A DNA stretch of 64,000 nucleotides. Source: Tidjanibacter sp. (lineage in GTDB: Bacteria; Bacteroidota; Bacteroidia; Bacteroidales; Rikenellaceae). The stretch is taken from NCBI GenBank assembly GCA_017466345.1, contig JAFTUI010000005.1, forward strand, positions 80,886-144,885, given 5' to 3'. This document shows, in pieces, positions 1-64,000 of the stretch (within the stretch, counting starts at the first letter, position 1; each line of letters opens with the position of its first letter). Made by a program: the position numbers and the translations under genes. Under the pieces are notes generated by a model. That model had not been told where the DNA came from, searched no databases, and saw nothing but the letters and a program-made list of their open reading frames with translations.

Positions 1-836
1 CGCTCACCAAGCAGGCTATTAATAACTATACCATTAAATATAAAGAGGCAGACGCAAGGGTTAAACGCGAGAAGTACAACATCACCAATGGTGACGAACT
101 TCCCAATGGCGTTATCCAACTTGCTAAGGTTTATCTCGCCAAGAAACGTAAACTCAAAGTGGGCGATAAGATGGCAGGTCGCCACGGTAACAAGGGTATT
201 GTTGCTAAGGTTGTTCGCGATGAGGATATGCCCTTCTTGGAGGATGGCTCGATTGTCGATATTGTACTGAACCCTCTGGGCGTACCTTCGCGTATGAACT
301 TGGGCCAGATTTACGAGACCGTACTCGGTTGGGCAGGTAAGGAGCTCGGCTTGAAGTTCGCTACTCCTATCTTCGATGGTGCTACTTTGGACGAGATTAA
401 CGAGTACACTGCCAAAGCAGGCGTACCCGTGAATGGTTGCTGCCACCTGAGGGATGGTGGTACGGGCGAGAGGTTCGACCAGCCCGCTACTGTGGGTGTC
501 ATCTATATGCTCAAACTTGGTCATATGATTGACGATAAGATGCACGCACGTTCGATTGGTCCTTACTCGCTCATCACTCAGCAGCCTCTGGGTGGTAAGG
601 CACAGTTTGGTGGTCAGAGGTTTGGTGAGATGGAGGTTTGGGCACTCGAAGGCTTCGGTGCTGCCAACATCTTGCAGGAGATTTTGACCATTAAGTCCGA
701 TGACGTTATGGGACGTGCTAAGGCATACGAGGCCATCGTTAAGGGCGACAACCTGCCTACTCCCGGCATTCCCGAGTCACTCAACGTGCTGCTGCACGAG
801 TTGCGCGGTTTGGCAATCAGTGTAAAACTCTCTTAA
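1..836 (+). CDS. rpoB: RNA polymerase beta subunit, C-terminal part (5' end outside window)
   Basis: This is the last roughly 277 codons of the beta subunit of RNA polymerase, open from the window edge (frame 3) to a TAA at 834-836. The visible part includes the [12 protein letters not shown] segment and the conserved [20 protein letters not shown] block that binds beta-prime, and ends in a short C-terminal tail ([10 protein letters not shown]). It acts in the core polymerase in the cytoplasm. rpoC follows after 16 bases, the usual rpoBC arrangement. The promoter and N-terminal two thirds lie upstream and cannot be judged. Confidence 0.98.
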
Positions 837-852
837 ACTTGGAAAGAAGAAT

Positions 853-3800
853 ATGGCATACGGTAAAGATAATAAAGTCAATACGACTAATTTTAGCAAA
901 ATCTCGATTGGTCTTGCCTCGCCCGAGGAGATTCTCGAAAATTCGAGCGGCGAGGTACTGAAACCCGAGACAATTAACTATCGTACCTACAAACCCGAGA
1001 GGGATGGTCTTTTCTGCGAGCGCATTTTTGGTCCCGTAAAGGACTACGAGTGCCACTGCGGTAAGTATAAGAGGATTCGCTACAAAGGTATCGTCTGCGA
1101 TAGGTGTGGTGTTGAGGTTACTGAGAAGAAGGTGCGCCGTGAGCGTATGGGTCACATCCAGCTTGTTGTGCCCGTAGTACACATCTGGTACATCCGCTCG
1201 CTACCCTCGAAAATCGGCTACTTGCTCGGTATTCCCAGCAAGAAACTCGATGCAGTAATCTACTACGAGCGCTACATCGTCATCCAGGCAGGTGCTGCTG
1301 CCAACCTGAACCTCCCCAACGGTTGCCAGGACCTCGATTTGCTCTCCGAGAGGGAGTACCTCGACATTTTGGCTGCACTGCCTAAGGGCAACCAGCAGTT
1401 GGAGGATAGCGATCCCGATAAGTTCATCGCTCAGATGGGTGCTGAGGCTGTCCTCACGCTCTTGCAGCGCCTCGACTTGGATAGGCTCAGCGAGCAGTTG
1501 CGCCACAAAGCCTCGCACGAGACTTCGCAGCAGCGTAAGACTGAGGCCCTCAAAAGGCTCAACATTATCGAGGCTTTCCGCGAGTCGAAGGATATTAACA
1601 AACCCGAGTGGATGGTGTTGAAGGTTATCCCCGTAACTCCTCCCGAGTTGCGTCCTTTGGTACCTCTGGATGGTGGTAGGTTCGCTACTTCGGACTTGAA
1701 CGACCTCTATCGTAGGGTTATCATCCGCAACAACCGTCTGAAACGACTCATTGAGATTAAGGCTCCTGAGGTTATCTTGCGCAACGAGAAACGTATGTTG
1801 CAGGAGGCTGTGGACTGCTTGTTCGATAACTCGCGCAAGACCAGCGCCGTAAAGAGCGAGAGCAACCGCCCCTTGAAGTCGCTTAGCGATAGCTTGAAGG
1901 GTAAACAGGGACGCTTCCGTCAGAACCTGCTCGGTAAACGTGTAGACTACTCGGCACGTTCGGTTATCGTTGTAGGTCCCGAGTTGAAGATGCACGAGAT
2001 GGGTATTCCTAAGGATATGGCTGCCGAGTTGTACAAACCCTTCATCATCCGCAAACTCATCGAGCGCGGCATCGTGAAGACCGTGAAATCGGCTAAGAAA
2101 ATTATCGACAGGAAAGATCCTATCATCTGGGATATTTTGGAGAACGTCATCAAGGGTCATCCCGTACTGATGAACCGTGCTCCTACCCTTCACCGTCTTG
2201 GTATCCAGGCATTCCAGCCCAAGCTGATTGAGGGTAAGGCAATGCAGTTGCACCCTCTGGCTTGTACGGCGTTCAACGCGGACTTCGATGGTGACCAGAT
2301 GGCAGTGCACTTGCCCCTCGGCAACGCAGCAATCTTGGAGGCTCAACTTCTGATGCTCGGTTCGCACAACATCCTCAACCCTGCCAACGGTGCGCCTATT
2401 ACCGTACCTTCGCAGGATATGGTGCTTGGTTTGTACTACATCACCAAGATTTTCGGCACCGAGGAGCGTTCGGGCAAAGATAAGGCTGCCTACCTTGCAG
2501 AACTCAAAGAGAGGGGTGAGAGCGTAAATCGCTGGGATGATTTGCAGAATGGCGACATCAAACCCAAGGAGGGCGTGAAGCCAGCCTTTACCTTCTACGG
2601 TCCCGAGGAGGCTATCATCGCCTACAACGAGGGTAGGGTAGATTTGCACACTCTTGTGAATGTGAAGATCAATACTGTTGACGAGAATGGTAACGACATT
2701 ACTAAGGTAATTCCCACTTCGGTAGGTCGTGTGCTCTTCAACCAGGTTGTACCCAAAGAGGTTGGCTATATCAACTTGCTCTTGAAGAAGAATACACTGA
2801 GGGATATCATTGGTGTTGTAATGAAGAAGTCGGGTGCCGACAAGGCTGCTGCCTTCCTCGATGACATCAAGGCTCTGGGTTATAGGATGGCATTCCAGGG
2901 TGGTTTGTCGTTCAACTTGGGCGCAGTTATCATCCCCGAGGAGAAGAAGACGCTCGTAGAGCAGGGTAACCAGCAGGTTGCTCAGTTCTTGGAGCAGTAC
3001 AATATGGGTCTTATTACCAACAACGAGCGTTACAACAAGGTTATTGACGTTTGGACAAACGTGAACAACCGAGTAACCGCAGCGGTTTACAACCACCTGA
3101 AAGCAGACCAAGACGGCTTCAACCCCGTATTTATGATGCTTGATTCGGGTGCTCGTGGTAGTAGGGAGCAGATTCGTCAGCTCGGTGGTATGCGTGGTCT
3201 GATGGCTAAACCCCAGAAATCGGGTGCTGAGGGCGGTCAGACTATCGAGAACCCCATTTTGTCGAACTTTAAGGAGGGTCTGTCGGTGTTGGAGTACTTC
3301 ATCTCCACCCACGGTGCTCGTAAAGGTTTGGCGGATACCGCATTGAAGACTGCGGACGCAGGTTATCTGACCCGCCGTCTGGTAGATGTTGCAAATGACG
3401 TTATCATCAACGAGGAGGATTGCGGCACCTTGCGTGGTTTGACTGCTACGGCTGTTAAACGCAACGATGCAGTTATCCAGAGCCTCTACGACAGGATTTT
3501 GGGACGTACGGCTGTTGAGGATGTTGTTAATCCCCACACCGGCGAGGTTATCGTCAATGCTGGCGAGGAGATCAACGAGGAGGCTGCTGCGGCTATCGAG
3601 AAGGCTGGCATCGAGAAGGTGGAGATCCGCTCGGTACTCACCTGCGAGTCGCGCCACGGTGTCTGCGCTAAGTGCTATGGTCGCAACCTTGCAACGGGTC
3701 GTCCCGTACAGAAGGGTGAGGTTGTGGGCGTTATCGCTGCACAGTCCATCGGTGAGCCTGGTACTCAGCTGACTCTGCGTACCTTCCACGTTGGTGGTGT

Positions 3801-5226
3801 TGCAAGTGGTTCTTCGATTGACAACCGCCTTGTTGCAAAACACGAGGGTCTGATTGAGATTGACGAGTTGCGTACCATCAAGACCAAAGACCGCGAGGGC
3901 AACGCTAAGAACTTGGTTGTTAGCCGCCAGGCAGAGTTGCGCATCGTGAGCAAGGAGACAGGTAGCACACTGTTTACCTACAACTTGGCTTACGGTTCGA
4001 CTCTCTATAAACTCGCTGGCGAGGAGGTCAAGAAAGGCGATGTTATCTGCGAGTGGGATCCCTTCAACGCAGTTATCATCTCGGAGTACGATGGTAAGGC
4101 ACAGTTCGACAATGTTGTTGAGGGTGTTACCTACCGCGATGAGTATGACGAGACAACCGGTCTGAGGGAGAAAGTGATTATCGAGTCGCGTGATAGGAAC
4201 CGCAACCCCTTGATTCGTATCGTAGATAAGGACGGCGTTGAGCAGAAACAGTACAACTTGCCTGTTGGTGCACACGTTGTTGTTAAGGAGAACGCCAAGA
4301 TTAAGGCAGGCGAGATTCTGATTAAAATTCCTCGCTCGTTTGGTAAGGCAGGCGATATTACCGGTGGTCTTCCCCGTGTTACGGAGTTGTTCGAGGCTCG
4401 TAACCCCTCGAACCCCGCAGTGGTTTCGGAGATTGACGGTGAGGTATCGTTCGGCAAAATCAAACGTGGTAATAGGGAGATTATCATTACCGCTCGCGAT
4501 GGCGAGGTTTGCAAATACCTCGTGCCCCTGAGCCGCCAGATTTTGGTTCAGGAGAACGACTACGTTAGGGCAGGTATGGCTCTTTCGGACGGTGCAATCA
4601 CTCCTAACGACATTCTTACCATCCTCGGTCCTACCAAGGTTCAGGAGTATATCGTGAACGAGGTACAGGAGGTTTACCGTGGTCAGGGTGTGAAGATCAA
4701 CGACAAACACTTCGAGGTAATCGTTCGTCAGATGATGAACAAGGTTCAGATTGTGGATTCGGGCGACACCCGCTTCCTGCCTGAGCAGATTGTCGACAAG
4801 TGGGAGTTTATGGAGGTCAATGACTCGCTCTACGACAAGGTTTACGTTGTTGATGCGGGCGACTCGCAGAACGTAAGGGCAGACCAGATTATCTCTGTTC
4901 GCCAGTTGCGTGACGAGAACTCCTCGCTCAAACGTAGAGACCTCAGGACTGTTACTGTTAGGGAGATTGTCCCCGCAACCTCGCGTCAGGTATTGCAGGG
5001 TATCACCCGCGCAGCATTGCAGACCAGCTCGTTTATGTCGGCTGCATCGTTCCAGGAGACCACCAAGGTTCTGAACGAGGCTGCAATCTTCGGTAAGGTC
5101 GATCCTCTGTTGAACCTGAAAGAGAACGTCATCTGCGGTCACCTCATTCCTGCTGGTACGGGTGTTCGTGATTGGCAGAACGTGAGCGTAGGTGCTAAGA
5201 GCGATTTTGACAAACTCGCCGAGTAA
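853..5226 (+). CDS. rpoC: RNA polymerase beta' subunit
   Basis: Full-length beta-prime subunit of 1457 residues, the catalytic half of the polymerase core. The N-terminal zinc site has Cys at 67, 69, 82 and 85. The absolutely conserved NADFDGDQM loop carries the three catalytic Mg-binding aspartates at 477, 479 and 481. A second Cys-rich zinc site lies near residue 931 ([11 protein letters not shown]). The start is the ATG 16 bases after rpoB with an AAAGAAGA-type leader. Codon use matches the highly expressed genes nearby. A long open frame on the opposite strand is a by-product of codon bias. Transcription is probably co-directional with rpoB; hairpins follow the stop codon. Confidence 0.99.
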
Positions 5227-5227
5227 A

Positions 5228-5685
5228 AAACGCATATAAGCGGCGATTTAGTCGTTGCACTGCGATAAACCACCTCCTCATTTACGATGAGTAAACTGCG
5301 GAGGTGGTTTTCTTGTGCGCCTATAACTCGCTCGCTTCTATGCGCTTTTACAAAAATACATATAACGGGTGCTTTTTGCACCAAAATTCAGAGAGCGGAC
5401 TCCTTATTTACGCTTAGTAAACTGCGGAGCCCGCTCCTTCTTTTGGCACAAAAATCCCTCCGTTCTCTGCGTTTTTACCGCTTGGGAGAAATCCCATCAC
5501 AAAAGAGGCGTTACGCCTCCGCCTATAAATCGCTCGCTTATCTGCATTTTTTCAAAAACACATATAACGCGCGTCTGCTGCGTTATACTTCGATAAGCGG
5601 CTTCCTCATTTGCGTTAAGCAAACTGCGGAGCCGCTTTCTCGTATGCCTTGCATCCATTGCGTTCTCTGTGTTTTTGTCTAAGGC
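5228..5685 (+). repeat. Three tandem divergent copies of a two-hairpin intergenic element
   Basis: The gap after rpoC has no convincing gene. It holds three related units whose main hairpins have outer stems at 5268-5277/5300-5309, 5393-5403/5426-5436 and 5596-5605/5628-5636. Each encloses a short inner stem (TTTAC/GTAAA or TTTGC/GCAAA) and a constant ACTGC before the 3' arm. The outer stems differ between copies but stay paired (AACCACCTCC with GGAGGTGGTT; AGCGGCTTCC with GGAGCCGCT). Linkers such as CATATAACG and CGCTCGCTT recur. A fourth copy follows the acyl-CoA ligase gene at 58150-58278. The first hairpin ends in TTTTCTT and could terminate rpoC transcription. Confidence 0.8.
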
Positions 5686-5745
5686 TTATAGGGCATATAA
5701 GGCATATAGGTCTTATAGGGCTTATGGGAGGACTGAGAGATAAGG
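5684..5745 (+). repeat. Short tandem tail (GCTTATAGG-like 9-mers)
   Basis: Runs of near-identical 9-10-base units (AAGGCTTATAGGGCATATAAGG and similar) form the variable tail of a dispersed family. Elsewhere this tail is preceded by a fixed core, GTCTAACGTCAATAGTCC; here the core is reduced to GTCTAAGG. Related copies lie at 18280-18350, 44930-44965, 58275-58350 and 62070-62120. Confidence 0.6.
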
Positions 5746-5757
5746 GAGTGTGGATTC

Positions 5758-6402
5758 TTAGGCTTGGGGAGTGTGTGGTTTGGGGCTGGTGGTGACGCCC
5801 AACCAGAGGAGCAGTTGCCCTGCGAAATAGAGCACGAGAGAGAGGCTCTGCAAGGTGTGGTTGGGGGCGAGGAAGATGAGGAATGCCAAAAGGAGGTCGG
5901 AGAGGACAAAGAGAACTGCCCCCAAGCCCACCTTCTGGCGACCCGTGAGGAGTGCTGTGGCGACCATAGCACCTATCAATAGCGAGTAGCCCACAACACC
6001 AAATTTGATGATTGGGGTCCCGATGGCGGGTAGAATAACGATGTAGGTCACAATGCAGAGCACCGCGGGGAGTGCGGCTGCAAGTAATATGCCCCGCAGC
6101 GACACTTTGGGTACAAGTCGGCGGAGGGTTAGGATATAGCAGATTTGCGCCAGTGCGAAGGCACCGATTTGTGGCAGTAGGGTGCCCAAGTCGCCAAAGA
6201 GGTCGCCCAATGCCGAGCAGGCAAGTGCGAGGGTGAGCAGAGGGCTGCGGTGGCGGAGCGAACAGAGTGTCAGTAACAAGAGCGGATAGACCAACTTGTG
6301 GGGTGCCGCTATGGGCGAGAAATAGAGCCCACAAAGCAGCAGGTAGAGCACCACAATGGTGCTCCGCCAACTCCACTTTGGTATGTTGTTGCCGCTTTTC
6401 AA
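5758..6402 (-). CDS. YhhN family integral membrane protein (lysoplasmalogenase-like)
   Basis: A 214-residue protein made almost entirely of hydrophobic helices (about seven or eight). It has the family signatures ALGDLFGD near residue 65 and the later GAVLFVLSDLLLA segment, whose acidic residues mark the YhhN/TMEM86 family. Characterised members hydrolyse the vinyl-ether bond of lysoplasmalogens; whether this one does so is unknown. It would sit in the inner membrane. The gene is transcribed alone: it is 75 bases from the TlpA-like gene on the same strand, with a repeat-rich gap on the other side. Confidence 0.75.
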   Translation of the reverse strand: MKSGNNIPKWSWRSTIVVLYLLLCGLYFSPIAAPHKLVYPLLLLTLCSLRHRSPLLTLALACSALGDLFGDLGTLLPQIGAFALAQICYILTLRRLVPKVSLRGILLAAALPAVLCIVTYIVILPAIGTPIIKFGVVGYSLLIGAMVATALLTGRQKVGLGAVLFVLSDLLLAFLIFLAPNHTLQSLSLVLYFAGQLLLWLGVTTSPKPHTPQA

Positions 6403-6477
6403 CCTGCTATTTTAGTTAATAACGTAACGTGTGAGGTGTTTCGTGCGGAGGGGCGCATATTTCGCGCATCAACCCTT

Positions 6478-7644
6478 CTACTCCAAGTGTTCTGCAACTT
6501 TTTGGAGGAGCGAGCCAGTGCCGTAACCCATCCAACGGTCTATAATCATCCCCTCGGGCGAGATGAGCGTGTAGTTGGGTATGCCTCCCTGGTCATAGTG
6601 AGCATAGATGCCGCTCTCCTGCTTGCCATCGCTCCAATTGTGCCACGACATTGTGTGTCGCTCGGAGGCTTCGCGCCATACCTTGTCGGTGTCGGTCGTG
6701 ATGCTCACAACCCTCAGGCGGTCTTTGTACTTCTCGGCAATCTCGCCCATCTCGGGCAGTGCCATTATGCAGGGACCACAGCCACAGCTCCACATATCGA
6801 GCAGAATATAATAACCGCTTAACTCCGAGAGGGTGTGACTACCGCCCTCCAAATCGTAGAACTCACCATCAATCATAGGTTCGCCAATGGTCGCCTCCTT
6901 GGTAGGGTAAACTCGGGTTTTTATCTTCTCGTAAGAGGGGTGATTATGCCATTCTTCGCCAAGTGAGTTGAAAATATCCTCAACCTCTTTGCGGTGTGAG
7001 AACTCAGGGTAAGACTTAAACATACTCGACATTTCGCAAAGGTGCATCATGCCGACTTCGTCCATTTTGCATCTTCTCATACGTTTGAGTAGGTGCTTGT
7101 GAATTTCTGATTGAAGTCGCAGTTGTTCATTACCCAAACTGTCATATTTGGCTTCTAGCAATGCCATGTCTGCATTGGGCTCGTCCATAGCAGCCCAAAG
7201 CATATTGTCTTCTATTAGAGCCCTTTGTAAATCTTTGTATATCTCTTTTGCACAACGAATATAGCCCTGCTGTGAGCGGTTTTCGGGGGCGGGACCTTTG
7301 ACCTTCCAAGTGTAGACTAACTTATCCTCGCCCGTGATGACCACCTTGTCGCCTGCCTCTGCCCAAATGCGGGCTTCCATATTCGGGAAGTCATCCCTCC
7401 AACAGAGTAGCGTCAGGTGCTCTTTGGCAGCCTCAGGGGTAATGCGGAAGTAGAATTTGCCACTTTGGAGCGTGTCGTGGGCTATTGCTGTGCCGGCATT
7501 ACCATCGAGTCGGAAGAGGTAAAACACTGCGCCATCTTCCACATTGGTCACATTGCCCTCAATCTCGTAGTAATCTTTTGGCGTACTCGGTCCGCACGCC
7601 ACCATTGCCAATGCAATGCCAAAAAGTAAAATCAGTCGTTTCAT
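6478..7644 (-). CDS. TlpA-like thiol-disulfide oxidoreductase lipoprotein with DUF4369 domain
   Basis: A 388-residue secreted protein. The N-terminus is a lipoprotein signal with the lipid-attachment Cys at 17 (AMVAC). Residues 25-130 resemble DUF4369, the middle is a helical spacer, and the C-terminus is a thioredoxin-fold TlpA/AhpC-TSA domain with the active site C289-G-P-C292 preceded by W285. Such proteins sit in the periplasm anchored to a membrane and reduce or isomerise disulfides; they are abundant in Bacteroidales. An extra Cys at 287 (CGCGPC) is unusual and could influence the active-site disulfide. The natural substrate is unknown. Confidence 0.85.
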   Translation of the reverse strand: MKRLILLFGIALAMVACGPSTPKDYYEIEGNVTNVEDGAVFYLFRLDGNAGTAIAHDTLQSGKFYFRITPEAAKEHLTLLCWRDDFPNMEARIWAEAGDKVVITGEDKLVYTWKVKGPAPENRSQQGYIRCAKEIYKDLQRALIEDNMLWAAMDEPNADMALLEAKYDSLGNEQLRLQSEIHKHLLKRMRRCKMDEVGMMHLCEMSSMFKSYPEFSHRKEVEDIFNSLGEEWHNHPSYEKIKTRVYPTKEATIGEPMIDGEFYDLEGGSHTLSELSGYYILLDMWSCGCGPCIMALPEMGEIAEKYKDRLRVVSITTDTDKVWREASERHTMSWHNWSDGKQESGIYAHYDQGGIPNYTLISPEGMIIDRWMGYGTGSLLQKVAEHLE

Positions 7645-7757
7645 ATCATCACTAATAAGTGGGTTTATACTCTATAATAGTAAGCCTTATTTGCCCACAT
7701 CTTGCTCTTGGGTATCTTTTTTAATACCCGTGAGTTTGGAGGGGTGCTGAAAATTCT

Positions 7758-7862
7758 CAATTGACCAGCCTTTGGCTGCTCTAAAATGCTCCCGCTCGGC
7801 ATAGTCTGCAAGCAGCCCCCGCCCTCGCTCAATTCTCAATTCTCAATTCTCAATTCTCAAGT
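7758..7862 (-). repeat. Dispersed ~85-nt hairpin repeat (copy 1) with heptamer tail
   Basis: A reverse-strand copy of an element also seen at 12401-12479, 32119-32203, 32205-32289, 36611-36698 and 54487-54574, with a diverged copy at 40224-40300. It contains GACCAGCC/GGCTGCTC arms, the constant AAAATGCTCCCGCTCGGCAT segment and a second GCAGCC segment. It is flanked by tandem CAATTCT heptamers (7834-7860). The rest of the 225-base gap between yraN and the TlpA-like gene shows no gene. Confidence 0.8.
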
Positions 7863-7869
7863 CCCCCCT

Positions 7870-8238
7870 CTACCAACGTAGGTTGGCTGCATCGGGGATG
7901 TAGTCGATGGTGTAGGAGCCGTCATCGTGTTCCACAACAGCCATAAAGTCGAGCCACACCTCCGCCTCTATGGCGTGCATCTGAACGTAGTGGTTTATCG
8001 CCTTCGTGAGATTGCGAATCTTCTTGCTCGTGAGTGCCTCCTCGGGCGTGGTTAGCGACCCGATATGGCGTGTCTTGACCTCCACGAAGTGGTAGTGACC
8101 CTCGTTAGTGAGGGTCACAAGGTCAATCTCGTGGGGCGGGGTGCGCCAATTGCGCTCGACAACAACGTGACCGTGCTGTCGGAGCCACTCCATTGCCGCC
8201 TTCTCGCCCTCGGCACCTATGCGTAGCGTGTCGCCCAT
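7870..8238 (-). CDS. yraN: YraN family (UPF0102) endonuclease-like protein
   Basis: A small 122-residue cytoplasmic protein with the YraN/UPF0102 pattern. An N-terminal GAEGEKAAMEWLRQHGH segment is followed by NWRTPPHEIDLVTL, and then HFVEVKTRH. The spaced E, D and EVK residues match the PD-(D/E)xK nuclease fold. The biochemical role of the family is poorly defined; a link to DNA processing is assumed from the fold. It lies 15 bases downstream of pepE and is probably cotranscribed with it. Confidence 0.88.
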   Translation of the reverse strand: MGDTLRIGAEGEKAAMEWLRQHGHVVVERNWRTPPHEIDLVTLTNEGHYHFVEVKTRHIGSLTTPEEALTSKKIRNLTKAINHYVQMHAIEAEVWLDFMAVVEHDDGSYTIDYIPDAANLRW

Positions 8239-8253
8239 AGGGAGCCGAAAGAG

Positions 8254-8958
8254 TTATTTCAGAAGGAAATCGAGCGAGTCGCCAGCCTGCACCTCATAGG
8301 GCTCTATGCCGTGGCGGAAGATGCGCATCGGGCGAGGACCAATAAGCGAGAGGTCGCCATCTACATAGCGGAGCATACACCCCTCTCGCAAACCTACAAC
8401 CCACATTGTAGGGTTGGCAACCACATACTCGGCAATGCGCTGCTCGCGAGTCTCGCCGGCGTGACCCTCGGGGTTGGCATCGAGATAGTGGGGATTGATT
8501 TGGAATGGTATGGCACCAATGGCGCTGAACGATGCGGGTTGCACGATGGGCATATCGTTGGTGGTGCAGAGGGTGGGGCAAGCCACATTGCTGCCTGCGC
8601 TCCAACCAACGTAGGGCGTTCCCTCGTTGAGTTTGGCAAGGATAGCCTCCATAAGCCCCTGCTCGTGCATATTCTTCACCAGGTGGAAGGTGTTGCCGCC
8701 ACCCACCACAATAGCCTCAGCCGAGAGGATAGCTTCGCGGGGCGAGGCGGCGTGGTGTACGGAGCGCACACGGATGCCAATCTCCTCGAAGCGAGCCTGC
8801 ACCTTAGCCTCGTACTCGTCATAGGAGAATGTTACGCCTGCATAGGGGACAAAAGCGACCTCTTTGACACCTTTGAGATGTTCGGCGATTTGTGCAAGTG
8901 GATAGCGCAGATACTCTTCGCCTGCGTTTGTGGAGTTGCTTATGAGCAATAGTTTCAT
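8254..8958 (-). CDS. pepE: Dipeptidase E (alpha-aspartyl dipeptidase)
   Basis: A 234-residue member of peptidase family S51, which hydrolyses dipeptides with N-terminal aspartate. The nucleophile Ser120 lies in GWSAGSN, Asp135 in CTTNDMP and His157 in INPHYLD; these positions equal the catalytic triad of the characterised Salmonella enzyme. A VVGGGNTFHLV block precedes the nucleophile elbow. No signal peptide, so cytoplasmic. It is probably the first gene of a pair with yraN. Length is normal for the family. Confidence 0.93.
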   Translation of the reverse strand: MKLLLISNSTNAGEEYLRYPLAQIAEHLKGVKEVAFVPYAGVTFSYDEYEAKVQARFEEIGIRVRSVHHAASPREAILSAEAIVVGGGNTFHLVKNMHEQGLMEAILAKLNEGTPYVGWSAGSNVACPTLCTTNDMPIVQPASFSAIGAIPFQINPHYLDANPEGHAGETREQRIAEYVVANPTMWVVGLREGCMLRYVDGDLSLIGPRPMRIFRHGIEPYEVQAGDSLDFLLK

Positions 8959-9192
8959 AGTCTTTATGGTTTTAGGTAATTGAAATTCTCATTAAAGGTA
9001 CGGATAATTGCCGAGAGCGACAAATTTGTGGCTTGTTTTTTGCGAAAAATGGCTAAAAACTCCCGAAAGAAGATAATTGGCGACTTTTTAGAGATTAAGT
9101 GTAAGTTGTACATAATCAGTCTAATAGAAAGGTGGCAACTTGTGGTGGGTGCAAAAAAGTTGCCAAAATGAGCGAGTTTCGGGAAAAAGTAT
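8959..9192. other. Divergent intergenic region pepE / acpP
   Basis: About 310 bases separate pepE (reverse) from acpP (forward). The part before the acpP promoter is AT-rich. I see no gene, repeat or clear operator in it. Confidence 0.5.
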
Positions 9193-9200
9193 TATATTTG
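9193..9200 (+). promoter_or_regulatory. Bacteroidota -7 box for acpP
   Basis: TATATTTG matches the Bacteroidota -7 consensus TAnnTTTG and lies 67 bases before the acpP start. No good TTTG was found at the expected upstream spacing, so the call rests on the -7 box alone. Confidence 0.5.
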
Positions 9201-9267
9201 TGACGATTTTCGCTCTTGTAGTGAGAAGAAAAGTAGCCACACAATGTTAAACTTAAACTTATAAATT

Positions 9268-9504
9268 ATGTCAGAAATTTCTCAGAAAGTAGTTGAGATT
9301 ATCAAAGACAGGTTGAATCAGGACGAGAAAAACATCACCCCCGAGGCAAGCTTCGCTAACGACCTCGGCGCAGATTCGCTTGACACCGTTGAACTTATTA
9401 TGGCTTTTGAAGAGGAGTTTGGTTTGGAGATTCCCGATGAGGCAGCAGAGAAAATCTCGACTGTTGGCGATGCCATTAAGTATGTTGAGGAGCACGCTAA
9501 ATAA
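9268..9504 (+). CDS. acpP: Acyl carrier protein
   Basis: A 78-residue acidic protein that carries growing acyl chains in fatty-acid synthesis. The phosphopantetheine attachment site is Ser37 in [11 protein letters not shown], and the rest follows the four-helix ACP pattern. It is followed by an intrinsic terminator and then fabF, the usual acpP-fabF pairing. The start follows an AT-rich leader typical of this phylum. Confidence 0.98.
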
Positions 9505-9546
9505 TTTTATCGCGCTCAATACGAAAAGATCAACAGAGTATATGGG

Positions 9547-9584
9547 TGAGGTAAAATGTGCTATTTTACCTCACTTTTTCTTTT
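9547..9584 (+). terminator. Intrinsic terminator between acpP and fabF
   Basis: GTGAGGTAAAAT (from 9547) pairs with ATTTTACCTCAC (to 9574) across a short loop and is followed by TTTTTCTTTT. It ends a monocistronic acpP transcript, or lets a fraction of polymerase continue into fabF. Confidence 0.85.
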
Positions 9585-9642
9585 AGCACACATTTTTTGT
9601 TGCTACAATTCTAACACCTAACAGAAACTAACTCTTTTTATT

Positions 9643-10896
9643 ATGGAACGTAGGCGAGTAGTAATTACAGGTATCGGTACCATCAACCCCCTGGGACACA
9701 ATGTAGAGGAGTATTTCGCAGCACTCGAAGCAGGAGAGAATGGCGTGGATTTCGTCAAAGGCTTCGATACTACCAACAATAAAACCAAGTTTGCTGCCGA
9801 GATTAAGAACTACAACCCCGAAGATTACTTCGAGCGCAAGGAGGTGCGCAAACTTGATGTTTTCACCCAGTATGCACTCATCTCTACCGAAGAGGCTGTG
9901 CGCGATGCAGGGTTGGAAGGCGCAGAATTAGACAAAAATAGGGTTGGCGTTATTTGGGGTGCCGGCATTGGTGGCATCAATGCCATCTACGATGAAATAT
10001 CGGCTTATTGTCATAGCGAGAGCGATGTGCCCCGTTTTAGCCCATTCCTCATATTGAAGATGCTGACCAATATGGCAGCAGGACACATTTCGCTCAAATA
10101 TGGTTATAAGGGTCCCGGTTTTAGCACCGTGTCGGCTTGTTCTTCGAGTACCCACTCTATTGTCAGTGCCGTAGACCAGATCCGCCTCGGCAGGGCTGAT
10201 GTGATGATTACGGGCGGCTCGGAGGGAGCTGTGTCGGTTGTGGGCTTGGGTAGCTTCAACTCGATGATGGCCCTCTCGACACGCAACGATGATCCCAAAA
10301 CCGCTTCGCGCCCCTACGACAAGGATAGGGACGGTTTTGTGATGGGCGAGGGTGGTGGTACGCTTGTCCTCGAAGAGTTGGAGCACGCTAAGGCTCGCGG
10401 TGCGAAGATTTATGCCGAGATTGTGGGCGTGGGTATGAGCTCCGATGCCTACCACGTTACAGCTCCTGAGCCAGAGGGCGAGGGCGCAAGCTACTGTATG
10501 GAGTGTGCGCTGAGGGATGCAGGCATTGCCCCCGAAGAGGTGGACTATATCAACACTCACGGTACCTCTACTCCTCTGGGAGATGTGGCAGAGTTGAAGG
10601 GTATCGTCAAAACCTTTGGCGACCACGCCTATAAGATGAACATTTCGTCCACGAAGTCGATGACGGGTCACTTGCTGGGTGGCGCTGGCGCTGTTGAGGC
10701 ATTGGCTGCTATTATGGCTATCACGAAGGGTATCATCCCTCCCACCATCAACATTCAGGAGTTGGACCCCGCTATTGACCCTCGCCTGAACCTCACACGC
10801 GATGTGGCTCAAAGGCGTGAGGTGCGTTATGCGCTGAGCAACACCTTTGGCTTCGGAGGTCAGAACTCAACCATAATTTTGAAGAAATACGAATAG
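9643..10896 (+). CDS. fabF: 3-oxoacyl-ACP synthase II
   Basis: A 417-residue condensing enzyme that elongates acyl-ACP with malonyl-ACP. The active-site Cys166 lies in VSACSSSTHS; the two catalytic histidines lie in the THGTSTPLGD and GHLLGGAGAVE blocks. A GFGGQN glycine loop closes the C-terminus. Length is normal for FabF. rnc begins 6 bases after its stop, so the two are probably cotranscribed. Confidence 0.97.
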   Translation: MERRRVVITGIGTINPLGHNVEEYFAALEAGENGVDFVKGFDTTNNKTKFAAEIKNYNPEDYFERKEVRKLDVFTQYALISTEEAVRDAGLEGAELDKNRVGVIWGAGIGGINAIYDEISAYCHSESDVPRFSPFLILKMLTNMAAGHISLKYGYKGPGFSTVSACSSSTHSIVSAVDQIRLGRADVMITGGSEGAVSVVGLGSFNSMMALSTRNDDPKTASRPYDKDRDGFVMGEGGGTLVLEELEHAKARGAKIYAEIVGVGMSSDAYHVTAPEPEGEGASYCMECALRDAGIAPEEVDYINTHGTSTPLGDVAELKGIVKTFGDHAYKMNISSTKSMTGHLLGGAGAVEALAAIMAITKGIIPPTINIQELDPAIDPRLNLTRDVAQRREVRYALSNTFGFGGQNSTIILKKYE

Positions 10897-10902
10897 AAGA
10901 AG

Positions 10903-11688
10903 ATGAGATTTGTGGCTCGCATAGCCCACCTTTTGTGGGGGGCGGATAGGGAGTACTACCGTGCATTTAGGCGCATCTTTGGTGTTACGCCCGACAATGT
11001 CGAACTCTATAAACTTGCTCTTGTGCATCGCTCGGCATCTGTGAAGGTGGAGGGTGGCGGCAGCATCAACAACGAACGCTTGGAGTATCTGGGCGATGCG
11101 GTGTTGGAGTCGATAGTGTCGGACTACCTCTTCATTGAGTATCCCGACAAGTCGGAGGGCTTCCTCACGCAGACACGCTCGAAAATTGTGAGCCGCCAAT
11201 CGCTCAACTCGCTCGCCCGCAAGTTGGGGCTTGACGAGATGGTCATCTATAACTCTACGGGCAACTTCGCCCACAAACACCTCTTTGGCGACTGCTTGGA
11301 GGCGATGATTGGTGCACTCTATCTGGACAAGGGCTACAATGTGGTAAATCGCATTGTCATCAACGACCTACTCTCGCGTCACATCGACCTCGAAGACCTC
11401 ACACACTCCGAGAGTGACCATAAGAGCCGCCTTATTGAGTGGTGCCAGAAGAGCAAACGAACCATCAGTTTCTCCACCGAGGCAGACGGCGAACAGAAGG
11501 GCTCACAACCCGCCTTCCTCTCGCGCGTGCTGATTGACGATATGAGGATTGGCGTGGGGCGTGGCTCCACCAAGAAGGAGGCAGAGCAGAGGGCTGCCGA
11601 GAATGCGTGGGTGCTGCTCGGTGACGAGATGGGCGACTTTATCCTTGACCGCTACGATCACCTGAAAGATGAGTCTTGTGAACGATAA
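10903..11688 (+). CDS. rnc: Ribonuclease III
   Basis: A 261-residue double-strand-specific endoribonuclease that processes rRNA and structured mRNAs. The signature NERLEYLGDAVLE lies near residue 55, with the second acidic cluster GDCLEAMIGALYLD near 128. A C-terminal double-stranded-RNA-binding domain covers about 165-245. It has a short N-terminal extension typical of Bacteroidota. It follows fabF by 6 bases and its 3' end overlaps the radC start by 20 bases. Confidence 0.96.
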   Translation: MRFVARIAHLLWGADREYYRAFRRIFGVTPDNVELYKLALVHRSASVKVEGGGSINNERLEYLGDAVLESIVSDYLFIEYPDKSEGFLTQTRSKIVSRQSLNSLARKLGLDEMVIYNSTGNFAHKHLFGDCLEAMIGALYLDKGYNVVNRIVINDLLSRHIDLEDLTHSESDHKSRLIEWCQKSKRTISFSTEADGEQKGSQPAFLSRVLIDDMRIGVGRGSTKKEAEQRAAENAWVLLGDEMGDFILDRYDHLKDESCER

Positions 11689-12334
11689 AATGGTGCGCGA
11701 GAAGTTCGTTGCACAGGGTGCCGAGGCACTCTCGGATGCCGAACTGCTTAGTCTTGTGATGGCTACAAAGGGTGGCGAAGAGAGTGTTGCAACTGCCGAG
11801 CGATTGCTTGCTGATGTGGGCTCTCTGGCGGCTCTTTCACGCCTTACGGCGGGGGAGTTACGACAGTGTGAGTCGCTCGGTATGGAGCGTGCCACGAGGG
11901 TTGTGGCGGCTATGGAGTTGGGACGTAGGGTGCTTGTTGCCGAGAGTGGCGAGCAACCCGTCATCCGCGACCGCAACGATGTTGTGGCTCTCTTTGCGCC
12001 ACTCATCTCCACCCTCGACCACGAGGAATTGTGGGTATTGTACCTCTCTACGGCAAATAAAGTCATTGAGCGCAGGCGTATCTCGGTTGGCGGCTCCTCG
12101 ACTGTTGTTACAGACTGCAAACTCATTGTCCGCCACGCTCTTACGCTTGTTGCAGCATCTATCATTGTGGTACACAATCACCCCTCGGGTACTGCTGAGG
12201 CAAGCCCAGAGGACGAGCGTTTTACTCAGCAATTGCGGGATGCGGCGGCACTCTTCGACATCCAATTACTCGACCATATTATTGTCGCACGAGGCGGGGG
12301 TTCGTATAGTTTCCGCTCCGCCGGTAAGTTATAA
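11669..12334 (+). CDS. radC: RadC family JAB-domain protein
   Basis: A 221-residue protein with an N-terminal REKFVAQGAEALSDAELL segment and a C-terminal JAB/MPN-like metalloprotease fold. The VHNHPSG motif is followed by S-x8-D-type residues (SPEDERFTQQLRDA). Historically called a DNA repair protein, its real role is unsettled. The chosen ATG overlaps rnc by 20 bases, implying translational coupling. Its stop codon lies inside a large palindrome that serves as terminator. Confidence 0.92.
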   Translation: MSLVNDKMVREKFVAQGAEALSDAELLSLVMATKGGEESVATAERLLADVGSLAALSRLTAGELRQCESLGMERATRVVAAMELGRRVLVAESGEQPVIRDRNDVVALFAPLISTLDHEELWVLYLSTANKVIERRRISVGGSSTVVTDCKLIVRHALTLVAASIIVVHNHPSGTAEASPEDERFTQQLRDAAALFDIQLLDHIIVARGGGSYSFRSAGKL

Positions 12335-12373
12335 GAAATGAGGTCGCCCAAAGGCGACCTCATTTCTTATAAC
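12329..12373. terminator. Perfect palindrome at the radC 3' end
   Basis: A 21-bp perfect stem with a CAAA loop begins at 12329 and ends at 12373. The left arm includes the radC stop codon. It would form a strong hairpin in RNA from either strand; the T-run after it is weak. It is placed to end radC transcription. Confidence 0.7.
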
Positions 12374-12479
12374 TTTCAATTTTCAATTTTCAATATTCAA
12401 TTGACCAGCCTACGGCTGCTCTAAAATGCTCCCGCTCGGCATAGTCTGCAAGCAGCCTTTGCCCTCGCTTACTCGCATT
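12374..12479 (-). repeat. Dispersed ~85-nt hairpin repeat (copy 2) plus TCAATTT tail
   Basis: Same family as 7758-7831, reverse orientation, directly after the prfB stop codon (prfB is reverse). The apical hairpin reads GACCAGCC-TAC-GGCTGCTC here; the loop differs from the TTC and TTT loops of other copies. A tandem TTTCAAT-type microsatellite adjoins it. Confidence 0.8.
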
Positions 12480-12483
12480 TGCT

Positions 12484-13599
12484 TCAATTTTCTCCTCCCC
12501 CTTGTTCCATAAGGTAAGCCTTGATGAAGGCATCTATGTCGCCATCCATCACCGACTCCACAGACGAGGTCTGGTAGCCCGTGCGGTGGTCTTTCACTCG
12601 GCGGTCATCGAAGACGTAGGAGCGTATCTGCGAGCCCCACTCGATGCGTTTTTTGCCCTTTTCGAGTTCGTTTTGCAGTGCCATACGCTTCTCCAACTCC
12701 CTCTGGTAGAGTTTCGAGCGGAGGATGCGCAGGGCATTCTCGCGGTTCATAAGTTGCGAACGTGTTTCGGTATTCTCGATGAGGAACTCCACGGGCTCGC
12801 CCGTATCGGCATCCTTACCGTGATAGCGCAGGCGCACACCCGTCTCCACCTTATTGACATTCTGACCGCCCGCACCACTACTGCGATAGGTGTCCCACTC
12901 GTAGTCGGCGGGGTTGATAGTTATCTCTATGGTGTCGTCCACAGCGGGCGACACGAAGACCGAAGCGAAGGTGGTCTGTCGCTTGTTGTTGGCGTTGAAG
13001 GGCGAAAGGCGCACCATACGATGCACACCGCTCTCGCTTTTGAGGTAGCCATAGGCGTAGTCGCCCTCGAAGAGCAGAGTGGCGGACTTCACGCCCACCT
13101 CTTCGCCTGCTTGGAAGTCCTGCACCCTCACTTTGTAGCCATTGCGCTCGCCCCAGCGGGTGTACATCCTCAGCAGCATCGAAGCCCAATCGAGGCTCTC
13201 GGTACCTCCTGCACCCGAGTTAATATCCACAATGGCTCCGAGTTTGTCCTCCTCGCCACGGAGCATATTCTTCATCTCCAACTCCTCTGTGGCAGCAAGT
13301 GTGCGCTCATAGTGGCTGTCGAGTTCCGCCTCGGTAGCACCACCCTCGCGCACAAACTCCGCAACAACCTCCAAGTCATCGACCATCGCCGAGAGTGCCT
13401 CGTAGGAGTCTATCCACGCCTTTATGGAGGCAACCTTTTTGAGTTGCTTTTCTGCCGCTTCGGGATTGTCCCAAAAGTCGGGAGCGGTGGTTTTGAGCTG
13501 CTCCTCCTCGTGGGCTATGCGCTTATCCTCGACCGCAAGATAGCGGTAGAGCGCATCACGCCTCTGCGCAAGGTCTTTTATCTGTTCGGTAGTAATCAT
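12484..13599 (-). CDS. prfB: Peptide chain release factor 2, in a single unshifted frame
   Basis: A 371-residue class I release factor that recognises UGA and UAA stops. The tripeptide anticodon SPF is at 199-201 and the catalytic GGQ at 244-246. In many bacteria prfB contains an in-frame UGA near codon 25 that must be bypassed by +1 frameshifting. Here the equivalent RYL segment is followed by sense codons (CTT GCG GTC), so there is no autoregulatory frameshift site. No SD-like stretch precedes it either. Length and domains are otherwise standard. Confidence 0.96.
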
Positions 13600-13634
13600 C
13601 TCTGAGCCGTCATTAACCTATACTTATACTCTTG

Positions 13635-14405
13635 CTAACCTGCCACGCTACACTCTATGCCCAGAGCCCTAACCCTTTCGGCAATCTCTCGGAGCTCCTC
13701 TACGGGCACTTTTTCGAGGTTGGGTGCGGGGGTGTCGCGGTCGATGGTGTAGACCATCACACTGCGGGGCGCAATCTCCCCAATGAGTCGGAGCCACGCA
13801 TCTACCTCTTCGGGGGTGGTGTTGTCCACCCTCTCGCCCTCGAACTCGCCACGCAGGAACATCGTCTGCACAATGCACTCGCCACCAAAACTCTTCATCC
13901 ACTCCACAACCTTCGCTATGGAGTAGTTGCCCAGAGGCTTGTCTATCAGCTGGGCGGTCTTGTCGAATGCCGAGTCGAGTTTCAGAATAGGGTTGTCCAC
14001 CCTACGGAGGGCTCGCCTTACGCTCTCGCGGTGGAGCATTGTGGCGTTGGAGAGCACCGATACCTTCGCCTTGGGACAGAGCCTATCCCTGAGGGCAATA
14101 ACCCCATCGACAATCTCCTCAAAGTCGGGGTGCATCGTTGGCTCGCCATTGCCCGCAAAGGTCAGCACATCGGGAGGGGTTCCCGCCTCAACCATCTCGC
14201 CCAACACGCTCTCCAACATCGCCAAAACGGCTTTTTTGTCGTTGAAACGGGGCTTCTGACCGCCCAAAGCCCAGCCGCACTCACAATAGATGCAGTTGAA
14301 CGAGCAGAGTTTGCAATCCACAGGCAGCAGGTTGATGCCAAGCGAAAGCCCCAAGCGGCGCGAGCGTATGGGACCGAAGATGAGGTTATCGTAGAGTACT
14401 GACAT
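13635..14405 (-). CDS. Radical SAM protein, COG0731-like
   Basis: About 256 residues. The start is taken at the ATG giving MSVLYDNLIFGP, because homologues of this type begin with FGPxxSRRLGLSLGINL; longer upstream starts encode unrelated sequence. A CxxxCxxC cluster (CSFNCIYC) binds the 4Fe-4S cluster that cleaves S-adenosylmethionine. LTFAGNGEPTMHPDF is the glycine-rich SAM-binding motif. The family is related to wyosine-synthesis enzymes but its bacterial substrate is unknown. It is separated from prfB by 35 bases. Confidence 0.85.
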   Translation of the reverse strand: MSVLYDNLIFGPIRSRRLGLSLGINLLPVDCKLCSFNCIYCECGWALGGQKPRFNDKKAVLAMLESVLGEMVEAGTPPDVLTFAGNGEPTMHPDFEEIVDGVIALRDRLCPKAKVSVLSNATMLHRESVRRALRRVDNPILKLDSAFDKTAQLIDKPLGNYSIAKVVEWMKSFGGECIVQTMFLRGEFEGERVDNTTPEEVDAWLRLIGEIAPRSVMVYTIDRDTPAPNLEKVPVEELREIAERVRALGIECSVAG

Positions 14406-14543
14406 AGGGTGTTGTGATAAATTGTGCCACGAAGGTACGCTTTTTTGCCGAGAGCAACAAAAATTTTGCCTGCTTTGCTTCGTTGGCACCGATTTTGAAA
14501 CGTAGAGGGGAGTTGTTTATTACTTAATATCACACTCAAAACT

Positions 14544-15077
14544 ATGAAATTCAAGATGATCGCTTCACTACTGATGGTCGTTGGCGGCTTTTCGCTGCTG
14601 ACACTCTCGCTCTGCTCCTCGCGCTCCCCACAGCCCACTCTCGACAATTCAACGGTCGATAGTCTCGACCTCGACCGCTATACGGGAGTGTGGTATGAGA
14701 TTGTCCGCAAACCCCACTTCTTCGAGAAGGGTATGACACACGTCAAAACCACCTATACCCTGCTGCCCGATGGCAAAATTGAAGTGCGCAACGAGGGTAT
14801 CAAAAAGGGTAAAACTAAGGTTACAAAAGGCAAAGCTCGTACTACGGATGTCCCCGGACAGTTGAAGGTTACATTCTTTGTCTTCCCTGCCGAGTATAAC
14901 ATTATGGAACTCGCCCCCGACTACTCCTACTCGGTTGTTGGTGGCTCGGGCGATGGCTACTTGTGGATACTCTCCCGCACCCCCACAATGGATCCCACAC
15001 TGCTCGAAGGTATCTACTCCCGACTCGAAAAGCGCGGATATGATTTATCCGATATAATTGTGGTTGAACAAGAGTAA
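14544..15077 (+). CDS. Lipocalin family protein (Blc-like)
   Basis: A 177-residue exported protein. A hydrophobic signal sequence ends near CSSR at residue 24; the residue before the Cys is Leu, so lipid attachment is uncertain. The mature part has the lipocalin signature YTGVWYEIVRKPHFFEKG and then alternating beta strands. YLWILSRTPTMD matches the conserved third block of bacterial lipocalins. Blc-type proteins bind fatty acids or lysophospholipids at the outer membrane. It stands alone, with a structured repeat directly downstream. Confidence 0.85.
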   Translation: MKFKMIASLLMVVGGFSLLTLSLCSSRSPQPTLDNSTVDSLDLDRYTGVWYEIVRKPHFFEKGMTHVKTTYTLLPDGKIEVRNEGIKKGKTKVTKGKARTTDVPGQLKVTFFVFPAEYNIMELAPDYSYSVVGGSGDGYLWILSRTPTMDPTLLEGIYSRLEKRGYDLSDIIVVEQE

Positions 15078-15095
15078 CAAGGATAGTAGGGAAGT

Positions 15096-15390
15096 TCGAG
15101 AGATGTCTTTTTTTCGGGGAGGTGTGGGGCTCTCCGAAGGAGAGTGGCAGACGAAATGGTAGCCCACTCAAACTCGTTTGAAGGTGGGCTGGCAATTCGA
15201 CAGCCAGACTATCTGCGAAGATAGTCACACCTCACCGCAAAGGCGTCAGAGTGACGCTCAAAGTGCAGGTGGCTCCGAAGCCACTCCGAAGCCACTCCGA
15301 AGCCACTCCGAAGCAAAGCGGTAGGTAGAACCACTATTGGTTGGTGCACTAAAAGTTTTTGGTTCCGCTTTTTACAAAAAGCGGAGAATA
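15096..15390 (+). repeat. Four-arm structured repeat, copy A
   Basis: This 300-base convergent gap contains a multi-hairpin element and no gene. The outer stem is GAGGTGTG (15119-15126) with CACACCTC (15226-15233). It encloses arm 2 (CTCTCC/GGAGAG, 15130-15144), a long arm 3 around GCCCAC/GTGGGC (15162-15189) and arm 4 (CTATCT-GCGA-AGATAG, 15209-15224). Then come GCGTCA-GAG-TGACGC, a run of GGCTCCGAAGCCACT units, the conserved box AAAAGTTTTTGG and a terminal hairpin CCGCTTTTT/AAAAAGCGG (15365-15384). Other copies lie at 18366-18546, 22986-23254 and 58381-58556. Confidence 0.85.
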
Positions 15391-15463
15391 AAAAACGGAG
15401 AAAAAATCCCCTGCCGAAATGTTAGGCAGGGGATTGTGTTATTATACAAGTGAATTTCCTCTA

Positions 15464-16264
15464 CTACTCGTCAGCGGCTACTGCTGCGGTGTTGTAGGGT
15501 TTGAGGATACCGCGTTTGGAGGAGCGGATGAATTCTACTACCTGGTTGCGGATTTCGCTCTCGGGGAACTGTGCCATAACGATGTCGCAAGCCATAGAGT
15601 AGGTGTGACCATCTTGGAAGAGCACACGGAAGATATCCTGAATCTGCTTAATCTCCTCGTTAGAGAACCCCCTGCGCCTCAAACCCAAGAAGTTGGCACC
15701 AACGTAGGTGATGGGGGTGTGGGCTGCCTTAACATAGGGAGGAACATCTTTGTTCACATAGGTATTGGCGGCAATCATTGCGTGGTCGCCGATGCGGCTG
15801 AACTGGTGAGCACCCGAGTGACCACCGAAGACCACATAGTTACCGAGTTCTACCTCGCCGGCGAGCGACACGTTATTTACGATTACGCAGTTGTTGCCGA
15901 TTACGCAGTCGTGGGCGATGTGTGCGTAAGCCATCACGAGGTTGTTGGAGCCCATAACGGTCTTACCCTTAGCGTCCGTACCGCGGTTTACCGTGCAGCA
16001 CTCGCGGAAGGTGTTGTTGTCGCCAATCTCGCAAGTGGTGTATTCGCCGTGGAATTTGAGGTCTTGGGGCACACCGCCGATAACAGCACCGCTGTGCACC
16101 TTGCAGTTTTTACCCATACGGGTGCCTGCCATAACGCTGGCGTGAGGACCAATCCAACTGCCATCGCCAATTACTACATCGCCCTCGATGTATGCAAAGG
16201 GCTCTACCGTAACATTCTCACCCAACTTTGCTTCGGGGTGGATATAAGCCAAATTACTAATCAT
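15464..16264 (-). CDS. lpxA: Acyl-ACP--UDP-N-acetylglucosamine O-acyltransferase
   Basis: A 266-residue left-handed beta-helix enzyme that performs the first acylation of lipid A synthesis. Hexapeptide repeats (IGDGSWIGPHASV, MGKNCKVHSGAVIG and others) fill residues 10-190, and the C-terminal third is helical. The catalytic histidine is expected in the MAYAHIAHDC block. It follows lpxC by 36 bases and is surely in the same operon. Length is standard. Confidence 0.96.
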   Translation of the reverse strand: MISNLAYIHPEAKLGENVTVEPFAYIEGDVVIGDGSWIGPHASVMAGTRMGKNCKVHSGAVIGGVPQDLKFHGEYTTCEIGDNNTFRECCTVNRGTDAKGKTVMGSNNLVMAYAHIAHDCVIGNNCVIVNNVSLAGEVELGNYVVFGGHSGAHQFSRIGDHAMIAANTYVNKDVPPYVKAAHTPITYVGANFLGLRRRGFSNEEIKQIQDIFRVLFQDGHTYSMACDIVMAQFPESEIRNQVVEFIRSSKRGILKPYNTAAVAADE

Positions 16265-16300
16265 ACTCCTTAAACGTATATTCGTAGTACTTTATTATCT

Positions 16301-17209
16301 CTATTTCAAATTCTTCTCCAATAGCTGTGCCATTTGTGTATTGGCATAGTGTCCGGGGCGCAGAGCCTCAACGTGACCTCGGATGCGTCTGCCGAGCAGT
16401 GCTAAGTCGCCGAGTATGTCGAGCAACTTGTGACGTGCAATCTCGTTCTCGAAACGTAGAGGTTGGTGGCTCAGGTAGCCCCTCTCAACCTCAATATCCT
16501 CCCTGCCAAAGGTCTTGCAGATGCGCTTCTTGGTGCTCTCCGAGATGGGTTTTTCCACTACCACCATAGCACTCTCCACCGAGCCGCCCTTGATGAGTCC
16601 CAACTTCAACAGCAACTCAATCTCGTGGAGGAATACAAATGTGCGGCAGGGTGCTATCTCCTCGCGGTAGTTTACCGAGTCATCATAGCGGTGCTGCTGC
16701 ACACCCACCACCGTAGAGTTATAGTCCACCGTAACATTCACAGAGTACTCCTCGGCAGGCGTGATAACCACCCTCACACCCTTCTTGGGAATCTCGAAGA
16801 GGAACTCCTCTTCCACCTCGAACCACTTGCGCTCGGCATCTTGCTCCACAGTGCCAACCCTCTCAATCTCGGCAGCGTAAGCCCTTGCCGAGCCATCCAT
16901 AATGGGAGTCTCGGGAGCGTCTATCTCTATGAGTGCATTGTCGATGCCCATTGTCCAGAGGGCGGAAAGAATGTGCTCTATGGTCGATACTTTTGCCTTA
17001 CCGTCCTTGATGGTCGTACCCCTCGAAGTGTCACATACATTGTGCGCCAATGCTGCCACTTCGGGAGCCCCTTTGAGATCCACTCGGCGGAATACAATAC
17101 CCCTATCGGCCTCCGCAGGGCACACCTTCATCGTTACCAACTCGCCGGTGTGGAGTCCCTTGCCACTGAATGATATTACTTCGGCAATAGTTCTTTGTTT
17201 GTTGGACAT
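16301..17209 (-). CDS. lpxC: UDP-3-O-acyl-N-acetylglucosamine deacetylase (stand-alone LpxC)
   Basis: A 302-residue zinc deacetylase for the committed step of lipid A synthesis. The zinc ligands are in STIEHILSAL and in the HKLLDILGD segment, and GHYANTQM near the C-terminus provides the catalytic His region. In Bacteroides and many relatives LpxC is fused to FabZ (about 460 residues); here the protein stops after the LpxC domain and an independent fabZ lies at 42.4 kb. lpxA follows 36 bases downstream. Confidence 0.95.
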   Translation of the reverse strand: MSNKQRTIAEVISFSGKGLHTGELVTMKVCPAEADRGIVFRRVDLKGAPEVAALAHNVCDTSRGTTIKDGKAKVSTIEHILSALWTMGIDNALIEIDAPETPIMDGSARAYAAEIERVGTVEQDAERKWFEVEEEFLFEIPKKGVRVVITPAEEYSVNVTVDYNSTVVGVQQHRYDDSVNYREEIAPCRTFVFLHEIELLLKLGLIKGGSVESAMVVVEKPISESTKKRICKTFGREDIEVERGYLSHQPLRFENEIARHKLLDILGDLALLGRRIRGHVEALRPGHYANTQMAQLLEKNLK

Positions 17210-17308
17210 TATGTTGTTTTCCTTAAAATTCTATTTTTTTGAACCACAAAGGTAATCAAATTTTCAATAAAAGTACTATCTTTGTGTGAATTGTGGTATT
17301 TTTGCGCT

Positions 17309-18097
17309 ATGGAACAACGCCAACATAACCAAAAGACGAGCCGCCCCCGACTCAACCTGCCCTACTCACGGAAGAGGGTAGATGTGGGTGTTTGGGCGTA
17401 CGACCATAGGGTGGCAATTTTGGTTACAGTGGTGGCGTATGTATTCTTTGGGGTGGCGTTTGTGGCTGCCGATATTGCCATCTCTCGCAAAAATTCGCAA
17501 ACCGAGATATTGATGGACTTCGCCGACCTCGAAGAGTTGCAAAAGGAGTTGGAACGAGCACAAGAGCTCAACCGACTGCTCAACGAACGCTACGAGGAGA
17601 GCCCCACCACCAACCGCATCTCCAACGAGAACGCACTCAATGAGAGCCTCGAAGACCACCGCACAAATGCCCGCGAAATCTATGCCGAGGCAGACGAGGT
17701 GCAACAACGCATACGCGACAATGCAGCCGACTACGCGCTGGGACTTGATAGAGAACGCGAAATTCTCGACCAACACTACGAAGGCGAGAAGATCGAAAAC
17801 CGCAAGGTAAGAGGCAATGTCACGGTGGCGTACTCGCTCTCGGAGCCTGTGCGCTACGCCTTGAAGATGCCTGTGCCAGCCTATATGTGCGAGGGGGGTG
17901 GCGATGTGGTGGTCGATATTGTGGTCAATACCTCTGGCGATGTTGTGGAGTGCAAAATTAACGATGCGCTCTCGGCAAAGAACAACTGCCTGCGGGAGGC
18001 GGCACTCTCCAAAGCTGGCGAGTCGCTCTTCAATGCCGACCCTGCGGCACCTGCACGACAGCGAGGGACGATTGAGTATACCTTCATCGCCCAATAG
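17309..18097 (+). CDS. TonB-like membrane-anchored protein of unknown partner
   Basis: About 262 residues, counted from the ATG giving MEQRQHNQ. A basic cytoplasmic N-terminus is followed by one transmembrane helix (about 35-57) and a charged helical, probably coiled-coil segment (about 65-165). The C-terminal domain (about 185-262) resembles the TonB C-terminal fold (DVVVDIVVNTSGDVVECKI). TonB-type proteins transmit energy from ExbBD to outer-membrane transporters, but no exbBD is nearby. A -7 box TATCTTTG lies at 17277-17284. It is divergent from lpxC. Confidence 0.6.
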   Translation: MEQRQHNQKTSRPRLNLPYSRKRVDVGVWAYDHRVAILVTVVAYVFFGVAFVAADIAISRKNSQTEILMDFADLEELQKELERAQELNRLLNERYEESPTTNRISNENALNESLEDHRTNAREIYAEADEVQQRIRDNAADYALGLDREREILDQHYEGEKIENRKVRGNVTVAYSLSEPVRYALKMPVPAYMCEGGGDVVVDIVVNTSGDVVECKINDALSAKNNCLREAALSKAGESLFNADPAAPARQRGTIEYTFIAQ

Positions 18098-18279
18098 CGG
18101 GCGGCTGATTTCTGAGGGCGATTTCTGCGTTACGCTTGCGCTCGAAATGCTCATTTACTATTGTAAACTCCGCTTTCTCGCGCTTCGCAAGCCTTGAACT
18201 CGCCTCACATAAATCACCCGCAGGGTTGGGGGTGGTGGCACAAAAATCCCTCCACAAAACCCACTCGCGGTTTTAGGGT

Positions 18280-18350
18280 CTAACGTCAATAGTCCTAAGG
18301 CTTATAGGGCTTATAGGGCATATAAGGCATATGGGGCATATATAAGTAGG
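18280..18350 (+). repeat. Dispersed core GTCTAACGTCAATAGTCC with 9-mer tandem tail
   Basis: A fixed core is followed by five or six degenerate units of the GCTTATAGG/GCATATAAG type. The 464-base gap between the TonB-like gene and the antiporter consists of this repeat and the structured element that follows; no gene is visible. Confidence 0.7.
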
Positions 18351-18365
18351 AGTTTGAGAGAAGTC

Positions 18366-18546
18366 TTTTTTCGGGGAGGTGTGAGGCTCTCCGAAGGAGA
18401 GTGGCGGGCGAAGTGTCAGCCCACTCAAACTCGTTTGAAAGTGGGCTGGCAATTCGACTGCTAAACTATCTGCAAAGATAGTCACACATCCCCGCAAGGG
18501 CTACACTAAAAGTTTTTGGTTCCGCTTTTTACAAAAAGCGGAGAAA
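18366..18546 (+). repeat. Four-arm structured repeat, copy B
   Basis: The outer stem is GGGGAGGTGTG (18373-18383) with CACACATCCCC (18483-18493, one mismatch). Arm 2 is CTCTCC/GGAGAG, arm 3 centres on AGCCCACTCAAAC, and arm 4 is CTATCT-GCAA-AGATAG. The conserved CTACACTAAAAGTTTTTGG box and the CCGCTTTTT/AAAAAGCGG hairpin end only 16 bases before the antiporter start codon, so this copy may affect its translation or transcription. It lacks the GGCTCCGAAGCC module of copies A and C. Confidence 0.82.
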
Positions 18547-18561
18547 GAGAGAAAAAACGAT

Positions 18562-20070
18562 ATGATAATAACAACCGGAAACATATTGCTTGTTGGCTCG
18601 ATAATTCTCTTTGTGAGTATTTTGGCGGGCAAGGCGAGCAGCCGTTTTGGTGCTCCGATGCTGTTATTCTTCCTGCTTGTGGGAATGGCATTTGGCACCG
18701 ATGGTGTGGGTATTGAGTTCGACAACTTTGCTGCTGTGCAGTTTGTGGGTATGCTTTCGCTGAGTATTATCCTCTTCTCGGGCGGTATGGACACTTCCTT
18801 TGACGAGGTTCGACCGGTGTTGAAGGAGGGTGTGGTGTTGGCTACTTTGGGTGTGGTTCTCACAGCACTTTTCACGGGCTCTATCATCTACTTTGTGAGT
18901 GGTTGGCTGGGTGCTCCGATACCTTTCACGCTGGCACTGCTCATTGCAGCGGTTATGTCCTCTACGGATTCGGCTTCGGTCTTTGCCATATTGCGCTCCA
19001 AGCGTGTGGGACTCAAAGAGAATTTGCGCCCGCTGTTGGAGTTGGAGAGCGGTAGTAACGACCCTATGGCTTACATCCTCACGATTATGCTCATACAGGT
19101 CAATATGGGCGAGGGTGGCTCGGTGGGTGCTGTGGCTCTTACCTTCCTCAAACAGATGGGCATTGGTGCGCTGTCGGGCTATCTGCTCGGCAAGGGTGCG
19201 GCAATGGTTGTAAACCGTATCAACATCGGCAATAAATCGCTCTATTCGGTGCTGTTGCTCTCGCTGGTGTTCTTCACAGCGTCTTTTACCGACCTGCTGG
19301 GGGGCAACGGCTACTTGGCGGTCTATATTGCGGGTATTGTTATGGGAAACCAGAGGTTGAGCCATAAGAAGACACTTGCCACCTTCCTCGATGGTGTGAC
19401 GTGGCTGATGCAGATTGTGATGTTCTTGATGCTGGGGCTGCTTGTCAATCCACACGAACTGAAAGATGTGGTCTTTATAGGTTTGATTGTCGGTGCGGCG
19501 ATGATTTTCCTTACTCGCCCGCTGGCTGTGTGGATTACCCTGCTGCCACTAAGGAGCAAACTGTCTAATAAGGCTCGCCACTATGTTTCGTGGGTGGGAT
19601 TGAGGGGTGCGGCACCTATCTTGTTTGCCACCTACCCCAAGTTGGCAGGTCTCGATCCCGACAACACCATCTTCAACATCGTCTTCTTCATAACCATCTT
19701 CTCGCTCATTGTTCAGGGCACTTCGGTGGGTAGTATGGCAAACTTCTTGGGAGTGTCGGAGGCGAGCCCTGAGAAGGGCTTTGATATAGACCTGCCCGAT
19801 GAGGTCAAGGCGGCACTCACGGAGGTCGATATTATTGAGGGCGGAGCCAGGGATGGCGCACTATTGAAAGATGTTAAGTTGCCCGAAAAGACCCTTGTGA
19901 TGATGATTCGCAGAGGCGATAAATATATTGTTCCCAACGGCTCCACAACGCTCCATAGGGGCGATAAACTGCTCCTTATCTCGGAGGAGATACAGGCACA
20001 GACGCCCCAAATTCAACATAGGGAGCACATTGTGCTGTGGGAAAGCATAAAACAGTTTATTAAGCGATGA
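18562..20070 (+). CDS. nhaP2: Potassium(cation)/proton antiporter, CPA1 type
   Basis: A 502-residue inner-membrane protein. About twelve or thirteen transmembrane helices (residues 5-400) include the SSTDSASVFAIL and LESGSNDPMAYIL motifs, the latter with the ion-binding N-D pair of this exchanger family. A C-terminal cytoplasmic TrkA-C-like domain (about 420-490) probably senses ligand. Proteins of this type (NhaP2/CvrA) expel K+ in exchange for H+ and regulate cell volume. The stop overlaps the start of the MscS gene by 4 bases, linking it to osmotic adaptation. Confidence 0.85.
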   Translation: MIITTGNILLVGSIILFVSILAGKASSRFGAPMLLFFLLVGMAFGTDGVGIEFDNFAAVQFVGMLSLSIILFSGGMDTSFDEVRPVLKEGVVLATLGVVLTALFTGSIIYFVSGWLGAPIPFTLALLIAAVMSSTDSASVFAILRSKRVGLKENLRPLLELESGSNDPMAYILTIMLIQVNMGEGGSVGAVALTFLKQMGIGALSGYLLGKGAAMVVNRINIGNKSLYSVLLLSLVFFTASFTDLLGGNGYLAVYIAGIVMGNQRLSHKKTLATFLDGVTWLMQIVMFLMLGLLVNPHELKDVVFIGLIVGAAMIFLTRPLAVWITLLPLRSKLSNKARHYVSWVGLRGAAPILFATYPKLAGLDPDNTIFNIVFFITIFSLIVQGTSVGSMANFLGVSEASPEKGFDIDLPDEVKAALTEVDIIEGGARDGALLKDVKLPEKTLVMMIRRGDKYIVPNGSTTLHRGDKLLLISEEIQAQTPQIQHREHIVLWESIKQFIKR

Positions 20071-21299
20071 TGAAGGAGAAAACATTTCTGCTCGATTGGA
20101 TGAGCACTCTGCTCGATTGGTTGGGGCTGAACTCTGCTGACGGAGGCTATAAAGCACTCTTTGCAACCCTTGTGGTTCTGGTCTGCTGCTTTGTGGTGTG
20201 GTGGCTGTTGCGCTACCTGCTGCTCAGGGCGCACCGCTTGGGAAGGTATGTAGATTCGCGCTTGGAGGTGATATTCGATAGGGCAAACCTCAATAAGATA
20301 GCCCTTATGGCGGCGGTCTTTATGTTCTATATACTCCTGCCACTCGCCTTCGACCCCGCATCTTCGGTGGGTATCTTTGTGCGTAAGGCTCTCGATGTGC
20401 TCATCGTGTGGATGTTGGCAAGTTTTGCCAATTCGGTCGTAAGGACTGTTTTTATGCTCATATACCACAAACGTAAGACCAAAGATGCGCCACTGAAAGG
20501 CTTTATGCAGGTCATACAGATTGTGGTGTGGGTTGTGGCAGCGATAGTCATCATCGCCATCCTTATTAACAAGTCGCCCACGAAACTTTTTACCGGTTTG
20601 GGTGCTTCGTTGGCAGTGTTGAGCTTTGTGTTTAAGGATTCCATCCTCAATCTGGTGTCGGGCATCCTGCTGTCGAGCGACAAGATGGTCAAGGTGGGCG
20701 ATTGGATAGAGATGCCTTCGGCAGGCATTGATGGTACGGTCATAGATATGACACTCAACACCGTGAAGGTCAGGGGGTGGGATAATACCATATCCAACGT
20801 GAGCCCCTATACGCTCACTTCGGGCACCTTCAAGAATTGGCAGGGTATGTTCTCCTCGGGAGGTAGGCGTATTGCCCGCTATGTGGAGATAGATATTAAC
20901 ACCGTGAAGTTCTGCACCGAAGAGCTACTCGAAAGAGTCGGCAAGTTGGAGGTTATGCGTGAGTATATCGACTCGCTCCCTGAGCCCCGCTTGCAGACCA
21001 CCAACCTCGAACTCCTCAGGGTATATATTGAGCGTTATATGGAGGCTCAACCTTGGCTCAACCGCGAGATGCTCCATATGGTGCGACAGTTGCAGTCGAG
21101 CGATACGGGTGTGCCCTTGCAGGTCTATGCTTTTACGGCTACAACCGTGTGGGTGGAGTATGAGCGCATACAAGCGGCACTCTTTGAGCATATTATGGCC
21201 ATTGTCCCACTCTTTGAGATAAAAATCTTCCAGCGTCCTTCGGGCGGCGACTTGGATAAACGTGCCACGATAGAGGATATTGTCAAGTGGGAGGCGTAA
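20067..21299 (+). CDS. MscS-type mechanosensitive channel (YbdG-like)
   Basis: A 410-residue membrane protein with about five N-terminal helices. The pore-lining helix and conserved beta domain follow (GASLAVLSFVFKDSILNLVSG, then DWIEMPSAGIDGTVIDMTLNTVKVRGWDN). A large C-terminal cytoplasmic domain extends to the end. It most resembles the YbdG/MscM subgroup. It releases solutes when membrane tension rises. Translational coupling with the antiporter upstream (ATGA overlap) fits a shared role in osmotic balance. Confidence 0.87.
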   Translation: MMKEKTFLLDWMSTLLDWLGLNSADGGYKALFATLVVLVCCFVVWWLLRYLLLRAHRLGRYVDSRLEVIFDRANLNKIALMAAVFMFYILLPLAFDPASSVGIFVRKALDVLIVWMLASFANSVVRTVFMLIYHKRKTKDAPLKGFMQVIQIVVWVVAAIVIIAILINKSPTKLFTGLGASLAVLSFVFKDSILNLVSGILLSSDKMVKVGDWIEMPSAGIDGTVIDMTLNTVKVRGWDNTISNVSPYTLTSGTFKNWQGMFSSGGRRIARYVEIDINTVKFCTEELLERVGKLEVMREYIDSLPEPRLQTTNLELLRVYIERYMEAQPWLNREMLHMVRQLQSSDTGVPLQVYAFTATTVWVEYERIQAALFEHIMAIVPLFEIKIFQRPSGGDLDKRATIEDIVKWEA

Positions 21300-21805
21300 T
21301 AGTTAGTTTCACAGGTCATCGCCCCGATAAAATTGCGGGCTATGGTGCCTCGCCACGCACGGTGGAGGTAGCACTCCGCAAAGCTCTCGCCGCAGAGATT
21401 TTGCGACTTGCGAGGGAGGGCGCAAAAACCTTCGTGAGCGGAATGGCGCCGGGGGTTGATTTGTGGGCGGCAGACGAGGTGCTCCGACTGAGAACAGAAG
21501 GACGTATTGGTGCCGATGTAAGACTACGCTTGGCGGTGCCCTACGAGAATTTTGAGCGCTCCTTTGGCGCCGAGTGGCGACCTCTCTACAATGCCATCTT
21601 GGAGAGGGCAGATGATGTGGTCTATCTCTCGCAGGGCTACTACCGAGGCTGCTTCAATAGGCGCAACGACTACCTTGTGGATGTTGCCGATGTAGTGGTC
21701 GCCTACTACGAGGGCGAAGAGGGTGGCACGCGCTACACACTGCGCAGAGCAGAGAAGAGAGGACGGAGTGTGATAAACCTCCACCAGAGAGAACTTTTTG
21801 ACTAA
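21287..21805 (+). CDS. SLOG/DUF1273-like nucleotide-binding protein
   Basis: A 172-residue cytoplasmic protein using a GTG start inside the end of the MscS gene. VSFTGHRPDK at the N-terminus, FVSGMAPGVDLWAADEV near residue 50, and a late VVAYYEGEEGGTRYTLRRAE segment are typical of the SLOG (LOG/Smf-Rossmann) DUF1273/YoqJ group. Members are thought to bind nucleotides or nucleotide-derived signals; function is not established. It is the third gene of a closely packed run with antiporter and channel. Confidence 0.75.
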   Translation: MGGVIVSFTGHRPDKIAGYGASPRTVEVALRKALAAEILRLAREGAKTFVSGMAPGVDLWAADEVLRLRTEGRIGADVRLRLAVPYENFERSFGAEWRPLYNAILERADDVVYLSQGYYRGCFNRRNDYLVDVADVVVAYYEGEEGGTRYTLRRAEKRGRSVINLHQRELFD

Positions 21806-21827
21806 CAAACAAATACATTTAATCGTT

Positions 21828-22580
21828 ATGTTCGGTATCTTCAAGAAAAAGACCCCTCTACGGGAATTGTTGGAGGGCTTCTATGACATCCATAGCCATC
21901 TGCTGTGGGGTGTTGATGATGGCTGCCGCGATGCGGAGCACACATTGGCGATCGATGCCGAACTTGCCGAATTGGGGTTTAAGGGCGCCTACCTTACACC
22001 CCACATCATCTACGGACTCTATGGCAACAACACCGAGGAGGGGCTGCGCAAACGCTTCCAAGAGATGCCCGATGGTATGAAGTTGGAGGTGCGTTTGGCT
22101 GCCGAATATAACCTCGATGAACGCTTTATGGAACACGTTGAGGCGGCAGACAATCTGCTCACGATGGGCGGCAACCACCTGCTTGTGGAGTTCGGTCTGG
22201 GTACTACGCGCGTGGATGCCCACCTTGGCGACCTCTTCGAGGCAGCACTCAGGGGCAAGAATATCATCATCGCCCATCCCGAACGCTACGCCTTCCTCGC
22301 CGAAGAGCGCAACTACCACGAACTCGAAAAACTGACCTCCAAAGGGTATAAACTCCAACTTAACCTCCTCTCGCTGGCGGGACTGCACGGCGACAAAGCA
22401 AAACGTGTTGCCGAAGAGATGTTGTTGTCGGGCAAATACACCTTTGTGGGTAGCGATGTCCATTCAAGAGTCTATACCCAAGTGCTCCGCGAGGGCACAA
22501 TCTCCCCCAAAGTCGTAGAACCTCTGAGAGAGTTGATGGAGAATAACAAGCAGTTATTTGGTCCAACGTCTAAGGTTTAA
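21828..22580 (+). CDS. PHP-domain tyrosine-protein phosphatase (CpsB/YwqE-like)
   Basis: About 250 residues, counted from the ATG giving MFGIFKKK. The PHP metal-binding motifs are visible: DIHSHLLWGVDDG, a central YNLDERF/GLG region, IIAHPERY and FVGSDVHSR. CpsB/YwqE enzymes dephosphorylate tyrosine kinases that control capsule or exopolysaccharide export. No capsule genes are in view, so the partner is unknown. It follows the SLOG gene by 22 bases and ends the run of forward genes. Confidence 0.87.
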   Translation: MFGIFKKKTPLRELLEGFYDIHSHLLWGVDDGCRDAEHTLAIDAELAELGFKGAYLTPHIIYGLYGNNTEEGLRKRFQEMPDGMKLEVRLAAEYNLDERFMEHVEAADNLLTMGGNHLLVEFGLGTTRVDAHLGDLFEAALRGKNIIIAHPERYAFLAEERNYHELEKLTSKGYKLQLNLLSLAGLHGDKAKRVAEEMLLSGKYTFVGSDVHSRVYTQVLREGTISPKVVEPLRELMENNKQLFGPTSKV

Positions 22581-22940
22581 CGTCTAACGTCAATAGTCCT
22601 AAGAGTTCCATGGGTTCCAGGGATTCCAGGGATTTCAGGGATAACAGGGGTTGCAGGGGGAATTCTTCCTTGTTATCCTTGCAACCCTTGTAACCCTTGT
22701 AACCCTTGTAACCCCTGCATCCCTCCCCTAAGTTAGGGGAGGGTGCCGAAGGCGGGAGAGGTCTGTAAAGAAGTTCCTCCCCTACGACAGGGGAGGATAG
22801 GAGGGGTGGTCGAAATTGCGCTCGGCGTCCTCGCCGAGCAGGGAGGGTGCCGAAGGCGGGAGAGGTCTGTTCGTCTTGCCACGACTGCCGTAGGCAGGCG
22901 GTTGGCATCTACCTATCTTGTTTTTTTGCAGGGATAACAA
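22565..22940. repeat. Composite simple-repeat block
   Basis: No gene. The dispersed core (GTCTAACGTCAATAGTCC at about 22580) is followed by a copy-specific tail of GGTTCCAGG/GATTCCAGG units, then tandem TTGTAACCC units. Next come palindromes of the CTCCCCTAAGTTAGGGGAG class at 22723-22743, the segment GTGCCGAAGGCGGGAGAGG (twice), and GCTCGGCG/CGCCGAGC. Equivalent pieces recur inverted near 62.1-62.8 kb. Confidence 0.7.
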
Positions 22941-22985
22941 GGGTAGCAGGTGTAACAAGGATTACAGGGGAGTTTGAGAGGAGTC

Positions 22986-23254
22986 TTTTTTCGGGGAGGT
23001 GTGAGGCTCTCCGAAGGAGAGTGGCGGGCAAAAGAATAGCCCTCTCAAACTTGTTTGAAAGAGGGCTATTGTTTTGGCTGCTAAACTATCTGCGAAAGAT
23101 AGCCACACCTTACCGCAAAGGCGTCAGAGTGACGCATTTGTGCAAGTGGCTCCGAAGCCACTCCGAAGCCACTCCTAAGCAAGACGGTAGGTAGTACCAC
23201 TATTGGTTGGTGCACGAAAAGTTTTTGGTTCCGCTTTTTACAAAAAGCGGAGAA
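22986..23254 (+). repeat. Four-arm structured repeat, copy C
   Basis: The outer stem is AGGTGTG (22997-23003) with CACACCT (23104-23110). Arm 3 is longer and different from copies A and B: AATAGCCCTC (23035-23044) pairs with GAGGGCTATT (23061-23070), extended by CAAAA/TTTTG. Arm 4 is CTATCT/AGATAG (23086-23102). The GGCTCCGAAGCCACT run, the GTGCA/TGCAC pair, the AAAAGTTTTTGG box and the CCGCTTTTT/AAAAAGCGG hairpin follow. It lies in the convergent gap between the phosphatase and arginine deiminase genes. Confidence 0.83.
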
Positions 23255-23269
23255 GAAAAACTCGTAGAA

Positions 23270-24451
23270 TTAGAACAGCACATCGCCGTCATCGAGGATT
23301 TGGGTCATACAGTGTGCTGCGCCGTAGCCTTTTGTGAGGTTGGTAAGGGGTACCCACGTCACGTCCACAAAGTTAGCTTTGAATGCCTCCTGCAACTCCA
23401 CCGACTGACCTGCCACTGCCATAATCTTGCGTGGTGCCACATTGAGGAAGTTGTTGGCGTAGGTCAGCTCATCGGAGCGTTGGATGGGTATGACTTTCAT
23501 TTTCAGCTCGTCCTCGATGTAGTCCACGAAGGAGATGTCGCTGAAAGCCTTATGGTAGGGCTCTCCGGGTGCTTCGCGCTCCCAGATGTCGATTTTCAGA
23601 TATTGCGAGTCGCCTTTGGCTGCCAGATAGCGAGCCTCGGAGAGGGTACACAAGTCGCGGTCTATGATGTTGAAGTAGGTGTCGAGGTGCATCTGCTCCT
23701 GCTCGTCCCAGATGTCTTTCACAACCACCACCTTGTTGCAACCCAAAAGGTCGTGCTCCATCAGCTGGTCGATAGCCGCCTGTGTGGTGCGCAGACCACG
23801 TCCTATGAAGGCTATGTCGCCGAAGGGCAGGAAGTCGCCACCTTCGAGAAAGGCATCCTCGCCCTCGATGTGGTAGATTGGGGGGAAGCCGATTTTGTTA
23901 AGACAGAACTCGGCAATCTCGCACTCCAACTGCCTCTGTGCGGAGTTCATACGTCCGATGACGATACCTTTGGCTGTCGAAATCATCTGGTCGCGCATAA
24001 AGAAGATGTTCATAATGGGGCGTTGGATGTAGGTTGCTGCAAAGCCCGTGTTGCTCTCGGTGTAGGAGAGGACAATCTCGGGTTGAAGCATAATCATCTT
24101 CACGAGGTCCTTGGGGTGCGCCCTGTCGATAATCATCTTTTTGTAACGCTCCTGAGCCTTTGCCTCCTCGGGTACGTTGGAGGTGTTGTAGGTCAGAAAA
24201 CGCGAGGCGAAAGCCCTCAGTTCGTTGAGCTCTTTGCCCTCTACGGGGCGTCCCACCTTGTCGAGCGTGCCTTCGAGCAGGATTTGTCTTACGGTGAGTA
24301 CTTTTGCGCCAAATCGTTCGAGAGCTTTGCGATATTCGGCGTGTTCTTTGGCAGCGAGTTCAATGTCGAAATAGTCCGAGAAGAGTGCTGCATCGGGGTG
24401 CATTACACCGAGGAAAAGTTCATCGGTGGGTTCGTGCATTAGGATTATCAT
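23270..24451 (-). CDS. arcA: Arginine deiminase
   Basis: A 393-residue member of the guanidino-group-modifying superfamily, converting arginine to citrulline and ammonia. It has the FMRDQ block, EGGDF, HLDTYF (catalytic His) and a C-terminal GYGAAHCMTQ with the nucleophilic Cys at 381. These are the expected positions, though spelling differs from the classical TRDP and GGGGPRCM motifs, so a related deiminase is possible. No arcB or arcC is adjacent. It appears monocistronic, with its 3' end facing structured repeat C. Confidence 0.82.
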   Translation of the reverse strand: MIILMHEPTDELFLGVMHPDAALFSDYFDIELAAKEHAEYRKALERFGAKVLTVRQILLEGTLDKVGRPVEGKELNELRAFASRFLTYNTSNVPEEAKAQERYKKMIIDRAHPKDLVKMIMLQPEIVLSYTESNTGFAATYIQRPIMNIFFMRDQMISTAKGIVIGRMNSAQRQLECEIAEFCLNKIGFPPIYHIEGEDAFLEGGDFLPFGDIAFIGRGLRTTQAAIDQLMEHDLLGCNKVVVVKDIWDEQEQMHLDTYFNIIDRDLCTLSEARYLAAKGDSQYLKIDIWEREAPGEPYHKAFSDISFVDYIEDELKMKVIPIQRSDELTYANNFLNVAPRKIMAVAGQSVELQEAFKANFVDVTWVPLTNLTKGYGAAHCMTQILDDGDVLF

Positions 24452-24537
24452 AGTGTATAAAAGGTTTAGTCTTTCTCTAAGAGAGTTGTGCTCTCAATTC
24501 TCAAAGATACAAATTTTTCTTCAAACCAAGCATTTTT

Positions 24538-25092
24538 CTATCTTGGTTGGTAATTTTTCAGCATTTTTTGTAACTCTTTCTCTCTGCCCTCGGTGTGGAG
24601 ATTGACCAACGAGTGGAACTCTGCCGAGTGGTTGTGATGGATGGTGTGGCAGAGCTCGTGAACGCACACATAGTCAATGAGTTCATCGGGTAGTGCTGCC
24701 AGAAAGAGCGAGAGCGATATATTTCCCTCGCGGGTGCAACTTCCCCAACGCGAGTGACTCTTGCGGATGGTGAGTCTGCCATAGCGTAGCCCTGTGCGAA
24801 GGCTTGCCGCCTCCAACATTCGGGGGAGTTTCTCTTTTGCTACGCGGCGCAACTCTTCCACCTCTTTGGGCGTGAGTGGCGGGTTCTCCTTGCGCCTTTG
24901 CTCCAACCTTTCGAGCGAAGAGAGTATCCACTCGTGGCGTGTGGCTGCCCAGGCGAGTGCCGCCCTCTTGGAGCCCCACCAAGGTATGGTCATACGCACC
25001 ACACCCTCGCGCGTGATGCGGAGTGAGGTGCGGCGTGCCTTGCGACTACGCACAACCTCAATGTTATAACCCCTATCCTCCAAGCGCCACAA
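24538..25092 (-). CDS. YgjP-like metal-dependent hydrolase (DUF45)
   Basis: A 184-residue protein with the DUF45/YgjP architecture. A beta-rich N-terminus (RRTSLRITREGVVRMTIP) is followed by the RWGSC motif at 115-119. The zinc-binding HELCH is at 145-149, with a further His at 155 (NHSAEFH). It resembles the catalytic core of SprT/WSS1 proteases, but activity is not established. It follows rlmB by 5 bases and is probably cotranscribed with it. Confidence 0.85.
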   Translation of the reverse strand: MWRLEDRGYNIEVVRSRKARRTSLRITREGVVRMTIPWWGSKRAALAWAATRHEWILSSLERLEQRRKENPPLTPKEVEELRRVAKEKLPRMLEAASLRTGLRYGRLTIRKSHSRWGSCTREGNISLSLFLAALPDELIDYVCVHELCHTIHHNHSAEFHSLVNLHTEGREKELQKMLKNYQPR

Positions 25093-25097
25093 ATCGA

Positions 25098-26024
25098 TTA
25101 TTTGCAGTAACGCTGCCTTACGCTCTCGAAGAGCATAATGGCTGCCGCTGCCGACACGTTGAGGCTCTCGATGGCTCCCACCATAGGTATGGCTGCCTTG
25201 CAGTCGCAGAGTTTCAGCACCTCCTTGCTGATACCCACCTCCTCGTTACCCATAACGATTACGGTGGGTTTCGTCAGGTCGGCATCGAAGAGCAGAGTGT
25301 CTGCCTTCTCGGTGGCGGCTACAATCTGCATACCCTGTTGAGCGAGGGTTTTCAGAGTGTTGCGTATGCTGCCTGCACGGTGTACGGGAATGCGGGTGAG
25401 GGCTCCTGCCGAAGAACGGATAGCATCGGCATTTACGGGTGCGGAGTTTTTCAGCGGGCAGATAAGACCGTGAGCACCTGCGCACTCTGCCGAGCGGGCG
25501 ATGGCACCGAAGTTCCTCACGTCCGTAACGCCATCGAAGACCACAATCAGAGCCTTCTCATCCTCGGGTATGCGGTCCAAAATATCCTCCAACTCCACAT
25601 AGGCAATGGGGGCGATGACTGCCACCACACCCTGATGGTTGCCCCTTGTAAGGCGGTCGAGTTTCTCCACAGGCACCTCCTGATAGCGGATGCGGGAGCG
25701 ATAGCAGAGGTCTTTGAGTTCTGCCATAAGCCCACCCTCGGCACCCTTGCGAACGTAGAGTTTTTCAATCTGCTTGTCGGTCTGCACAGCCTCAATCACG
25801 GGGCGCAGACCATAGACGATGTTCTCCTCGCCCACACGCTTAGCCTCCTCCGAGCGTCCCTCGCGGCGAGGTTTACTCTCCTTGCGGTAGGCGGGTTTTG
25901 CGGAGCGTGTGCGCTCCTCCCAATTCAGATCACGAGCCTCACTATATTGTGGATGCTCTATTGCTTGATGCTCTGTGCGAGGCTTGCGCTCACGTTTGTC
26001 CTTCAAAAATTCGCTGTTCTCCAT
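25098..26024 (-). CDS. rlmB: 23S rRNA 2'-O-ribose methyltransferase RlmB
   Basis: 308 residues, starting at the ATG giving MENSEFLKD. A very basic, probably disordered N-terminal extension (about 1-70) precedes the SpoU substrate-binding domain (NIVYGLRPVIEAV) and the SpoU/TrmH knotted catalytic domain. Its motifs are DVRNFGAIARSAE, VMGNEEVGIS and IPMVGAIESLNVSAAAAI. RlmB methylates a guanosine of 23S rRNA. The extension is longer than in E. coli and may aid RNA binding. A second family member (trmH) lies at 29.8 kb. Confidence 0.9.
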   Translation of the reverse strand: MENSEFLKDKRERKPRTEHQAIEHPQYSEARDLNWEERTRSAKPAYRKESKPRREGRSEEAKRVGEENIVYGLRPVIEAVQTDKQIEKLYVRKGAEGGLMAELKDLCYRSRIRYQEVPVEKLDRLTRGNHQGVVAVIAPIAYVELEDILDRIPEDEKALIVVFDGVTDVRNFGAIARSAECAGAHGLICPLKNSAPVNADAIRSSAGALTRIPVHRAGSIRNTLKTLAQQGMQIVAATEKADTLLFDADLTKPTVIVMGNEEVGISKEVLKLCDCKAAIPMVGAIESLNVSAAAAIMLFESVRQRYCK

Positions 26025-26035
26025 ATATCTTTTTT

Positions 26036-26098
26036 TGTCTAACCTCAATAGTCCTGAGTCTTTAAGGTCTTTAAGGACTTTAAGGACTTTAAGGGAGA
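26036..26098 (+). repeat. Core repeat with CTTTAAGGA tail
   Basis: A variant core (GTCTAACCTCAATAGTCC) is followed by about five 9-base units of the type GACTTTAAG. This shows that the tail sequence changes completely between copies while the core is kept. Confidence 0.7.
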
Positions 26099-26105
26099 TT
26101 AATTC

Positions 26106-27683
26106 TCAACTCTTTGGTCGCAGTACTATGTAGGGCACTATCATCTCCTCCATAGACACACCACCGTGTTGGAAGGTGCCACGATAGTAGCGTATGAATT
26201 GGTTTGCATTATTCGGGTAGGTCAAAAAGTCCCTGCCGAGGGCAAATACATAACTGCTTGTGAGGTTGCTCTGCGGCAGTTGTGCCTCCTCGGGGCGGGT
26301 AATCTCAAAGACCTCCTTGGGGTTATAATTAAGGTTGCGCCCCGTCTTGTAGCGTATGTTGGGCGAGGTCTCCCTATCGCCCTGCACCTTCACGGGGTTC
26401 TCCACGCGAGTGGTACCGTGGTCGGAGGTTATGATGACCGTATTGCCCGCCTCGGCAAGCATACGGAGCATTGTGCTCAACTCGGAGTGCTCGAACCACG
26501 AGCGGGTTAGCGAGCGGAAAGCCGCCTCGTCCTCGGTCAGCGAGCGGATAATCTCCGTCTCGGTACGGGCGTGCGAGAGAATGTCGAGGAAGTTGTAGAC
26601 GATGACCGAGAGGTCGGCATCCCTAACGTGCTGGAAGTTGTCGATGAGTTTGCGTCCCGACTCGGGTTTTACGAGTTTGTCAAACGACACCCTCCATCCA
26701 TCCTTACCCATACGAGAGAGTTGTCGGCGCAAGAAATCCTCTTCGTATTTGTTCTTTGCCCCCTCCTCGTTGTCGTTGAGCCACTTCTCGGGCATAATTT
26801 TGTCTATCGCCAGCGGCATAAGTCCCGCAAAGAGTGCGTTGCGGGCATATTGGGTGGCGGTGGGCAGTATGCTACAATAGAAACTCTCCGAGTGTATATC
26901 GTACCAAGAGTGCAGTTGCGACCAGATGGTGCGCCATTGGTCGTAGCGAAGGTTGTCAATCACCAGCAACGTAACCTTCCCGCCCTTAGCCTTTGCTGCC
27001 TCCACCTCGGGGATGATGCGGTGTCGGAAGAGTGTGTGCGACATCGTTGGGCGGTCGCTATCCTCTCGGCGGAGCCAATCGAGGTAGTTGCGCTTTATGA
27101 ACTTGCCAAACTCCACACCCGCCTCGTTCTTTTGGTAGGAGAGGATGTCCATCACGCCCTTGTCGGTCGATTCGGAGAGTTCCATCTCCCAGCCCACGAG
27201 TTTGCGGTAGATGGCACACCAATCCGCAAAGGTGCGGGCTTCGCCCAAAAGAGAGCTGATTTTGCCGAACTCGGCACGATAGTCGGCAGTGGTCTGTTCG
27301 GTTACAAGCCTCTCGCGCTGAACGTGTTTTTTGACCGATAGGAGTACCTGATTGGGGTTGATGGGCTTTATAAGATAGTCCGAGATTTTGGAGCCGATAG
27401 CCTTGTCCATAATACTCTCCTCCTCGCTCTTGGTGACCATAATGACAGGCGTTGAGGGGCGCACTTCCTTGATTTGAGGCAGCGTTTCGAGCCCCGTCAT
27501 ACCGGGCATCATCTCGTCCAAGATAATAAGGTCGTAGGGTGTCGAGCGTGCCATATCCACCGCATCGAAGCCATTGTTGCAGGTGTCCACCTCGTAGCCC
27601 TTGCTTTCGAGAAAGAGGATGTGTGGTTTGAGCAGTTCTACCTCGTCATCTACCCAAAGTATGTTAATCTCGTTGTTAATCAT
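26106..27683 (-). CDS. porX: PorX-type response regulator with PglZ domain
   Basis: A 525-residue protein with an N-terminal receiver domain, phospho-acceptor Asp56 in LDEMMPG and the acidic pair in WVDDE. A helical linker follows, then a PglZ alkaline-phosphatase-like domain (LVIDNLRYDQW, ITSDHGTTRVENP). In Porphyromonas and Flavobacterium PorX works with the kinase PorY to switch on type IX secretion genes, and its PglZ domain degrades cyclic oligonucleotides. No porY or T9SS gene is in the window. Length matches PorX. Confidence 0.9.
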   Translation of the reverse strand: MINNEINILWVDDEVELLKPHILFLESKGYEVDTCNNGFDAVDMARSTPYDLIILDEMMPGMTGLETLPQIKEVRPSTPVIMVTKSEEESIMDKAIGSKISDYLIKPINPNQVLLSVKKHVQRERLVTEQTTADYRAEFGKISSLLGEARTFADWCAIYRKLVGWEMELSESTDKGVMDILSYQKNEAGVEFGKFIKRNYLDWLRREDSDRPTMSHTLFRHRIIPEVEAAKAKGGKVTLLVIDNLRYDQWRTIWSQLHSWYDIHSESFYCSILPTATQYARNALFAGLMPLAIDKIMPEKWLNDNEEGAKNKYEEDFLRRQLSRMGKDGWRVSFDKLVKPESGRKLIDNFQHVRDADLSVIVYNFLDILSHARTETEIIRSLTEDEAAFRSLTRSWFEHSELSTMLRMLAEAGNTVIITSDHGTTRVENPVKVQGDRETSPNIRYKTGRNLNYNPKEVFEITRPEEAQLPQSNLTSSYVFALGRDFLTYPNNANQFIRYYRGTFQHGGVSMEEMIVPYIVLRPKS

Positions 27684-27775
27684 AGTTTACTGTTTCAATA
27701 AAAGACCCCATTGGTTACTACATAAATAATGCAAAACTTGGGGTCTTTATTGTGCGCACTGCCACCTTGGTGTGA

Positions 27776-28858
27776 CTATTTCTTCTCGGAGGTCTTTGCG
27801 GTGCTCTTGTTATCCTCCCTCACAATTCGGCGTGTGCGCTCGGGTTTGCGGCGGCGCAGAGCGACCTTGACCGAGGAGGCAGCCTTGCCCGTAACGACAT
27901 TGTCGAGGGCTATCATCGTGTGGTCGAACAGACGGCGCAAGGGGCGTTTGCGGTCCAAACCTTTGGTGTGACGCTCGGTTTTGTGTGGGTACATATCGGG
28001 GATGGTAATCATAATACCCGTCTCCTCAACCTCGCCGAAGTCGGGGTTGATGACCGTACCGAAGACCATCATTGAGGGCGACACGTTCATATAGGAACTA
28101 ATCATCGGGGGGATAAATTCGCCCCTCTCTTTGAGTTCGCGCACAAGGATTTTGTGGTCCTCAGCGTAGTCCTCGCCCGTGAAAAGTCGCTCCATAGACT
28201 CCACATTTATGCCGAGATCCAGCGGGTGTATGGACTCCAAAAGTCCCTCCCTGGCGGGGAAGTGTTTGTGGAGGAAGTACATCAGCATATTGCGAGCCTC
28301 CACATTGTAGTGACCATACATCGTAACCTTGCCCAAGAAGTATTTTTTGTCGGGATTGTGGACTATGATTGCGCCCAGACCGTCCCAAATGTTATCCATC
28401 ACATAGAGGCTCTTGGCGTTGGCGCGAGTGCTCTGGTAGTTGGGGTGGACATAACTCCTACCCAGCTCGATGGTGTAGGGAAGATACTCTTCGCGGAATT
28501 TGTCCGAGAAGCGGAAATAGTGCTCGGTGGAGAGGTGTTTTTGGTCCCTCTCGGAGCAGACGATGAAGCGATAGCCGCCCACAATCTCCTTTGCTACGGG
28601 GTCCCACACCACGAGTTGCTTGTAGCCATCGGGAGCCAAATCCTCTTCGTCAATATCTACCGGCTCGCCCGTACCGCCACCCGCACTGCGGAAAGCCCAC
28701 TCGCGGAGCCTGCCAATCTCCCTCATCACATTGGGGCACTCGGTGGCTGTTACGACATAAACTTCGTTACCTGCGCGGTTGGTCTCGCGCAAGAAGAACT
28801 CCTCCCTCAACTCTTTCATCAGAAGGGTTCTCGAAACGGGTTTAATGATAGGTTTCAT
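27776..28858 (-). CDS. glsB: Glycine lipid synthase subunit GlsB-like GNAT N-acyltransferase
   Basis: About 360 residues from the ATG giving MKPIIKPVS. The domain is a GNAT acyltransferase of the hemolysin/ornithine-lipid OlsB type: FRSAGGGTGEPVDIDEED, VGGYRFI, YTIELGRSYVHPNYQ, and a basic C-terminal tail. In Bacteroides, GlsB N-acylates glycine with a 3-hydroxy fatty acid to give commendamide. The adjacent upstream gene encodes the matching O-acyltransferase (23 bases apart), which strongly supports this reading. Products are membrane glycine lipids. Confidence 0.82.
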   Translation of the reverse strand: MKPIIKPVSRTLLMKELREEFFLRETNRAGNEVYVVTATECPNVMREIGRLREWAFRSAGGGTGEPVDIDEEDLAPDGYKQLVVWDPVAKEIVGGYRFIVCSERDQKHLSTEHYFRFSDKFREEYLPYTIELGRSYVHPNYQSTRANAKSLYVMDNIWDGLGAIIVHNPDKKYFLGKVTMYGHYNVEARNMLMYFLHKHFPAREGLLESIHPLDLGINVESMERLFTGEDYAEDHKILVRELKERGEFIPPMISSYMNVSPSMMVFGTVINPDFGEVEETGIMITIPDMYPHKTERHTKGLDRKRPLRRLFDHTMIALDNVVTGKAASSVKVALRRRKPERTRRIVREDNKSTAKTSEKK

Positions 28859-28881
28859 ATCTCTCTGTGTGATTTGAAGTT

Positions 28882-29694
28882 CTACTTGTTTGGAGCCATA
28901 CGATAGACGATGTTCCTTACATACTGCACCCTCTCTGGGTTGGAGGGCATATCTGTCAAGGTCTGCCACTTGATAGGCTCGCCAATGTGTAGCACAATGT
29001 GCTTACCCTTCTGTTTGAACATCTCGTCTACAAGATAGAGCATCTCGATGTTTGCCTTGATGCCGAAGAACTTGCGGATGTTGGCAATGTTGTAGAAGCG
29101 GTTGGAGAGTTTGCCCTCTACATATACGGGCACCACATCCCTCTGGTGCTGGATAGCCTTCTTCACGAAGTTGGGGTGCCATTCAAGGTCGGTCACTTCG
29201 CCCTTGATGCGGCGCGAGCACAAGCCTGCGGGGAAGGTCTGAATGGGAATGTTGCCCGCAAAGGTCTCCTCGAATATGCGTGCGCCCTCGCGCGACTGCC
29301 TGCCGTGCTTGTTGATGGGAAGGAAGAGTGGGCGCAGAGGCTCCACGAACAACAGAAGGTCGTTGCTGATACTCCTTACCTCGCCTCCGAGGTGGCGTGC
29401 AATCTCCTGAGCCAAAATTACACCATCCATACCTCCGAAGGGGTGGTTTGAGGCGAAGAGGTAGCGACCTTCGGTGGGCACCTTCTCCATACCCTCCACA
29501 GTCCACGTTACGCCCATATCACCGAGCGCAGTGCGGATGAACTCAATGGCGGGCAGGTGTCCGTGTTTTGCAAGTATCTGGTTAATCTCGTCTTGATGAA
29601 CGATTTTAGTGAGATAGCGAATCAAAAAGCGTGGTAACTTTTTTGCAAGTTTGGGTGCTTTGCTTGCCAGCACCTGTTCGATGTCAATCTGCAT
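28882..29694 (-). CDS. glsA: Glycine lipid synthase subunit GlsA-like O-acyltransferase
   Basis: A 270-residue membrane-associated acyltransferase of the PlsC superfamily. The active-site block is NHPFGGMDG (His84, Asp90; five residues between them rather than the usual four, as in the hemolysin-type acyltransferases). TFPAGLCSRR forms the phosphate/substrate block. In Bacteroides GlsA esterifies the hydroxyl of N-acyl glycine to complete glycine lipid. It is transcribed ahead of glsB, the same order reported for the Bacteroides operon. Confidence 0.82.
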   Translation of the reverse strand: MQIDIEQVLASKAPKLAKKLPRFLIRYLTKIVHQDEINQILAKHGHLPAIEFIRTALGDMGVTWTVEGMEKVPTEGRYLFASNHPFGGMDGVILAQEIARHLGGEVRSISNDLLLFVEPLRPLFLPINKHGRQSREGARIFEETFAGNIPIQTFPAGLCSRRIKGEVTDLEWHPNFVKKAIQHQRDVVPVYVEGKLSNRFYNIANIRKFFGIKANIEMLYLVDEMFKQKGKHIVLHIGEPIKWQTLTDMPSNPERVQYVRNIVYRMAPNK

Positions 29695-29843
29695 AACCTT
29701 TACCTAATTTTTACAGTTTCTCCCTCATTTTCGGCTCAACACGAAGCCTATGATAACACAAAAATAGTGGATTTTTCCCAAAAACCCACTATTTACTCCA
29801 CTTTTATTTCGCGCGCGGGCGCAAGAGCCACACTCTTGGGTGG

Positions 29844-30530
29844 TTATATATCCTCGCCAAATCGCTTGCGCAGTATTCCCTCGTCATCTTTCACACTCTC
29901 TCGCATCCAGCGGTAGAGAAGTTCGCTCTGCTCCTCGGGCGAGAGGTGCCAATCTACCTCGCTGCGGTGCAACTTATCTACAAAGCCCTGAATGAGAATT
30001 GCCGCACAAGCCGACACATTAAGACTCTCCACAAAGCCATACATCGGTATCTTCACGAACTCGTCTGCCACAGCCATAATCTCGGGCGAAATACCCTGCT
30101 TTTCGGTGCCAAAGACGAGGCAAAACTTACCTTTCGTGATGTCGAAACTCTCGGGTGTGAGGTCGTTGGTGTGGGGTGTGGCGGCAACTATGCGGTAGCC
30201 CTCCTTTTTGAGGTGCTCCACAGCCTCCGAGGTGCTCCCGTAGCGCATAATATCTACCCATTTGTCCGTGCCCCTAACGATGTGCGTATTTGCCTGAAAA
30301 CCACACAAAAACTCTATGGCGTGCAACTCCTGCACACCGAAAGCCTCGCAGTGGCGCACCAGAGCACTCGCATTCTGTGGGTGGAAGGTGTTTTCGGCAC
30401 ATACGGTCATATAGCGAGTGCGGTCTGCCACCACACGACTCATTGTGGCAAACCTCTCGGGGAGCATAAACTCCGCAAGGTACTCTATTCGCTGGTCGTA
30501 CCACTCTTTGGGCTTAGCGATATTTGCCAT
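29844..30530 (-). CDS. trmH: TrmH-family RNA 2'-O-ribose methyltransferase
   Basis: About 228 residues, starting at the ATG giving MANIAKPKEW; another ATG is 6 bases upstream. The SPOUT motifs are present: NASALVRHCEAFGV, CLVFGTEKQGIS and IPMYGFVESLNVSACAAIL. The C-terminal helical extension (DWHLSPEEQSELLYRW) matches tRNA guanosine-18 2'-O-methyltransferase TrmH rather than RlmB. The start overlaps the end of rsgA by 17 bases, so translation is probably coupled. Confidence 0.86.
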   Translation of the reverse strand: MANIAKPKEWYDQRIEYLAEFMLPERFATMSRVVADRTRYMTVCAENTFHPQNASALVRHCEAFGVQELHAIEFLCGFQANTHIVRGTDKWVDIMRYGSTSEAVEHLKKEGYRIVAATPHTNDLTPESFDITKGKFCLVFGTEKQGISPEIMAVADEFVKIPMYGFVESLNVSACAAILIQGFVDKLHRSEVDWHLSPEEQSELLYRWMRESVKDDEGILRKRFGEDI

Positions 30531-31431
30531 CGTCATCAAGCATTTTGAGGTAACTTTCGTAGCGGCTCTCCGAGATACGTCCCTCCACCACGGCGTGCAT
30601 AACGGCACACTGAGGCTCGTGGGTGTGGGTGCAGTTGTAGAACTTACAGCCCGCACTCTCCCTCATAATCTCGGGGAAGTAGTGGTACAACTCTTCGGGT
30701 TTGATGTCGATGAGTCCGAAGCCCCTAATACCGGGGGTGTCTATGAGTCTGCCGCCAAAAGGCAATGGATAGACGTGCGAGAAAGTTGTGGTGTGCTTAC
30801 CTTGTAGGTGTACATCCGAGATGGCACCCGTCTTGGCGTCTGCCGAGGGGTTTATGGCATTCACAAGGGTTGATTTGCCCACGCCAGAGTTGCCTGCCAG
30901 CAGAGTAGTCTTATCCCTGAGGAGTTCCACAACCTCCTCCAAGCCCTCGCCCGTGAGCGCCGAGCACTCAATCACTCGGTAGCCTGCCGAGCGATAGACA
31001 TCGTGGAAGTGTTGGAGCAGTTCGGGGTGTTCGCGTGCGGTGTCTATCTTGTTGAGAATGATGACCGCAGGCACCTTGTAAGCCTCGCAAGTGACCAAAA
31101 ACCTATCCACAAATTCGGGAGCTGTGACGGGTGCAGCAATAGTAACCACCACCGCTGCGCAATCTATATTGGCGGCTATGATGTGACTCTCCTTCGAGAG
31201 GTTCGAGGCGCGGCGTATGATGTAGTTGCGCCTCTGGGCAATGCTCACAATGACGCCATCGCCCTCCTCGGAGAACTCCACGCCAACCCTGTCGCCCACC
31301 ACTACGGGCGAGGTTGAGCGCACGCCTTTGAGCCTAAGCCTGCCACGAGTGCGACAGTCGTAGACCTCGCCAGCAATCTCCACCTTGTACCAACTGCCTG
31401 TGCTCTCAACAACAAATCCCTCTTGTATCAT
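30514..31431 (-). CDS. rsgA: Ribosome small-subunit maturation GTPase RsgA
   Basis: A 305-residue circularly permuted GTPase that checks late 30S assembly. An N-terminal OB fold (about 5-65) precedes motifs in permuted order: NKID (G4), GNSGVGKSTLVNAI (G1) and DTPGIRGFG (G3). A C-terminal zinc-binding knuckle (CKFYNCTHTHEPQC) follows. It overlaps cvpA by 4 bases (ATGA) and trmH by 17 bases. Confidence 0.95.
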   Translation of the reverse strand: MIQEGFVVESTGSWYKVEIAGEVYDCRTRGRLRLKGVRSTSPVVVGDRVGVEFSEEGDGVIVSIAQRRNYIIRRASNLSKESHIIAANIDCAAVVVTIAAPVTAPEFVDRFLVTCEAYKVPAVIILNKIDTAREHPELLQHFHDVYRSAGYRVIECSALTGEGLEEVVELLRDKTTLLAGNSGVGKSTLVNAINPSADAKTGAISDVHLQGKHTTTFSHVYPLPFGGRLIDTPGIRGFGLIDIKPEELYHYFPEIMRESAGCKFYNCTHTHEPQCAVMHAVVEGRISESRYESYLKMLDDDGKYR

Positions 31432-31967
31432 ATCTCGTCAGTGTTACTCTCGGTTGTAGTCTTCTCGCCAAGCCCAAAAGACTCGCTCTCCAAAATAGCA
31501 TCCTTAGCTTCCACTAAGTAGGGGAATACCACGCTCGAAATCTTCTCCACAGGCTCCACCAACATACTCTCTGCCAAGACTTTGTCCTCTACAATGTGTA
31601 GCGAAGAGTTGATGTTGCGGAAGAGCCCCAAGAGCAGGCTCAGAATGAGCGTATAGAGCGTCAGCGAAAGCACCGCACCGCCAATTTTGTCCACTATGCC
31701 CAGACCTATTCCGTGGAGTAGCCAAGTCGAAAAGCGCGATGCAAGCCACGCCAAAAGCACGCCCACAGCAAAGAGCACAACGTATGCCGCGATGCCCTCA
31801 ATCTCTACGCCTATCCACTCCGAGAGTTGGTCGTTGAATTTGAATGCGAGCCATACGCCAATGAGCAGTCCTGCAAACGAGGAGGCCTGCGAGATGAGCC
31901 CTTTGCGCAGACCGCTCGCAAGTGCCCACACCCATACGATGGCGATAATGATGTCTATGATGTTCAT
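31428..31967 (-). CDS. cvpA: CvpA family membrane protein
   Basis: About 179 residues from the ATG giving MNIIDIIIAIV. Four hydrophobic helices carry the pattern GLRKGLISQ early and an alternating small-residue second helix, as in CvpA (colicin V production) proteins. A short acidic tail ends in ESNTDEI. The molecular function of CvpA is unresolved; it affects envelope stress and colicin V export in Enterobacteria. It is the first gene of cvpA-rsgA-trmH. Confidence 0.85.
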   Translation of the reverse strand: MNIIDIIIAIVWVWALASGLRKGLISQASSFAGLLIGVWLAFKFNDQLSEWIGVEIEGIAAYVVLFAVGVLLAWLASRFSTWLLHGIGLGIVDKIGGAVLSLTLYTLILSLLLGLFRNINSSLHIVEDKVLAESMLVEPVEKISSVVFPYLVEAKDAILESESFGLGEKTTTESNTDEI

Positions 31968-32118
31968 TGTCAATAAGGTGTTGATAGTCCATTTAGAGTT
32001 GTTTGCTCTCAAAATTTTCTCAAAGGTACAAATTTTTCCTCAAACCTACAACGCCCCTCCATCAAATATCAAAACCTACAATCTCCCCATTCCAAATTTA
32101 GTGGAGGAAATAATTTTC

Positions 32119-32316
32119 AATTGACCAGCCTTCGGCTGCTCTAAAATGCTCCCGCTCGGCATAGTCTGCGAGCAGCCTCTGCCCTCGCTTAATCGCATTT
32201 GCCTCAATTGACCAGCCTTCGGCTGCTCTAAAATGCTCCCGCTCGGCATAGTCTGCAAGCAGCCTCTGCCCTCGCTTACTCGCATTTGCCTCAATTCTCA
32301 ATTCTCAATTCTCCCA
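32119..32316 (-). repeat. Two tandem copies of the ~85-nt hairpin repeat
   Basis: Copies at 32119-32203 and 32205-32289, both reverse, are nearly identical, followed by CAATTCT heptamers. This is the only tandem pair of the family in the window. It sits in the divergent gap between cvpA and the thiamin operon, where no gene is visible. Confidence 0.85.
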
Positions 32317-32319
32317 TAA

Positions 32320-32352
32320 GCCTTAGGACTATTGACGTTAGACGTTAGACAA
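32320..32352 (-). repeat. Core repeat (reverse copy)
   Basis: CCTTAGGACTATTGACGTTA followed by a repeated GACGTTAGA is the reverse complement of the GTCTAACGTCAATAGTCC core, with a short CCCATAAG tail. Confidence 0.7.
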
Positions 32353-32368
32353 AAAATCCATTTTGCAT

Positions 32369-32399
32369 TTTGAATTTTGCATTTTGCATTCTATCTTTG
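32369..32399 (+). promoter_or_regulatory. Promoter of the thiamin operon
   Basis: TTTG (32369-32372), exactly 19 bases, then TATCTTTG (32392-32399). This matches the Bacteroidota -33/-7 consensus and would start transcription just before the riboswitch. Confidence 0.85.
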
Positions 32400-32404
32400 T
32401 GGTG

Positions 32405-32487
32405 CTGTTAGGGGTGCCGCCCTGTGTGGGCTGGCTGAGATGATACCCTCCGAACCTGATATGTATAATGACAGCGCAGGGAAACGG
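32405..32487 (+). promoter_or_regulatory. TPP riboswitch (THI element)
   Basis: The conserved TPP-aptamer blocks are present in order: GGGGTGCC, GGCTGAGATGATACCC, CCGAACCTGAT, and the ATAATGACAGCGCAGGGAA segment. The closing stem P1 is CTGTT with AACGG. TPP binding should lower expression of the downstream salvage genes. The aptamer is followed 75 bases later by an intrinsic terminator, so control is probably by premature termination. Confidence 0.96.
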
Positions 32488-32561
32488 TGAGATTGTGTGG
32501 CAAATGGCGAGGCGCACGGTGGTGGCCTTTGCAGGGAGCCAAAAATGATTAAACGTGGTTG

Positions 32562-32600
32562 CCGTATTCCCAAGTGTATCAGGGGAATGCGGATTTTTTT
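32562..32600 (+). terminator. Riboswitch-controlled terminator
   Basis: CCGTATTCCC (32562-32571) pairs with GGGGAATGCGG (32582-32592) and is followed by a T-run. It lies between the TPP aptamer and thiM, the right place for an expression platform. The GCAAATGGC and GGCCTTTGC segments upstream could form a linking hairpin. Confidence 0.85.
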
Positions 32601-32624
32601 TGTTACACACATAACCTTACGACT

Positions 32625-33410
32625 ATGAAAACTACAATCTCACAACAGGCTCTCGCCGAGGCTCTCGGCAAGGTTCGCTCGACAAGTCCTCTGGTGCACA
32701 ACATCACCAACTATGTGGCTATGAACAACTCCGCCAATGCGTTGCTTTCGATTGGTGCTTCGCCCGTTATGGCGCATTGGACCGAGGAGATGGAGGCTAT
32801 GACCGCCATCGCGGGCGCACTCGTTATTAACATAGGTACGCTCGATGGCGAGTGGATTGAGGGTATGCTCGCGGCAGGCAGGGCAGCAGCTCTTCGCTCC
32901 ACGCCCATAGTTCTCGACCCCGTAGGTGCAGGTGCTACGCCACAGCGCACAGCCACCGCACTGAGGATTATCGAGGAGTGCAAGCCCACAATAATTCGTG
33001 GCAATGGTAGTGAGATTATGGCACTCGTCAATGCCGACATCAGGAGCAAGGGCGTGGATAGTAGCCAGTCGAGCCACGATGCACTCTCGGCAGCCCAAAC
33101 ACTCGCCCGAAAGACGGGTGCGGTGGTGGTCATAAGCGGTGCTACGGACTACATCACAGACGGCACCACAACCCACACTGTGGAGGGTGGCAGCCCAATG
33201 ATGACCTCGGTAACGGGTATGGGCTGTACCTCAACGGCTCTTGTGGGAGCATTTGCGGCGGTCTGCCCCGATGCGTTGGTGGCTTCTACGGCGGCTATGG
33301 CGGTGATGAGTCTTGCTGGCGAGAGGGCGGCAGCCTACGCCAAAGGTAATGGCTCGTTGCAGGTAGGCTTCCTTGACGAACTCTACAATCTAACCCCCGA
33401 CACACTATAA
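32625..33410 (+). CDS. thiM: Hydroxyethylthiazole kinase
   Basis: 261 residues from the ATG giving MKTTISQQ. Phosphorylates 4-methyl-5-(2-hydroxyethyl)thiazole for thiamin salvage. Family blocks: SPLVHNITNYVAMN, VLDPVGAGATP, IRGNGSEI and the catalytic-loop TGMGCTSTA with its Cys. First gene of the operon under the TPP riboswitch; thiE-tenA follows after 6 bases. The presence of ThiM and TenA points to salvage rather than de novo thiazole synthesis in this operon. Confidence 0.95.
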   Translation: MKTTISQQALAEALGKVRSTSPLVHNITNYVAMNNSANALLSIGASPVMAHWTEEMEAMTAIAGALVINIGTLDGEWIEGMLAAGRAAALRSTPIVLDPVGAGATPQRTATALRIIEECKPTIIRGNGSEIMALVNADIRSKGVDSSQSSHDALSAAQTLARKTGAVVVISGATDYITDGTTTHTVEGGSPMMTSVTGMGCTSTALVGAFAAVCPDALVASTAAMAVMSLAGERAAAYAKGNGSLQVGFLDELYNLTPDTL

Positions 33411-33416
33411 AACACT

Positions 33417-34709
33417 ATGAAATACGACATTAAATCTGCCCTAAGGCTCTACCTTGTTACCGACCGCCCCCTATCGCTCGGACGACCTCTCGAAGAGGTT
33501 GTCAGCGAGGCTGTTGCGGGTGGTGTTACAATGGTGCAACTAAGGGAGAAGGAGTGCCCTACGGGCGAGTTTATAGCCCTCGCACGAAGGCTCAAAGCGC
33601 TCCTTGCACCTCTCGGAGTTCCCCTTATAATCAACGATAGGGTGGATGTGGCTCTGGCAGCCGATGCCGATGGCGTACACATAGGGCAGAGCGATATGCA
33701 CTACGAGGATGCACGCCGACTGCTGGGCAGGGATAAAATCATTGGGCTCTCGGTGGAAAATTTCAGTGATCTGGAACGGGCAAATTCTTTGGATGTCGAT
33801 TATGTTGGCATCTCGCCCGTCTATGGCACCCCCACCAAGAGCGACACTGCTGAGCCTTTCGGCTTGGAAGGTTTACGGAGGGCTGTGGCACTCTCCACCC
33901 ATCCTACGGTGGCTATTGGCGGTATGAACGCCCAAACCATTGGCGCAGTGATGGCTACGGGCACCGATGGAGTGGCTGTGGTGTCGGCAATATGTTCTGC
34001 ACCTTCGCCCCGCAAGGCTGCCGAAGAACTAAATGCGATTATCAATCAACAAACGGACAAAATTATGAGTTGGACCAAAGAGGTGTGGCAGAAGTCGCTG
34101 CCCATATATGAGCGCATCATTCGCCACCCATTCATCACAGAACTTGCGGATGGCACCCTCGCAACAGAGCGTTTTGCACGCTATCTTGCACAAGACGAAA
34201 TCTACATCAAAAACTACGGCGAGGAGATGTTCCTGCTTGCCGATATGCTTCCCGATGAGGCTATGCGCAAGATGTTCCGCGCCTATGCCGAGGAGGGTAT
34301 GGCTGCCGAGGCGGCTATGCACCAGATGCTCATCGACAACTTCGGCATCGACACAGCCGTTGAGCCCTCGGAGGTAACTGCGGGCTATATGGCTCACACT
34401 CGCAAATACATCAATACGGGAAATCCTGCACTCGCTTTGGCGGCAATGCTACCTTGTATGTGGATCTACAACGAGGTGGGACTCTACATCTACAACCACC
34501 GCAACCCCAACCCTAACCCATACTCAGAGTGGGTGGCAACCTACGCTTCGGAGGATTTTACCGAGGGTACTCGTCAGATTTTGGAGATGTGCGACCGCTA
34601 CGCAGAGGAGGCTACGCCCGAGATGCGTGAGGAGATGACCAGAGCCTACCTTGTAGCTGCCGAATATGAGTGGGCATTCTGGAATTGGGGATACCACGGG
34701 GAGAATTGA
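33417..34709 (+). CDS. thiE: Fused thiamin-phosphate synthase / TenA-like aminopyrimidine aminohydrolase
   Basis: A 430-residue fusion. Residues about 1-210 are ThiE, a TIM barrel that joins thiazole phosphate to HMP diphosphate (TMVQLREKE, LIINDRVDVALAADADGVHIGQ, GISPVYGTPTKSD, AIGGM). Residues about 217-430 are TenA (PFITELADGTLATERFARYLAQDEIYI, MLPCMWIYNEVG with the catalytic Cys, and YEWAFWNWGY), which recovers the pyrimidine from degraded thiamin. The two are in one frame with a short linker; an internal ATG at the joint might allow separate TenA. The fusion puts pyrimidine recovery and coupling in one protein. Confidence 0.93.
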   Translation: MKYDIKSALRLYLVTDRPLSLGRPLEEVVSEAVAGGVTMVQLREKECPTGEFIALARRLKALLAPLGVPLIINDRVDVALAADADGVHIGQSDMHYEDARRLLGRDKIIGLSVENFSDLERANSLDVDYVGISPVYGTPTKSDTAEPFGLEGLRRAVALSTHPTVAIGGMNAQTIGAVMATGTDGVAVVSAICSAPSPRKAAEELNAIINQQTDKIMSWTKEVWQKSLPIYERIIRHPFITELADGTLATERFARYLAQDEIYIKNYGEEMFLLADMLPDEAMRKMFRAYAEEGMAAEAAMHQMLIDNFGIDTAVEPSEVTAGYMAHTRKYINTGNPALALAAMLPCMWIYNEVGLYIYNHRNPNPNPYSEWVATYASEDFTEGTRQILEMCDRYAEEATPEMREEMTRAYLVAAEYEWAFWNWGYHGEN

Positions 34710-34818
34710 GAATTGAGAATTGAGAATTGAAAAAATCCCATATCTCCCATTTCTCTCATATCTCCCATTTCTCTCATTAGCCTTAGGACTATTGACGTTA
34801 GACATTAGACATTAGAAA
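34705..34818. repeat. Heptamer (TTGAGAA)n, CTCCCATTT units and reverse core repeat
   Basis: Between the thiE-tenA fusion and thiL lies a 117-base spacer made of four GAGAATT heptamers, repeated CTCCCATTTCTCTCATAT units, and the reverse core CCTTAGGACTATTGACGTTA. It interrupts the operon but contains no terminator-like hairpin with a T-run. Confidence 0.7.
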
Positions 34819-34826
34819 AAAAGACA

Positions 34827-35786
34827 ATGAAAAAAGGCGAATTCGGGCTCATAGATTTCATAAAAAGCCACACCACTGTCCCCGAGGGAATGATGGGTAT
34901 TGGTGACGACTGCGCCATCATTAAGGGCGATGTGAACGACACCATTTTCTCCACCGATATGCTCCTCGAAGGGGTTCATTTCCTGCGCACGAAAGCCTCG
35001 CCTGAGGATGTGGGTTGGAAGTCGGCAGCGGTCAATCTGAGCGACATTGCTGCTATGGGCGGAGAGCCTACGGCAACATTCCTTTCCATTGCCCTGCCGA
35101 GCGATGCGCAAGGCGAGTGGGCAGAGCGTTTCGTGGAGGGCTATGCCGAGATTAGCAGGCTCTATGGCGTGCCCCTGCTGGGTGGCGACACCACCTCCTC
35201 GCTGCGCGATATTGCTATAAATGTGGGAGTTATGGGCTCCTGTGAGCGTGGCAAGGCACTACTGAGGAGTGGCGCAAAGGTGGGCGATACGATATTTGTT
35301 ACGGGCACTCTGGGCGACTCCGGAGCGGGCTTAAAAGCTCTGCTTGCCGACCTCGACAACAGCCGCGAAGAGGTTAGCTATGTTGTGTCGCGACACCTTC
35401 GCCCAACACCCCGCATCGAGGAGGGTTTGGCACTCTCGCGCACGGGTTTGGTGGGGGCTATGATGGATATTTCTGACGGTATAGCCTCAGACCTCGGGCA
35501 CATACTCCGCGCCTCGGGCGTGGGTGCCGAGGTGGAACTACAATCGCTACCCATCTCGCCCGCCTTGGAGCATATCTGCCAGTGCGAGGGGTGGGACAAG
35601 TACACCCTTGCAACCGCGGCAGGCGAGGACTACGAGTTGCTCCTCACTGCCCCCGAAGAGGTTGCCGAAATGGTCGATTTTCCGCTCCATCCCATTGGCA
35701 AAATCGTAGAGGGCAAGGCAGAAATCAGGTGGCTCAAAGAGGGCAAAGAGATAGAGTTTAACACTAAGGGGTTTACCCATTTTTAA
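34827..35786 (+). CDS. thiL: Thiamin-monophosphate kinase
   Basis: A 319-residue kinase that makes thiamin diphosphate from the monophosphate. Signature blocks: MGIGDDCAII, STDMLLEGVHF, KSAAVNLSDIAAMGGEP, GGDTTSS and GAMMDISDGIASDLGHI. It would supply the ligand of the riboswitch at the operon's head. thiD starts 4 bases after its stop. Confidence 0.95.
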   Translation: MKKGEFGLIDFIKSHTTVPEGMMGIGDDCAIIKGDVNDTIFSTDMLLEGVHFLRTKASPEDVGWKSAAVNLSDIAAMGGEPTATFLSIALPSDAQGEWAERFVEGYAEISRLYGVPLLGGDTTSSLRDIAINVGVMGSCERGKALLRSGAKVGDTIFVTGTLGDSGAGLKALLADLDNSREEVSYVVSRHLRPTPRIEEGLALSRTGLVGAMMDISDGIASDLGHILRASGVGAEVELQSLPISPALEHICQCEGWDKYTLATAAGEDYELLLTAPEEVAEMVDFPLHPIGKIVEGKAEIRWLKEGKEIEFNTKGFTHF

Positions 35787-35790
35787 GAGT

Positions 35791-36612
35791 ATGGAACAGA
35801 AAAAGAAACAATACAAAAGGGTGCTCACGATTGCAGGTAGCGATTCGGGCGGAGGTGCTGGTATTCAGGCAGATATAAAGGCCATCTCGGCTATGGGGTG
35901 CTATGCCGCCTCGGCAATAACAGCCGTCACAGTACAGAACACACTCGGCGTGGAGAGCGTTCACGCCATACCCCTCGACACCGTCAGGGGGCAGATAGAT
36001 GCGGTGCTCTCGGACATCGGTGCTGATGCTGTGAAAATCGGTATGCTCCACTCCTCGGAGGTGGTGGCGGTGGTGGCTGACGCACTCGCGCGACACAACG
36101 TAAGAAATGTGGTGCTCGACCCCGTTATGGTGTCGACCTCGGGGCGCCGACTAATCGAGGAGAGTGCCATAGAGAGCCTTCGCAAAGTTCTCATCCCTAT
36201 GGCAAGGGTTATAACCCCCAATGTGCCCGAAGCGGAGATTCTCGCAGGGGTGACAATAACCTCTTCGGAACAGTTCCGCGAGGTAGCCCGACAACTCTCG
36301 CAAGGGGGCAAAGTATCCGTACTGCTCAAAGCAGGACACCTGACGGATGCAACGGTAATGGACTTATTCTATAATGCTGAGGATGACACTTTTACGGAGT
36401 TGCCCTCGGAGCGTATAACCACCCCCAATACCCACGGCACAGGCTGTACCCTCTCTTCGGCACTTGCCGCAGCCATAGCCCAAGGATTGCCCCTCGCAGA
36501 GGCTGCACGCGCAGCCAAAGATTACATCGAGGGAGCCATCCGCTCGGGTGCCGAATACTCCATCGGTGGCGGTCACGGACCGGTAAATCACTTTTGGAGA
36601 ATTGAGAATTGA
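35791..36612 (+). CDS. thiD: Hydroxymethylpyrimidine (phosphate) kinase
   Basis: A 273-residue ribokinase-fold enzyme that phosphorylates HMP and HMP phosphate. Blocks: IAGSDSGGGAGIQADIKA near the N-terminus, VVLDPVMVSTSGRRL, and NTHGTGCTLSSALAAAIA with the anion hole and catalytic Cys region. Last gene of the operon. The last codons run directly into a (TTGAGAA) repeat, and the dispersed hairpin element follows. Confidence 0.95.
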   Translation: MEQKKKQYKRVLTIAGSDSGGGAGIQADIKAISAMGCYAASAITAVTVQNTLGVESVHAIPLDTVRGQIDAVLSDIGADAVKIGMLHSSEVVAVVADALARHNVRNVVLDPVMVSTSGRRLIEESAIESLRKVLIPMARVITPNVPEAEILAGVTITSSEQFREVARQLSQGGKVSVLLKAGHLTDATVMDLFYNAEDDTFTELPSERITTPNTHGTGCTLSSALAAAIAQGLPLAEAARAAKDYIEGAIRSGAEYSIGGGHGPVNHFWRIEN

Positions 36613-36912
36613 GGCAAATGCGAGTAAGCGAGGGCAGAGGCTGCTTGCAGACTATGCCGAGCGGGAGCATTTTAGAGCAGCCGAAGGCTGGTCAATTGAG
36701 AGTTGAGAGTTGAGAGTTGAGAATTGAGAATTGAGAGTTGAGAATTGAGAATTGAAAATTTTGGTGCGCCACGATGTTTCGTGGCGCAATTTTTATTTAC
36801 CCCTAAGCCCCACTATCAAAGATGGATTGGTCAAAGATTAATCGGATACTCTTTGAAAAGTTTTGGTTTTGGAAAGGGAAATTCTCAATTCTCAATTCTC
36901 AATTTTCAATTC
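36611..36912 (+). repeat. Dispersed ~85-nt hairpin repeat (copy 5) and long TTGAGAA microsatellite
   Basis: Forward copy at 36611-36698 directly after thiD, followed by about ten TTGAGAG/TTGAGAA heptamers to 36757 and another run in opposite sense at 36878-36912. The 430-base gap before secDF has no gene. Confidence 0.8.
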
Positions 36913-36916
36913 GAAT

Positions 36917-36947
36917 GTTGTGTTTTCGGAAAAAAGGATTAACTTTG
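36917..36947 (+). promoter_or_regulatory. Promoter of secDF
   Basis: GTTG (36917-36920, one mismatch to TTTG), 19 bases, TAACTTTG (36940-36947). A leader of about 95 bases, with a GCGCATTATGCGC palindrome near 36958-36970, precedes the start codon. Confidence 0.7.
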
Positions 36948-37048
36948 CGAGTTATTTGCGCATTATGCGCGTACGCGGAGCGTGCGTGAGAAGTGCGTAA
37001 GGAGCAGAAAAACAAGACAAAACAATAATAATTCAAACACTAAAAACA

Positions 37049-40000
37049 ATGCAGAACAAAGGTCTTATTAAATTCATTGCGATTGTTTTGGCAATTGCGT
37101 GTGCTTACCAACTTTCGTTCACTGTTGTTTCGGGCGTTGTGGAGAACAAGGCAGAGAAGTATGCTCAGGAGCAGGTTGCTGCCACTACCGTTACTCCCGC
37201 TATGCTCGAAAAAGCAGGTATGAGCGAACAGGCTTACCGCGAGTATATGCTCGTAAAGAAAGAGCAGCAGTATCTCGACAGCGTTAAGTCGAAACCCGTT
37301 TTCAACGTACTCGTGAAGAAATTTACCTATGCAGAGGTTAAGGAGAAAGAGTTGAATCTCGGTCTTGACCTTCGCGGTGGTATGAACGTGATGCTCGAAA
37401 TTGCAGTAGAGGACGTAGTTGTGGCTCTCTCGAACGACTCGAAAGACCCCACCTTCCTCGCAGCAATCGAGGAGGCTAAGGTGGAGGCTAAGAACTCGCA
37501 GAGCGACTATATCACTCTCTTTGCTAAGGCTTACGACCGCCTCTCGAATGGCGCACCCCTTTCGCTGATTTTCAACAATCAGATTATGAAAGACAAGGTG
37601 AACCTCAACAGCACCAATGACGAAGTGTTGAAAGTGTTGCGCGAGGAGTCGGAGAGCGCTATCGCAAACTCCTACAACGTGCTCCGCAGCCGTATCGACC
37701 GCTTTGGTGTGGCTCAGCCCAACATCCAGCGTTTGGAGAACTCGGGTCGTATCTTGGTAGAGCTTCCCGGTGTTAAGGAGCCCGAGCGTGTTCGTAAACT
37801 CTTGCAGGGTACCGCTTCGTTGGAGTTCTGGGCAACCTACGACAATGACGAGATTCTTCCCCAGTTGCAGAGGGTTAACAACGTACTCCGCAACCTTGGC
37901 GTAAATGGTGTTGAGGTTGAGGCTGAGAAAGCAGAGGCTTCGGAGGGCGACCTCGTGGCTGAGTTGGAGGGCGCAGAGGTGTCGGCAGAGGCAGAACTTG
38001 CAGCCTACAACAAGGCTAACCCCCTCTTCGCAAAACTTATGCCCGCTGTTGATGCAACAGGTCGCGCATACCGTGGTCCCGTTGTAGGTCACGCTATGAG
38101 CTACGATATGGAGACTATTGACGAGTACCTCGCAATGCCTCAGGTTAAAGCCGTTCTCAATCCCGATGTTCGCTTTATGTGGAGCGCAAAATCGGTTGAC
38201 GAGGCTGGCACTATATACGAACTCTACGCCATCAAGGCTGACGGTCGTGACGGCAAGGCTCCTCTGGATGGCGGTTCGGTAGTTGACGCTTCGCCCCAGT
38301 ATTCCGAGATGGGTGGTGCTGCCGAGGTTGATATGGTTATGAATACCAACGGCTCGAATGTTTGGGCTCGTATGACCAAGGCTAACATCGGCAAGAGCAT
38401 CGCTATCGTTCTCGATGGCGTGGTTTACTCGGCTCCTACCGTACAGAACGAGATTACCGGCGGTCGCTCGGCTATCACCGGTAACTTCACCATTACCGAG
38501 GCTACCGACTTGGCTAACGTGCTCAAATCGGGTAAACTTCCCGCTCCTGCTCGCATCATTCAGGACACTGTTGTAGGTCCTTCGCTCGGTGCTGAGAGTA
38601 TCAACGCCTCGCTCATCTCGTTCATCATCGCCTTCGTGCTCGTACTCGCTTATATGATTTTCTTCTATAAGGGTGCAGGTGTTGTTGCAAGCCTTGCTTT
38701 GGTTTGCAACGTATTCTTCCTCTTTGGTGTATTGGCATCGTTTGGTGCAGTACTTACCCTGCCCGGTATCGCAGGTATCGTGCTTACTCTGGGTATGGCT
38801 GTGGATGCTAACGTAATTATCTACGAGCGCGTGAAGGAGGAACTCTGGGCTGGTAAAGGTCTTTCGGCAGCTATCACCGCAGGTTACAAGAACGCAATGA
38901 GCGCAATTATCGACTCGAACATCACCACCATCATCACCGGTATTGTTCTGTTCGTATTCGGTACAGGTCCCGTTCAGGGCTTTGCAACTACCCTTATCAT
39001 CGGTATCATCACCTCGCTCTTCACCTCGCTCTTCTTCACTCGTATGATTTTCGAGGCTCGCGTGGCAAAGGGTAAGAATGTTACCTTCTCGAACAAACTC
39101 ACCGACAAGTTCCTTGCTAACACCAAGATTAACTTCATCGGCATCCGTAAAGTATCCTACATCGTATCGGCTGCTTTGATTTTGGCTTCGGTTGTATCGC
39201 TTTCTACCCGTGGCTTGAACTATGGCGTTGATTTCTCGGGTGGTCGTACCTTCGTAGTACGCTTCGACCAGCCCGTTACCGCCGACCAGGTTCGCGAGGG
39301 CTTGCAGGTAGTCTTTGACGCTGCCGAGGGCGATGCAAGCGAGAAATCGTTTGAGGTTAAGCAGTTTGGCGATGACAGCCAGATGCGTATCGTAACCCAG
39401 TACCTCCACGCCGACCAGAGCGATGACGCAACCGCTAAGGTTGAGAATCTGCTCTATGAGGGTGTTAAGGAGTTGTATACTACCGATATTACTCTCGATG
39501 AGTTCACTTCGACCGCTACCAACCCCAATGGTATCATCCAGGCAGATATGGTAGGTCCCAGCGTTGCAAGCGACATCACTCGTGGTGCATTCATCTCCGT
39601 ATTCTTCGCACTCATCGCCATCGGTCTTTATATCATCATCCGATTCAAGAAATGGCAGTGGGGTGCAGGTTCGGTTGTGGCTTTGGCACACGATGCGTTC
39701 CTCACAATGGGTATCTTCTCGCTCTTGCACGGTATCCTTCCCTTCAACTTGGAGGTAGACCAGTCGTTCATCGCAGCAATCCTTACCATTATCGGTTACT
39801 CGATTAACGATAAGGTGGTTATCTTCGACCGTATCCGCGAATTTACCACCCTCTATCCCAAACGCAACCTCAAAGAGACCATCAACGCAGCAGTTAATAC
39901 CACTTTGGCCCGTACCATCAACACATCGGGTACCACTTTGGTAACTCTGCTTTCGATCTTCCTCTTTGGTGGTGCCGTTATCCGCGGTTTCGTATTCGCA

Positions 40001-40117
40001 CTGATGTTCGGTGTGATTATCGGTACCCTTTCGTCCATCTTCATCGCTACTCCCGTTGCTTATGACCTTATGAGCCGCGCAGAGCGCAAAGAGAACAAGA
40101 AGGTGGCTGCTAAATAG
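37049..40117 (+). CDS. secDF: Fused protein translocase subunit SecDF
   Basis: A 1022-residue single-chain SecD-SecF, an inner-membrane RND-type motor that uses proton flow to pull exported proteins into the periplasm. SecD half: one N-terminal helix, the NLGLDLRGGMNVMLEI motif near residue 110, large periplasmic domains, and a five-helix bundle after about residue 510. SecF half: GLNYGVDFSGGRTFVVRF near residue 725, then a second helix bundle (GYSINDKVVIFDRIRE). SecD and SecF are separate in many bacteria; the fusion is common in Bacteroidota. Confidence 0.97.
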   Translation: MQNKGLIKFIAIVLAIACAYQLSFTVVSGVVENKAEKYAQEQVAATTVTPAMLEKAGMSEQAYREYMLVKKEQQYLDSVKSKPVFNVLVKKFTYAEVKEKELNLGLDLRGGMNVMLEIAVEDVVVALSNDSKDPTFLAAIEEAKVEAKNSQSDYITLFAKAYDRLSNGAPLSLIFNNQIMKDKVNLNSTNDEVLKVLREESESAIANSYNVLRSRIDRFGVAQPNIQRLENSGRILVELPGVKEPERVRKLLQGTASLEFWATYDNDEILPQLQRVNNVLRNLGVNGVEVEAEKAEASEGDLVAELEGAEVSAEAELAAYNKANPLFAKLMPAVDATGRAYRGPVVGHAMSYDMETIDEYLAMPQVKAVLNPDVRFMWSAKSVDEAGTIYELYAIKADGRDGKAPLDGGSVVDASPQYSEMGGAAEVDMVMNTNGSNVWARMTKANIGKSIAIVLDGVVYSAPTVQNEITGGRSAITGNFTITEATDLANVLKSGKLPAPARIIQDTVVGPSLGAESINASLISFIIAFVLVLAYMIFFYKGAGVVASLALVCNVFFLFGVLASFGAVLTLPGIAGIVLTLGMAVDANVIIYERVKEELWAGKGLSAAITAGYKNAMSAIIDSNITTIITGIVLFVFGTGPVQGFATTLIIGIITSLFTSLFFTRMIFEARVAKGKNVTFSNKLTDKFLANTKINFIGIRKVSYIVSAALILASVVSLSTRGLNYGVDFSGGRTFVVRFDQPVTADQVREGLQVVFDAAEGDASEKSFEVKQFGDDSQMRIVTQYLHADQSDDATAKVENLLYEGVKELYTTDITLDEFTSTATNPNGIIQADMVGPSVASDITRGAFISVFFALIAIGLYIIIRFKKWQWGAGSVVALAHDAFLTMGIFSLLHGILPFNLEVDQSFIAAILTIIGYSINDKVVIFDRIREFTTLYPKRNLKETINAAVNTTLARTINTSGTTLVTLLSIFLFGGAVIRGFVFALMFGVIIGTLSSIFIATPVAYDLMSRAERKENKKVAAK

Positions 40118-40148
40118 TGGCTTGTAGCAAACCTTAGATAAGTTTCGC

Positions 40149-40189
40149 GAGGGGATGAGGATTGTTAAAATCCTCATCCTCTCTTTTTG
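40149..40189 (+). terminator. Intrinsic terminator after secDF
   Basis: GAGGGGATGAGGATT pairs with AATCCTCATCCTCTC around a short loop and is followed by TTTTTG. Confidence 0.88.
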
Positions 40190-40223
40190 TAAGTGTGCCT
40201 TGTGGGCGATTAGGTCGTTGCAC

Positions 40224-40300
40224 GGCGAGTAAGTGAGTGCCGAGGTAGTTTGTTCACTATGCCGAGCGAGAGCATTTTAGACAAAACTTTGTTTTGTCAA
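40224..40300 (+). repeat. Strongly diverged copy of the ~85-nt hairpin repeat
   Basis: The layout GCGAGTAAG...ACTATGCCGAGCG...GAGCATTTTAGA...GTCAA matches the family, but the apical hairpin has changed from GAGCAGCC/GGCTGGTC to GACAAAAC/GTTTTGTC (40280-40298) while staying fully paired. The hairpin covers the -33 box of the next promoter. Confidence 0.65.
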
Positions 40301-40318
40301 CTATAATAGGTATCTTTG
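40288..40318 (+). promoter_or_regulatory. Promoter of the GH2-like gene
   Basis: TTTG (40288-40291), 19 bases, TATCTTTG (40311-40318), 21 bases before the start codon. The -33 box is the loop of the palindrome at 40280-40298, a possible operator or attenuation site. Confidence 0.82.
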
Positions 40319-40339
40319 TGCAATAGAGCACTATGTAAG

Positions 40340-42367
40340 ATGAAAAAGGCGTTTTTTAGACTCATATTGGTAGCAGTGGTGGCGGTGTGCGGAGCGCAGA
40401 GTCTTGCGGCACGCGAAGTGTATAGCCTCAACCGCGACTGGAAATTCTTTACCTACTCCGAGGACAACTCCTCGATAGTAAACCTACCCCACCAATGGAA
40501 CTCGGACGCACTTGGCGGACGTAGGGACTACTATCGTGGTACGGGCAACTATCTGCGCTATGTAGACTTTCGCCCCGAATGGAAGGGTAAGCGCATCTAT
40601 CTGCGTTTTGGAGCTGCCAACCTTGTTACAGACCTGCTGATAAATGGTCGCTATGTGGGACGTCACGAGGGCGGTAGCAGTGCCTTTACGTTCGAGATTA
40701 CGGACTTTGTGAACTTCAACGGCAGGGATTTGCTGTGGGTTATTGTAGGTAACGTAAGCCAAAGCGAGGTTATGCCTACTGCGGGCAATGAGATTTGCTA
40801 TGGCGGACTATTCCGTGGGGCGCAGATAATCGTTGAGGAACCAACACACATAGCCCTCGACCACTTCTCCTCAAATGGCGTATATATACATAATAAAAAG
40901 GTATCTGCCGAGAGTGTGAATGGCGAGGTGGAGGTGCGCCTCAGTGCTCTTGCGGCCCAGAGTGCTTCGCTCTTGCTTTCTATTAGCGACCAAGAGGGCA
41001 AGGAGGTCTTCTCCACAACCCAGAAGGTGCGCACCACAAAGGGCTCAACAGCCACCTTCGTACCCTTCGAGATTGACAATCCCACACTCTGGAACGGCAC
41101 CCACAATCCCGCACTCTACACCTTCAACCTAAACCTCAGCGTTGGTGGCAATGTGTGTGACGAGGTGACGGTGCAGAGTGGTTTCCGTACCTATCAGATA
41201 ACCTCCGATGGCTTTGTGCTCAATGGCGAGAAGTACCCCATTAGGGGTGTGCTCTTGCGCCGCGACAGGGCACTGAGTGGTATGGCGGTGTCGGAGCGCG
41301 AGATATTGGAGGATGTGGAGTTTGCCTGCGAGATGGGAGCCAATGCCATTCGTGTGGTGGGTGGCTCGCACCATCCTGCATTCTACCGCATCTGCAACAA
41401 CCTCGGCATACTCGTCATCAACGACCTGCCTCTGATGGGCGCAACAACGCTCAATGGCAAAGGCTTTTTCGACACCCCCGCTTTCCGCGAAAATGGCAAA
41501 GAGCAGTTGCAGGAGATGATTTACCAGAACTACAACCATCCCTCGGTCATTGCGTGGAACCTCTTTTCGGAACTCGAAACACGAGGCGAAAACCCAGCAG
41601 ACTACATTCGAGAACTACACTCGCTCTCCAAGCGACTCGACCCCAACCGCTTCACTTCGGGTTGGAGCAATCAGGATGGCGAGATAAATTTTGTCACTGA
41701 TCTTATTGTGTGGAGCCACTCGTTTGGCTGGATGGAGGGGCTGCCAAGCGACATTGCCGTATGGCAAGAACAACTCCACTCGGTACCCGAGTGGGATGCA
41801 CTGCACTCGGCTGTGAGCTACAAGTGTGGTGGCAACATCTTCCACCAAAGCGGAGTGCTCGAAAAACCGCTCTCTTCGAGCAATTGGCATCCCGAGAGGT
41901 GGCAGACACACTTCCACGAGAGCTACCTCGCAGCACTCGAAAGCGACAATTCGATGTGGGGCATCTTTGTCGATGGGCTCTTCGACTACGCCTCGGTGGA
42001 TACACACCGCTCGGCAGGCGGAGTGTGTGATATGGGTGTGGTGAGTTTCAACCGCCAAGTACGCAAAGACGCCTTCTATCTCTACAAGGCTCGCTGGAAC
42101 ACCTCGGACGACTTCCTTCACATCGTAGAGAGTCGTTGGGCTCGCCGTGCGGACCGTCAGCAAACCATCAAGGTCTTTACCAACCTCCCCGAGGTGGAAC
42201 TCTCCGTAAATGGCGTATTCCTCGGCTCGAAGGAGGTTGTGGATGGTATAGTGGCGTGGCAGGATGTTGAGATGGAGTATGGCACCAACACCATAGAGGT
42301 AACATCGCGTGGTCTTACCGACCGCATAAGCATAGAGATACCCCAGAGTTACTCGGCAGATTTGTAG
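40340..42367 (+). CDS. Secreted glycoside hydrolase family 2-like protein with altered active site
   Basis: About 675 residues from the ATG giving MKKAFFRLI, with a signal peptide cleaved near AAREV. GH2 layout: jelly-roll sugar-binding domain (about 25-180), immunoglobulin-like domain (about 185-300), TIM barrel (about 305-595) and a C-terminal beta domain (VFTNLPEVELSVNG). The acid/base Glu is probably 411 in NLFSE, where Asn normally precedes it. The nucleophile motif expected as SEYGAGG reads S493-YKCGG, so the Glu is missing. It may be inactive, use a different mechanism, or only bind sugar. No SusC/SusD pair is near. Confidence 0.8.
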   Translation: MKKAFFRLILVAVVAVCGAQSLAAREVYSLNRDWKFFTYSEDNSSIVNLPHQWNSDALGGRRDYYRGTGNYLRYVDFRPEWKGKRIYLRFGAANLVTDLLINGRYVGRHEGGSSAFTFEITDFVNFNGRDLLWVIVGNVSQSEVMPTAGNEICYGGLFRGAQIIVEEPTHIALDHFSSNGVYIHNKKVSAESVNGEVEVRLSALAAQSASLLLSISDQEGKEVFSTTQKVRTTKGSTATFVPFEIDNPTLWNGTHNPALYTFNLNLSVGGNVCDEVTVQSGFRTYQITSDGFVLNGEKYPIRGVLLRRDRALSGMAVSEREILEDVEFACEMGANAIRVVGGSHHPAFYRICNNLGILVINDLPLMGATTLNGKGFFDTPAFRENGKEQLQEMIYQNYNHPSVIAWNLFSELETRGENPADYIRELHSLSKRLDPNRFTSGWSNQDGEINFVTDLIVWSHSFGWMEGLPSDIAVWQEQLHSVPEWDALHSAVSYKCGGNIFHQSGVLEKPLSSSNWHPERWQTHFHESYLAALESDNSMWGIFVDGLFDYASVDTHRSAGGVCDMGVVSFNRQVRKDAFYLYKARWNTSDDFLHIVESRWARRADRQQTIKVFTNLPEVELSVNGVFLGSKEVVDGIVAWQDVEMEYGTNTIEVTSRGLTDRISIEIPQSYSADL

Positions 42368-42388
42368 CCCCCCCTGTGTGGACAAAAT

Positions 42389-42421
42389 AACGGGCGCAGA
42401 GGATAGTTCTCTGCGCCCGTT
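42389..42421. terminator. Convergent terminator between GH2-like gene and fabZ
   Basis: AACGGGCGCAGAG pairs with CTCTGCGCCCGTT around GATAGTT; a perfect 13-bp stem between two convergent genes, usable from both sides. Confidence 0.8.
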
Positions 42422-42441
42422 GTGTGTTATGTGTCGAAACC

Positions 42442-42864
42442 CTACGCTACACTATCGACCAGCGCAAACGACAAATCGCCTTTGCAGCAGAGTTTATCCT
42501 CCACCCTCAATTCGGCACTGCAAAAGACCAACACCCCACGCCTATTGGTCAGCGTGGCAGTTACCTCGCAGAGGTCGCCGGGGCGCACAGGATGCTTGAA
42601 GCGCACATTGTTGATGCCCGTATAGAGCGTGGTCTTACCTATAATATCATCGCCCAGCAGCAAACCGCAACTCTGCGCCATAATCTCGCACAGAATAACC
42701 CCGGGGACTATCGGGTTGCCCTCGAAGTGCCCACGACAGAAAAACTCATCCTCGCGGATGCGGTATTTGGCGTGGCATACACCCTGCTCGTCAATCTCTG
42801 CCTCGTCCACGAGCAACATCGGCTCGCGCTGAGGTAGGTATTTTTTCAGCTCCTCGCGGTTCAT
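42442..42864 (-). CDS. fabZ: 3-hydroxyacyl-ACP dehydratase FabZ
   Basis: A 140-residue hotdog-fold enzyme removing water from 3-hydroxyacyl-ACP. Catalytic His46 (RGHFEGNP) and Glu60 (LCEIMAQ) have the normal 14-residue spacing. It is a free-standing protein, consistent with the unfused LpxC at 16.3 kb. It begins 3 bases after the fabK stop, forming a fabK-fabZ unit for the last two steps of fatty-acid elongation. Confidence 0.92.
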   Translation of the reverse strand: MNREELKKYLPQREPMLLVDEAEIDEQGVCHAKYRIREDEFFCRGHFEGNPIVPGVILCEIMAQSCGLLLGDDIIGKTTLYTGINNVRFKHPVRPGDLCEVTATLTNRRGVLVFCSAELRVEDKLCCKGDLSFALVDSVA

Positions 42865-42867
42865 ATA

Positions 42868-43815
42868 CTACTCGATATTATTTGCCACAAACTCTCTAAT
42901 AACCCTCTCGGCACTGAGGATGAGGTCCTCGACAATAGCCCGAGCAGGCTCCGCCTTGCGCACCAAACCGGCGCACTCGCCAGCCATATAACTACCATAC
43001 TCATCGCCCTCCTGCACTGCCTTCCTCAACGAGCCCGTACCAAAGGCGAGCACCTCTTCGGGATTGGTGTTGGGATCGCTCTCCATCTTGGCAAACTCGC
43101 GCGAAAAGGGGGTTTTCAGCGAGCGCACAGGGTGTCCGAGAGTCTTACCCGTAACGGTTGTGGAGATGTCGGTGGCTTTGAGTATGCGCTCCTTGTAGGT
43201 GGGGTGCACGTTGCACTCATCGGCAACCAAAAAGCGTGTGCCTACCTGCACACCCTCGGCACCGAGCATAAAGGCTGCGGCTGCACCCCTGCCGTCGGCA
43301 ATACCGCCAGCCGCAATGACCGGAATATCCACCGCATCGACCACTTGGGGGATGAGAGGCAGCGTATGCAACTCGCCAACGTGACCGCCCGACTCGGCAC
43401 CCTCGGCAACAATAGCATCGGCACCCGCCCTCTGCATCTTCAAAGCCAGAGCCACCGAAGCCACAACGGGTATAACCTTGATGCCTGCTGCCTTCCAAGC
43501 CTCCATATACTTCACGGGCGAGCCTGCACCCGTAGTGACAATCCTTACGCCCTCCTCGATAATCATCTGAGCCACCTCGCCTGCGTTGGGCGACTGCAAC
43601 ATAATGTTCACGCCGAAGGGTTTATTGGTCAGTTCTTTACACTTCCTAATTTCGGCTCTTACAGCCTCCGTTCCGGCATTGATGGACGAGATGAGTCCAA
43701 GTCCGCCGGCGTTGGATACGGCAGCCGCCAGAGAGGCGTCAGCCACCCACGCCATACCGCCCTGAATGACGGGATACTCTATGCCGAGCATCTGGCAAAT
43801 TCTACTCTTAATCAT
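42868..43815 (-). CDS. fabK: Enoyl-ACP reductase II (FMN type)
   Basis: A 315-residue FMN-dependent TIM-barrel protein of the nitronate monooxygenase/FabK family. IQGGMAWV near the start, NKPFGVNIML, IVTTGAGSP, EGAESGGHVGE and the flavin-phosphate loop IAAGGIADGRGAAAAFMLGAEGVQVGTRF are all present. The GHxGE block and pairing with fabZ favour FabK, which reduces enoyl-ACP, over nitronate monooxygenase. A TAAATTTG box on the reverse strand at 43869-43876 may be its promoter. Confidence 0.87.
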   Translation of the reverse strand: MIKSRICQMLGIEYPVIQGGMAWVADASLAAAVSNAGGLGLISSINAGTEAVRAEIRKCKELTNKPFGVNIMLQSPNAGEVAQMIIEEGVRIVTTGAGSPVKYMEAWKAAGIKVIPVVASVALALKMQRAGADAIVAEGAESGGHVGELHTLPLIPQVVDAVDIPVIAAGGIADGRGAAAAFMLGAEGVQVGTRFLVADECNVHPTYKERILKATDISTTVTGKTLGHPVRSLKTPFSREFAKMESDPNTNPEEVLAFGTGSLRKAVQEGDEYGSYMAGECAGLVRKAEPARAIVEDLILSAERVIREFVANNIE

Positions 43816-43883
43816 AGGCTCAAATCTTTTTGTATGTTGTGTGCCTTATATGTACAATTTCACGACCACAAATTTAGTATATT

Positions 43884-43914
43884 TTTGCAAAAGCGAAAAA
43901 TTGCGTTACCTTTG
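43884..43914 (+). promoter_or_regulatory. Promoter of tRNA-Ser(UGA)
   Basis: TTTG (43884-43887), 19 bases, TACCTTTG (43907-43914), ending 11 bases before the mature tRNA 5' end. Confidence 0.85.
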
Positions 43915-43925
43915 CACCATCAATA

Positions 43926-44705
<780 letters not shown>

Positions 44706-44728
<23 letters not shown>

Positions 44729-44793
44729 TCGATACCCTTTTGAGGTATACGCACTTTCCAGGCGCGCTCCTTAAACCACTCGGTCACCTCTCC
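44706..44793 (-). tRNA. tRNA-Ser (anticodon GGA)
   Basis: An 88-nt class II tRNA on the reverse strand with acceptor GGAGAGG/TCTCTCC and anticodon loop CTGGAAAG giving GGA. A long variable arm (GTATACCTCAAAAGGGTAT) and a GGTTCGAATCC T loop are present. CCA is not encoded. It points toward tRNA-Ser(UGA), sharing with it the 3' end and terminator region. Confidence 0.96.
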
Positions 44794-44929
44794 TTTTATA
44801 TGTCATCACGCCTCATTGGGCGCGAAAGCGGGCGCAAGATAAGAATAATTTTTGGTTTTCAGCTACTATTGGCGTTTTTTTATTTCTCGCACCCCATTCC
44901 ACACCCATAGGTATTAAAAAAGACACCTG

Positions 44930-45135
44930 AGTTTTTATAGGGCGTATAAGGCTTATAGGGCATATAGGCGACAGACCTCTCCCGCCTTCGGCACCCTCCC
45001 CTAACTTAGGGGAGGGTTAAGTGTATTGCTCCCCTAAGTTAGGGGAGTTGTCGCAAAGCGACTGAGGGGTCTGTCCGACACACGCCCCCACTCTTCGCGC
45101 ACCCCCTCTAACTTAGAGGGGGAATGTAGGGGAAC
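44930..45135. repeat. 9-mer tail repeat and CTCCCCTAA palindromes
   Basis: Degenerate TATAGGGC 9-mers (44935-44968) are followed by CTCCCGCCTTCGGCACC and then two CTCCCCTAA/TTAGGGGAG palindromes (44995-45050) and CCCCCTCTAACTTAGAGGGGG (45102-45122). The 412-base gap between tRNA-Ser(GGA) and the lipoprotein gene has no gene. Confidence 0.7.
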
Positions 45136-45205
45136 AAAAAATGGGGGCTGATGCTACACACCAAACAATAGCATCAGCCCCACGAAAAAAGGGAGGTTTT
45201 AATTT

Positions 45206-45616
45206 TTATTTACGAGTGAAGGTTATAGATTGGCTCTCTTCGTAGTAATCATAGTACATCACAAGGCGAAGTTTGTTTGCGGTAACAAACGCTTCGGTTC
45301 TGTCGCCAAATATATCCTCGATATTGCTACTTCCAATGAGCGTCAAAGCGTGTGTGGACTCATTGTAAACATATTCAAAATCACAGCTCTCTGTTTCGGA
45401 ACCACCTTCCCATTTGTAACTAAAATATATGGAACCAGAACCGTCATTCTTAAAGGTTAAGGTATAGGTTGCAGTTTCCCCGTCTTCATATTTCTCGCTG
45501 AATTCCCAAGTACCAACGATTGTGAGGTCGTTACTCTCCTCTTCGGAGCAAGCGGTGAAGAGCGATGCGCTGAAAAGTGTGGCGATAGTAGCCAGCAAAA
45601 TAGTAAATTTCTTCAT
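45206..45616 (-). CDS. Small lipoprotein with lipocalin-like domain
   Basis: About 136 residues from the ATG giving MKKFTILLAT. The lipoprotein signal ends at Cys23 (LFTAC), followed by an acidic SEEESND linker. The mature part begins IVGTWEFSEKYED and continues as short beta strands, the pattern of the lipocalin-like domains common in Bacteroidales lipoproteins. Function and ligand unknown. It is transcribed alone; its exact family is not recognised. Confidence 0.6.
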   Translation of the reverse strand: MKKFTILLATIATLFSASLFTACSEEESNDLTIVGTWEFSEKYEDGETATYTLTFKNDGSGSIYFSYKWEGGSETESCDFEYVYNESTHALTLIGSSNIEDIFGDRTEAFVTANKLRLVMYYDYYEESQSITFTRK

Positions 45617-46009
45617 AACTGTTTGTTTTTTGTGTTTAACAATTAATGTGGGTTTAATTTGGTGTTCGTGCAATAAAAAACGCGGATGCCAGCATTGTAT
45701 CCGTGTACGAGGTATTGGACGACCCCAAAAAGAGATACAAGAGGAACCCGCGCAGTAAAGACAGCACGAGCACCAACTTCCATTCCTCTTTTTGCGTGAA
45801 AGTGTCCAATTTTCGTACACAAGAAGAAAAGCCGATGCGCTTATCAAATATGTATTTTTCTCAAAACATCACTCCAACAAGGGAGAACTTTGTTACTTCA
45901 TAGGCAATGTTTTTGTTGTTTGTTTTGACAAAGGTAACGATTATTTCTAAAAAATCATCTCTCTGTTATATTATTTTTCGGTAGCCCCCGATGTGGGGGC
46001 TATCGGTTT
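45617..46009. other. Intergenic region with a lone hairpin
   Basis: About 390 bases with no convincing gene. A TAGCCCCC-GATGT-GGGGGCTA hairpin at 45982-46002 is followed by TCGGTTTTT on the forward strand. It lies just after the ansA stop codon on the reverse strand, but the T-run is on the forward side. Confidence 0.5.
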
Positions 46010-47032
46010 TTACTTTCCAAACTCGCCACAGATGGCTTTTTTGAGCATTTTGGCGCGGGCGGTGGGGGTGGTGGCGTGTGCCAAGACGTACATCATCTTC
46101 GTAACTGCCGCCTCGGTGGTCATATCCCTGCCACTGATGACGCCGATTTTTTGCAGCGCAACGCCCGTCTCATAGATATCCATATTTACCTCGCCATTGC
46201 TACACTGTGTGACATTCACAACGCTGATACCCTTAGAGATAGCCTCCCTCAGTGCGCCAATAAACCACTCCTTAGTGGGGGCGTTTCCTGCACCGTATGT
46301 TTCGAGCACCACGCCCTTCACGCCGCTCGCCAGCATAGCCCTCAGAATACTCTCGGTGAGTCCGGGGAATATCTTTACAATGGCGACTTCTCTTTCGAGG
46401 GCGGTATCAACCCCGAACTCCGCACCGCTCTTGGGGCGAGCGATGAACTGTTCGTTATATTGTATGCTCACGCCCACCTCGGCAAGTGGTGGGTAGTTGT
46501 TGGATGCAAAGGCACTCAGCTCCTCGGCACTCTGCTTGGTCGTGCGGTTGCCGCGGAAGAGGCGGTTCTGGAAGTAGAGCGTCACGCCAGGCGCCGCAGC
46601 CCTGCCCTTAGAGTCCTTGGCGGCAGCTATCTCTATGGCAGTGATGAGGTTCTCCCTGCCATCGGTGCGCAGTACGCCAATAGGAATCTGGCTACCCGTA
46701 AAGACTACGGGCTTTGCGAGGTTGTGGAGCATAAAACTCAGAGCACTCGCACTATACGACATTGTGTCCGTTCCGTGTAGCACCACAAAGCCATCGAACC
46801 TCTCGTAGTTCTCGCCAATCTTCTCGGCAAGTCTTACCCACAATTCGGGCGATGCGTTAGAGGAGTCGATAGGCTCAAAGGGCAACACTTCAATATCCAC
46901 TTCAAGGCTCCTCAGTGCAGGGAACTCCTTGTAGATGTTGGTAAAGTCGAAGGGCACAAGTGCGCCACTCTCGGGGTCGGTGTGCATACCGATTGTACCT
47001 CCGGTGTAGATAAGCAGTACGGAACTTTTCAT
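46010..47032 (-). CDS. ansA: Type I (cytoplasmic) L-asparaginase
   Basis: A 340-residue amidohydrolase converting asparagine to aspartate and ammonia. The first catalytic Thr is in IYTGGTIGM and the second in VLHGTDTMSYSAS; Lys and Asp of the second triad are expected in the following strand. No signal peptide, so the cytoplasmic type. It is the third gene of dprA-tatD-ansA, 29 bases after tatD. Confidence 0.93.
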   Translation of the reverse strand: MKSSVLLIYTGGTIGMHTDPESGALVPFDFTNIYKEFPALRSLEVDIEVLPFEPIDSSNASPELWVRLAEKIGENYERFDGFVVLHGTDTMSYSASALSFMLHNLAKPVVFTGSQIPIGVLRTDGRENLITAIEIAAAKDSKGRAAAPGVTLYFQNRLFRGNRTTKQSAEELSAFASNNYPPLAEVGVSIQYNEQFIARPKSGAEFGVDTALEREVAIVKIFPGLTESILRAMLASGVKGVVLETYGAGNAPTKEWFIGALREAISKGISVVNVTQCSNGEVNMDIYETGVALQKIGVISGRDMTTEAAVTKMMYVLAHATTPTARAKMLKKAICGEFGK

Positions 47033-47061
47033 TGTTATCGTGTTTTAGGTTTTTCTCTTCT

Positions 47062-47883
47062 CTATATGCCAAACATTGTGCGTGCGTTGCGGGTTGTCGC
47101 TTCTGCCACCTCTTCGGGTGTGCACCCCCTAAGGCGTGCTATTTGCTCGCAAATATACACTAAATTTTTGGGTTCGTTGCGTTTGCCCCTAAAAGGTACG
47201 GGCGAAAGGTAGGGCGAGTCGGTTTCGAGCACCATCCGCGAGAGGGGAATGTGGGGTATGCTCTCCAACAGAGGGCTCTTCTTGTAGGTCGATACGCCGC
47301 CAATGCCCACCAAAAAACCGCCCAGACTCTCTATGCGCTCGTAGACCTCCGAACTCTCGCCAAAGGCGTGGAGAATGCCCCTTGCACGCCCCTTGTAGCC
47401 CTCCAAAATATCGAGCATCTCGCTCCAAGCGTTGCGGGTGTGTATCACAAGTGGCAAGTCGTACTCTATGGCGAGTTCCACCTGACGCACAAAGCACTCC
47501 CTCTGCTCCGCCTCCCAATCCTTGCTCCAATAGAGGTCCAAGCCCACCTCGCCAACGCCATAGAAACGCTCCACAGGTCGTTCCTCGGTGCCTATGGGGG
47601 CACTGCTCGCGCCGCCATTGCACGCTGCAAGGAGTCGCTCCACCTCGGCAAGTTCCTCCCTCCAAGCGGGGTTGTCGTTTACGGACGTGGGGTGCAGACC
47701 TATGAGCGAGTAGCAGTCGCGGCGCTCGCGTGTGAGGGCAAATTGCGCACTGTTGGTCGTGCGGTCTATGGCAGGGAAGATGAACGCCTCCACGCCCGCC
47801 TCTTCGGCACGCGCAAAGACCTCGCACCTATCCTCCGCAAACTCCTCGCCATAGATGTGTGTATGGGTATCTATAAGTCGCAT
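47062..47883 (-). CDS. tatD: TatD family metal-dependent DNase
   Basis: A 273-residue TIM-barrel hydrolase. The DTHTHIY motif at the N-terminus, GEVGLDLYWSKD, LVIHTRNA, GILHAFGES and LETDSPYLSPVPFRGKRNEP provide the two-metal site. TatD proteins degrade DNA 3' ends and act in repair and turnover. It follows dprA by 6 bases. Confidence 0.94.
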   Translation of the reverse strand: MRLIDTHTHIYGEEFAEDRCEVFARAEEAGVEAFIFPAIDRTTNSAQFALTRERRDCYSLIGLHPTSVNDNPAWREELAEVERLLAACNGGASSAPIGTEERPVERFYGVGEVGLDLYWSKDWEAEQRECFVRQVELAIEYDLPLVIHTRNAWSEMLDILEGYKGRARGILHAFGESSEVYERIESLGGFLVGIGGVSTYKKSPLLESIPHIPLSRMVLETDSPYLSPVPFRGKRNEPKNLVYICEQIARLRGCTPEEVAEATTRNARTMFGI

Positions 47884-47889
47884 AGGTTT

Positions 47890-49002
47890 TTACAATTTTC
47901 TCTCGCACTTTCTGCCAGGCAGTATCGCCACCGCATCGCACAGCTCCAAGCCCATAAGCAGCGACACCACCTTCTGCGGCAGGTAGCCCGTGCGCTCCGC
48001 CAGAGCCTCGTACTCCACAACCTCGCCCAACTGCATACTCTCCAAGAGCACCCTTTCATCGGGTTGCAGGTTGAGTGTTTCGGTGGGTGCCACGGTGGGT
48101 GCGAAGGTTACCTCCTCCTCTTTGGTCACATCCCAGCCGAGCTCGTAGATAATATCGCCTCCCGAGCAGACCATTGCTGCCTTATTTTGCTTTATGAGTA
48201 GGTTGGAACCGTAGGAGTTCTTGTCGAAAGCCCTTCCTGGGACTGCCATCACAACCCTCCCATAGCCAAAGGCGCAGTCGGCAGTTATCAGCGAGCCACC
48301 TTCGTAGGGCGACTCCACCACAACCACACCGCTCGACAAACCCGCAATTATGCGGTTGCGCGATGGGAAGAACTTGCCCGAATTTTTGTGCTGTGACGAC
48401 ACCTCGGTAACTATTGCGCCACCCTCCGCCAAGATGCGGTCCGCAAGCGACCTATTACCCACAGGCGTAACCTCGGGCAGCGCATTGGCGATAATCGCAA
48501 CAGTCGTAGCACCCACTTCGAGGGCTGCACGATGGGCGTTCTCGTCATTGCCATAAGCCAAACCGCTCACGATTGATACCTTGGGAACCCGCTCGTGGAG
48601 CTGCGCTACAAGCCTTTGCCCCGCCACCTGACCGTAGGAGGAGATGCCACGAGTGCCCACAAACGCCACCGAAGGTTGCGATAGAGCACCGATGTTACCC
48701 TGCACGAAGATGACGTGCGGACGGTCGGGGCACTCCCTGAGCAACGGTGGATAGACCTCATCGGTGGCTGCTATGGCGTAGATGTGGTGCTTCTCGCAGT
48801 AGCGCACCTCACGCTCGGCAGCCGCCATACCCGACTTTGCGAGTATCTCTCCGATTGCCGCTGGACGTGATATGTGGGCACGCAGATCGACTTCGGACGC
48901 CCTAAATACCGCCTCGGCAGAGCCAAAAGCGTCTATGAGTAACGCTATTGTTGCATTGCCCATACCGGGAGTGAAGAGTAGTGCAAGGTCGTAGATTGTC
49001 AT
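47890..49002 (-). CDS. dprA: DNA-processing protein DprA
   Basis: A 370-residue protein that loads RecA on incoming single-stranded DNA in transformation. An N-terminal SAM-like helical region (LALLFTPGMGNATI) is followed by the Rossmann-like core with VGTRGISSYGQVAGQRL, SGLAYGNDENAHRAAL, and SRNRIIAGLSSGVVVVES. A C-terminal winged-helix DML1-like domain covers about 305-370. It heads the operon and is divergent from tRNA-Cys. Confidence 0.94.
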   Translation of the reverse strand: MTIYDLALLFTPGMGNATIALLIDAFGSAEAVFRASEVDLRAHISRPAAIGEILAKSGMAAAEREVRYCEKHHIYAIAATDEVYPPLLRECPDRPHVIFVQGNIGALSQPSVAFVGTRGISSYGQVAGQRLVAQLHERVPKVSIVSGLAYGNDENAHRAALEVGATTVAIIANALPEVTPVGNRSLADRILAEGGAIVTEVSSQHKNSGKFFPSRNRIIAGLSSGVVVVESPYEGGSLITADCAFGYGRVVMAVPGRAFDKNSYGSNLLIKQNKAAMVCSGGDIIYELGWDVTKEEEVTFAPTVAPTETLNLQPDERVLLESMQLGEVVEYEALAERTGYLPQKVVSLLMGLELCDAVAILPGRKCERKL

Positions 49003-49042
49003 CGTTAATTTTGGTTTTGGAGAGGTAAATTTATGAAAAAAA

Positions 49043-49073
49043 TTTGGAGTTTGCGAGAAAATAGTTACTTTTG
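49043..49073 (+). promoter_or_regulatory. Promoter of tRNA-Cys
   Basis: TTTG (49043-49046), 19 bases, TACTTTTG (49066-49073). Transcription would start about 65 bases before the mature tRNA. Confidence 0.82.
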
Positions 49074-49146
49074 TGCTCCGAAAGCAACACTCCGATGCGT
49101 ATTTTGACTGCGGTAGTTGCTGGAAGAGATTGATTATAAGATATTT

Positions 49147-49217
49147 GGTGCGATGGCCGAGTGGCTAGGCAAAGGTCTGCAAAACCTTCTACAGCGGTTC
49201 GATTCCGCTTCGCACCT
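49147..49217 (+). tRNA. tRNA-Cys (anticodon GCA)
   Basis: A 71-nt tRNA with acceptor GGTGCGA/TCGCACC, discriminator U, and anticodon loop CTGCAAA giving GCA. The T arm is GCGGTTCGATTCCGC. CCA is not encoded. The 3' end is the attachment site of the element that follows: its last 14 bases plus seven downstream bases recur at 52765-52785. Confidence 0.96.
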
Positions 49218-49224
49218 CAAAAAA
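49204..49224 (+). repeat. attL: 21-bp repeat at the tRNA-Cys 3' end
   Basis: A segment from the tRNA T arm through CACCTCAAAAAA is repeated exactly at 52765-52785. Such perfect direct repeats of a tRNA 3' end mark site-specific integration. Confidence 0.88.
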
Positions 49225-49263
49225 GTGCTCTACAATATGCTGTGGGGCACTTTTCGTTTTTTT
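49219..49263 (+). terminator. Element-supplied terminator for tRNA-Cys
   Basis: AAAAGTGC (49221-49228) pairs with GCACTTTT (49249-49256) over a long loop and is followed by CGTTTTTTT. It replaces the chromosomal hairpin now found beyond attR (GGCTCGC/GCGAGCC at 52788-52808). Confidence 0.75.
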
Positions 49264-49270
49264 ACGCCGG

Positions 49271-49284
49271 AATTTACGCCAGAA
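49271..49284. promoter_or_regulatory. Left subterminal motif TTTACGCC
   Basis: TTTACGCCGG (49261-49270) and AATTTACGCCAGAA (49271-49284) are tandem direct copies. The second is the exact reverse complement of TTCTGGCGTAAATT at 52621-52634 near the right end. They may be protein-binding sites for recombination, replication or partition. Confidence 0.55.
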
Positions 49285-49361
49285 AGTCACTCTTAACCGT
49301 CCATCTACACAAAGAACTTAACTACCACAAAGATAATAAATTACCGGCATAAACACAACTC

Positions 49362-49643
49362 CTACGCCCTGTTTTTGCTCATAAACTTTTCAATATCGCT
49401 CTTGCGAAACCAAATCTCCCTGCCTCGTTGCGAGTAGGCAATCTCGTTGTTGTTCTTTATCTGCGTGGCAAGACTCTCGCCTATTCCCAAATACTTTGCG
49501 AGTCCGTTTATGCCGTTCACATAGGGGCTTGCAAGGCTCGCCTCTATCCCCTCAAACTTCTCATCGAGCAACCTCGACACCCTCTCCACCACTTCGGAGA
49601 TAATCTGTTCCTTAAATACTTCATTATTTATATTCTCAATCAT
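49362..49643 (-). CDS. DUF3853/excisionase-like helix-turn-helix protein
   Basis: About 93 residues from the ATG giving MIENINNEVF. The N-terminal half is helical and charged; the C-terminal half (GINGLAKYLGIGESLATQIKNNNEIAYSQRG, then EIWFRKSDIEKFM) has the helix-turn-wing pattern of AlpA/Xis DNA-binding proteins. Such proteins direct excision or regulate mobile elements in Bacteroides. It is transcribed toward tRNA-Cys and is the only recombination-related gene found in the element. Confidence 0.75.
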   Translation of the reverse strand: MIENINNEVFKEQIISEVVERVSRLLDEKFEGIEASLASPYVNGINGLAKYLGIGESLATQIKNNNEIAYSQRGREIWFRKSDIEKFMSKNRA

Positions 49644-49955
49644 ATCCAACTTACTTTTATAGAAGTATAAGGAGAAAGTGAAAAAAGTCAATAGGCAAAA
49701 TGAAAAATAATTTACTTTCACCTCTGTAATAGGTAGTTACAAGGGTATTTTTTTGAAGAGCACCCCGCAAACCCCCTCCCCATCAACCCATTAGTACCGT
49801 AAACCGCCTCTTAAAACAGTGTCGAGAAGTAGGCGTGAAAGCCCATACCCTGTTCGTTACGAGAAGCCTGTTTGGTGAGAAGGTAAAAATAATTTTTTAC
49901 TACTCTTACTAACTTTTCCAAACTTACTGATATTTATATATAAAACACAATCAGT

Positions 49956-50153
49956 ATGAAAAGTAAAAGACAATACCGAGAACTCTCGGACGAAACAAAA
50001 CAAAAAATTAGTGCATCAAGCAAAGGGAAGAGTAAAAGTTTTTCGCATCGTGAACACCTATCCCAATCATTAAAAAATTACTGGCGCACCATCCCAAACA
50101 AACCCACACAAACAACAATGGACGACTTGATAGGTAAGAAGAGCACCACTTAA
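49956..50153 (+). CDS. Small basic protein with NUMOD3-like motif
   Basis: 65 residues, rich in Lys, Ser and Arg. The segment ELSDETKQKISASSKGKSKS resembles the NUMOD3 DNA-binding helix found in homing endonucleases, here without any nuclease domain. The second half (HREHLSQSLKNYWRTIPNK) looks like a repeat of the same helix. It may bind element DNA. The gene precedes rep by 86 bases and may be cotranscribed with it. Function is not known. Confidence 0.5.
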   Translation: MKSKRQYRELSDETKQKISASSKGKSKSFSHREHLSQSLKNYWRTIPNKPTQTTMDDLIGKKSTT

Positions 50154-50239
50154 CCACTTATCAAGGTTAAGGTTTCGGTTTTTTAAGTCCCCGCACAGGG
50201 GCTCCCCAACAATAATAAAAAGGCAAACAATAATGAAAA

Positions 50240-51247
50240 GTGATTAAATTAGACAAGGTAAAGATAATTACCAAATTAGACTATGTGACATATTTTAATG
50301 AAGAGATATTTGAAAAAACAATCAAAAACAAAAGAGTAGAAAAATATACATTCTATCAAAAAACACCTTATTCATTATTCATAGGTTTAGATATTCTTGC
50401 CAACGAATTGATTTTGGAGTTTACCGGCAAGATTCTCAAAGATGACTACCCCAAATTGATAAACAAAGATACCATCCAGCAATGCTTTGAGGAGATTTTG
50501 AAGATGGGTGTTTGCAATTTCGATGTTGAGGCGGTGATGGCTAACCACTATGTGTGCAAGGTGGATGTGTGTTGCGACTTTGAGTGTAAGGATATAGCCG
50601 AGGTTAGCACCTACATAAAGAGCAACATCCGCAGTTACACACGCTATACCGCAAAGAAACTCTATAATGGCAACTTTATCGTGGAGCGCAATGTTACCAC
50701 AAGGGGGCGCAAGCGTAGGCTCACACTTTACGATAAGAGCAAGGAGTTGATGCAGTCAGCAAATAGGGCTTTCCGAACCTCGCTAAAAGACGAGGGTGTT
50801 GTGATGGACTACTTTATGGATAAGGCACGATTTGAAATGAACCTCAACTCTATGGAACAGATACGAGAGGCGTTTGGTGTTGAGGATACCACTCTGCAAA
50901 CGATTTTGGACAGTGAGTGCAACCCTATTGTGAGATTCTTGGACGAGGTTTTGGAGGACGACAGTATGGCTGCTCGACATAACGCACGGAAGGACTATAT
51001 CAATGAACTTATATTGGCGGATTGCGGGTATAATTTGGAGAGGGTTGAGGCTACGATGAGGAAATTCTACGCCCCCGGAACAAAGATGCGACAGGTGATG
51101 CAACCATTCAGGGAATTGCTCCCCCGCATCCACGCCTCCTCCATCATCAAACAACTCACCAAGCCAAACCTTTTTCAACTCCTTATGGAGTTTATTTTTG
51201 TTGTCATTGCCCTCGATAGCATAATTCGCTACGGCATTATCCTTTGA
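50240..51247 (+). CDS. Rolling-circle replication initiator-like protein (Rep_trans/phage type)
   Basis: 335 residues, starting at a GTG. The CKVDVCCDFECKDIAEV strand, the LTLYDKSKELM block with its tyrosine and the ARFEMNLNSMEQIREAFG segment resemble replication initiation factors of ssDNA plasmids and filamentous phages (Rep_trans family). Such proteins nick one strand and prime rolling-circle replication. The C-terminus ends in a hydrophobic segment (LLMEFIFVVIALDSIIRYGIIL), unusual for a Rep and suggestive of membrane attachment. Assignment is by pattern, not by alignment. Confidence 0.6.
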   Translation: MIKLDKVKIITKLDYVTYFNEEIFEKTIKNKRVEKYTFYQKTPYSLFIGLDILANELILEFTGKILKDDYPKLINKDTIQQCFEEILKMGVCNFDVEAVMANHYVCKVDVCCDFECKDIAEVSTYIKSNIRSYTRYTAKKLYNGNFIVERNVTTRGRKRRLTLYDKSKELMQSANRAFRTSLKDEGVVMDYFMDKARFEMNLNSMEQIREAFGVEDTTLQTILDSECNPIVRFLDEVLEDDSMAARHNARKDYINELILADCGYNLERVEATMRKFYAPGTKMRQVMQPFRELLPRIHASSIIKQLTKPNLFQLLMEFIFVVIALDSIIRYGIIL

Positions 51248-51300
51248 CAACAAAGGGGAGGTTGTGAGCCTCCCCAATTGTGTTAGATTAACCTAAAAGG

Positions 51301-52311
51301 TTATTGACTATTTCTAATTGTTTCGCAAAGGTTGTCAATTGCGGGCTGCATCACCTCATTGTATACTTCGGGAAATAGTCGCATATAATATTCTTGTCCT
51401 ACACATTTTACAAATATGGAATCAAATTGACTCTCTGTTTGGTTGAGTGCTTCCACAATGCTCTTACTTGCATTACATCTCAACGGCAGTGTCTGCTGAT
51501 GAAAATATGTTTTTGTTTTTTGCAATTTATCCCAATACTCGACAGCAATCTCCATCGGGAAATCAGGACTAATTCGTGAGCCAATTGTCTCACCCCAATC
51601 TGCCACATTAGGGCGATAATGCAACCAGTCCATATGCTCCCATTGCACGGTTGAATATTCATAGAAAGGTGTTATGGGGGCATATGCTTCTACTACTGCC
51701 GCATCGCATGTTGTATCATCTAAATAGAATGGAGTAATGATAGATGCTAATAAGGCAAAAATAGATATAATCACAGCCACAATCGCCCATTTTGTTTGTC
51801 TTTTAGCCTCTGCTAACTCAGCTTTCACAAAATTATTTTTAACCAAACTCTCAATATCGGGATGTATCCAAATGCATAGATTATCGTGATTTGAGATATA
51901 TTCTGCAACATCCCCCGGTATTTTCACACAATCTCCCATTACTTTACCGTCCAACTCCGTTGATATATCTTTAAACTCCTTTTGAGGCGCTGCTTGTTTA
52001 TAGAATTGGATTATTTTTTCTTCTTCAAATAATTTTATGTGCCAAATGGAATCAACAATGACATGATAAGCCTCGTGCGCCTTGGGGGAGTAGACACTAA
52101 GCACCTTGTTGTTCTGCGACATGGAGATTATGGAGTGGGAAGAACAAATGTCTTCCAATAATTGGTGTAGTGTATGTGAACCTTGCATTTCATTGTTGTA
52201 TTCACATAACTTCTTTCCCAAAAATTTTCTAATATCCTTTTTCATATTTCCCAACTTCGTTATTTGAGTGGATTTATCAAGATATATTCTTCTAATACTA
52301 GAATCTTCCAC
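51301..52311 (-). CDS. Unrecognised single-pass membrane protein
   Basis: 336 residues from a GTG that overlaps the preceding small gene by 14 bases; an ATG 66 bases later (52245) is an alternative. A helical cytoplasmic N-terminal region (about 1-172) is followed by one transmembrane helix (about 173-196, WAIVAVIISIFALLASIITPF). The C-terminal domain of about 140 residues has three cysteines (TTCDAAV, LRCNAS, KCVGQ). I do not recognise the family. As reverse-strand cargo in a tiny element it may serve host defence, competition or element maintenance, but nothing in the sequence decides this. Confidence 0.6.
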   Translation of the reverse strand: MEDSSIRRIYLDKSTQITKLGNMKKDIRKFLGKKLCEYNNEMQGSHTLHQLLEDICSSHSIISMSQNNKVLSVYSPKAHEAYHVIVDSIWHIKLFEEEKIIQFYKQAAPQKEFKDISTELDGKVMGDCVKIPGDVAEYISNHDNLCIWIHPDIESLVKNNFVKAELAEAKRQTKWAIVAVIISIFALLASIITPFYLDDTTCDAAVVEAYAPITPFYEYSTVQWEHMDWLHYRPNVADWGETIGSRISPDFPMEIAVEYWDKLQKTKTYFHQQTLPLRCNASKSIVEALNQTESQFDSIFVKCVGQEYYMRLFPEVYNEVMQPAIDNLCETIRNSQ

Positions 52312-52567
52312 TAAGGTATCCCCATATTATCACGAATGCTACTGCTACTATTATTGCTATTATACACATAACAGTAAAACCGTGTTTTGAGCTCATAAGT
52401 TTATTCCATTGAGATAGTTCTTGCGGAACAGATGTTTTAGATGTGTTATCAAATAATTTGTTTACGAGTTTTTTAACACGATTATGATTGAGAGGATTAT
52501 CCCATGTCGTTAGTCCCCATTCAAAAAATTGTGCTGTTAGGGTTGTCTGAGTATCATTTAATTTAAT
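52298..52567 (-). CDS. Small tail-anchored protein, start unclear or 5' end broken
   Basis: An 89-codon frame (LNDTQTTLTAQFFEWGLTTW near its start) ends in a hydrophobic helix (FTVMCIIAIVAVAFVIIWGYL) and stops inside the first codons of the 336-residue gene. Charge pattern and C-terminal helix suggest a real tail-anchored membrane protein. No ATG, GTG or TTG lies at the 5' end after the in-frame TAA; it would need an ATT start, or an ATG two frames away with a frameshift. It is either noncanonically started or slightly damaged. Confidence 0.45.
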   Translation of the reverse strand: MKLNDTQTTLTAQFFEWGLTTWDNPLNHNRVKKLVNKLFDNTSKTSVPQELSQWNKLMSSKHGFTVMCIIAIIVAVAFVIIWGYLSGRF

Positions 52568-52620
52568 ATTTTATTCTTTTTTCAAAGTATAAATGGACAC
52601 CGATTAAAAGTAAACATTTT

Positions 52621-52652
52621 TTCTGGCGTAAATTATTTTTTACGCCAGAGAA
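52621..52652. promoter_or_regulatory. Right subterminal inverted motif pair
   Basis: TTCTGGCGTAAATT and TTTTTTACGCCAGAGAA form an inverted repeat (CTGGCGTAAA/TTTACGCCAG). They match the left-end motifs at 49261-49284 in opposite sense. The remaining 110 bases to attR have no gene. Confidence 0.55.
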
Positions 52653-52764
52653 ACCCCTCTTCCCAACAAAGTCTAATAAGGTTAAATAAGGAAAGTTTTT
52701 CTAAACCCCGCAATTTCAAAGGGCAAACAAGGCTTAACAACCCTATATAAAGCCTTGAAAATCA

Positions 52765-52785
52765 TCCGCTTCGCACCTCAAAAAA
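52765..52785 (+). repeat. attR: 21-bp repeat
   Basis: Exact copy of 49204-49224. It is followed by GGCTCGC-TGTTG-GCGAGCC and then TTATTTTTTGAGGTGCGAG, so that CGCACCTCAAAAAATA and its complement close one long perfect hairpin. This is the original chromosomal terminator of tRNA-Cys. Confidence 0.88.
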
Positions 52786-52807
52786 TAGGCTCGCTGTTGG
52801 CGAGCCT

Positions 52808-53110
52808 TATTTTTTGAGGTGCGAGTTATCTCGCACCGATATTCACATTCCTCCCCAAACCCCTCCTTTGCAAAAGAAGGGGCTTATAATTTGGGATGCT
52901 TTGATGCGAGCCTTTTGTTTTTGAGGTGTGAATTGTTTCGCACCGATTTTTACATCCCCCCTAAATCCCCCTTTGACAAAGGGGGACTTGTTTTTTTGTG
53001 GGGGTGGCATTTGCAGACTATTGTTTTTGAGGTGCGAGTTATCTTACACCAATTTTTACATATCCTCTCCGCCTGCGTAGCACTCCCCCTAACTTGGAGG
53101 GAGGGTTTTG
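52808..53110. repeat. Array of three tRNA-Cys-end hairpin units, period about 107 bp
   Basis: Units begin near 52814, 52921 and 53028. Each starts with TTTTTGAGGTGCGAG, the reverse complement of the tRNA-Cys 3' end, and continues into a hairpin (GGTGCGAG-TTAT-CTCGCACC in unit 1). TTTTTACAT then leads to a CCCCT-rich palindrome (such as TCCCCCTTTG/CAAAGGGGGA). No gene is visible in the 560 bases between attR and the LptF/LptG gene. Confidence 0.75.
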
Positions 53111-53346
53111 CTGCCAATAAGCCCTGCAAGGTATATATGCCACACACAAGTACGGGTATTAAAAAAGATACCCGTAAATTAAATAGGGGGAGGTGGTGGG
53201 AGATAAATTACCGCTGACATCAAAAAATCACCATCCACATCTTTGTCGTTCTCAATTTTCAAATAATTTTCAACTTTCAACTTTCAATTCTCAACTTTAT
53301 AAGTATCTTTGTGGTTTATAAGTCGCTTTGCGTAGCAAAGAAAGTT

Positions 53347-54483
53347 ATGGGAGATTATAGACAGGAAGAGAAAAACCGCAGGAGTTGGTGGCCCGGATTT
53401 AAGATTCTGGACGGTTACATCACGCGCAAATTTCTCGGCACATTCTTCCTTGCTATTGCGTTGATTATCATTATTGTAGTGGTGTTTGATGCGGTAGAGA
53501 AGATTGACGACTTCATAGAGATGAAGGCTCCCTTGAAGGAGATTGTCTTCGGCTACTATCTCAATTTTGTGCCCTACTTTATCAATCTTTTCTGCGGACT
53601 CTTTACTTTCATTGCGGTAATTTTCTTCACCTCGCAGATGGCGGGTAGGACCGAGATTACAGCAATTCAGGCAAGCGGTGTCAGCTTCCGCAGGTTGCTA
53701 TACCCATATTTCCTCTCGGCAATGCTCATCACGGGCATCTCGCTCTTCCTCAATCTCGAAGTCATCCCCTCGGCTAACGAGAGGCGTGTGGAGTTCGAGG
53801 GCCAGTATCTGCGCAAAAACCGCCGCGTGCAGTACGAGCCCCACATCTTCCGACAGATTGAGCCGGGAGTCTTTGCCTATGTGCGCAACTACAACCCCAC
53901 GACCAACAAGGCATCGTTTATGACCATCGAGCGTTTCGATGGTAGTAGCATCGTGGAGTCGCTCGAAGCGGGCGATGTGAAGTTCAACGACAAGACAGGG
54001 CGCTGGGAGGCTCCCAAGTATGCCACCCACCGTTTTGTGGGCGAGGAGGATCTCTTTGAACTACACGAAGAGAAGCTCGACACACTCATAAACCTCTCGG
54101 AGCAGGAGTTGGGCAAGGTCGAGAACCTCATAACGACAATGAAGATTGCCGAACTCAACGAGTTCATAGAGCAGCAACGAGCCAAAGGCTCGGATATGAT
54201 AGGTATCTTCGAGGTGGAGCGTCAGAAGCGCTATTCGTACCCCTTGTCGGTCTTCATACTGACCGTCATAGGTGTGTCGCTCTCCTCGCGCAAGATGCGT
54301 AGTGGTACGGGTGTGAACATTGGTATTGGTGTGATACTCTGCTTTACATATATTATGTTGGGTAGGGTATTCGAAGAGATAGCCAAAGGCAACGAGGGGG
54401 CAATAGCGACACTGCTTGTGTGGCTGCCGAACATTGTCTTTGCCATCATCGCCGCCTACATCTACCGCAAAGCACCGAAGTAA
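53347..54483 (+). CDS. LptF/LptG family lipopolysaccharide export permease
   Basis: About 378 residues from the ATG giving MGDYRQEEK. Layout of the YjgP/YjgQ family: three N-terminal helices (ILDGYITRKFLGTFFLAIALII onward), a beta-jellyroll-like periplasmic domain (about 140-270), and three C-terminal helices (YSYPLSVFILTVIGVSLSSRKMRSG). With LptB it forms the ABC transporter that extracts LPS from the inner membrane. Whether it is the F or G subunit cannot be told. A TATCTTTG box lies at 53304-53311. Confidence 0.9.
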   Translation: MGDYRQEEKNRRSWWPGFKILDGYITRKFLGTFFLAIALIIIIVVVFDAVEKIDDFIEMKAPLKEIVFGYYLNFVPYFINLFCGLFTFIAVIFFTSQMAGRTEITAIQASGVSFRRLLYPYFLSAMLITGISLFLNLEVIPSANERRVEFEGQYLRKNRRVQYEPHIFRQIEPGVFAYVRNYNPTTNKASFMTIERFDGSSIVESLEAGDVKFNDKTGRWEAPKYATHRFVGEEDLFELHEEKLDTLINLSEQELGKVENLITTMKIAELNEFIEQQRAKGSDMIGIFEVERQKRYSYPLSVFILTVIGVSLSSRKMRSGTGVNIGIGVILCFTYIMLGRVFEEIAKGNEGAIATLLVWLPNIVFAIIAAYIYRKAPK

Positions 54484-54486
54484 AAT

Positions 54487-54600
54487 TGAGGCAAATGCGA
54501 GTAAGCGAGGGCAGAGGCTGCTTGCAGACTATGCCGAGCGGGAGCATTTTAGAGCAGCCGAAGGCTGGTCAATTGAGAGTTGAGAATTGAGAATTGAGAA
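54487..54600 (+). repeat. Dispersed ~85-nt hairpin repeat (copy 6) with TTGAGAA heptamers
   Basis: Begins 3 bases after the LptF/LptG stop codon. Nearly identical to the copy after thiD at 36611-36698. Confidence 0.85.
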
Positions 54601-54664
54601 AAATCCCATTTCTCCCATAACTCCCATTTAGGGTAGAGCAAAGGTAAAGCGATACGCAGTATCG

Positions 54665-54738
54665 CATAAAAGTTTTTGGTTCCGCTTTTTACAAAAAGCG
54701 GAGAGAAAAGGCGACTTTTTATAAAAAGTCGCGAAAAG
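54665..54738 (+). repeat. Partial structured repeat (terminal hairpins only)
   Basis: The AAAAGTTTTTGG box and CCGCTTTTT/AAAAAGCGG hairpin are followed by a second one, GGCGACTTTTTATAAAAAGTCGC. Only the 3' module of the four-arm element is present. It lies 61 bases before the aspA start. Confidence 0.75.
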
Positions 54739-54798
54739 GAAGAAAAAAGAAGAACAAAACAAATTATACAAAACCTAAAAAACAAACTAAGAAAAACT

Positions 54799-56235
54799 AT
54801 GATGGACATTACAATGGCTCAACTTTCGGGTAAGACCCGTGAGGAGCACGACCTTTTGGGCTGGAAACAGATTCCCGAGGAGTACTATTTTGGTGTGCAG
54901 ACTATGCGCGCGGTGGAGAACTTCCACATTTCGAGGGTTAAACTCTGTATGTTCCCCGAGTTTATCAAGGCTTTGGCAGAGGTTAAGGCTGCTGCGGCTA
55001 TGGCAAACCGCGATTTGGAACTTATGGATGCAGAGGTAGCAGAGGCTATCGTTAAGGCTTGTAGGGAGGTTGCCGAGGGCAAACTCGATGCTCACTTTGT
55101 GGTTGATATGGTGCAGGGCGGTGCCGGTACTTCGACCAATATGAACGCCAACGAGGTTATTGCCAACCGCGCACTCGAACTGCTCGGTCACGCCAAGGGC
55201 GAGTATAAATACTGCCACCCCAACAACCACGTCAACCTCTCGCAGTCGACCAACGATGCATATCCCACCTCCGTGAAGGTTGCTACCATCAGGAGCATCG
55301 ACAAACTCATCGAGGCTCTGAAAGCCTTGGTTGCTTCGTTTGCTGCCAAGGGCGAGGAGTTTAAGGATGTTATCAAGATGGGTCGTACCCAGTTGCAGGA
55401 TGCAGTGCCTATGACTCTCGGTCAGGAGTTTACCGCCTATGCTGCTACTCTGGGCGAGGAGATTGAGCGCTTGGAGCAGAACAAGGTGTTGCTCTATGAG
55501 CAGAATATGGGTGCTACGGCTATCGGTACGGGTATCAACTCCGACCCCGACTATCCCGCTCTCTGCTGCAAATACTTGGCTGAGGTAACAGGTCTTCCTA
55601 TGGTTGTGTCGCCCAATATGATTGAGGCTACAAACGATACGGGTGCTTTCGTGATGAACTCTTCGGCTATGAAACGCTTGGCAGTGAAACTCTCGAAGAT
55701 TTGTAACGACCTCCGACTGATGTCGAGCGGTCCTCGTTGCGGCTTGAACGAGATTAACCTGCCTCCTATGCAGCCCGGCTCTTCGATTATGCCCGGCAAG
55801 GTGAACCCCGTAATTCCCGAGGTGGTAAATCAGGTAGCCTTCCGCGTTATTGGTAACGACCTTACGGTAACCTTCGCCAGCGAGGCTGCACAGTTGGAAC
55901 TCAACGTTATGGAGCCTATCATTGTTCACTCTATGTTCGAGAATGTGGATATGCTCATCAACGCTATGAACACCCTCAGGGAGAAGTGCGTGGATGGTAT
56001 CACCGCCAACGAAGAGGTCTGCAAACGCTTGGTTTACAACTCCATCGGCTTGGTGACCGCTCTGAACCCCTACATCGGCTACGAGAACTCCACTTCGCTT
56101 GCTAAGGAGGCTCTCCAAACCGGCAAGGGTATCTACGACTTGGTGCTCGAAAGGAAACTTATGAGCCGCGAGGAGTTGGACAACATTCTCAAACCCGAGA
56201 ATATGGTTAAACCCCGCAAGTTCCCAAAACAGTAG
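54799..56235 (+). CDS. aspA: Aspartate ammonia-lyase (aspartase)
   Basis: About 478 residues from the ATG giving MMDITMAQ. Deaminates aspartate to fumarate, feeding anaerobic fumarate respiration. The N-terminal EEHDLLGWKQIPEEYYFGVQTMRAVENF block is typical of aspartase rather than fumarase. The superfamily signature GSSIMPGKVNP contains the catalytic Ser. With the asparaginase and arginine deiminase nearby it suggests active amino-acid catabolism. A clear terminator follows. Confidence 0.95.
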   Translation: MMDITMAQLSGKTREEHDLLGWKQIPEEYYFGVQTMRAVENFHISRVKLCMFPEFIKALAEVKAAAAMANRDLELMDAEVAEAIVKACREVAEGKLDAHFVVDMVQGGAGTSTNMNANEVIANRALELLGHAKGEYKYCHPNNHVNLSQSTNDAYPTSVKVATIRSIDKLIEALKALVASFAAKGEEFKDVIKMGRTQLQDAVPMTLGQEFTAYAATLGEEIERLEQNKVLLYEQNMGATAIGTGINSDPDYPALCCKYLAEVTGLPMVVSPNMIEATNDTGAFVMNSSAMKRLAVKLSKICNDLRLMSSGPRCGLNEINLPPMQPGSSIMPGKVNPVIPEVVNQVAFRVIGNDLTVTFASEAAQLELNVMEPIIVHSMFENVDMLINAMNTLREKCVDGITANEEVCKRLVYNSIGLVTALNPYIGYENSTSLAKEALQTGKGIYDLVLERKLMSREELDNILKPENMVKPRKFPKQ

Positions 56236-56287
56236 TGCGAAAATCGGTGTTGGGCATCGTAAAAGATTCCCAATGCTGCTTAGAACA

Positions 56288-56325
56288 AAACGCCCCAAAG
56301 TCCAATGCTTTGGGGCGTTTGTTGT
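56288..56325 (+). terminator. Intrinsic terminator after aspA
   Basis: AAACGCCCCAAAG (56288-56300) and CTTTGGGGCGTTT (56308-56320) form a perfect 13-bp stem, followed by GTTGT. Confidence 0.88.
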
Positions 56326-56473
56326 ATGCAATAAGAGGGTTTTTGTGGCTTGTGGGAAGCGGAGCAGTTGAACGATTTTGTTGCGGTGTCTATGGCTTTG
56401 GTCTTAACTTCGCATATTATTAGAAGGTATAAAAGTTACATTAGAACAAAATAGTTTACTAATCAAACAGGTT

Positions 56474-58150
56474 ATGGTAAAAGAGAATCTCATTAGGATG
56501 TATGAGGAGAGTTTCCGCAACAATGCCGAACTTCCCGCACTTACCGACTATTTCAAAAAAACCACCCTTACATATTTCGATTTGGCACAGCTGATTGCCA
56601 AATATCACCTCGTGTTGGAGAAATATGGCATTGAGGCTGGCGACAAATTGGCTCTGATTGGTCGCAACACCCCCAAGTGGGTTACCGCATACGCTGCAAC
56701 CATCACTTATGGTGCAGTTATTGTCCCCATTTTGCAGGACTTCAACCCCATCGATGCCACCAACATCATCAACCACTCCGATTCGCGCGTGCTCTTCCTC
56801 TCGCAGGATGTGTGGGATAAACTCGACAGCGAGAAGTTCGAGAAATTGGAGGCTGTTGTGGAGTATGAAACGATGACCACTCTCTGGGAGCGCAACGAGG
56901 GCACCTTCAAACCCCTTATGGACAATGTAGATGCTCTCTTTGCTGAGCGTTATCCCAATGGCTTCACCACCAACGACATACGCTACCCAGAAGTCCCCAA
57001 CGACAGGGTATTCATCATCTCCTACACCTCGGGTACTACGGGTCTGAGCAAGGGTGTGATGCTGACCGTCAATAACATCACCGCCAATGTGGCATTTGCC
57101 ATCGAGTATAAGTTCCACTATCGTGGTTCGCGCGTGTTGGGTATTCTTCCTTTGGCTCACGCCTTCGGTTGCGCATTCGATATGCTCACCCCTCTGGCAA
57201 CAGGCTCGCACATCACTCTGTTGGGCAAACTGCCCGCAGCACCCATTCTCTTGAAGGCTCTGAAAGATGTTAAGCCCGACCTGCTGCTTACGGTGCCTCT
57301 GTTGGTGGAGAAGATTATCAAAGGTAAGGTTATGCCCACCTTGGAGAAGCAGCCCGTAAAGACACTTGTGAAGATTCCTCTCTTGAACCAGATTGTATAC
57401 AAGAAGGTACGCACACAACTTATGGAGGCATTCGGTGGTGCGCTGACGGAACTTATTATGGGTGGCGCAGCACTCAATAGCGATGTGGAGAAACTGCTCA
57501 AAAAGATTAAGTTGCCCTACACCGTTGGTTACGGTATGACCGAGACGGCACCCCTTATCTGCTATGCACACCACACCGAGTATAAGTCGCTCTCGTGCGG
57601 TAAGTTGGTGGATGGTATGCAGATGAAGATTGACTCGGCAGACCCCTACAACATCCCCGGCGAGATCTGCGTCAAGGGCGAGAATGTGACCGTTGGCTAC
57701 TACAAAAATCCAGACGCTACGGCTGCCGTATTTGATGAGGATGGCTGGTTCCATACAGGCGATATGGGCGTTGTGGACGCCGCCACCAACTGCTTCATCC
57801 GCGGACGTTGCAAGACTATGATTCTCTCCAACAACGGACAAAATATCTACCCCGAGGAGATTGAGGCAAAACTCAACAACTTGGATGCTGTTGTGGAGTC
57901 GCTCATCGTTGAGGAGGAAGGCAAACTCGTGGCTCTGGTGGTTCCCAACTACGAGCTGGCACAAAAGGAGGGTTGGAGCACCACACATCTGAAAGAGATG
58001 ATGGCTGAGAACCTGAAAAAACTCAACACGCTGGTTGCGCCCTACGAGAGGGTATCGGCAATCAAATTGTGCGCCACCGAGTTTGAGAAGACCCCCAAGA
58101 AGAGCATCCGCCGATACCTCTATCCTAAGGCGGCAAAAATCGTCTCGTAA
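56474..58150 (+). CDS. Long-chain acyl-CoA/acyl-ACP ligase (AMP-forming)
   Basis: A 558-residue adenylate-forming enzyme. The P-loop is YTSGTTGLSKGVML, followed by GYGMTETAPL, the HTGDMG motif and the hinge RGRCKTMILSNNGQNIYPEEIE. The catalytic C-terminal lysine region is KTPKKSIRRY. It activates fatty acids to acyl-adenylates for CoA or ACP. Substrate chain length is not readable. It is transcribed alone and is followed by a copy of the two-hairpin element found after rpoC. Confidence 0.88.
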   Translation: MVKENLIRMYEESFRNNAELPALTDYFKKTTLTYFDLAQLIAKYHLVLEKYGIEAGDKLALIGRNTPKWVTAYAATITYGAVIVPILQDFNPIDATNIINHSDSRVLFLSQDVWDKLDSEKFEKLEAVVEYETMTTLWERNEGTFKPLMDNVDALFAERYPNGFTTNDIRYPEVPNDRVFIISYTSGTTGLSKGVMLTVNNITANVAFAIEYKFHYRGSRVLGILPLAHAFGCAFDMLTPLATGSHITLLGKLPAAPILLKALKDVKPDLLLTVPLLVEKIIKGKVMPTLEKQPVKTLVKIPLLNQIVYKKVRTQLMEAFGGALTELIMGGAALNSDVEKLLKKIKLPYTVGYGMTETAPLICYAHHTEYKSLSCGKLVDGMQMKIDSADPYNIPGEICVKGENVTVGYYKNPDATAAVFDEDGWFHTGDMGVVDAATNCFIRGRCKTMILSNNGQNIYPEEIEAKLNNLDAVVESLIVEEEGKLVALVVPNYELAQKEGWSTTHLKEMMAENLKKLNTLVAPYERVSAIKLCATEFEKTPKKSIRRYLYPKAAKIVS

Positions 58151-58278
58151 AAAACGCAAATAACGCGCGTCTGCGGCGTTATACTTCGATAAGCGGCTTC
58201 CTCATTTGCGCTAAGCAAACTGCGGAGCCGCTTTCTCGTATGCCTTGCATCCATCACGTTATTTGCGTTTTTTGTCTA
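58150..58278 (+). repeat. Fourth copy of the rpoC-downstream two-hairpin element
   Basis: A hairpin from AACGC/GCGTT at 58172-58180 is followed by AGCGGCTTCC (58192-58201) paired with GGAGCCGCT (58224-58232) enclosing TTTGC/GCAAA. The tail CGTATGCCTTGCATCCAT is the same as in the third unit at 5640-5660. Confidence 0.82.
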
Positions 58279-58355
58279 ATGTCTAACGTCTAACGTCAAT
58301 AGTCCTAAGGCTTATAGGGCTTATAAGGCTTATAAGGCTTATAGGAGCGACAGGA
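58274..58355 (+). repeat. Core repeat with GCTTATAAG tail
   Basis: TGTCTAATG, GTCTAACG and the core GTCTAACGTCAATAGTCC are followed by about five GCTTATAAG/GCTTATAGG units. Confidence 0.75.
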
Positions 58356-58380
58356 GAAACAGGGGAGTTTTTGAGAGGAG

Positions 58381-58556
58381 TCTTTTTTCGGTGGTGTGGA
58401 TGCTCCGAAGGAGCAGAAATGAGGAAAACACCATCTCTCAAACTTGTTTGAAAGAGATTGGTGGTTTACTCATTTCAGATCTGCCGCAAGGCAGTCACAC
58501 CACCGCAAAGGCTACACGAAAAGTTTTTGGTAGCACCTTTTTACAAAAAGGTGCGA
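58381..58556 (+). repeat. Four-arm structured repeat, copy D (most diverged)
   Basis: Every arm differs in sequence from copies A-C yet pairs. Outer stem GGTGGTGTG (58390-58398) with CACACCACC (58496-58504). Arm 2 is TGCTCC-GAA-GGAGCA (58401-58415). Arm 3 has a base GAAATGAG/CTCATTTC (58416-58423, 58469-58476) and tip ATCTCT/AGAGAT. Arm 4 is CTGCC-GCAA-GGCAG (58481-58494). The terminal hairpin is GCACCTTTTT/AAAAAGGTGC. It sits between the acyl ligase and the HPrK-like gene, both of which end here. Confidence 0.87.
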
Positions 58557-58563
58557 AAAAAGA

Positions 58564-59448
58564 CTATACCTCGAAGATGGTGGCATAAGACAGCTGAGCA
58601 GCCTCGGCATTGGGCAGGCAAGCCAGCGCGTAGGTTGGCACAGCGACAATCATTTCGGAGAGGGTTGCGCAGATTTCATCGAGTGTTCTCTCCTCTTTTT
58701 GCAGTGTGGGGAGTGTGGAGGGTAGCAGTGCGCCAAAGGCGGCGATGCGCGAGAGGCGTTGTATGCGGTTTTCGGGGGCTTGCGAGAGTCGCAGGAAACC
58801 CGCTATGGGGCAGCTCTCCTGACGATAGACAGCACCCTTGCCGCTCCACGGCGAGCCATAGACTCTCACCGAGCCGTCATCGAAAACCCTCACTACGGGT
58901 CCGTCATCGTTGAGCCTTTCGGTACCCTCGATATTTTCGAGCCATAGGCGTGTGTGGGTGCTCTTACCCGTGCCGCTCTCGCCCAGACACATCACGCCCC
59001 TGCCATCCTTGACGATGACCGAGGAGTGTATGAGCAGGGTTTTGTGGGGTAGGGTAGCGAAGGAGTAGGCAAAGCAGAGTGCGTGGTCGAACATCACACT
59101 GTCGGGTACCTTGCCATCGCCAAAGAGGTTGGCACGATACTCCGCCACCTCGCCCTCCACCGCAAAGGGGCAGACTATGGTTGCCTCGCCCGCCGAGCGA
59201 ATAGTGAGGCGGTACTCATCCTCGTAAATCGAGAGCGTGCAGTCGCCCACCTGCAACTCATAGTCGAAGGTCTGCAATGGGGCATCCGCACGAGGCTCTA
59301 CCTCGGCATCGAGCACCACCCTGAAAAGGGGACTGCCCGCCTTGTCGTCCACCACAAAGGGGCGGAAATTGCGAGGCGTAGGCACCGGACGACACATCGC
59401 GCCCATCGCCAACTCGAAGATATGTTCTGCTACCGAGAGTCTTAACAT
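58564..59448 (-). CDS. HPr kinase-like protein
   Basis: 294 residues. An N-terminal region (about 1-135) without clear domain is followed by an HprK/P-type kinase core. The P-loop GESGTGKST is at 156-164, preceded by LLIHSSVIVKDGRGVMCL, and LNDDGPVVR follows near 180. True HprK phosphorylates HPr in sugar control; this shorter subgroup accompanies PqqD-like proteins in peptide gene clusters, where relatives phosphorylate lasso peptides. It lies 88 bases after the PqqD gene. Its substrate here is unknown. Confidence 0.72.
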   Translation of the reverse strand: MLRLSVAEHIFELAMGAMCRPVPTPRNFRPFVVDDKAGSPLFRVVLDAEVEPRADAPLQTFDYELQVGDCTLSIYEDEYRLTIRSAGEATIVCPFAVEGEVAEYRANLFGDGKVPDSVMFDHALCFAYSFATLPHKTLLIHSSVIVKDGRGVMCLGESGTGKSTHTRLWLENIEGTERLNDDGPVVRVFDDGSVRVYGSPWSGKGAVYRQESCPIAGFLRLSQAPENRIQRLSRIAAFGALLPSTLPTLQKEERTLDEICATLSEMIVAVPTYALACLPNAEAAQLSYATIFEV

Positions 59449-59455
59449 ATAATTA

Positions 59456-59536
59456 TTTGTCTAACGTCTAACGTCCAACGTCAATAGTCCTAAATCTTTA
59501 ATGTCCTTAAAGCCCTTAATGTCTTTAACGGCTTAA
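59456..59536 (+). repeat. Core repeat with CTTTAATGT tail
   Basis: GTCTAACG, GTCCAACG and the core are followed by 9-base units such as GTCCTTAAAG and GTCTTTAACG. It occupies the whole gap between the PqqD-like and HPrK-like genes, in the sense opposite to those genes. Confidence 0.72.
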
Positions 59537-59806
59537 CTACTCATTGACGAGTTCTGCGTTGCGGAGCATCTCCACCCATTTGTTGGCATCAACGAGTGCC
59601 ACCTCGCGCTCCACCTCATATTCAGCAGTCAGCAGGTCGGCGACCTTCTCCACATCGAACTCCTCGTCCTGCAACTGCTCCCACAACCACTCACTTGTGG
59701 CGTTGAACGAGATGATGGAGGTCATCTTCACATTCTGAGCACCCATACGGACAATGACACTCTCGCCCGCAATTTTGCGAATCTTGTAATCGGTTTTCAG
59801 TTTCAT
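59537..59806 (-). CDS. PqqD-like peptide-binding (RRE) protein
   Basis: 89 residues with the PqqD winged-helix pattern: a beta hairpin (YKIRKIAGESVIVRMG), FNATSEWLWEQLQ, then EFDVEKVADLLTAEYEVEREVALVDANKWVEMLRNAELV. PqqD-type domains bind leader peptides of ribosomally made peptides and hand them to modifying enzymes. It starts 1 base before the end of the S26 gene region, implying coupling. No precursor peptide gene was found nearby. Confidence 0.78.
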   Translation of the reverse strand: MKLKTDYKIRKIAGESVIVRMGAQNVKMTSIISFNATSEWLWEQLQDEEFDVEKVADLLTAEYEVEREVALVDANKWVEMLRNAELVNE

Positions 59807-59807
59807 A

Positions 59808-60260
59808 TCATTTGCAAATTTTATGTTTCACATCTACTGCGAGGGTACGCACCCTTTTGCGTGCAAGACTCAGTGCTGTGCGCCCGCGCCATCCTAAGTC
59901 GTTGTATTGCAGTTTTTTACCGCTCTCCAAACGCACCTCCGACACATAAGCCACCACATCCTCCTTTGTGGCTACCTCCACTGAACGATAGTTGCCATCG
60001 CCCTCAATCAGAAGCCTCTCGCCATCCGTCTTGCGTATGCGGTGCAGGATGTGCCTGCCTCCATATCTAAACAGCACAACCATACCCCTTTGCAGCACCT
60101 TTTCGCCCACGGGCGAGAGCACCACCACATCCCTCTCGTTCCTCAGGAACGGGCGCATACTAAACCCCTTGACGGTCATCTCCACGCTCCGCCCCTCGCC
60201 AATCATCTCCTCGACAGTGGCGAAAAACATCTCATTGGGTATGGTCCTTTTTTTCTCCAT
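59808..60260 (-). CDS. S24/S26 family (signal peptidase-like) protein
   Basis: 150 residues. The nucleophile Ser34 is in KGFSMRPFLR, and RDVVVLSP and GGRHILHRIRK follow; His73 (or His70) occupies the place of the general base, as in the Ser-His signal peptidases (SipW/Sec11 type). There is no clear transmembrane anchor at the N-terminus. In Bacteroidales such proteins recur with PqqD-like and HPrK-like proteins, and may trim the exported peptide. It lies 99 bases after the ABC gene. Confidence 0.72.
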   Translation of the reverse strand: MEKKRTIPNEMFFATVEEMIGEGRSVEMTVKGFSMRPFLRNERDVVVLSPVGEKVLQRGMVVLFRYGGRHILHRIRKTDGERLLIEGDGNYRSVEVATKEDVVAYVSEVRLESGKKLQYNDLGWRGRTALSLARKRVRTLAVDVKHKICK

Positions 60261-60265
60261 TTCTT

Positions 60266-60358
60266 TTTTCGCGACTTTTTATAAAAAGTCGCCCAAAAAT
60301 TTTTAGTGTAGCCGCTCCTTTGGAGTTCTACCTGCCACCTTGCTTAGGAGCAGCCTAC
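60266..60358 (-). repeat. Partial structured repeat (reverse)
   Basis: Read on the reverse strand: GTGTAGGCTGCTCC, a GGTAGAACTCCAAAGGAG hairpin, CTACACTAAAAATTTTT, then GCGACTTTTTATAAAAAGTCGC. The GTGTAG/CTACAC closing pair replaces GTGCA/TGCAC of copies A and C. It fills the gap between the ABC and S26 genes. Confidence 0.72.
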
Positions 60359-60359
60359 A

Positions 60360-62057
60360 CTACAACTCAATAATCCTATCGCAGAAGTCCAGCGTGCGGG
60401 CGTTGTGCGAGATGAAGAGTATCGTAAGGTCGCGGTTTGCCTCCGACAAGCCCGCAACGGCATCCACAACCTCCCTCTCGGTCTTCTCGTCAAGAGAAGA
60501 GGTCGCCTCATCGAACATCAGCACCGAAGCCTCCTTGTAGAGTGCCCTCGCAATGCCAATCCTCTGTCGCTGACCTCCCGACAGGCGGCAGCCAGCCTCG
60601 CCCGTGACCGTATCTACACCTTCGGGCAGCGAGGCGACAAACTCCGAGAGTCTTGCAGCCTCCAAAGCCCTCATAAGTCTTTCGTTATCAATCTTATCCC
60701 TCTCCACGCCAAGTGCTACGTTCTCGGCGATGGTCTGGTCGGGGATGAAGAGGTCTTGTGAAACGTAGGCGACATTATTTTGCCACATACGCCTTGCAAG
60801 GGGAGTATCCACAGCCCTGCCATCCACCCTCAGTTCGCCCTCGGCAGGCACAAAGAGTCCCGCAAGGAGGTTGAAGAGTGTGGTCTTGCCCCTGCCCGAA
60901 GAGCCCTGAATGCCCACTCTCTCGCCCTTGCGGATGGAGAGCGAAAATCTGTCGAAAACCCTCTCCTCGCCATAGCCAAAGGCGACATTGCAGAGTTCCA
61001 ACTGCTCCTCGAAGGGGAGTTTTTCGGTGGTTTGGGGAGTATCCTTAACCTCTGCCGACAACTCCTCGGTCAGCAGGTCCACAACATACGAAGTGCGTTT
61101 GTACTCCGTCCAGCCGCCCACAATGCGGCTGATGGATGGCACAATGCGGTAGGCTGCGACAGCAAAGACACCCAAAAAGAGTTTCAGTTCGCCCACCGAG
61201 TGCCCCATAGCGATGCCGAGGATGATAACAGCCACCACGCCCAGCACCAACGAGAACTCCACAACATAGCTCGAAGCGGCACGCATCCTCATAGCCCTCA
61301 GCGAGTAGTAGCGGAGCGAGTCTATACCCTTTGCGAAGCGTTTGGTAATGGAGGGCTTGGCACCCGCAATCTCTATGTCGGCATAGCCCCTCAGGGCTTC
61401 ATACATCGTCTTGTTTTGTCCCACCTGCAAGCGGTTTTCCTCCTTGCCATTCTCGACCATTCGGCGGCGTATGATGCGCGAGTAGATAATCGCAATGGGT
61501 ACAAAGACCACCACCGCAAGTGCCACAACCATAGGATTATAGAGGCTCAGGAGCACCAATAGCGACACCACCACAATAAGCTCCGTGAGGATGCCCAAGA
61601 GGCTGCTCACAACGCCCGAAGAGAAGCGGTGGCAGACAGCATTGACATTGTTCACGAGCGTGGTGGTATGGTGCGAGCGCACAAAGAGCAATCCGCGCGA
61701 GAGGTAGTTGTCGTACATCCTCTTCGAGAGGTCGGCATAGAGCAACATCATATACCTCGCCCTTACCTGCGAAAGTGCCACGCCCACAACGCCTTTCAGC
61801 GCAATGAGCACCACCACAGCCACGCATACAGCAACCACAAAACTGCTCTCGCTCGCAAAGCCCAGCCCGTTATAAATGCGTGCCACGAGGGGGTTGTTGC
61901 TCACGATGTTCTCATCGAGCACCACCAAGAGCACCGACACTAAGGCGGCGATACCTACCAGATCTACGACAGCAGAGCAGAGTGCCGAAAGTACAATCTT
62001 CGGCAACCCCCGCCTACGTTCCGGCGGAATAAGTCGGTATGTTTTTTTCAAATTCAA
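60360..62057 (-). CDS. ABC exporter (fused permease and ATPase)
   Basis: A 565-residue half-transporter. Six transmembrane helices lie within about 20-310. The ATPase domain (about 355-565) has Walker A at 384-392 (GSSGRGKTT), signature LSGGQ at 492-496 and Walker B VLMFDE near 512-517. There is no N-terminal C39 peptidase, so it does not itself remove leader peptides. First gene of a set with S26, PqqD-like and HPrK-like genes, suggesting export of a modified peptide; lipid export cannot be excluded. Confidence 0.82.
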   Translation of the reverse strand: MNLKKTYRLIPPERRRGLPKIVLSALCSAVVDLVGIAALVSVLLVVLDENIVSNNPLVARIYNGLGFASESSFVVAVCVAVVVLIALKGVVGVALSQVRARYMMLLYADLSKRMYDNYLSRGLLFVRSHHTTTLVNNVNAVCHRFSSGVVSSLLGILTELIVVVSLLVLLSLYNPMVVALAVVVFVPIAIIYSRIIRRRMVENGKEENRLQVGQNKTMYEALRGYADIEIAGAKPSITKRFAKGIDSLRYYSLRAMRMRAASSYVVEFSLVLGVVAVIILGIAMGHSVGELKLFLGVFAVAAYRIVPSISRIVGGWTEYKRTSYVVDLLTEELSAEVKDTPQTTEKLPFEEQLELCNVAFGYGEERVFDRFSLSIRKGERVGIQGSSGRGKTTLFNLLAGLFVPAEGELRVDGRAVDTPLARRMWQNNVAYVSQDLFIPDQTIAENVALGVERDKIDNERLMRALEAARLSEFVASLPEGVDTVTGEAGCRLSGGQRQRIGIARALYKEASVLMFDEATSSLDEKTEREVVDAVAGLSEANRDLTILFISHNARTLDFCDRIIEL

Positions 62058-62067
62058 AATTCAAAAT

Positions 62068-62200
62068 TTTTTGTCCAACGTCTAACGTCTAACGTCAATA
62101 GTCCTAAGGCTTATAGGACAGTAATTCTTGTTTCTTACTGACCTCTCCCGCCCTTTGGGCACCCTCCCCTGACACAGGGGAGGGATGTGGTTGTGGTTTT
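62068..62200. repeat. Core repeat and CTCCCGCC/GGGGAGGG block
   Basis: GTCCAACG and two GTCTAACG units precede the core and a single GCTTATAGG. After them come ACCTCTCCCGCCCTTTGGG and a CCCTCCCCTG/CAGGGGAGGG palindrome (62163-62184). No gene. Confidence 0.7.
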
Positions 62201-62307
62201 GTGGTGGGTAGAACATCTACCGACCATTCCCCACGCTCCGACTCGCGCCCCACTACCGCTCTCCCCCTGAGTTAGGGGGAGATGTCCGTAGGACAGAGGA
62301 GGTTTGT
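62173..62307 (+). repeat. Left copy of a 135-bp direct repeat flanking the DUF559 gene
   Basis: Runs from CACAGGGGAGGG to GAGGAGGTTTGT. The right copy is 62805-62940 with only a few differences. It includes the palindrome CTCCCCCTGAGTTAGGGGGAG. Confidence 0.85.
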
Positions 62308-62309
62308 CT

Positions 62310-62687
62310 TTATATTTTTAATCTTTGCTCTAACTCAGCAACAATAGCATCAATAACAACGCTACGTTGACTCCAAATAAGCTCATTGGGTACTCTCAAT
62401 ACCTCTATTCCTTGCTGTGCAAGGTAAGCAGTGCGCTTGGTGTCATATTTCATTGCCTCTTCCGAGGAATGTTGTATGCCATCCAACTCGATGCACAATT
62501 TTGCCGATGGACAATAAAAATCCAAAATGTAGCAACCAACTGAGAATTGCCTATACCAATGCGTGTCGTTCAGTTGCTTACTTTTTAATAATTTCCATAA
62601 CACCCTCTCTTCGGGAGTAGTTTTGTAGCGAAGCCTCCTTCTTGTTTCGAGATGAATGTGCAAATTATGTGTAAGTTCTTTGCCCAT
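62310..62687 (-). CDS. DUF559 endonuclease-like protein
   Basis: A 125-residue protein of the DUF559 family: RRLRYKTTPEERVLWKLLKSKQL, then YILDFYCPSAKLCIELDGIQH and a final GIEVLRVPNELIW. The fold is related to the very-short-patch repair nuclease Vsr (PD-(D/E)xK-like), with D, E and D in the central block as likely metal ligands. Activity is not established. It is enclosed by a 135-bp direct repeat and palindromes, so it may move as a unit with them. Confidence 0.85.
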   Translation of the reverse strand: MGKELTHNLHIHLETRRRLRYKTTPEERVLWKLLKSKQLNDTHWYRQFSVGCYILDFYCPSAKLCIELDGIQHSSEEAMKYDTKRTAYLAQQGIEVLRVPNELIWSQRSVVIDAIVAELEQRLKI

Positions 62688-62804
62688 AAATGGTCTTGTT
62701 TCTTACTGAATTCTCCCGCCTTCGGCACTACTCGGCGAGGACGCCGAGCACAATTTCGACCACCCCTCCTAACCTCCCCTTTCGTAGGAGAGGAGTCCCA
62801 TTAG

Positions 62805-62940
62805 CACAGGGGAGGAATGTGGTTGTGGTTTTTGTGGTGGGTAGAACATCTACCGACCATTCCCCACGCCCCGACTCGCGCCCCACTACCGCTCTCCCCC
62901 TGAGTTAGGGGGAGGTGTCCGTAGGACAGAGGAGGTTTGT
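62805..62940 (+). repeat. Right copy of the 135-bp direct repeat
   Basis: Near-identical to 62173-62307. Just upstream (62728-62755) an inverted copy of GCTCGGCGTCCTCGCCGAG links it to the composite block at 22.8 kb. The rest of the gap up to the BACON promoter is AT-rich with no gene. Confidence 0.85.
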
Positions 62941-63052
62941 TGCTTGTTGGGGCGACACTAACCCAATAAAACACAAAGGTACAAATTATTTGCGATTATG
63001 TTACCATCGGGAGGGTAAAAACTGCCATTCCTCTTTATAATTAGGTATTTTG

Positions 63053-63083
63053 TTTGCAAAACCCAAAAAAAATCCTAATTTTG
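63053..63083 (+). promoter_or_regulatory. Promoter of the BACON lipoprotein gene
   Basis: TTTG (63053-63056), 19 bases, TAATTTTG (63076-63083). A leader of about 60 bases precedes the start codon. Confidence 0.85.
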
Positions 63084-63151
63084 CGCCGAGCGCAAAAGAA
63101 AACAAACAACAAACAACACAATAGTTTAACCTAATTAAAAATTTTATCACT

Positions 63152-64000
63152 ATGAATTTCAAAAGATTGCTTTTGTTTTTGGCAGCCCCTTTGGCTCTTG
63201 TGATGAGTAGTTGCGAGCCTGACGGCCCCGTCTACACTAATCCTTCCATCTCCATTACTGATGCTGATGGTGCAGAGGTTACAGCTGTTAATTTCAGCGC
63301 AGAGGGTGGCGATGCTACCATCACCATCACTGCAACTCGCGGTTGGAGCATCTCCAAGCAGGCTACTTGGCTTGGTGTTACTCCTTCTACCTACACCAAC
63401 GACACTATGGAAGAGAAGAGTGTCGATGTTAAGATCACTGTTGGTCCCAACGATGATGGTCCCCGCACGGAGACTATCAAGGTTGTGATGGACAAGGTGG
63501 AGAAGAATGTCGTTGTTTCGCAGGCTGGCGAGGGCCAGACCGCACTCGGCGAGGATCTCTACTACGACAACTTCGACAAGACTTCGGCTGTTGAGAATAA
63601 CGGTTGGCCCGCATTGGATGAGTATGTAAATCCCGTTGGCGTTGCTGCTGAGGGTGTTACCTACACTATTGCAAATGTGCAGGCTCGTTCCAACTCTCCT
63701 TCGAACAACAGCTATTCTGGTTACAAAGACACCGCATCTGGCGTGAATAACGCATTCTTCCGCACCAATGGTGCTTTGGTTATCAACAACCTCAATCTTG
63801 CAGGTCAGGAGGGTAAGGACTACACCATCACTTTCGGTTGCTACCGCAGTGTATATGACGCTACTGACAACTCGTTCAAGGCTTCTGAGTTCCACGTTTA
63901 TGTTAGTGGCGATGGCGAGAAGTGGACCGAGTTGGAGTATACTCGCCCCGCAGACGAGGTTAGCAAGTATGGTACTTGGAACTTGGCTACCGCAACTTTC
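63152..64000 (+). CDS. BACON-domain lipoprotein, 3' end outside window
   Basis: The first 283 codons of a secreted protein. The lipoprotein signal MNFKRLLLFLAAPLALVMSS ends at Cys21. Residues about 30-125 form a BACON-like beta domain (FSAEGGDATITITATRGWSI, then ITVGPNDDGPRTETIKVV and VVVSQAGEG). From about 135 the YYDNFDKTS segment starts a second beta-rich domain that looks like a carbohydrate-binding or discoidin-type module. BACON proteins in Bacteroidales are usually surface proteins that bind glycans or mucin. Product and length are unknown because the gene continues. Confidence 0.82.
   Translation, partial: MNFKRLLLFLAAPLALVMSSCEPDGPVYTNPSISITDADGAEVTAVNFSAEGGDATITITATRGWSISKQATWLGVTPSTYTNDTMEEKSVDVKITVGPNDDGPRTETIKVVMDKVEKNVVVSQAGEGQTALGEDLYYDNFDKTSAVENNGWPALDEYVNPVGVAAEGVTYTIANVQARSNSPSNNSYSGYKDTASGVNNAFFRTNGALVINNLNLAGQEGKDYTITFGCYRSVYDATDNSFKASEFHVYVSGDGEKWTELEYTRPADEVSKYGTWNLATATF

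Follow-up and report, generated by a model that had tools for sequence, protein, structure and literature searches.

The window analysed here, a stretch of 64,000 nucleotides from a Tidjanibacter genome, contains four copies of an intergenic element that can be drawn as a cloverleaf of four arms, and the question it raises is whether such an element is kept for its fold or has simply been multiplied. A preliminary description had decided for a folded RNA (or single-stranded DNA) and against "mere repeat spread"; this proved a false choice, since the element is a repeat of many copies and exchangeable modules, with an addition specific to its lineage, and at the same time has a conserved fold.

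Parts and copies of the element

All four copies are present where they had been described, in the layout given for them, that is, a closing stem and three arms followed by the box AAAAGTTTTTGG and a terminal hairpin (Table 1); likewise, the gaps around copies 1, 3 and 4 are convergent, and copy 2 is flanked by two genes of the same direction. The closing stem extends further outward than first described (AGTCTTT with AAAGGCT), some 90–100 additional bases separate junction and box in copies 1 and 3, and a fifth box with hairpin but without four-way junction (54668-54702) had been overlooked. Exact boxes number five in the window, and allowing one mismatch raises this to seven, the shuffled mean at that tolerance being 0.56. 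Many other repeat families share the gaps of the element. ARAGORN and Rfam give three tRNAs in the window, and neither a tRNA nor a tmRNA at the element.

Table 1. Parts of the five box-bearing copies, in window coordinates
Feature	Position	Strand	Remark
Copy 1, four-way junction core (closing stem and three arms)	15115..15238	+	outer stem bases just outside
Copy 1, insert module	15242..15349	+	11-base CTCCGAAGCCA repeats
Copy 1, AAAAGTTTTTGG box	15351..15362	+	
Copy 1, clamped hairpin	15364..15385	+	TCCGCTTTTTACAAAAAGCGGA
Gap enclosing copy 2	18098..18561	+	464 bases
Copy 2, four-way junction core	18372..18495	+	
Copy 2, AAAAGTTTTTGG box	18508..18519	+	
Copy 2, clamped hairpin	18521..18542	+	
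Copy 3, four-way junction core	22992..23116	+	
Copy 3, insert module	23120..23215	+	
Copy 3, AAAAGTTTTTGG box	23217..23228	+	
Copy 3, clamped hairpin	23230..23251	+	
Fifth copy, small hairpin	54649..54665	+	GCGATACGCAGTATCGC, where the junction would be; by eye
Fifth copy, AAAAGTTTTTGG box	54668..54679	+	without junction
Fifth copy, clamped hairpin	54681..54702	+	
Second hairpin of the same kind, after that of the fifth copy	54711-54732		
Copy 4, four-way junction core	58389..58506	+	second subtype
Copy 4, AAAAGTTTTTGG box	58519..58530	+	
Copy 4, clamped hairpin	58533..58554	+	different clamp, GCACC/GGTGC

At its core the element consists of the 12-base box and, after it, a hairpin whose inner stem is CTTTTT/AAAAAG and whose clamp varies; in Rikenellaceae a four-way junction of some 125 bases often stands ahead of the box. 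The genome of the window (home genome) has box and clamped hairpin at 43 places, two of which (C28:10259 and C25:151258) look like a single place assembled twice, and three gaps contain two boxes each; the arm-3 tip of the junction lies upstream in 25 of the 43. The clamp has at least four pairs, G-T counted, in 170 of 185 copies and in 34 of 42 clamp strings. Modules vary among copies and among species, and by eye they are swapped and deleted at short shared words. The idea that copies without junction are 5′-truncated retro-copies was rejected, as some (L021, L026) rather look, by eye, to have lost the sequence between two CAAGGG words. A pairing between the arm-3 tip and the 5′ flank GAGTTTGAG was dropped; by eye it is present in the home genome and absent in relatives. 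A general hairpin just 5′ of the box showed weak or no excess over shuffles across five groups (fractions, real/shuffled: home genome 0.57/0.41; other Rikenellaceae 0.49/0.41; Clostridia 0.65/0.47; acetic acid bacteria 0.50/0.40; remaining genomes 0.50/0.55).

Fold, covariation and strand

A closing stem with three arms was formed by 23 of 23 cores of the home genome and 19 of 21 cores of relatives (42/44 together), compared with 74 of 880 dinucleotide shuffles. The cores were chosen by the conserved arm-3 tip, so that copies lacking it were missed; those with no start in reach (L079, L124, one of L171, L201) or no end (L181, L204) were dropped. Copy 1 (L012) is among the 23 and was folded as core only, while copy 4 is outside them and was folded separately. 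The fold z against shuffles is −7.6 for copy 2, −8.0 for copy 3 and −7.5 for copy 4.

In the relatives' alignment both sides change in 22 of 54 pairs, which none of 500 shuffles reached and for which slid controls gave 5–10. Both sides change in 8 of 51 pairs of the home-genome alignment (reached by 13 of 500 shuffles), and its covarying cells number 37 versus 14.4 in shuffles (reached by 0 of 500); covarying cells may derive from few events. Each arm occurs with many different helix strings, pairing being maintained. In the closing stem no pair has changed on both sides within either alignment; between subtypes the closing stems differ, with pairing kept. Box and arm-3 tip are constant across genera, the tip having doubled as selection word. 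In a covariance model (R1) built from a mixed alignment arm 4 was lost, and the model was kept out of the searches.

In 43 of 44 cores it is the plus strand that has the lower folding energy, and deviations from pairing are more often G-T than A-C events (17:5, p = 0.017). Covariation and strand asymmetry together bear out the proposal that selection acts on a folded single strand. GNRA loops on arm 4, which had been taken to matter for RNA, are indeed found in three of the four copies; over all cores they are found in only 21 of 42 (14 of the 23 of the home genome) and are therefore not a defining feature, and the arm-4 loop of copy 3 has five bases (GCGAA). In 38 of 42 cores arm 2 has C(GNA)G, a triloop, as its loop. 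This triloop is exceptionally stable in DNA, and the fold computed as DNA has a z of −8.3; both suit single-stranded DNA as well as RNA.

Placement, addition and distribution

Of the 43 copies in the home genome, 29 lie in tandem gaps, 28 sense and one antisense, which supports a sense orientation there; 12 are in convergent gaps, one is in a divergent gap and one has no called upstream gene. Divergent gaps are underrepresented (1 of 42 copies versus 34 of 142 gaps of at least 100 bases in 20 stretches and the window, p = 0.0007). Four of the 43 copies overlap an ORF call and were kept in the counts (the tandem tally without them is 25:1); for L016, L002 and L006 a start codon just 3′ of the hairpin suggests over-long calls, the fourth being C25:100121. 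Elsewhere, sense and antisense copies in tandem gaps number 14 and 6 in Tidjanibacter, 6 and 11 in other Rikenellaceae, and 3 and 5 in Anaerotignum-like Clostridia, which means that sense orientation is not a property of the box-hairpin in general. A promoter word, TAnnTTTG, lies no more than 250 bases from the next start in 1 of 19 element gaps, as against 22 of 75 tandem gaps free of the element (p = 0.036), as expected inside operons; this contrast is weak (1/19 versus 7/40 with a smaller set from the home genome, p = 0.42; 2/31 versus 34/145 pooled with relatives, p = 0.047).

Copy 2 is a lineage-specific addition between two neighbouring genes; in 13 of 19 relatives 15–57 bases separate the two, and in none of the 19 does a box lie between them. 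The longest exact match between its ends is six bases, so that for this copy the terminal inverted repeats of a MITE were not found. The closest empty sites have diverged too far from it for an alignment that would show a target site duplication.

Box and hairpin make up a module of their own, which also occurs in records of Bacillota, Pseudomonadota, Nitrospirae, Cloacimonadota and Aminicenantes. The 26 box-bearing genomes outside the genus carry 1–93 copies each, rarely in divergent gaps; several genomes have dozens, among them one of the genus with 52, and among the matches listed a single clamp dominates in several genomes. Komagataeibacter and Novacetimonas have REPIN-like inverted pairs, and inverted pairs occupy convergent gaps in acetic acid bacteria. 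When the whole element was searched as DNA in 61 genomes, the junction was matched beyond the home genome in G014 only, among the matches listed, the remaining ones covering the box-hairpin end; the junctions of relatives were therefore located via the arm-3 tip. A viral or phage origin was rejected: no viral contig has the exact pattern and a 56-base query had no phage match (BLAST, low-complexity filter on).

Likely nature of the element

Many short intergenic palindromes outside promoters make a repeat REP-like in the broad sense, and this is what was found. The REP/BIME and REPIN elements of E. coli are composite palindrome mosaics downstream of genes, from which the present element presumably differs in sequence, tag and enzyme. 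The GTAG- and CGTC-tagged REP superfamilies likewise consist of short palindromes that carry a fixed, unpaired tag on one side; they too are numerous, occur in several phyla and lie mostly in unidirectional and convergent gaps (PMC3733652); unlike them, the present element has AAAAGTTTTTGG as tag, a T5/A5 inner stem, a four-way junction module and many carriers without Y1_Tnp. Membership was rejected, as such tags are few within 14 bases of the hairpin arms of 188 copies (GTAG 11, CTAC 1, CGTC 3, GACG 5). The MITE-like repeats bcr1–bcr18, in a paper covering the Bacillus cereus group, are similar by description in being intergenic, some with conserved folds; about half are transcribed in UTRs or operons, and bcr3 correlates with longer mRNA half-life (PMC3446304). 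BrickBuilt of Porphyromonas gingivalis is also from Bacteroidales, intergenic, combined with tandem repeats, and is transcribed; it has IS-like terminal inverted repeats, whereas the ends of copy 2 share at most six bases exactly (PMC4596501).

Taken together, these results suggest a family of folded repeats that is so far undescribed. With a little less than even confidence we regard it as a REP-like, non-autonomous intergenic repeat of exchangeable modules, acting, if at all, as a folded 3′ or intercistronic part of mRNA. That the element is instead one of single-stranded DNA, folding on one strand during replication or transcription and copied or moved by some DNA-processing enzyme, the RNA fold being a by-product, is possible though doubtful: a strand-specific fold, the arm-2 triloop and the DNA fold energy fit it equally well, and copy numbers, dominant clamps, the addition of copy 2 and the REPIN-like pairs argue for it, but the 28:1 sense bias in the home genome follows genes, and the enzyme to be expected is largely missing. 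Y1_Tnp (PF01797) was found in 0 of 15 box-bearing genomes of the genus (59–99% complete), for which a RAYT/IS200-type mobiliser was rejected, and in 11 of the 26 others, being missing from 15, including the one with 93 copies. A reverse transcriptase as driver was rejected as well: RVT_1 was found in just 4 of the 24 genomes of the genus, each of which bears the box and one of which is the home genome; it was not found in the genus genome with 52 copies.

It is improbable that the copies are neutral debris, kept paired by template-switch repair of palindromes and surviving only where harmless, away from promoters; the rarity in divergent gaps, the exchange of modules at short words and the crowd of other repeats in the same gaps would agree with this, yet the strand bias, the four-way topology of nearly all cores, the box and tip fixed across genera, and long-range closing stems that differ between subtypes and still pair would not. 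A one- or two-way terminator is very unlikely in spite of the location at gene ends, the inverted pairs in convergent gaps of acetic acid bacteria and antisense terminator-like sites within the junction of copy 3 (23063-23040, 23124-23105) and just beyond the hairpin of copy 1 (15411-15397): past the hairpin the sense strand is A-rich, with no T run immediately after the stem, 0 terminator-like sites were called on it at the three elements scanned, 28 copies lie between same-direction genes, and the promoter word is missing ahead of the next gene in 18 of 19 element gaps. Hardly credible at all is a family of stable small RNAs processed from these sites, for which the strong conserved fold speaks; there are dozens of copies in several genomes, modules differ among copies and species, and Rfam 15 matched no family to copy 2 (18280-18580) up to E 5, and only rRNA and tRNA on 16 loci of other genomes.

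For the folded mRNA segment that we favour, the position downstream of a same-direction gene in the home genome leads one to expect that the element is copied into mRNA as a 3′ or intercistronic segment. There it would be a structural block in the message, which may shield the 3′ part of the upstream gene from exonucleases and may keep upstream structure away from the short, A-rich leader of the next gene; it would do so without acting as an intrinsic terminator.

A wider reading, which we think rather unlikely, is that the AAAAGTTTTTGG-tagged palindromes are a third tagged-repeat superfamily in addition to those of GTAG and CGTC, with records from six or more phylum-level groups; it would have multiplied with no Y1 transposase involved and, in Rikenellaceae, have been fused to a conserved four-way-junction RNA as a portable intergenic mRNA segment. 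Going by the order in which the parts follow each other, one may speculate that in RNA the five T of the box could join the A5/T5 inner stem in a U-A-U triple strand. If the wider reading holds, a short tag and hairpin would recur with almost identical letters in very distant bacteria, with a clamp that differs between genomes, and, as the known transposase type does not explain this, they would be a clear search target for a mobilising or RNA-binding system yet to be found; the family would also offer many natural, structure-preserving variants with which the effect of folded intercistronic repeats on operons could be probed.

Architecture and copy number of the element

The four copies of the element lie where the preliminary description placed them (see table), each with a closing stem and three arms (arms 2, 3 and 4) forming a four-way junction, followed by the box AAAAGTTTTTGG and a hairpin of the plan clamp-CTTTTT-AC-AAAAAG-clamp. 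In several copies, deletions at short shared words are discernible by eye; also by eye, a AACAGGGAT-like 9-base array takes the place of the 9-base tandem repeats (see table) in other copies.

Features of the window (window positions; z-scores are for folding)
Feature	Position	Remarks
Copy 1	15096-15390	~90-100 extra bases with 11-base repeats separate junction from box
Copy 2	18366-18546	RNA z-score -7.6; DNA z-score -8.3
Copy 3	22986-23254	Extra bases as in copy 1; RNA z-score -8.0
Copy 4	58381-58556	RNA z-score -7.5
Fifth box-hairpin	54668	Without junction; small hairpin in the junction's position
Antiporter gene (name from the preliminary description) and preceding gene	17309-20070	Both also occur as a pair in 19 relatives of the genus
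9-base tandem repeats (TAAGGCTTATAGGG...)	5671-5735, 18287-18342, 44929-44975, 58297-58361	Several 5' of the element
Second palindromic intergenic repeat, CTCCTCATTTACG...AGTAAACTGCGGAG	5274-5303, 5400-5429, 5602-5631, 58198-58227	
Copy pair of the palindromic repeat, 123 bases	5554, 58150	93% alike
Further intergenic repeat	52802-53068	Three units ~106 bases apart; TTTTTGAGGTGYGAG..CACC stretches
Recent-looking duplication, 111 bases	62197-62307, 62830-62940	98% alike
Recent-looking duplication, 117 bases	36607-36723, 54484-54600	98% alike
TPP riboswitch	32400-32499	Rfam, 60.5 bits

The genome to which the window belongs (1.82 Mb in 30 contigs) yielded 48 matching pieces with copy 2 as query and 67 with copy 3. 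At 43 places it matches AAAAGTTTTTNG, a gap and CTTTTTNNAAAAAG, the reversed control giving none; at 25 of these the conserved word at the tip of arm 3 lies within 220 bases upstream. Within the genus, 15 of 24 genomes carry the box-hairpin pattern; among the matches listed, the named records with a near-identical pattern belong mostly to Tidjanibacter and other Rikenellaceae.

Conservation of the fold

By minimum energy, the closing stem and three arms were obtained for all 23 distinct junction cores of the genome (a set without copy 4) and for 19 of 21 cores from relatives, the remaining two folding differently; dinucleotide shuffles took the four-arm shape in 74 of 880 cases. Among 42 cores the helices are formed by 13 (arm 2), 33 (arm 3) and 19 (arm 4) distinct strings, and the junction end of the closing stem by 24 different eight-pair strings, part of which represent one stem in shifted register; several others are unrelated and yet pair (for example GAGGTGTG/CACACCTC, GGTTTAGG/CCTAAACC, GAGTTATG/CATAACTC, GGGAGATC/GATCTCCC and TGTGTTGG/CCAACACA). 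Constant letters are those of the box and, in nearly all cores, the arm-3 tip CAARYTNRYTTG followed by AA, which doubled as the selection word for the relatives' cores. The arm-3 loop is CTTG, CTCG, TTTA, TTCA or TTAA, its first and last bases complementary, in 42 of 42 cores.

Compensatory changes had been proposed for every arm, and statistically this holds best for the relatives. In their alignment, built from 16 sequences of a single subtype, pairing holds in 96.1% of cells, covariation scores 0.357 and none of 500 shuffles reaches any of five measures; both sides change in 22 of 54 pairs, as against 5-10 left by slid-partner controls, over which structures derived from the tested alignments themselves have an advantage. 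The signal of the genome's own alignment (14 sequences, one subtype) is smaller: both sides change in 8 of 51 pairs, which 13 of 500 shuffles reach, and covarying cells number 37 versus 14.4 in shuffles (reached by none of 500); further pair types (21) stay under the shuffled mean of 23.5. Double-sided changes are absent from the closing stem within either alignment; its support comes from the contrast between subtypes.

Gain, placement and distribution

The gap around copy 2 measures 464 bases. Of the 19 relatives in which both flanking genes were found, 13 have a gap of 15-57 bases and six one of 147-480 bases, with ends estimated from tblastn; in all 19 the gap lacks the box. The comparison indicates the addition, between two genes resembling an operon, of a block of about 400 bases whose final portion is the element. 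At other gaps the box-hairpin adjoins the same genes in other species, one being presumably ispD (named by eye), and the sequence upstream of the box-hairpin differs; at another, the next gene is common to records of four other species, three of which share the upstream gene. Most copies of the genome lack a counterpart at the same genes among the compared loci, a partial set. The gene names antiporter, TonB-like and ispD stem from the preliminary description or from inspection by eye.

According to a purpose-made simple gene finder, both neighbours are sense for 28 of the 43 copies; 12 are convergent, one is divergent, one is antisense to both neighbours and one has an uncalled upstream gene. 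Background gaps of at least 100 bases (20 stretches and the window) are tandem in 80 cases, divergent in 34 and convergent in 28; divergent gaps are rarer for the element (1/42 vs 34/142, p 0.0007). With both neighbours known, they are rare in four groups of other taxa (3/38, 2/25, 0/13, 0/8) and not rare in three small ones (Ruminococcus-like Clostridia 1/6, Nitrospirae 1/3, rest 1/2). Tandem orientation elsewhere is mixed, with 14 sense and 6 antisense copies in Tidjanibacter, 6 and 11 in other Rikenellaceae, and 3 and 5 in Anaerotignum-like Clostridia. The relatives' 21 junction-bearing copies are mostly convergent (9); five oppose the next gene with the upstream gene unknown, two are sense tandem, one antisense, two divergent and two undetermined.

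In the genome, 1 of 19 gaps with the element (18 tandem and one divergent) has TAnnTTTG, the promoter word of Bacteroidetes, no more than 250 bases from the next start, as do 7 of 40 element-free tandem gaps (22 of 75 in a larger sample) and 17 of 25 divergent gaps. For the relatives' tandem gaps the numbers are 1/12 with a sense box, 4/10 with an antisense box and 27/105 without a box. The contrast between element and element-free gaps has p values of 0.036 (larger sample), 0.42 (smaller) and 0.047 (pooled).

A pattern scan of genome contigs returned at least 108 stretches. Carriers among the matches listed include Anaerotignum, Tyzzerella, Negativibacillus, Acutalibacter and Oscillibacter, as well as Novacetimonas, Komagataeibacter, Gluconobacter, Acidocella, Nitrospirae, Cloacimonadota and Aminicenantes. 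In 26 genomes from the scan the pattern occurs 1-93 times (reversed control 0 in all), with counts of 93 in Novacetimonas, 59 in an Anaerotignum and 56 in Komagataeibacter; one Nitrospirae assembly has 12 places and one Cloacimonadota assembly 13. Because several carriers are named strains, contamination cannot account for every case; it may lie behind low counts in MAGs. Across 185 copies from the genome and from others, the clamps comprise 42 strings, 34 with at least four pairs, and 170 copies have at least four clamp pairs; the inner stem is fixed partly by construction, since pattern or similarity searches supplied almost all of the loci.

In acetic acid bacteria, inverted box-hairpin pairs fill convergent gaps; loci of Komagataeibacter and Novacetimonas (L156, 1300-1380; L126, 6098-6180) hold such pairs, boxes outside, between convergent genes. 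By eye, a reversed hairpin-box precedes a forward one by ~75-250 bases at five loci of Rikenella, Millionella and Cloacimonadota (L129, L134, L165, L143, L102), the hairpins outside, resembling an element with inverted ends. Also by eye, loci of Anaerotignum and one Clostridia record (L110, L116, L125, L155) have before the box a repeated stretch capable of pairing, with GGTCAAGG..CCTTGACC-like ends and an inner TTGAGGGC hairpin, which may be the counterpart of the four-way junction.

Known repeats and the nature of the element

No Rfam family matches the element. In the typed text, exclusive of figures, of 5.39 million papers, one of four strings occurs in seven, none of them on bacterial repeats as judged by title, and the best matches in the literature on Bacteroidales, Rikenellaceae, acetic acid bacteria and four-way-junction repeats contained no recognised description. 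The nearest kind of repeat is the GTAG/CGTC-tagged REP; judged by either tag or enzyme, the element falls outside that group. Large microbiome lists of candidate structured RNAs may include an unnamed earlier sighting.

A strand test whose structures were computed without G-U pairs and pooled over the two strands, to give neither an advantage, yielded 17 G-T versus 5 A-C column events among deviations from Watson-Crick pairing (p 0.017; 38 cores, three groups), and in 43 of 44 cores the plus strand has the lower energy; one strand is therefore favoured. The loops leave RNA versus DNA undecided: arm 2 ends in a GNA triloop closed by C-G in 38 of 42 cores, C(GNA)G being a motif of high stability in DNA, and arm 4 has a GNRA loop, very stable in RNA, in 21 of 42 cores and 14 of the genome's 23. 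Action as a folded RNA is our preferred reading, to which we give somewhat less than an even chance; a function as single-stranded DNA we hold to be less probable. As a folded RNA, the element would be transcribed together with the upstream gene, would fold within the mRNA and might there serve as a structural block and spacer in the message.
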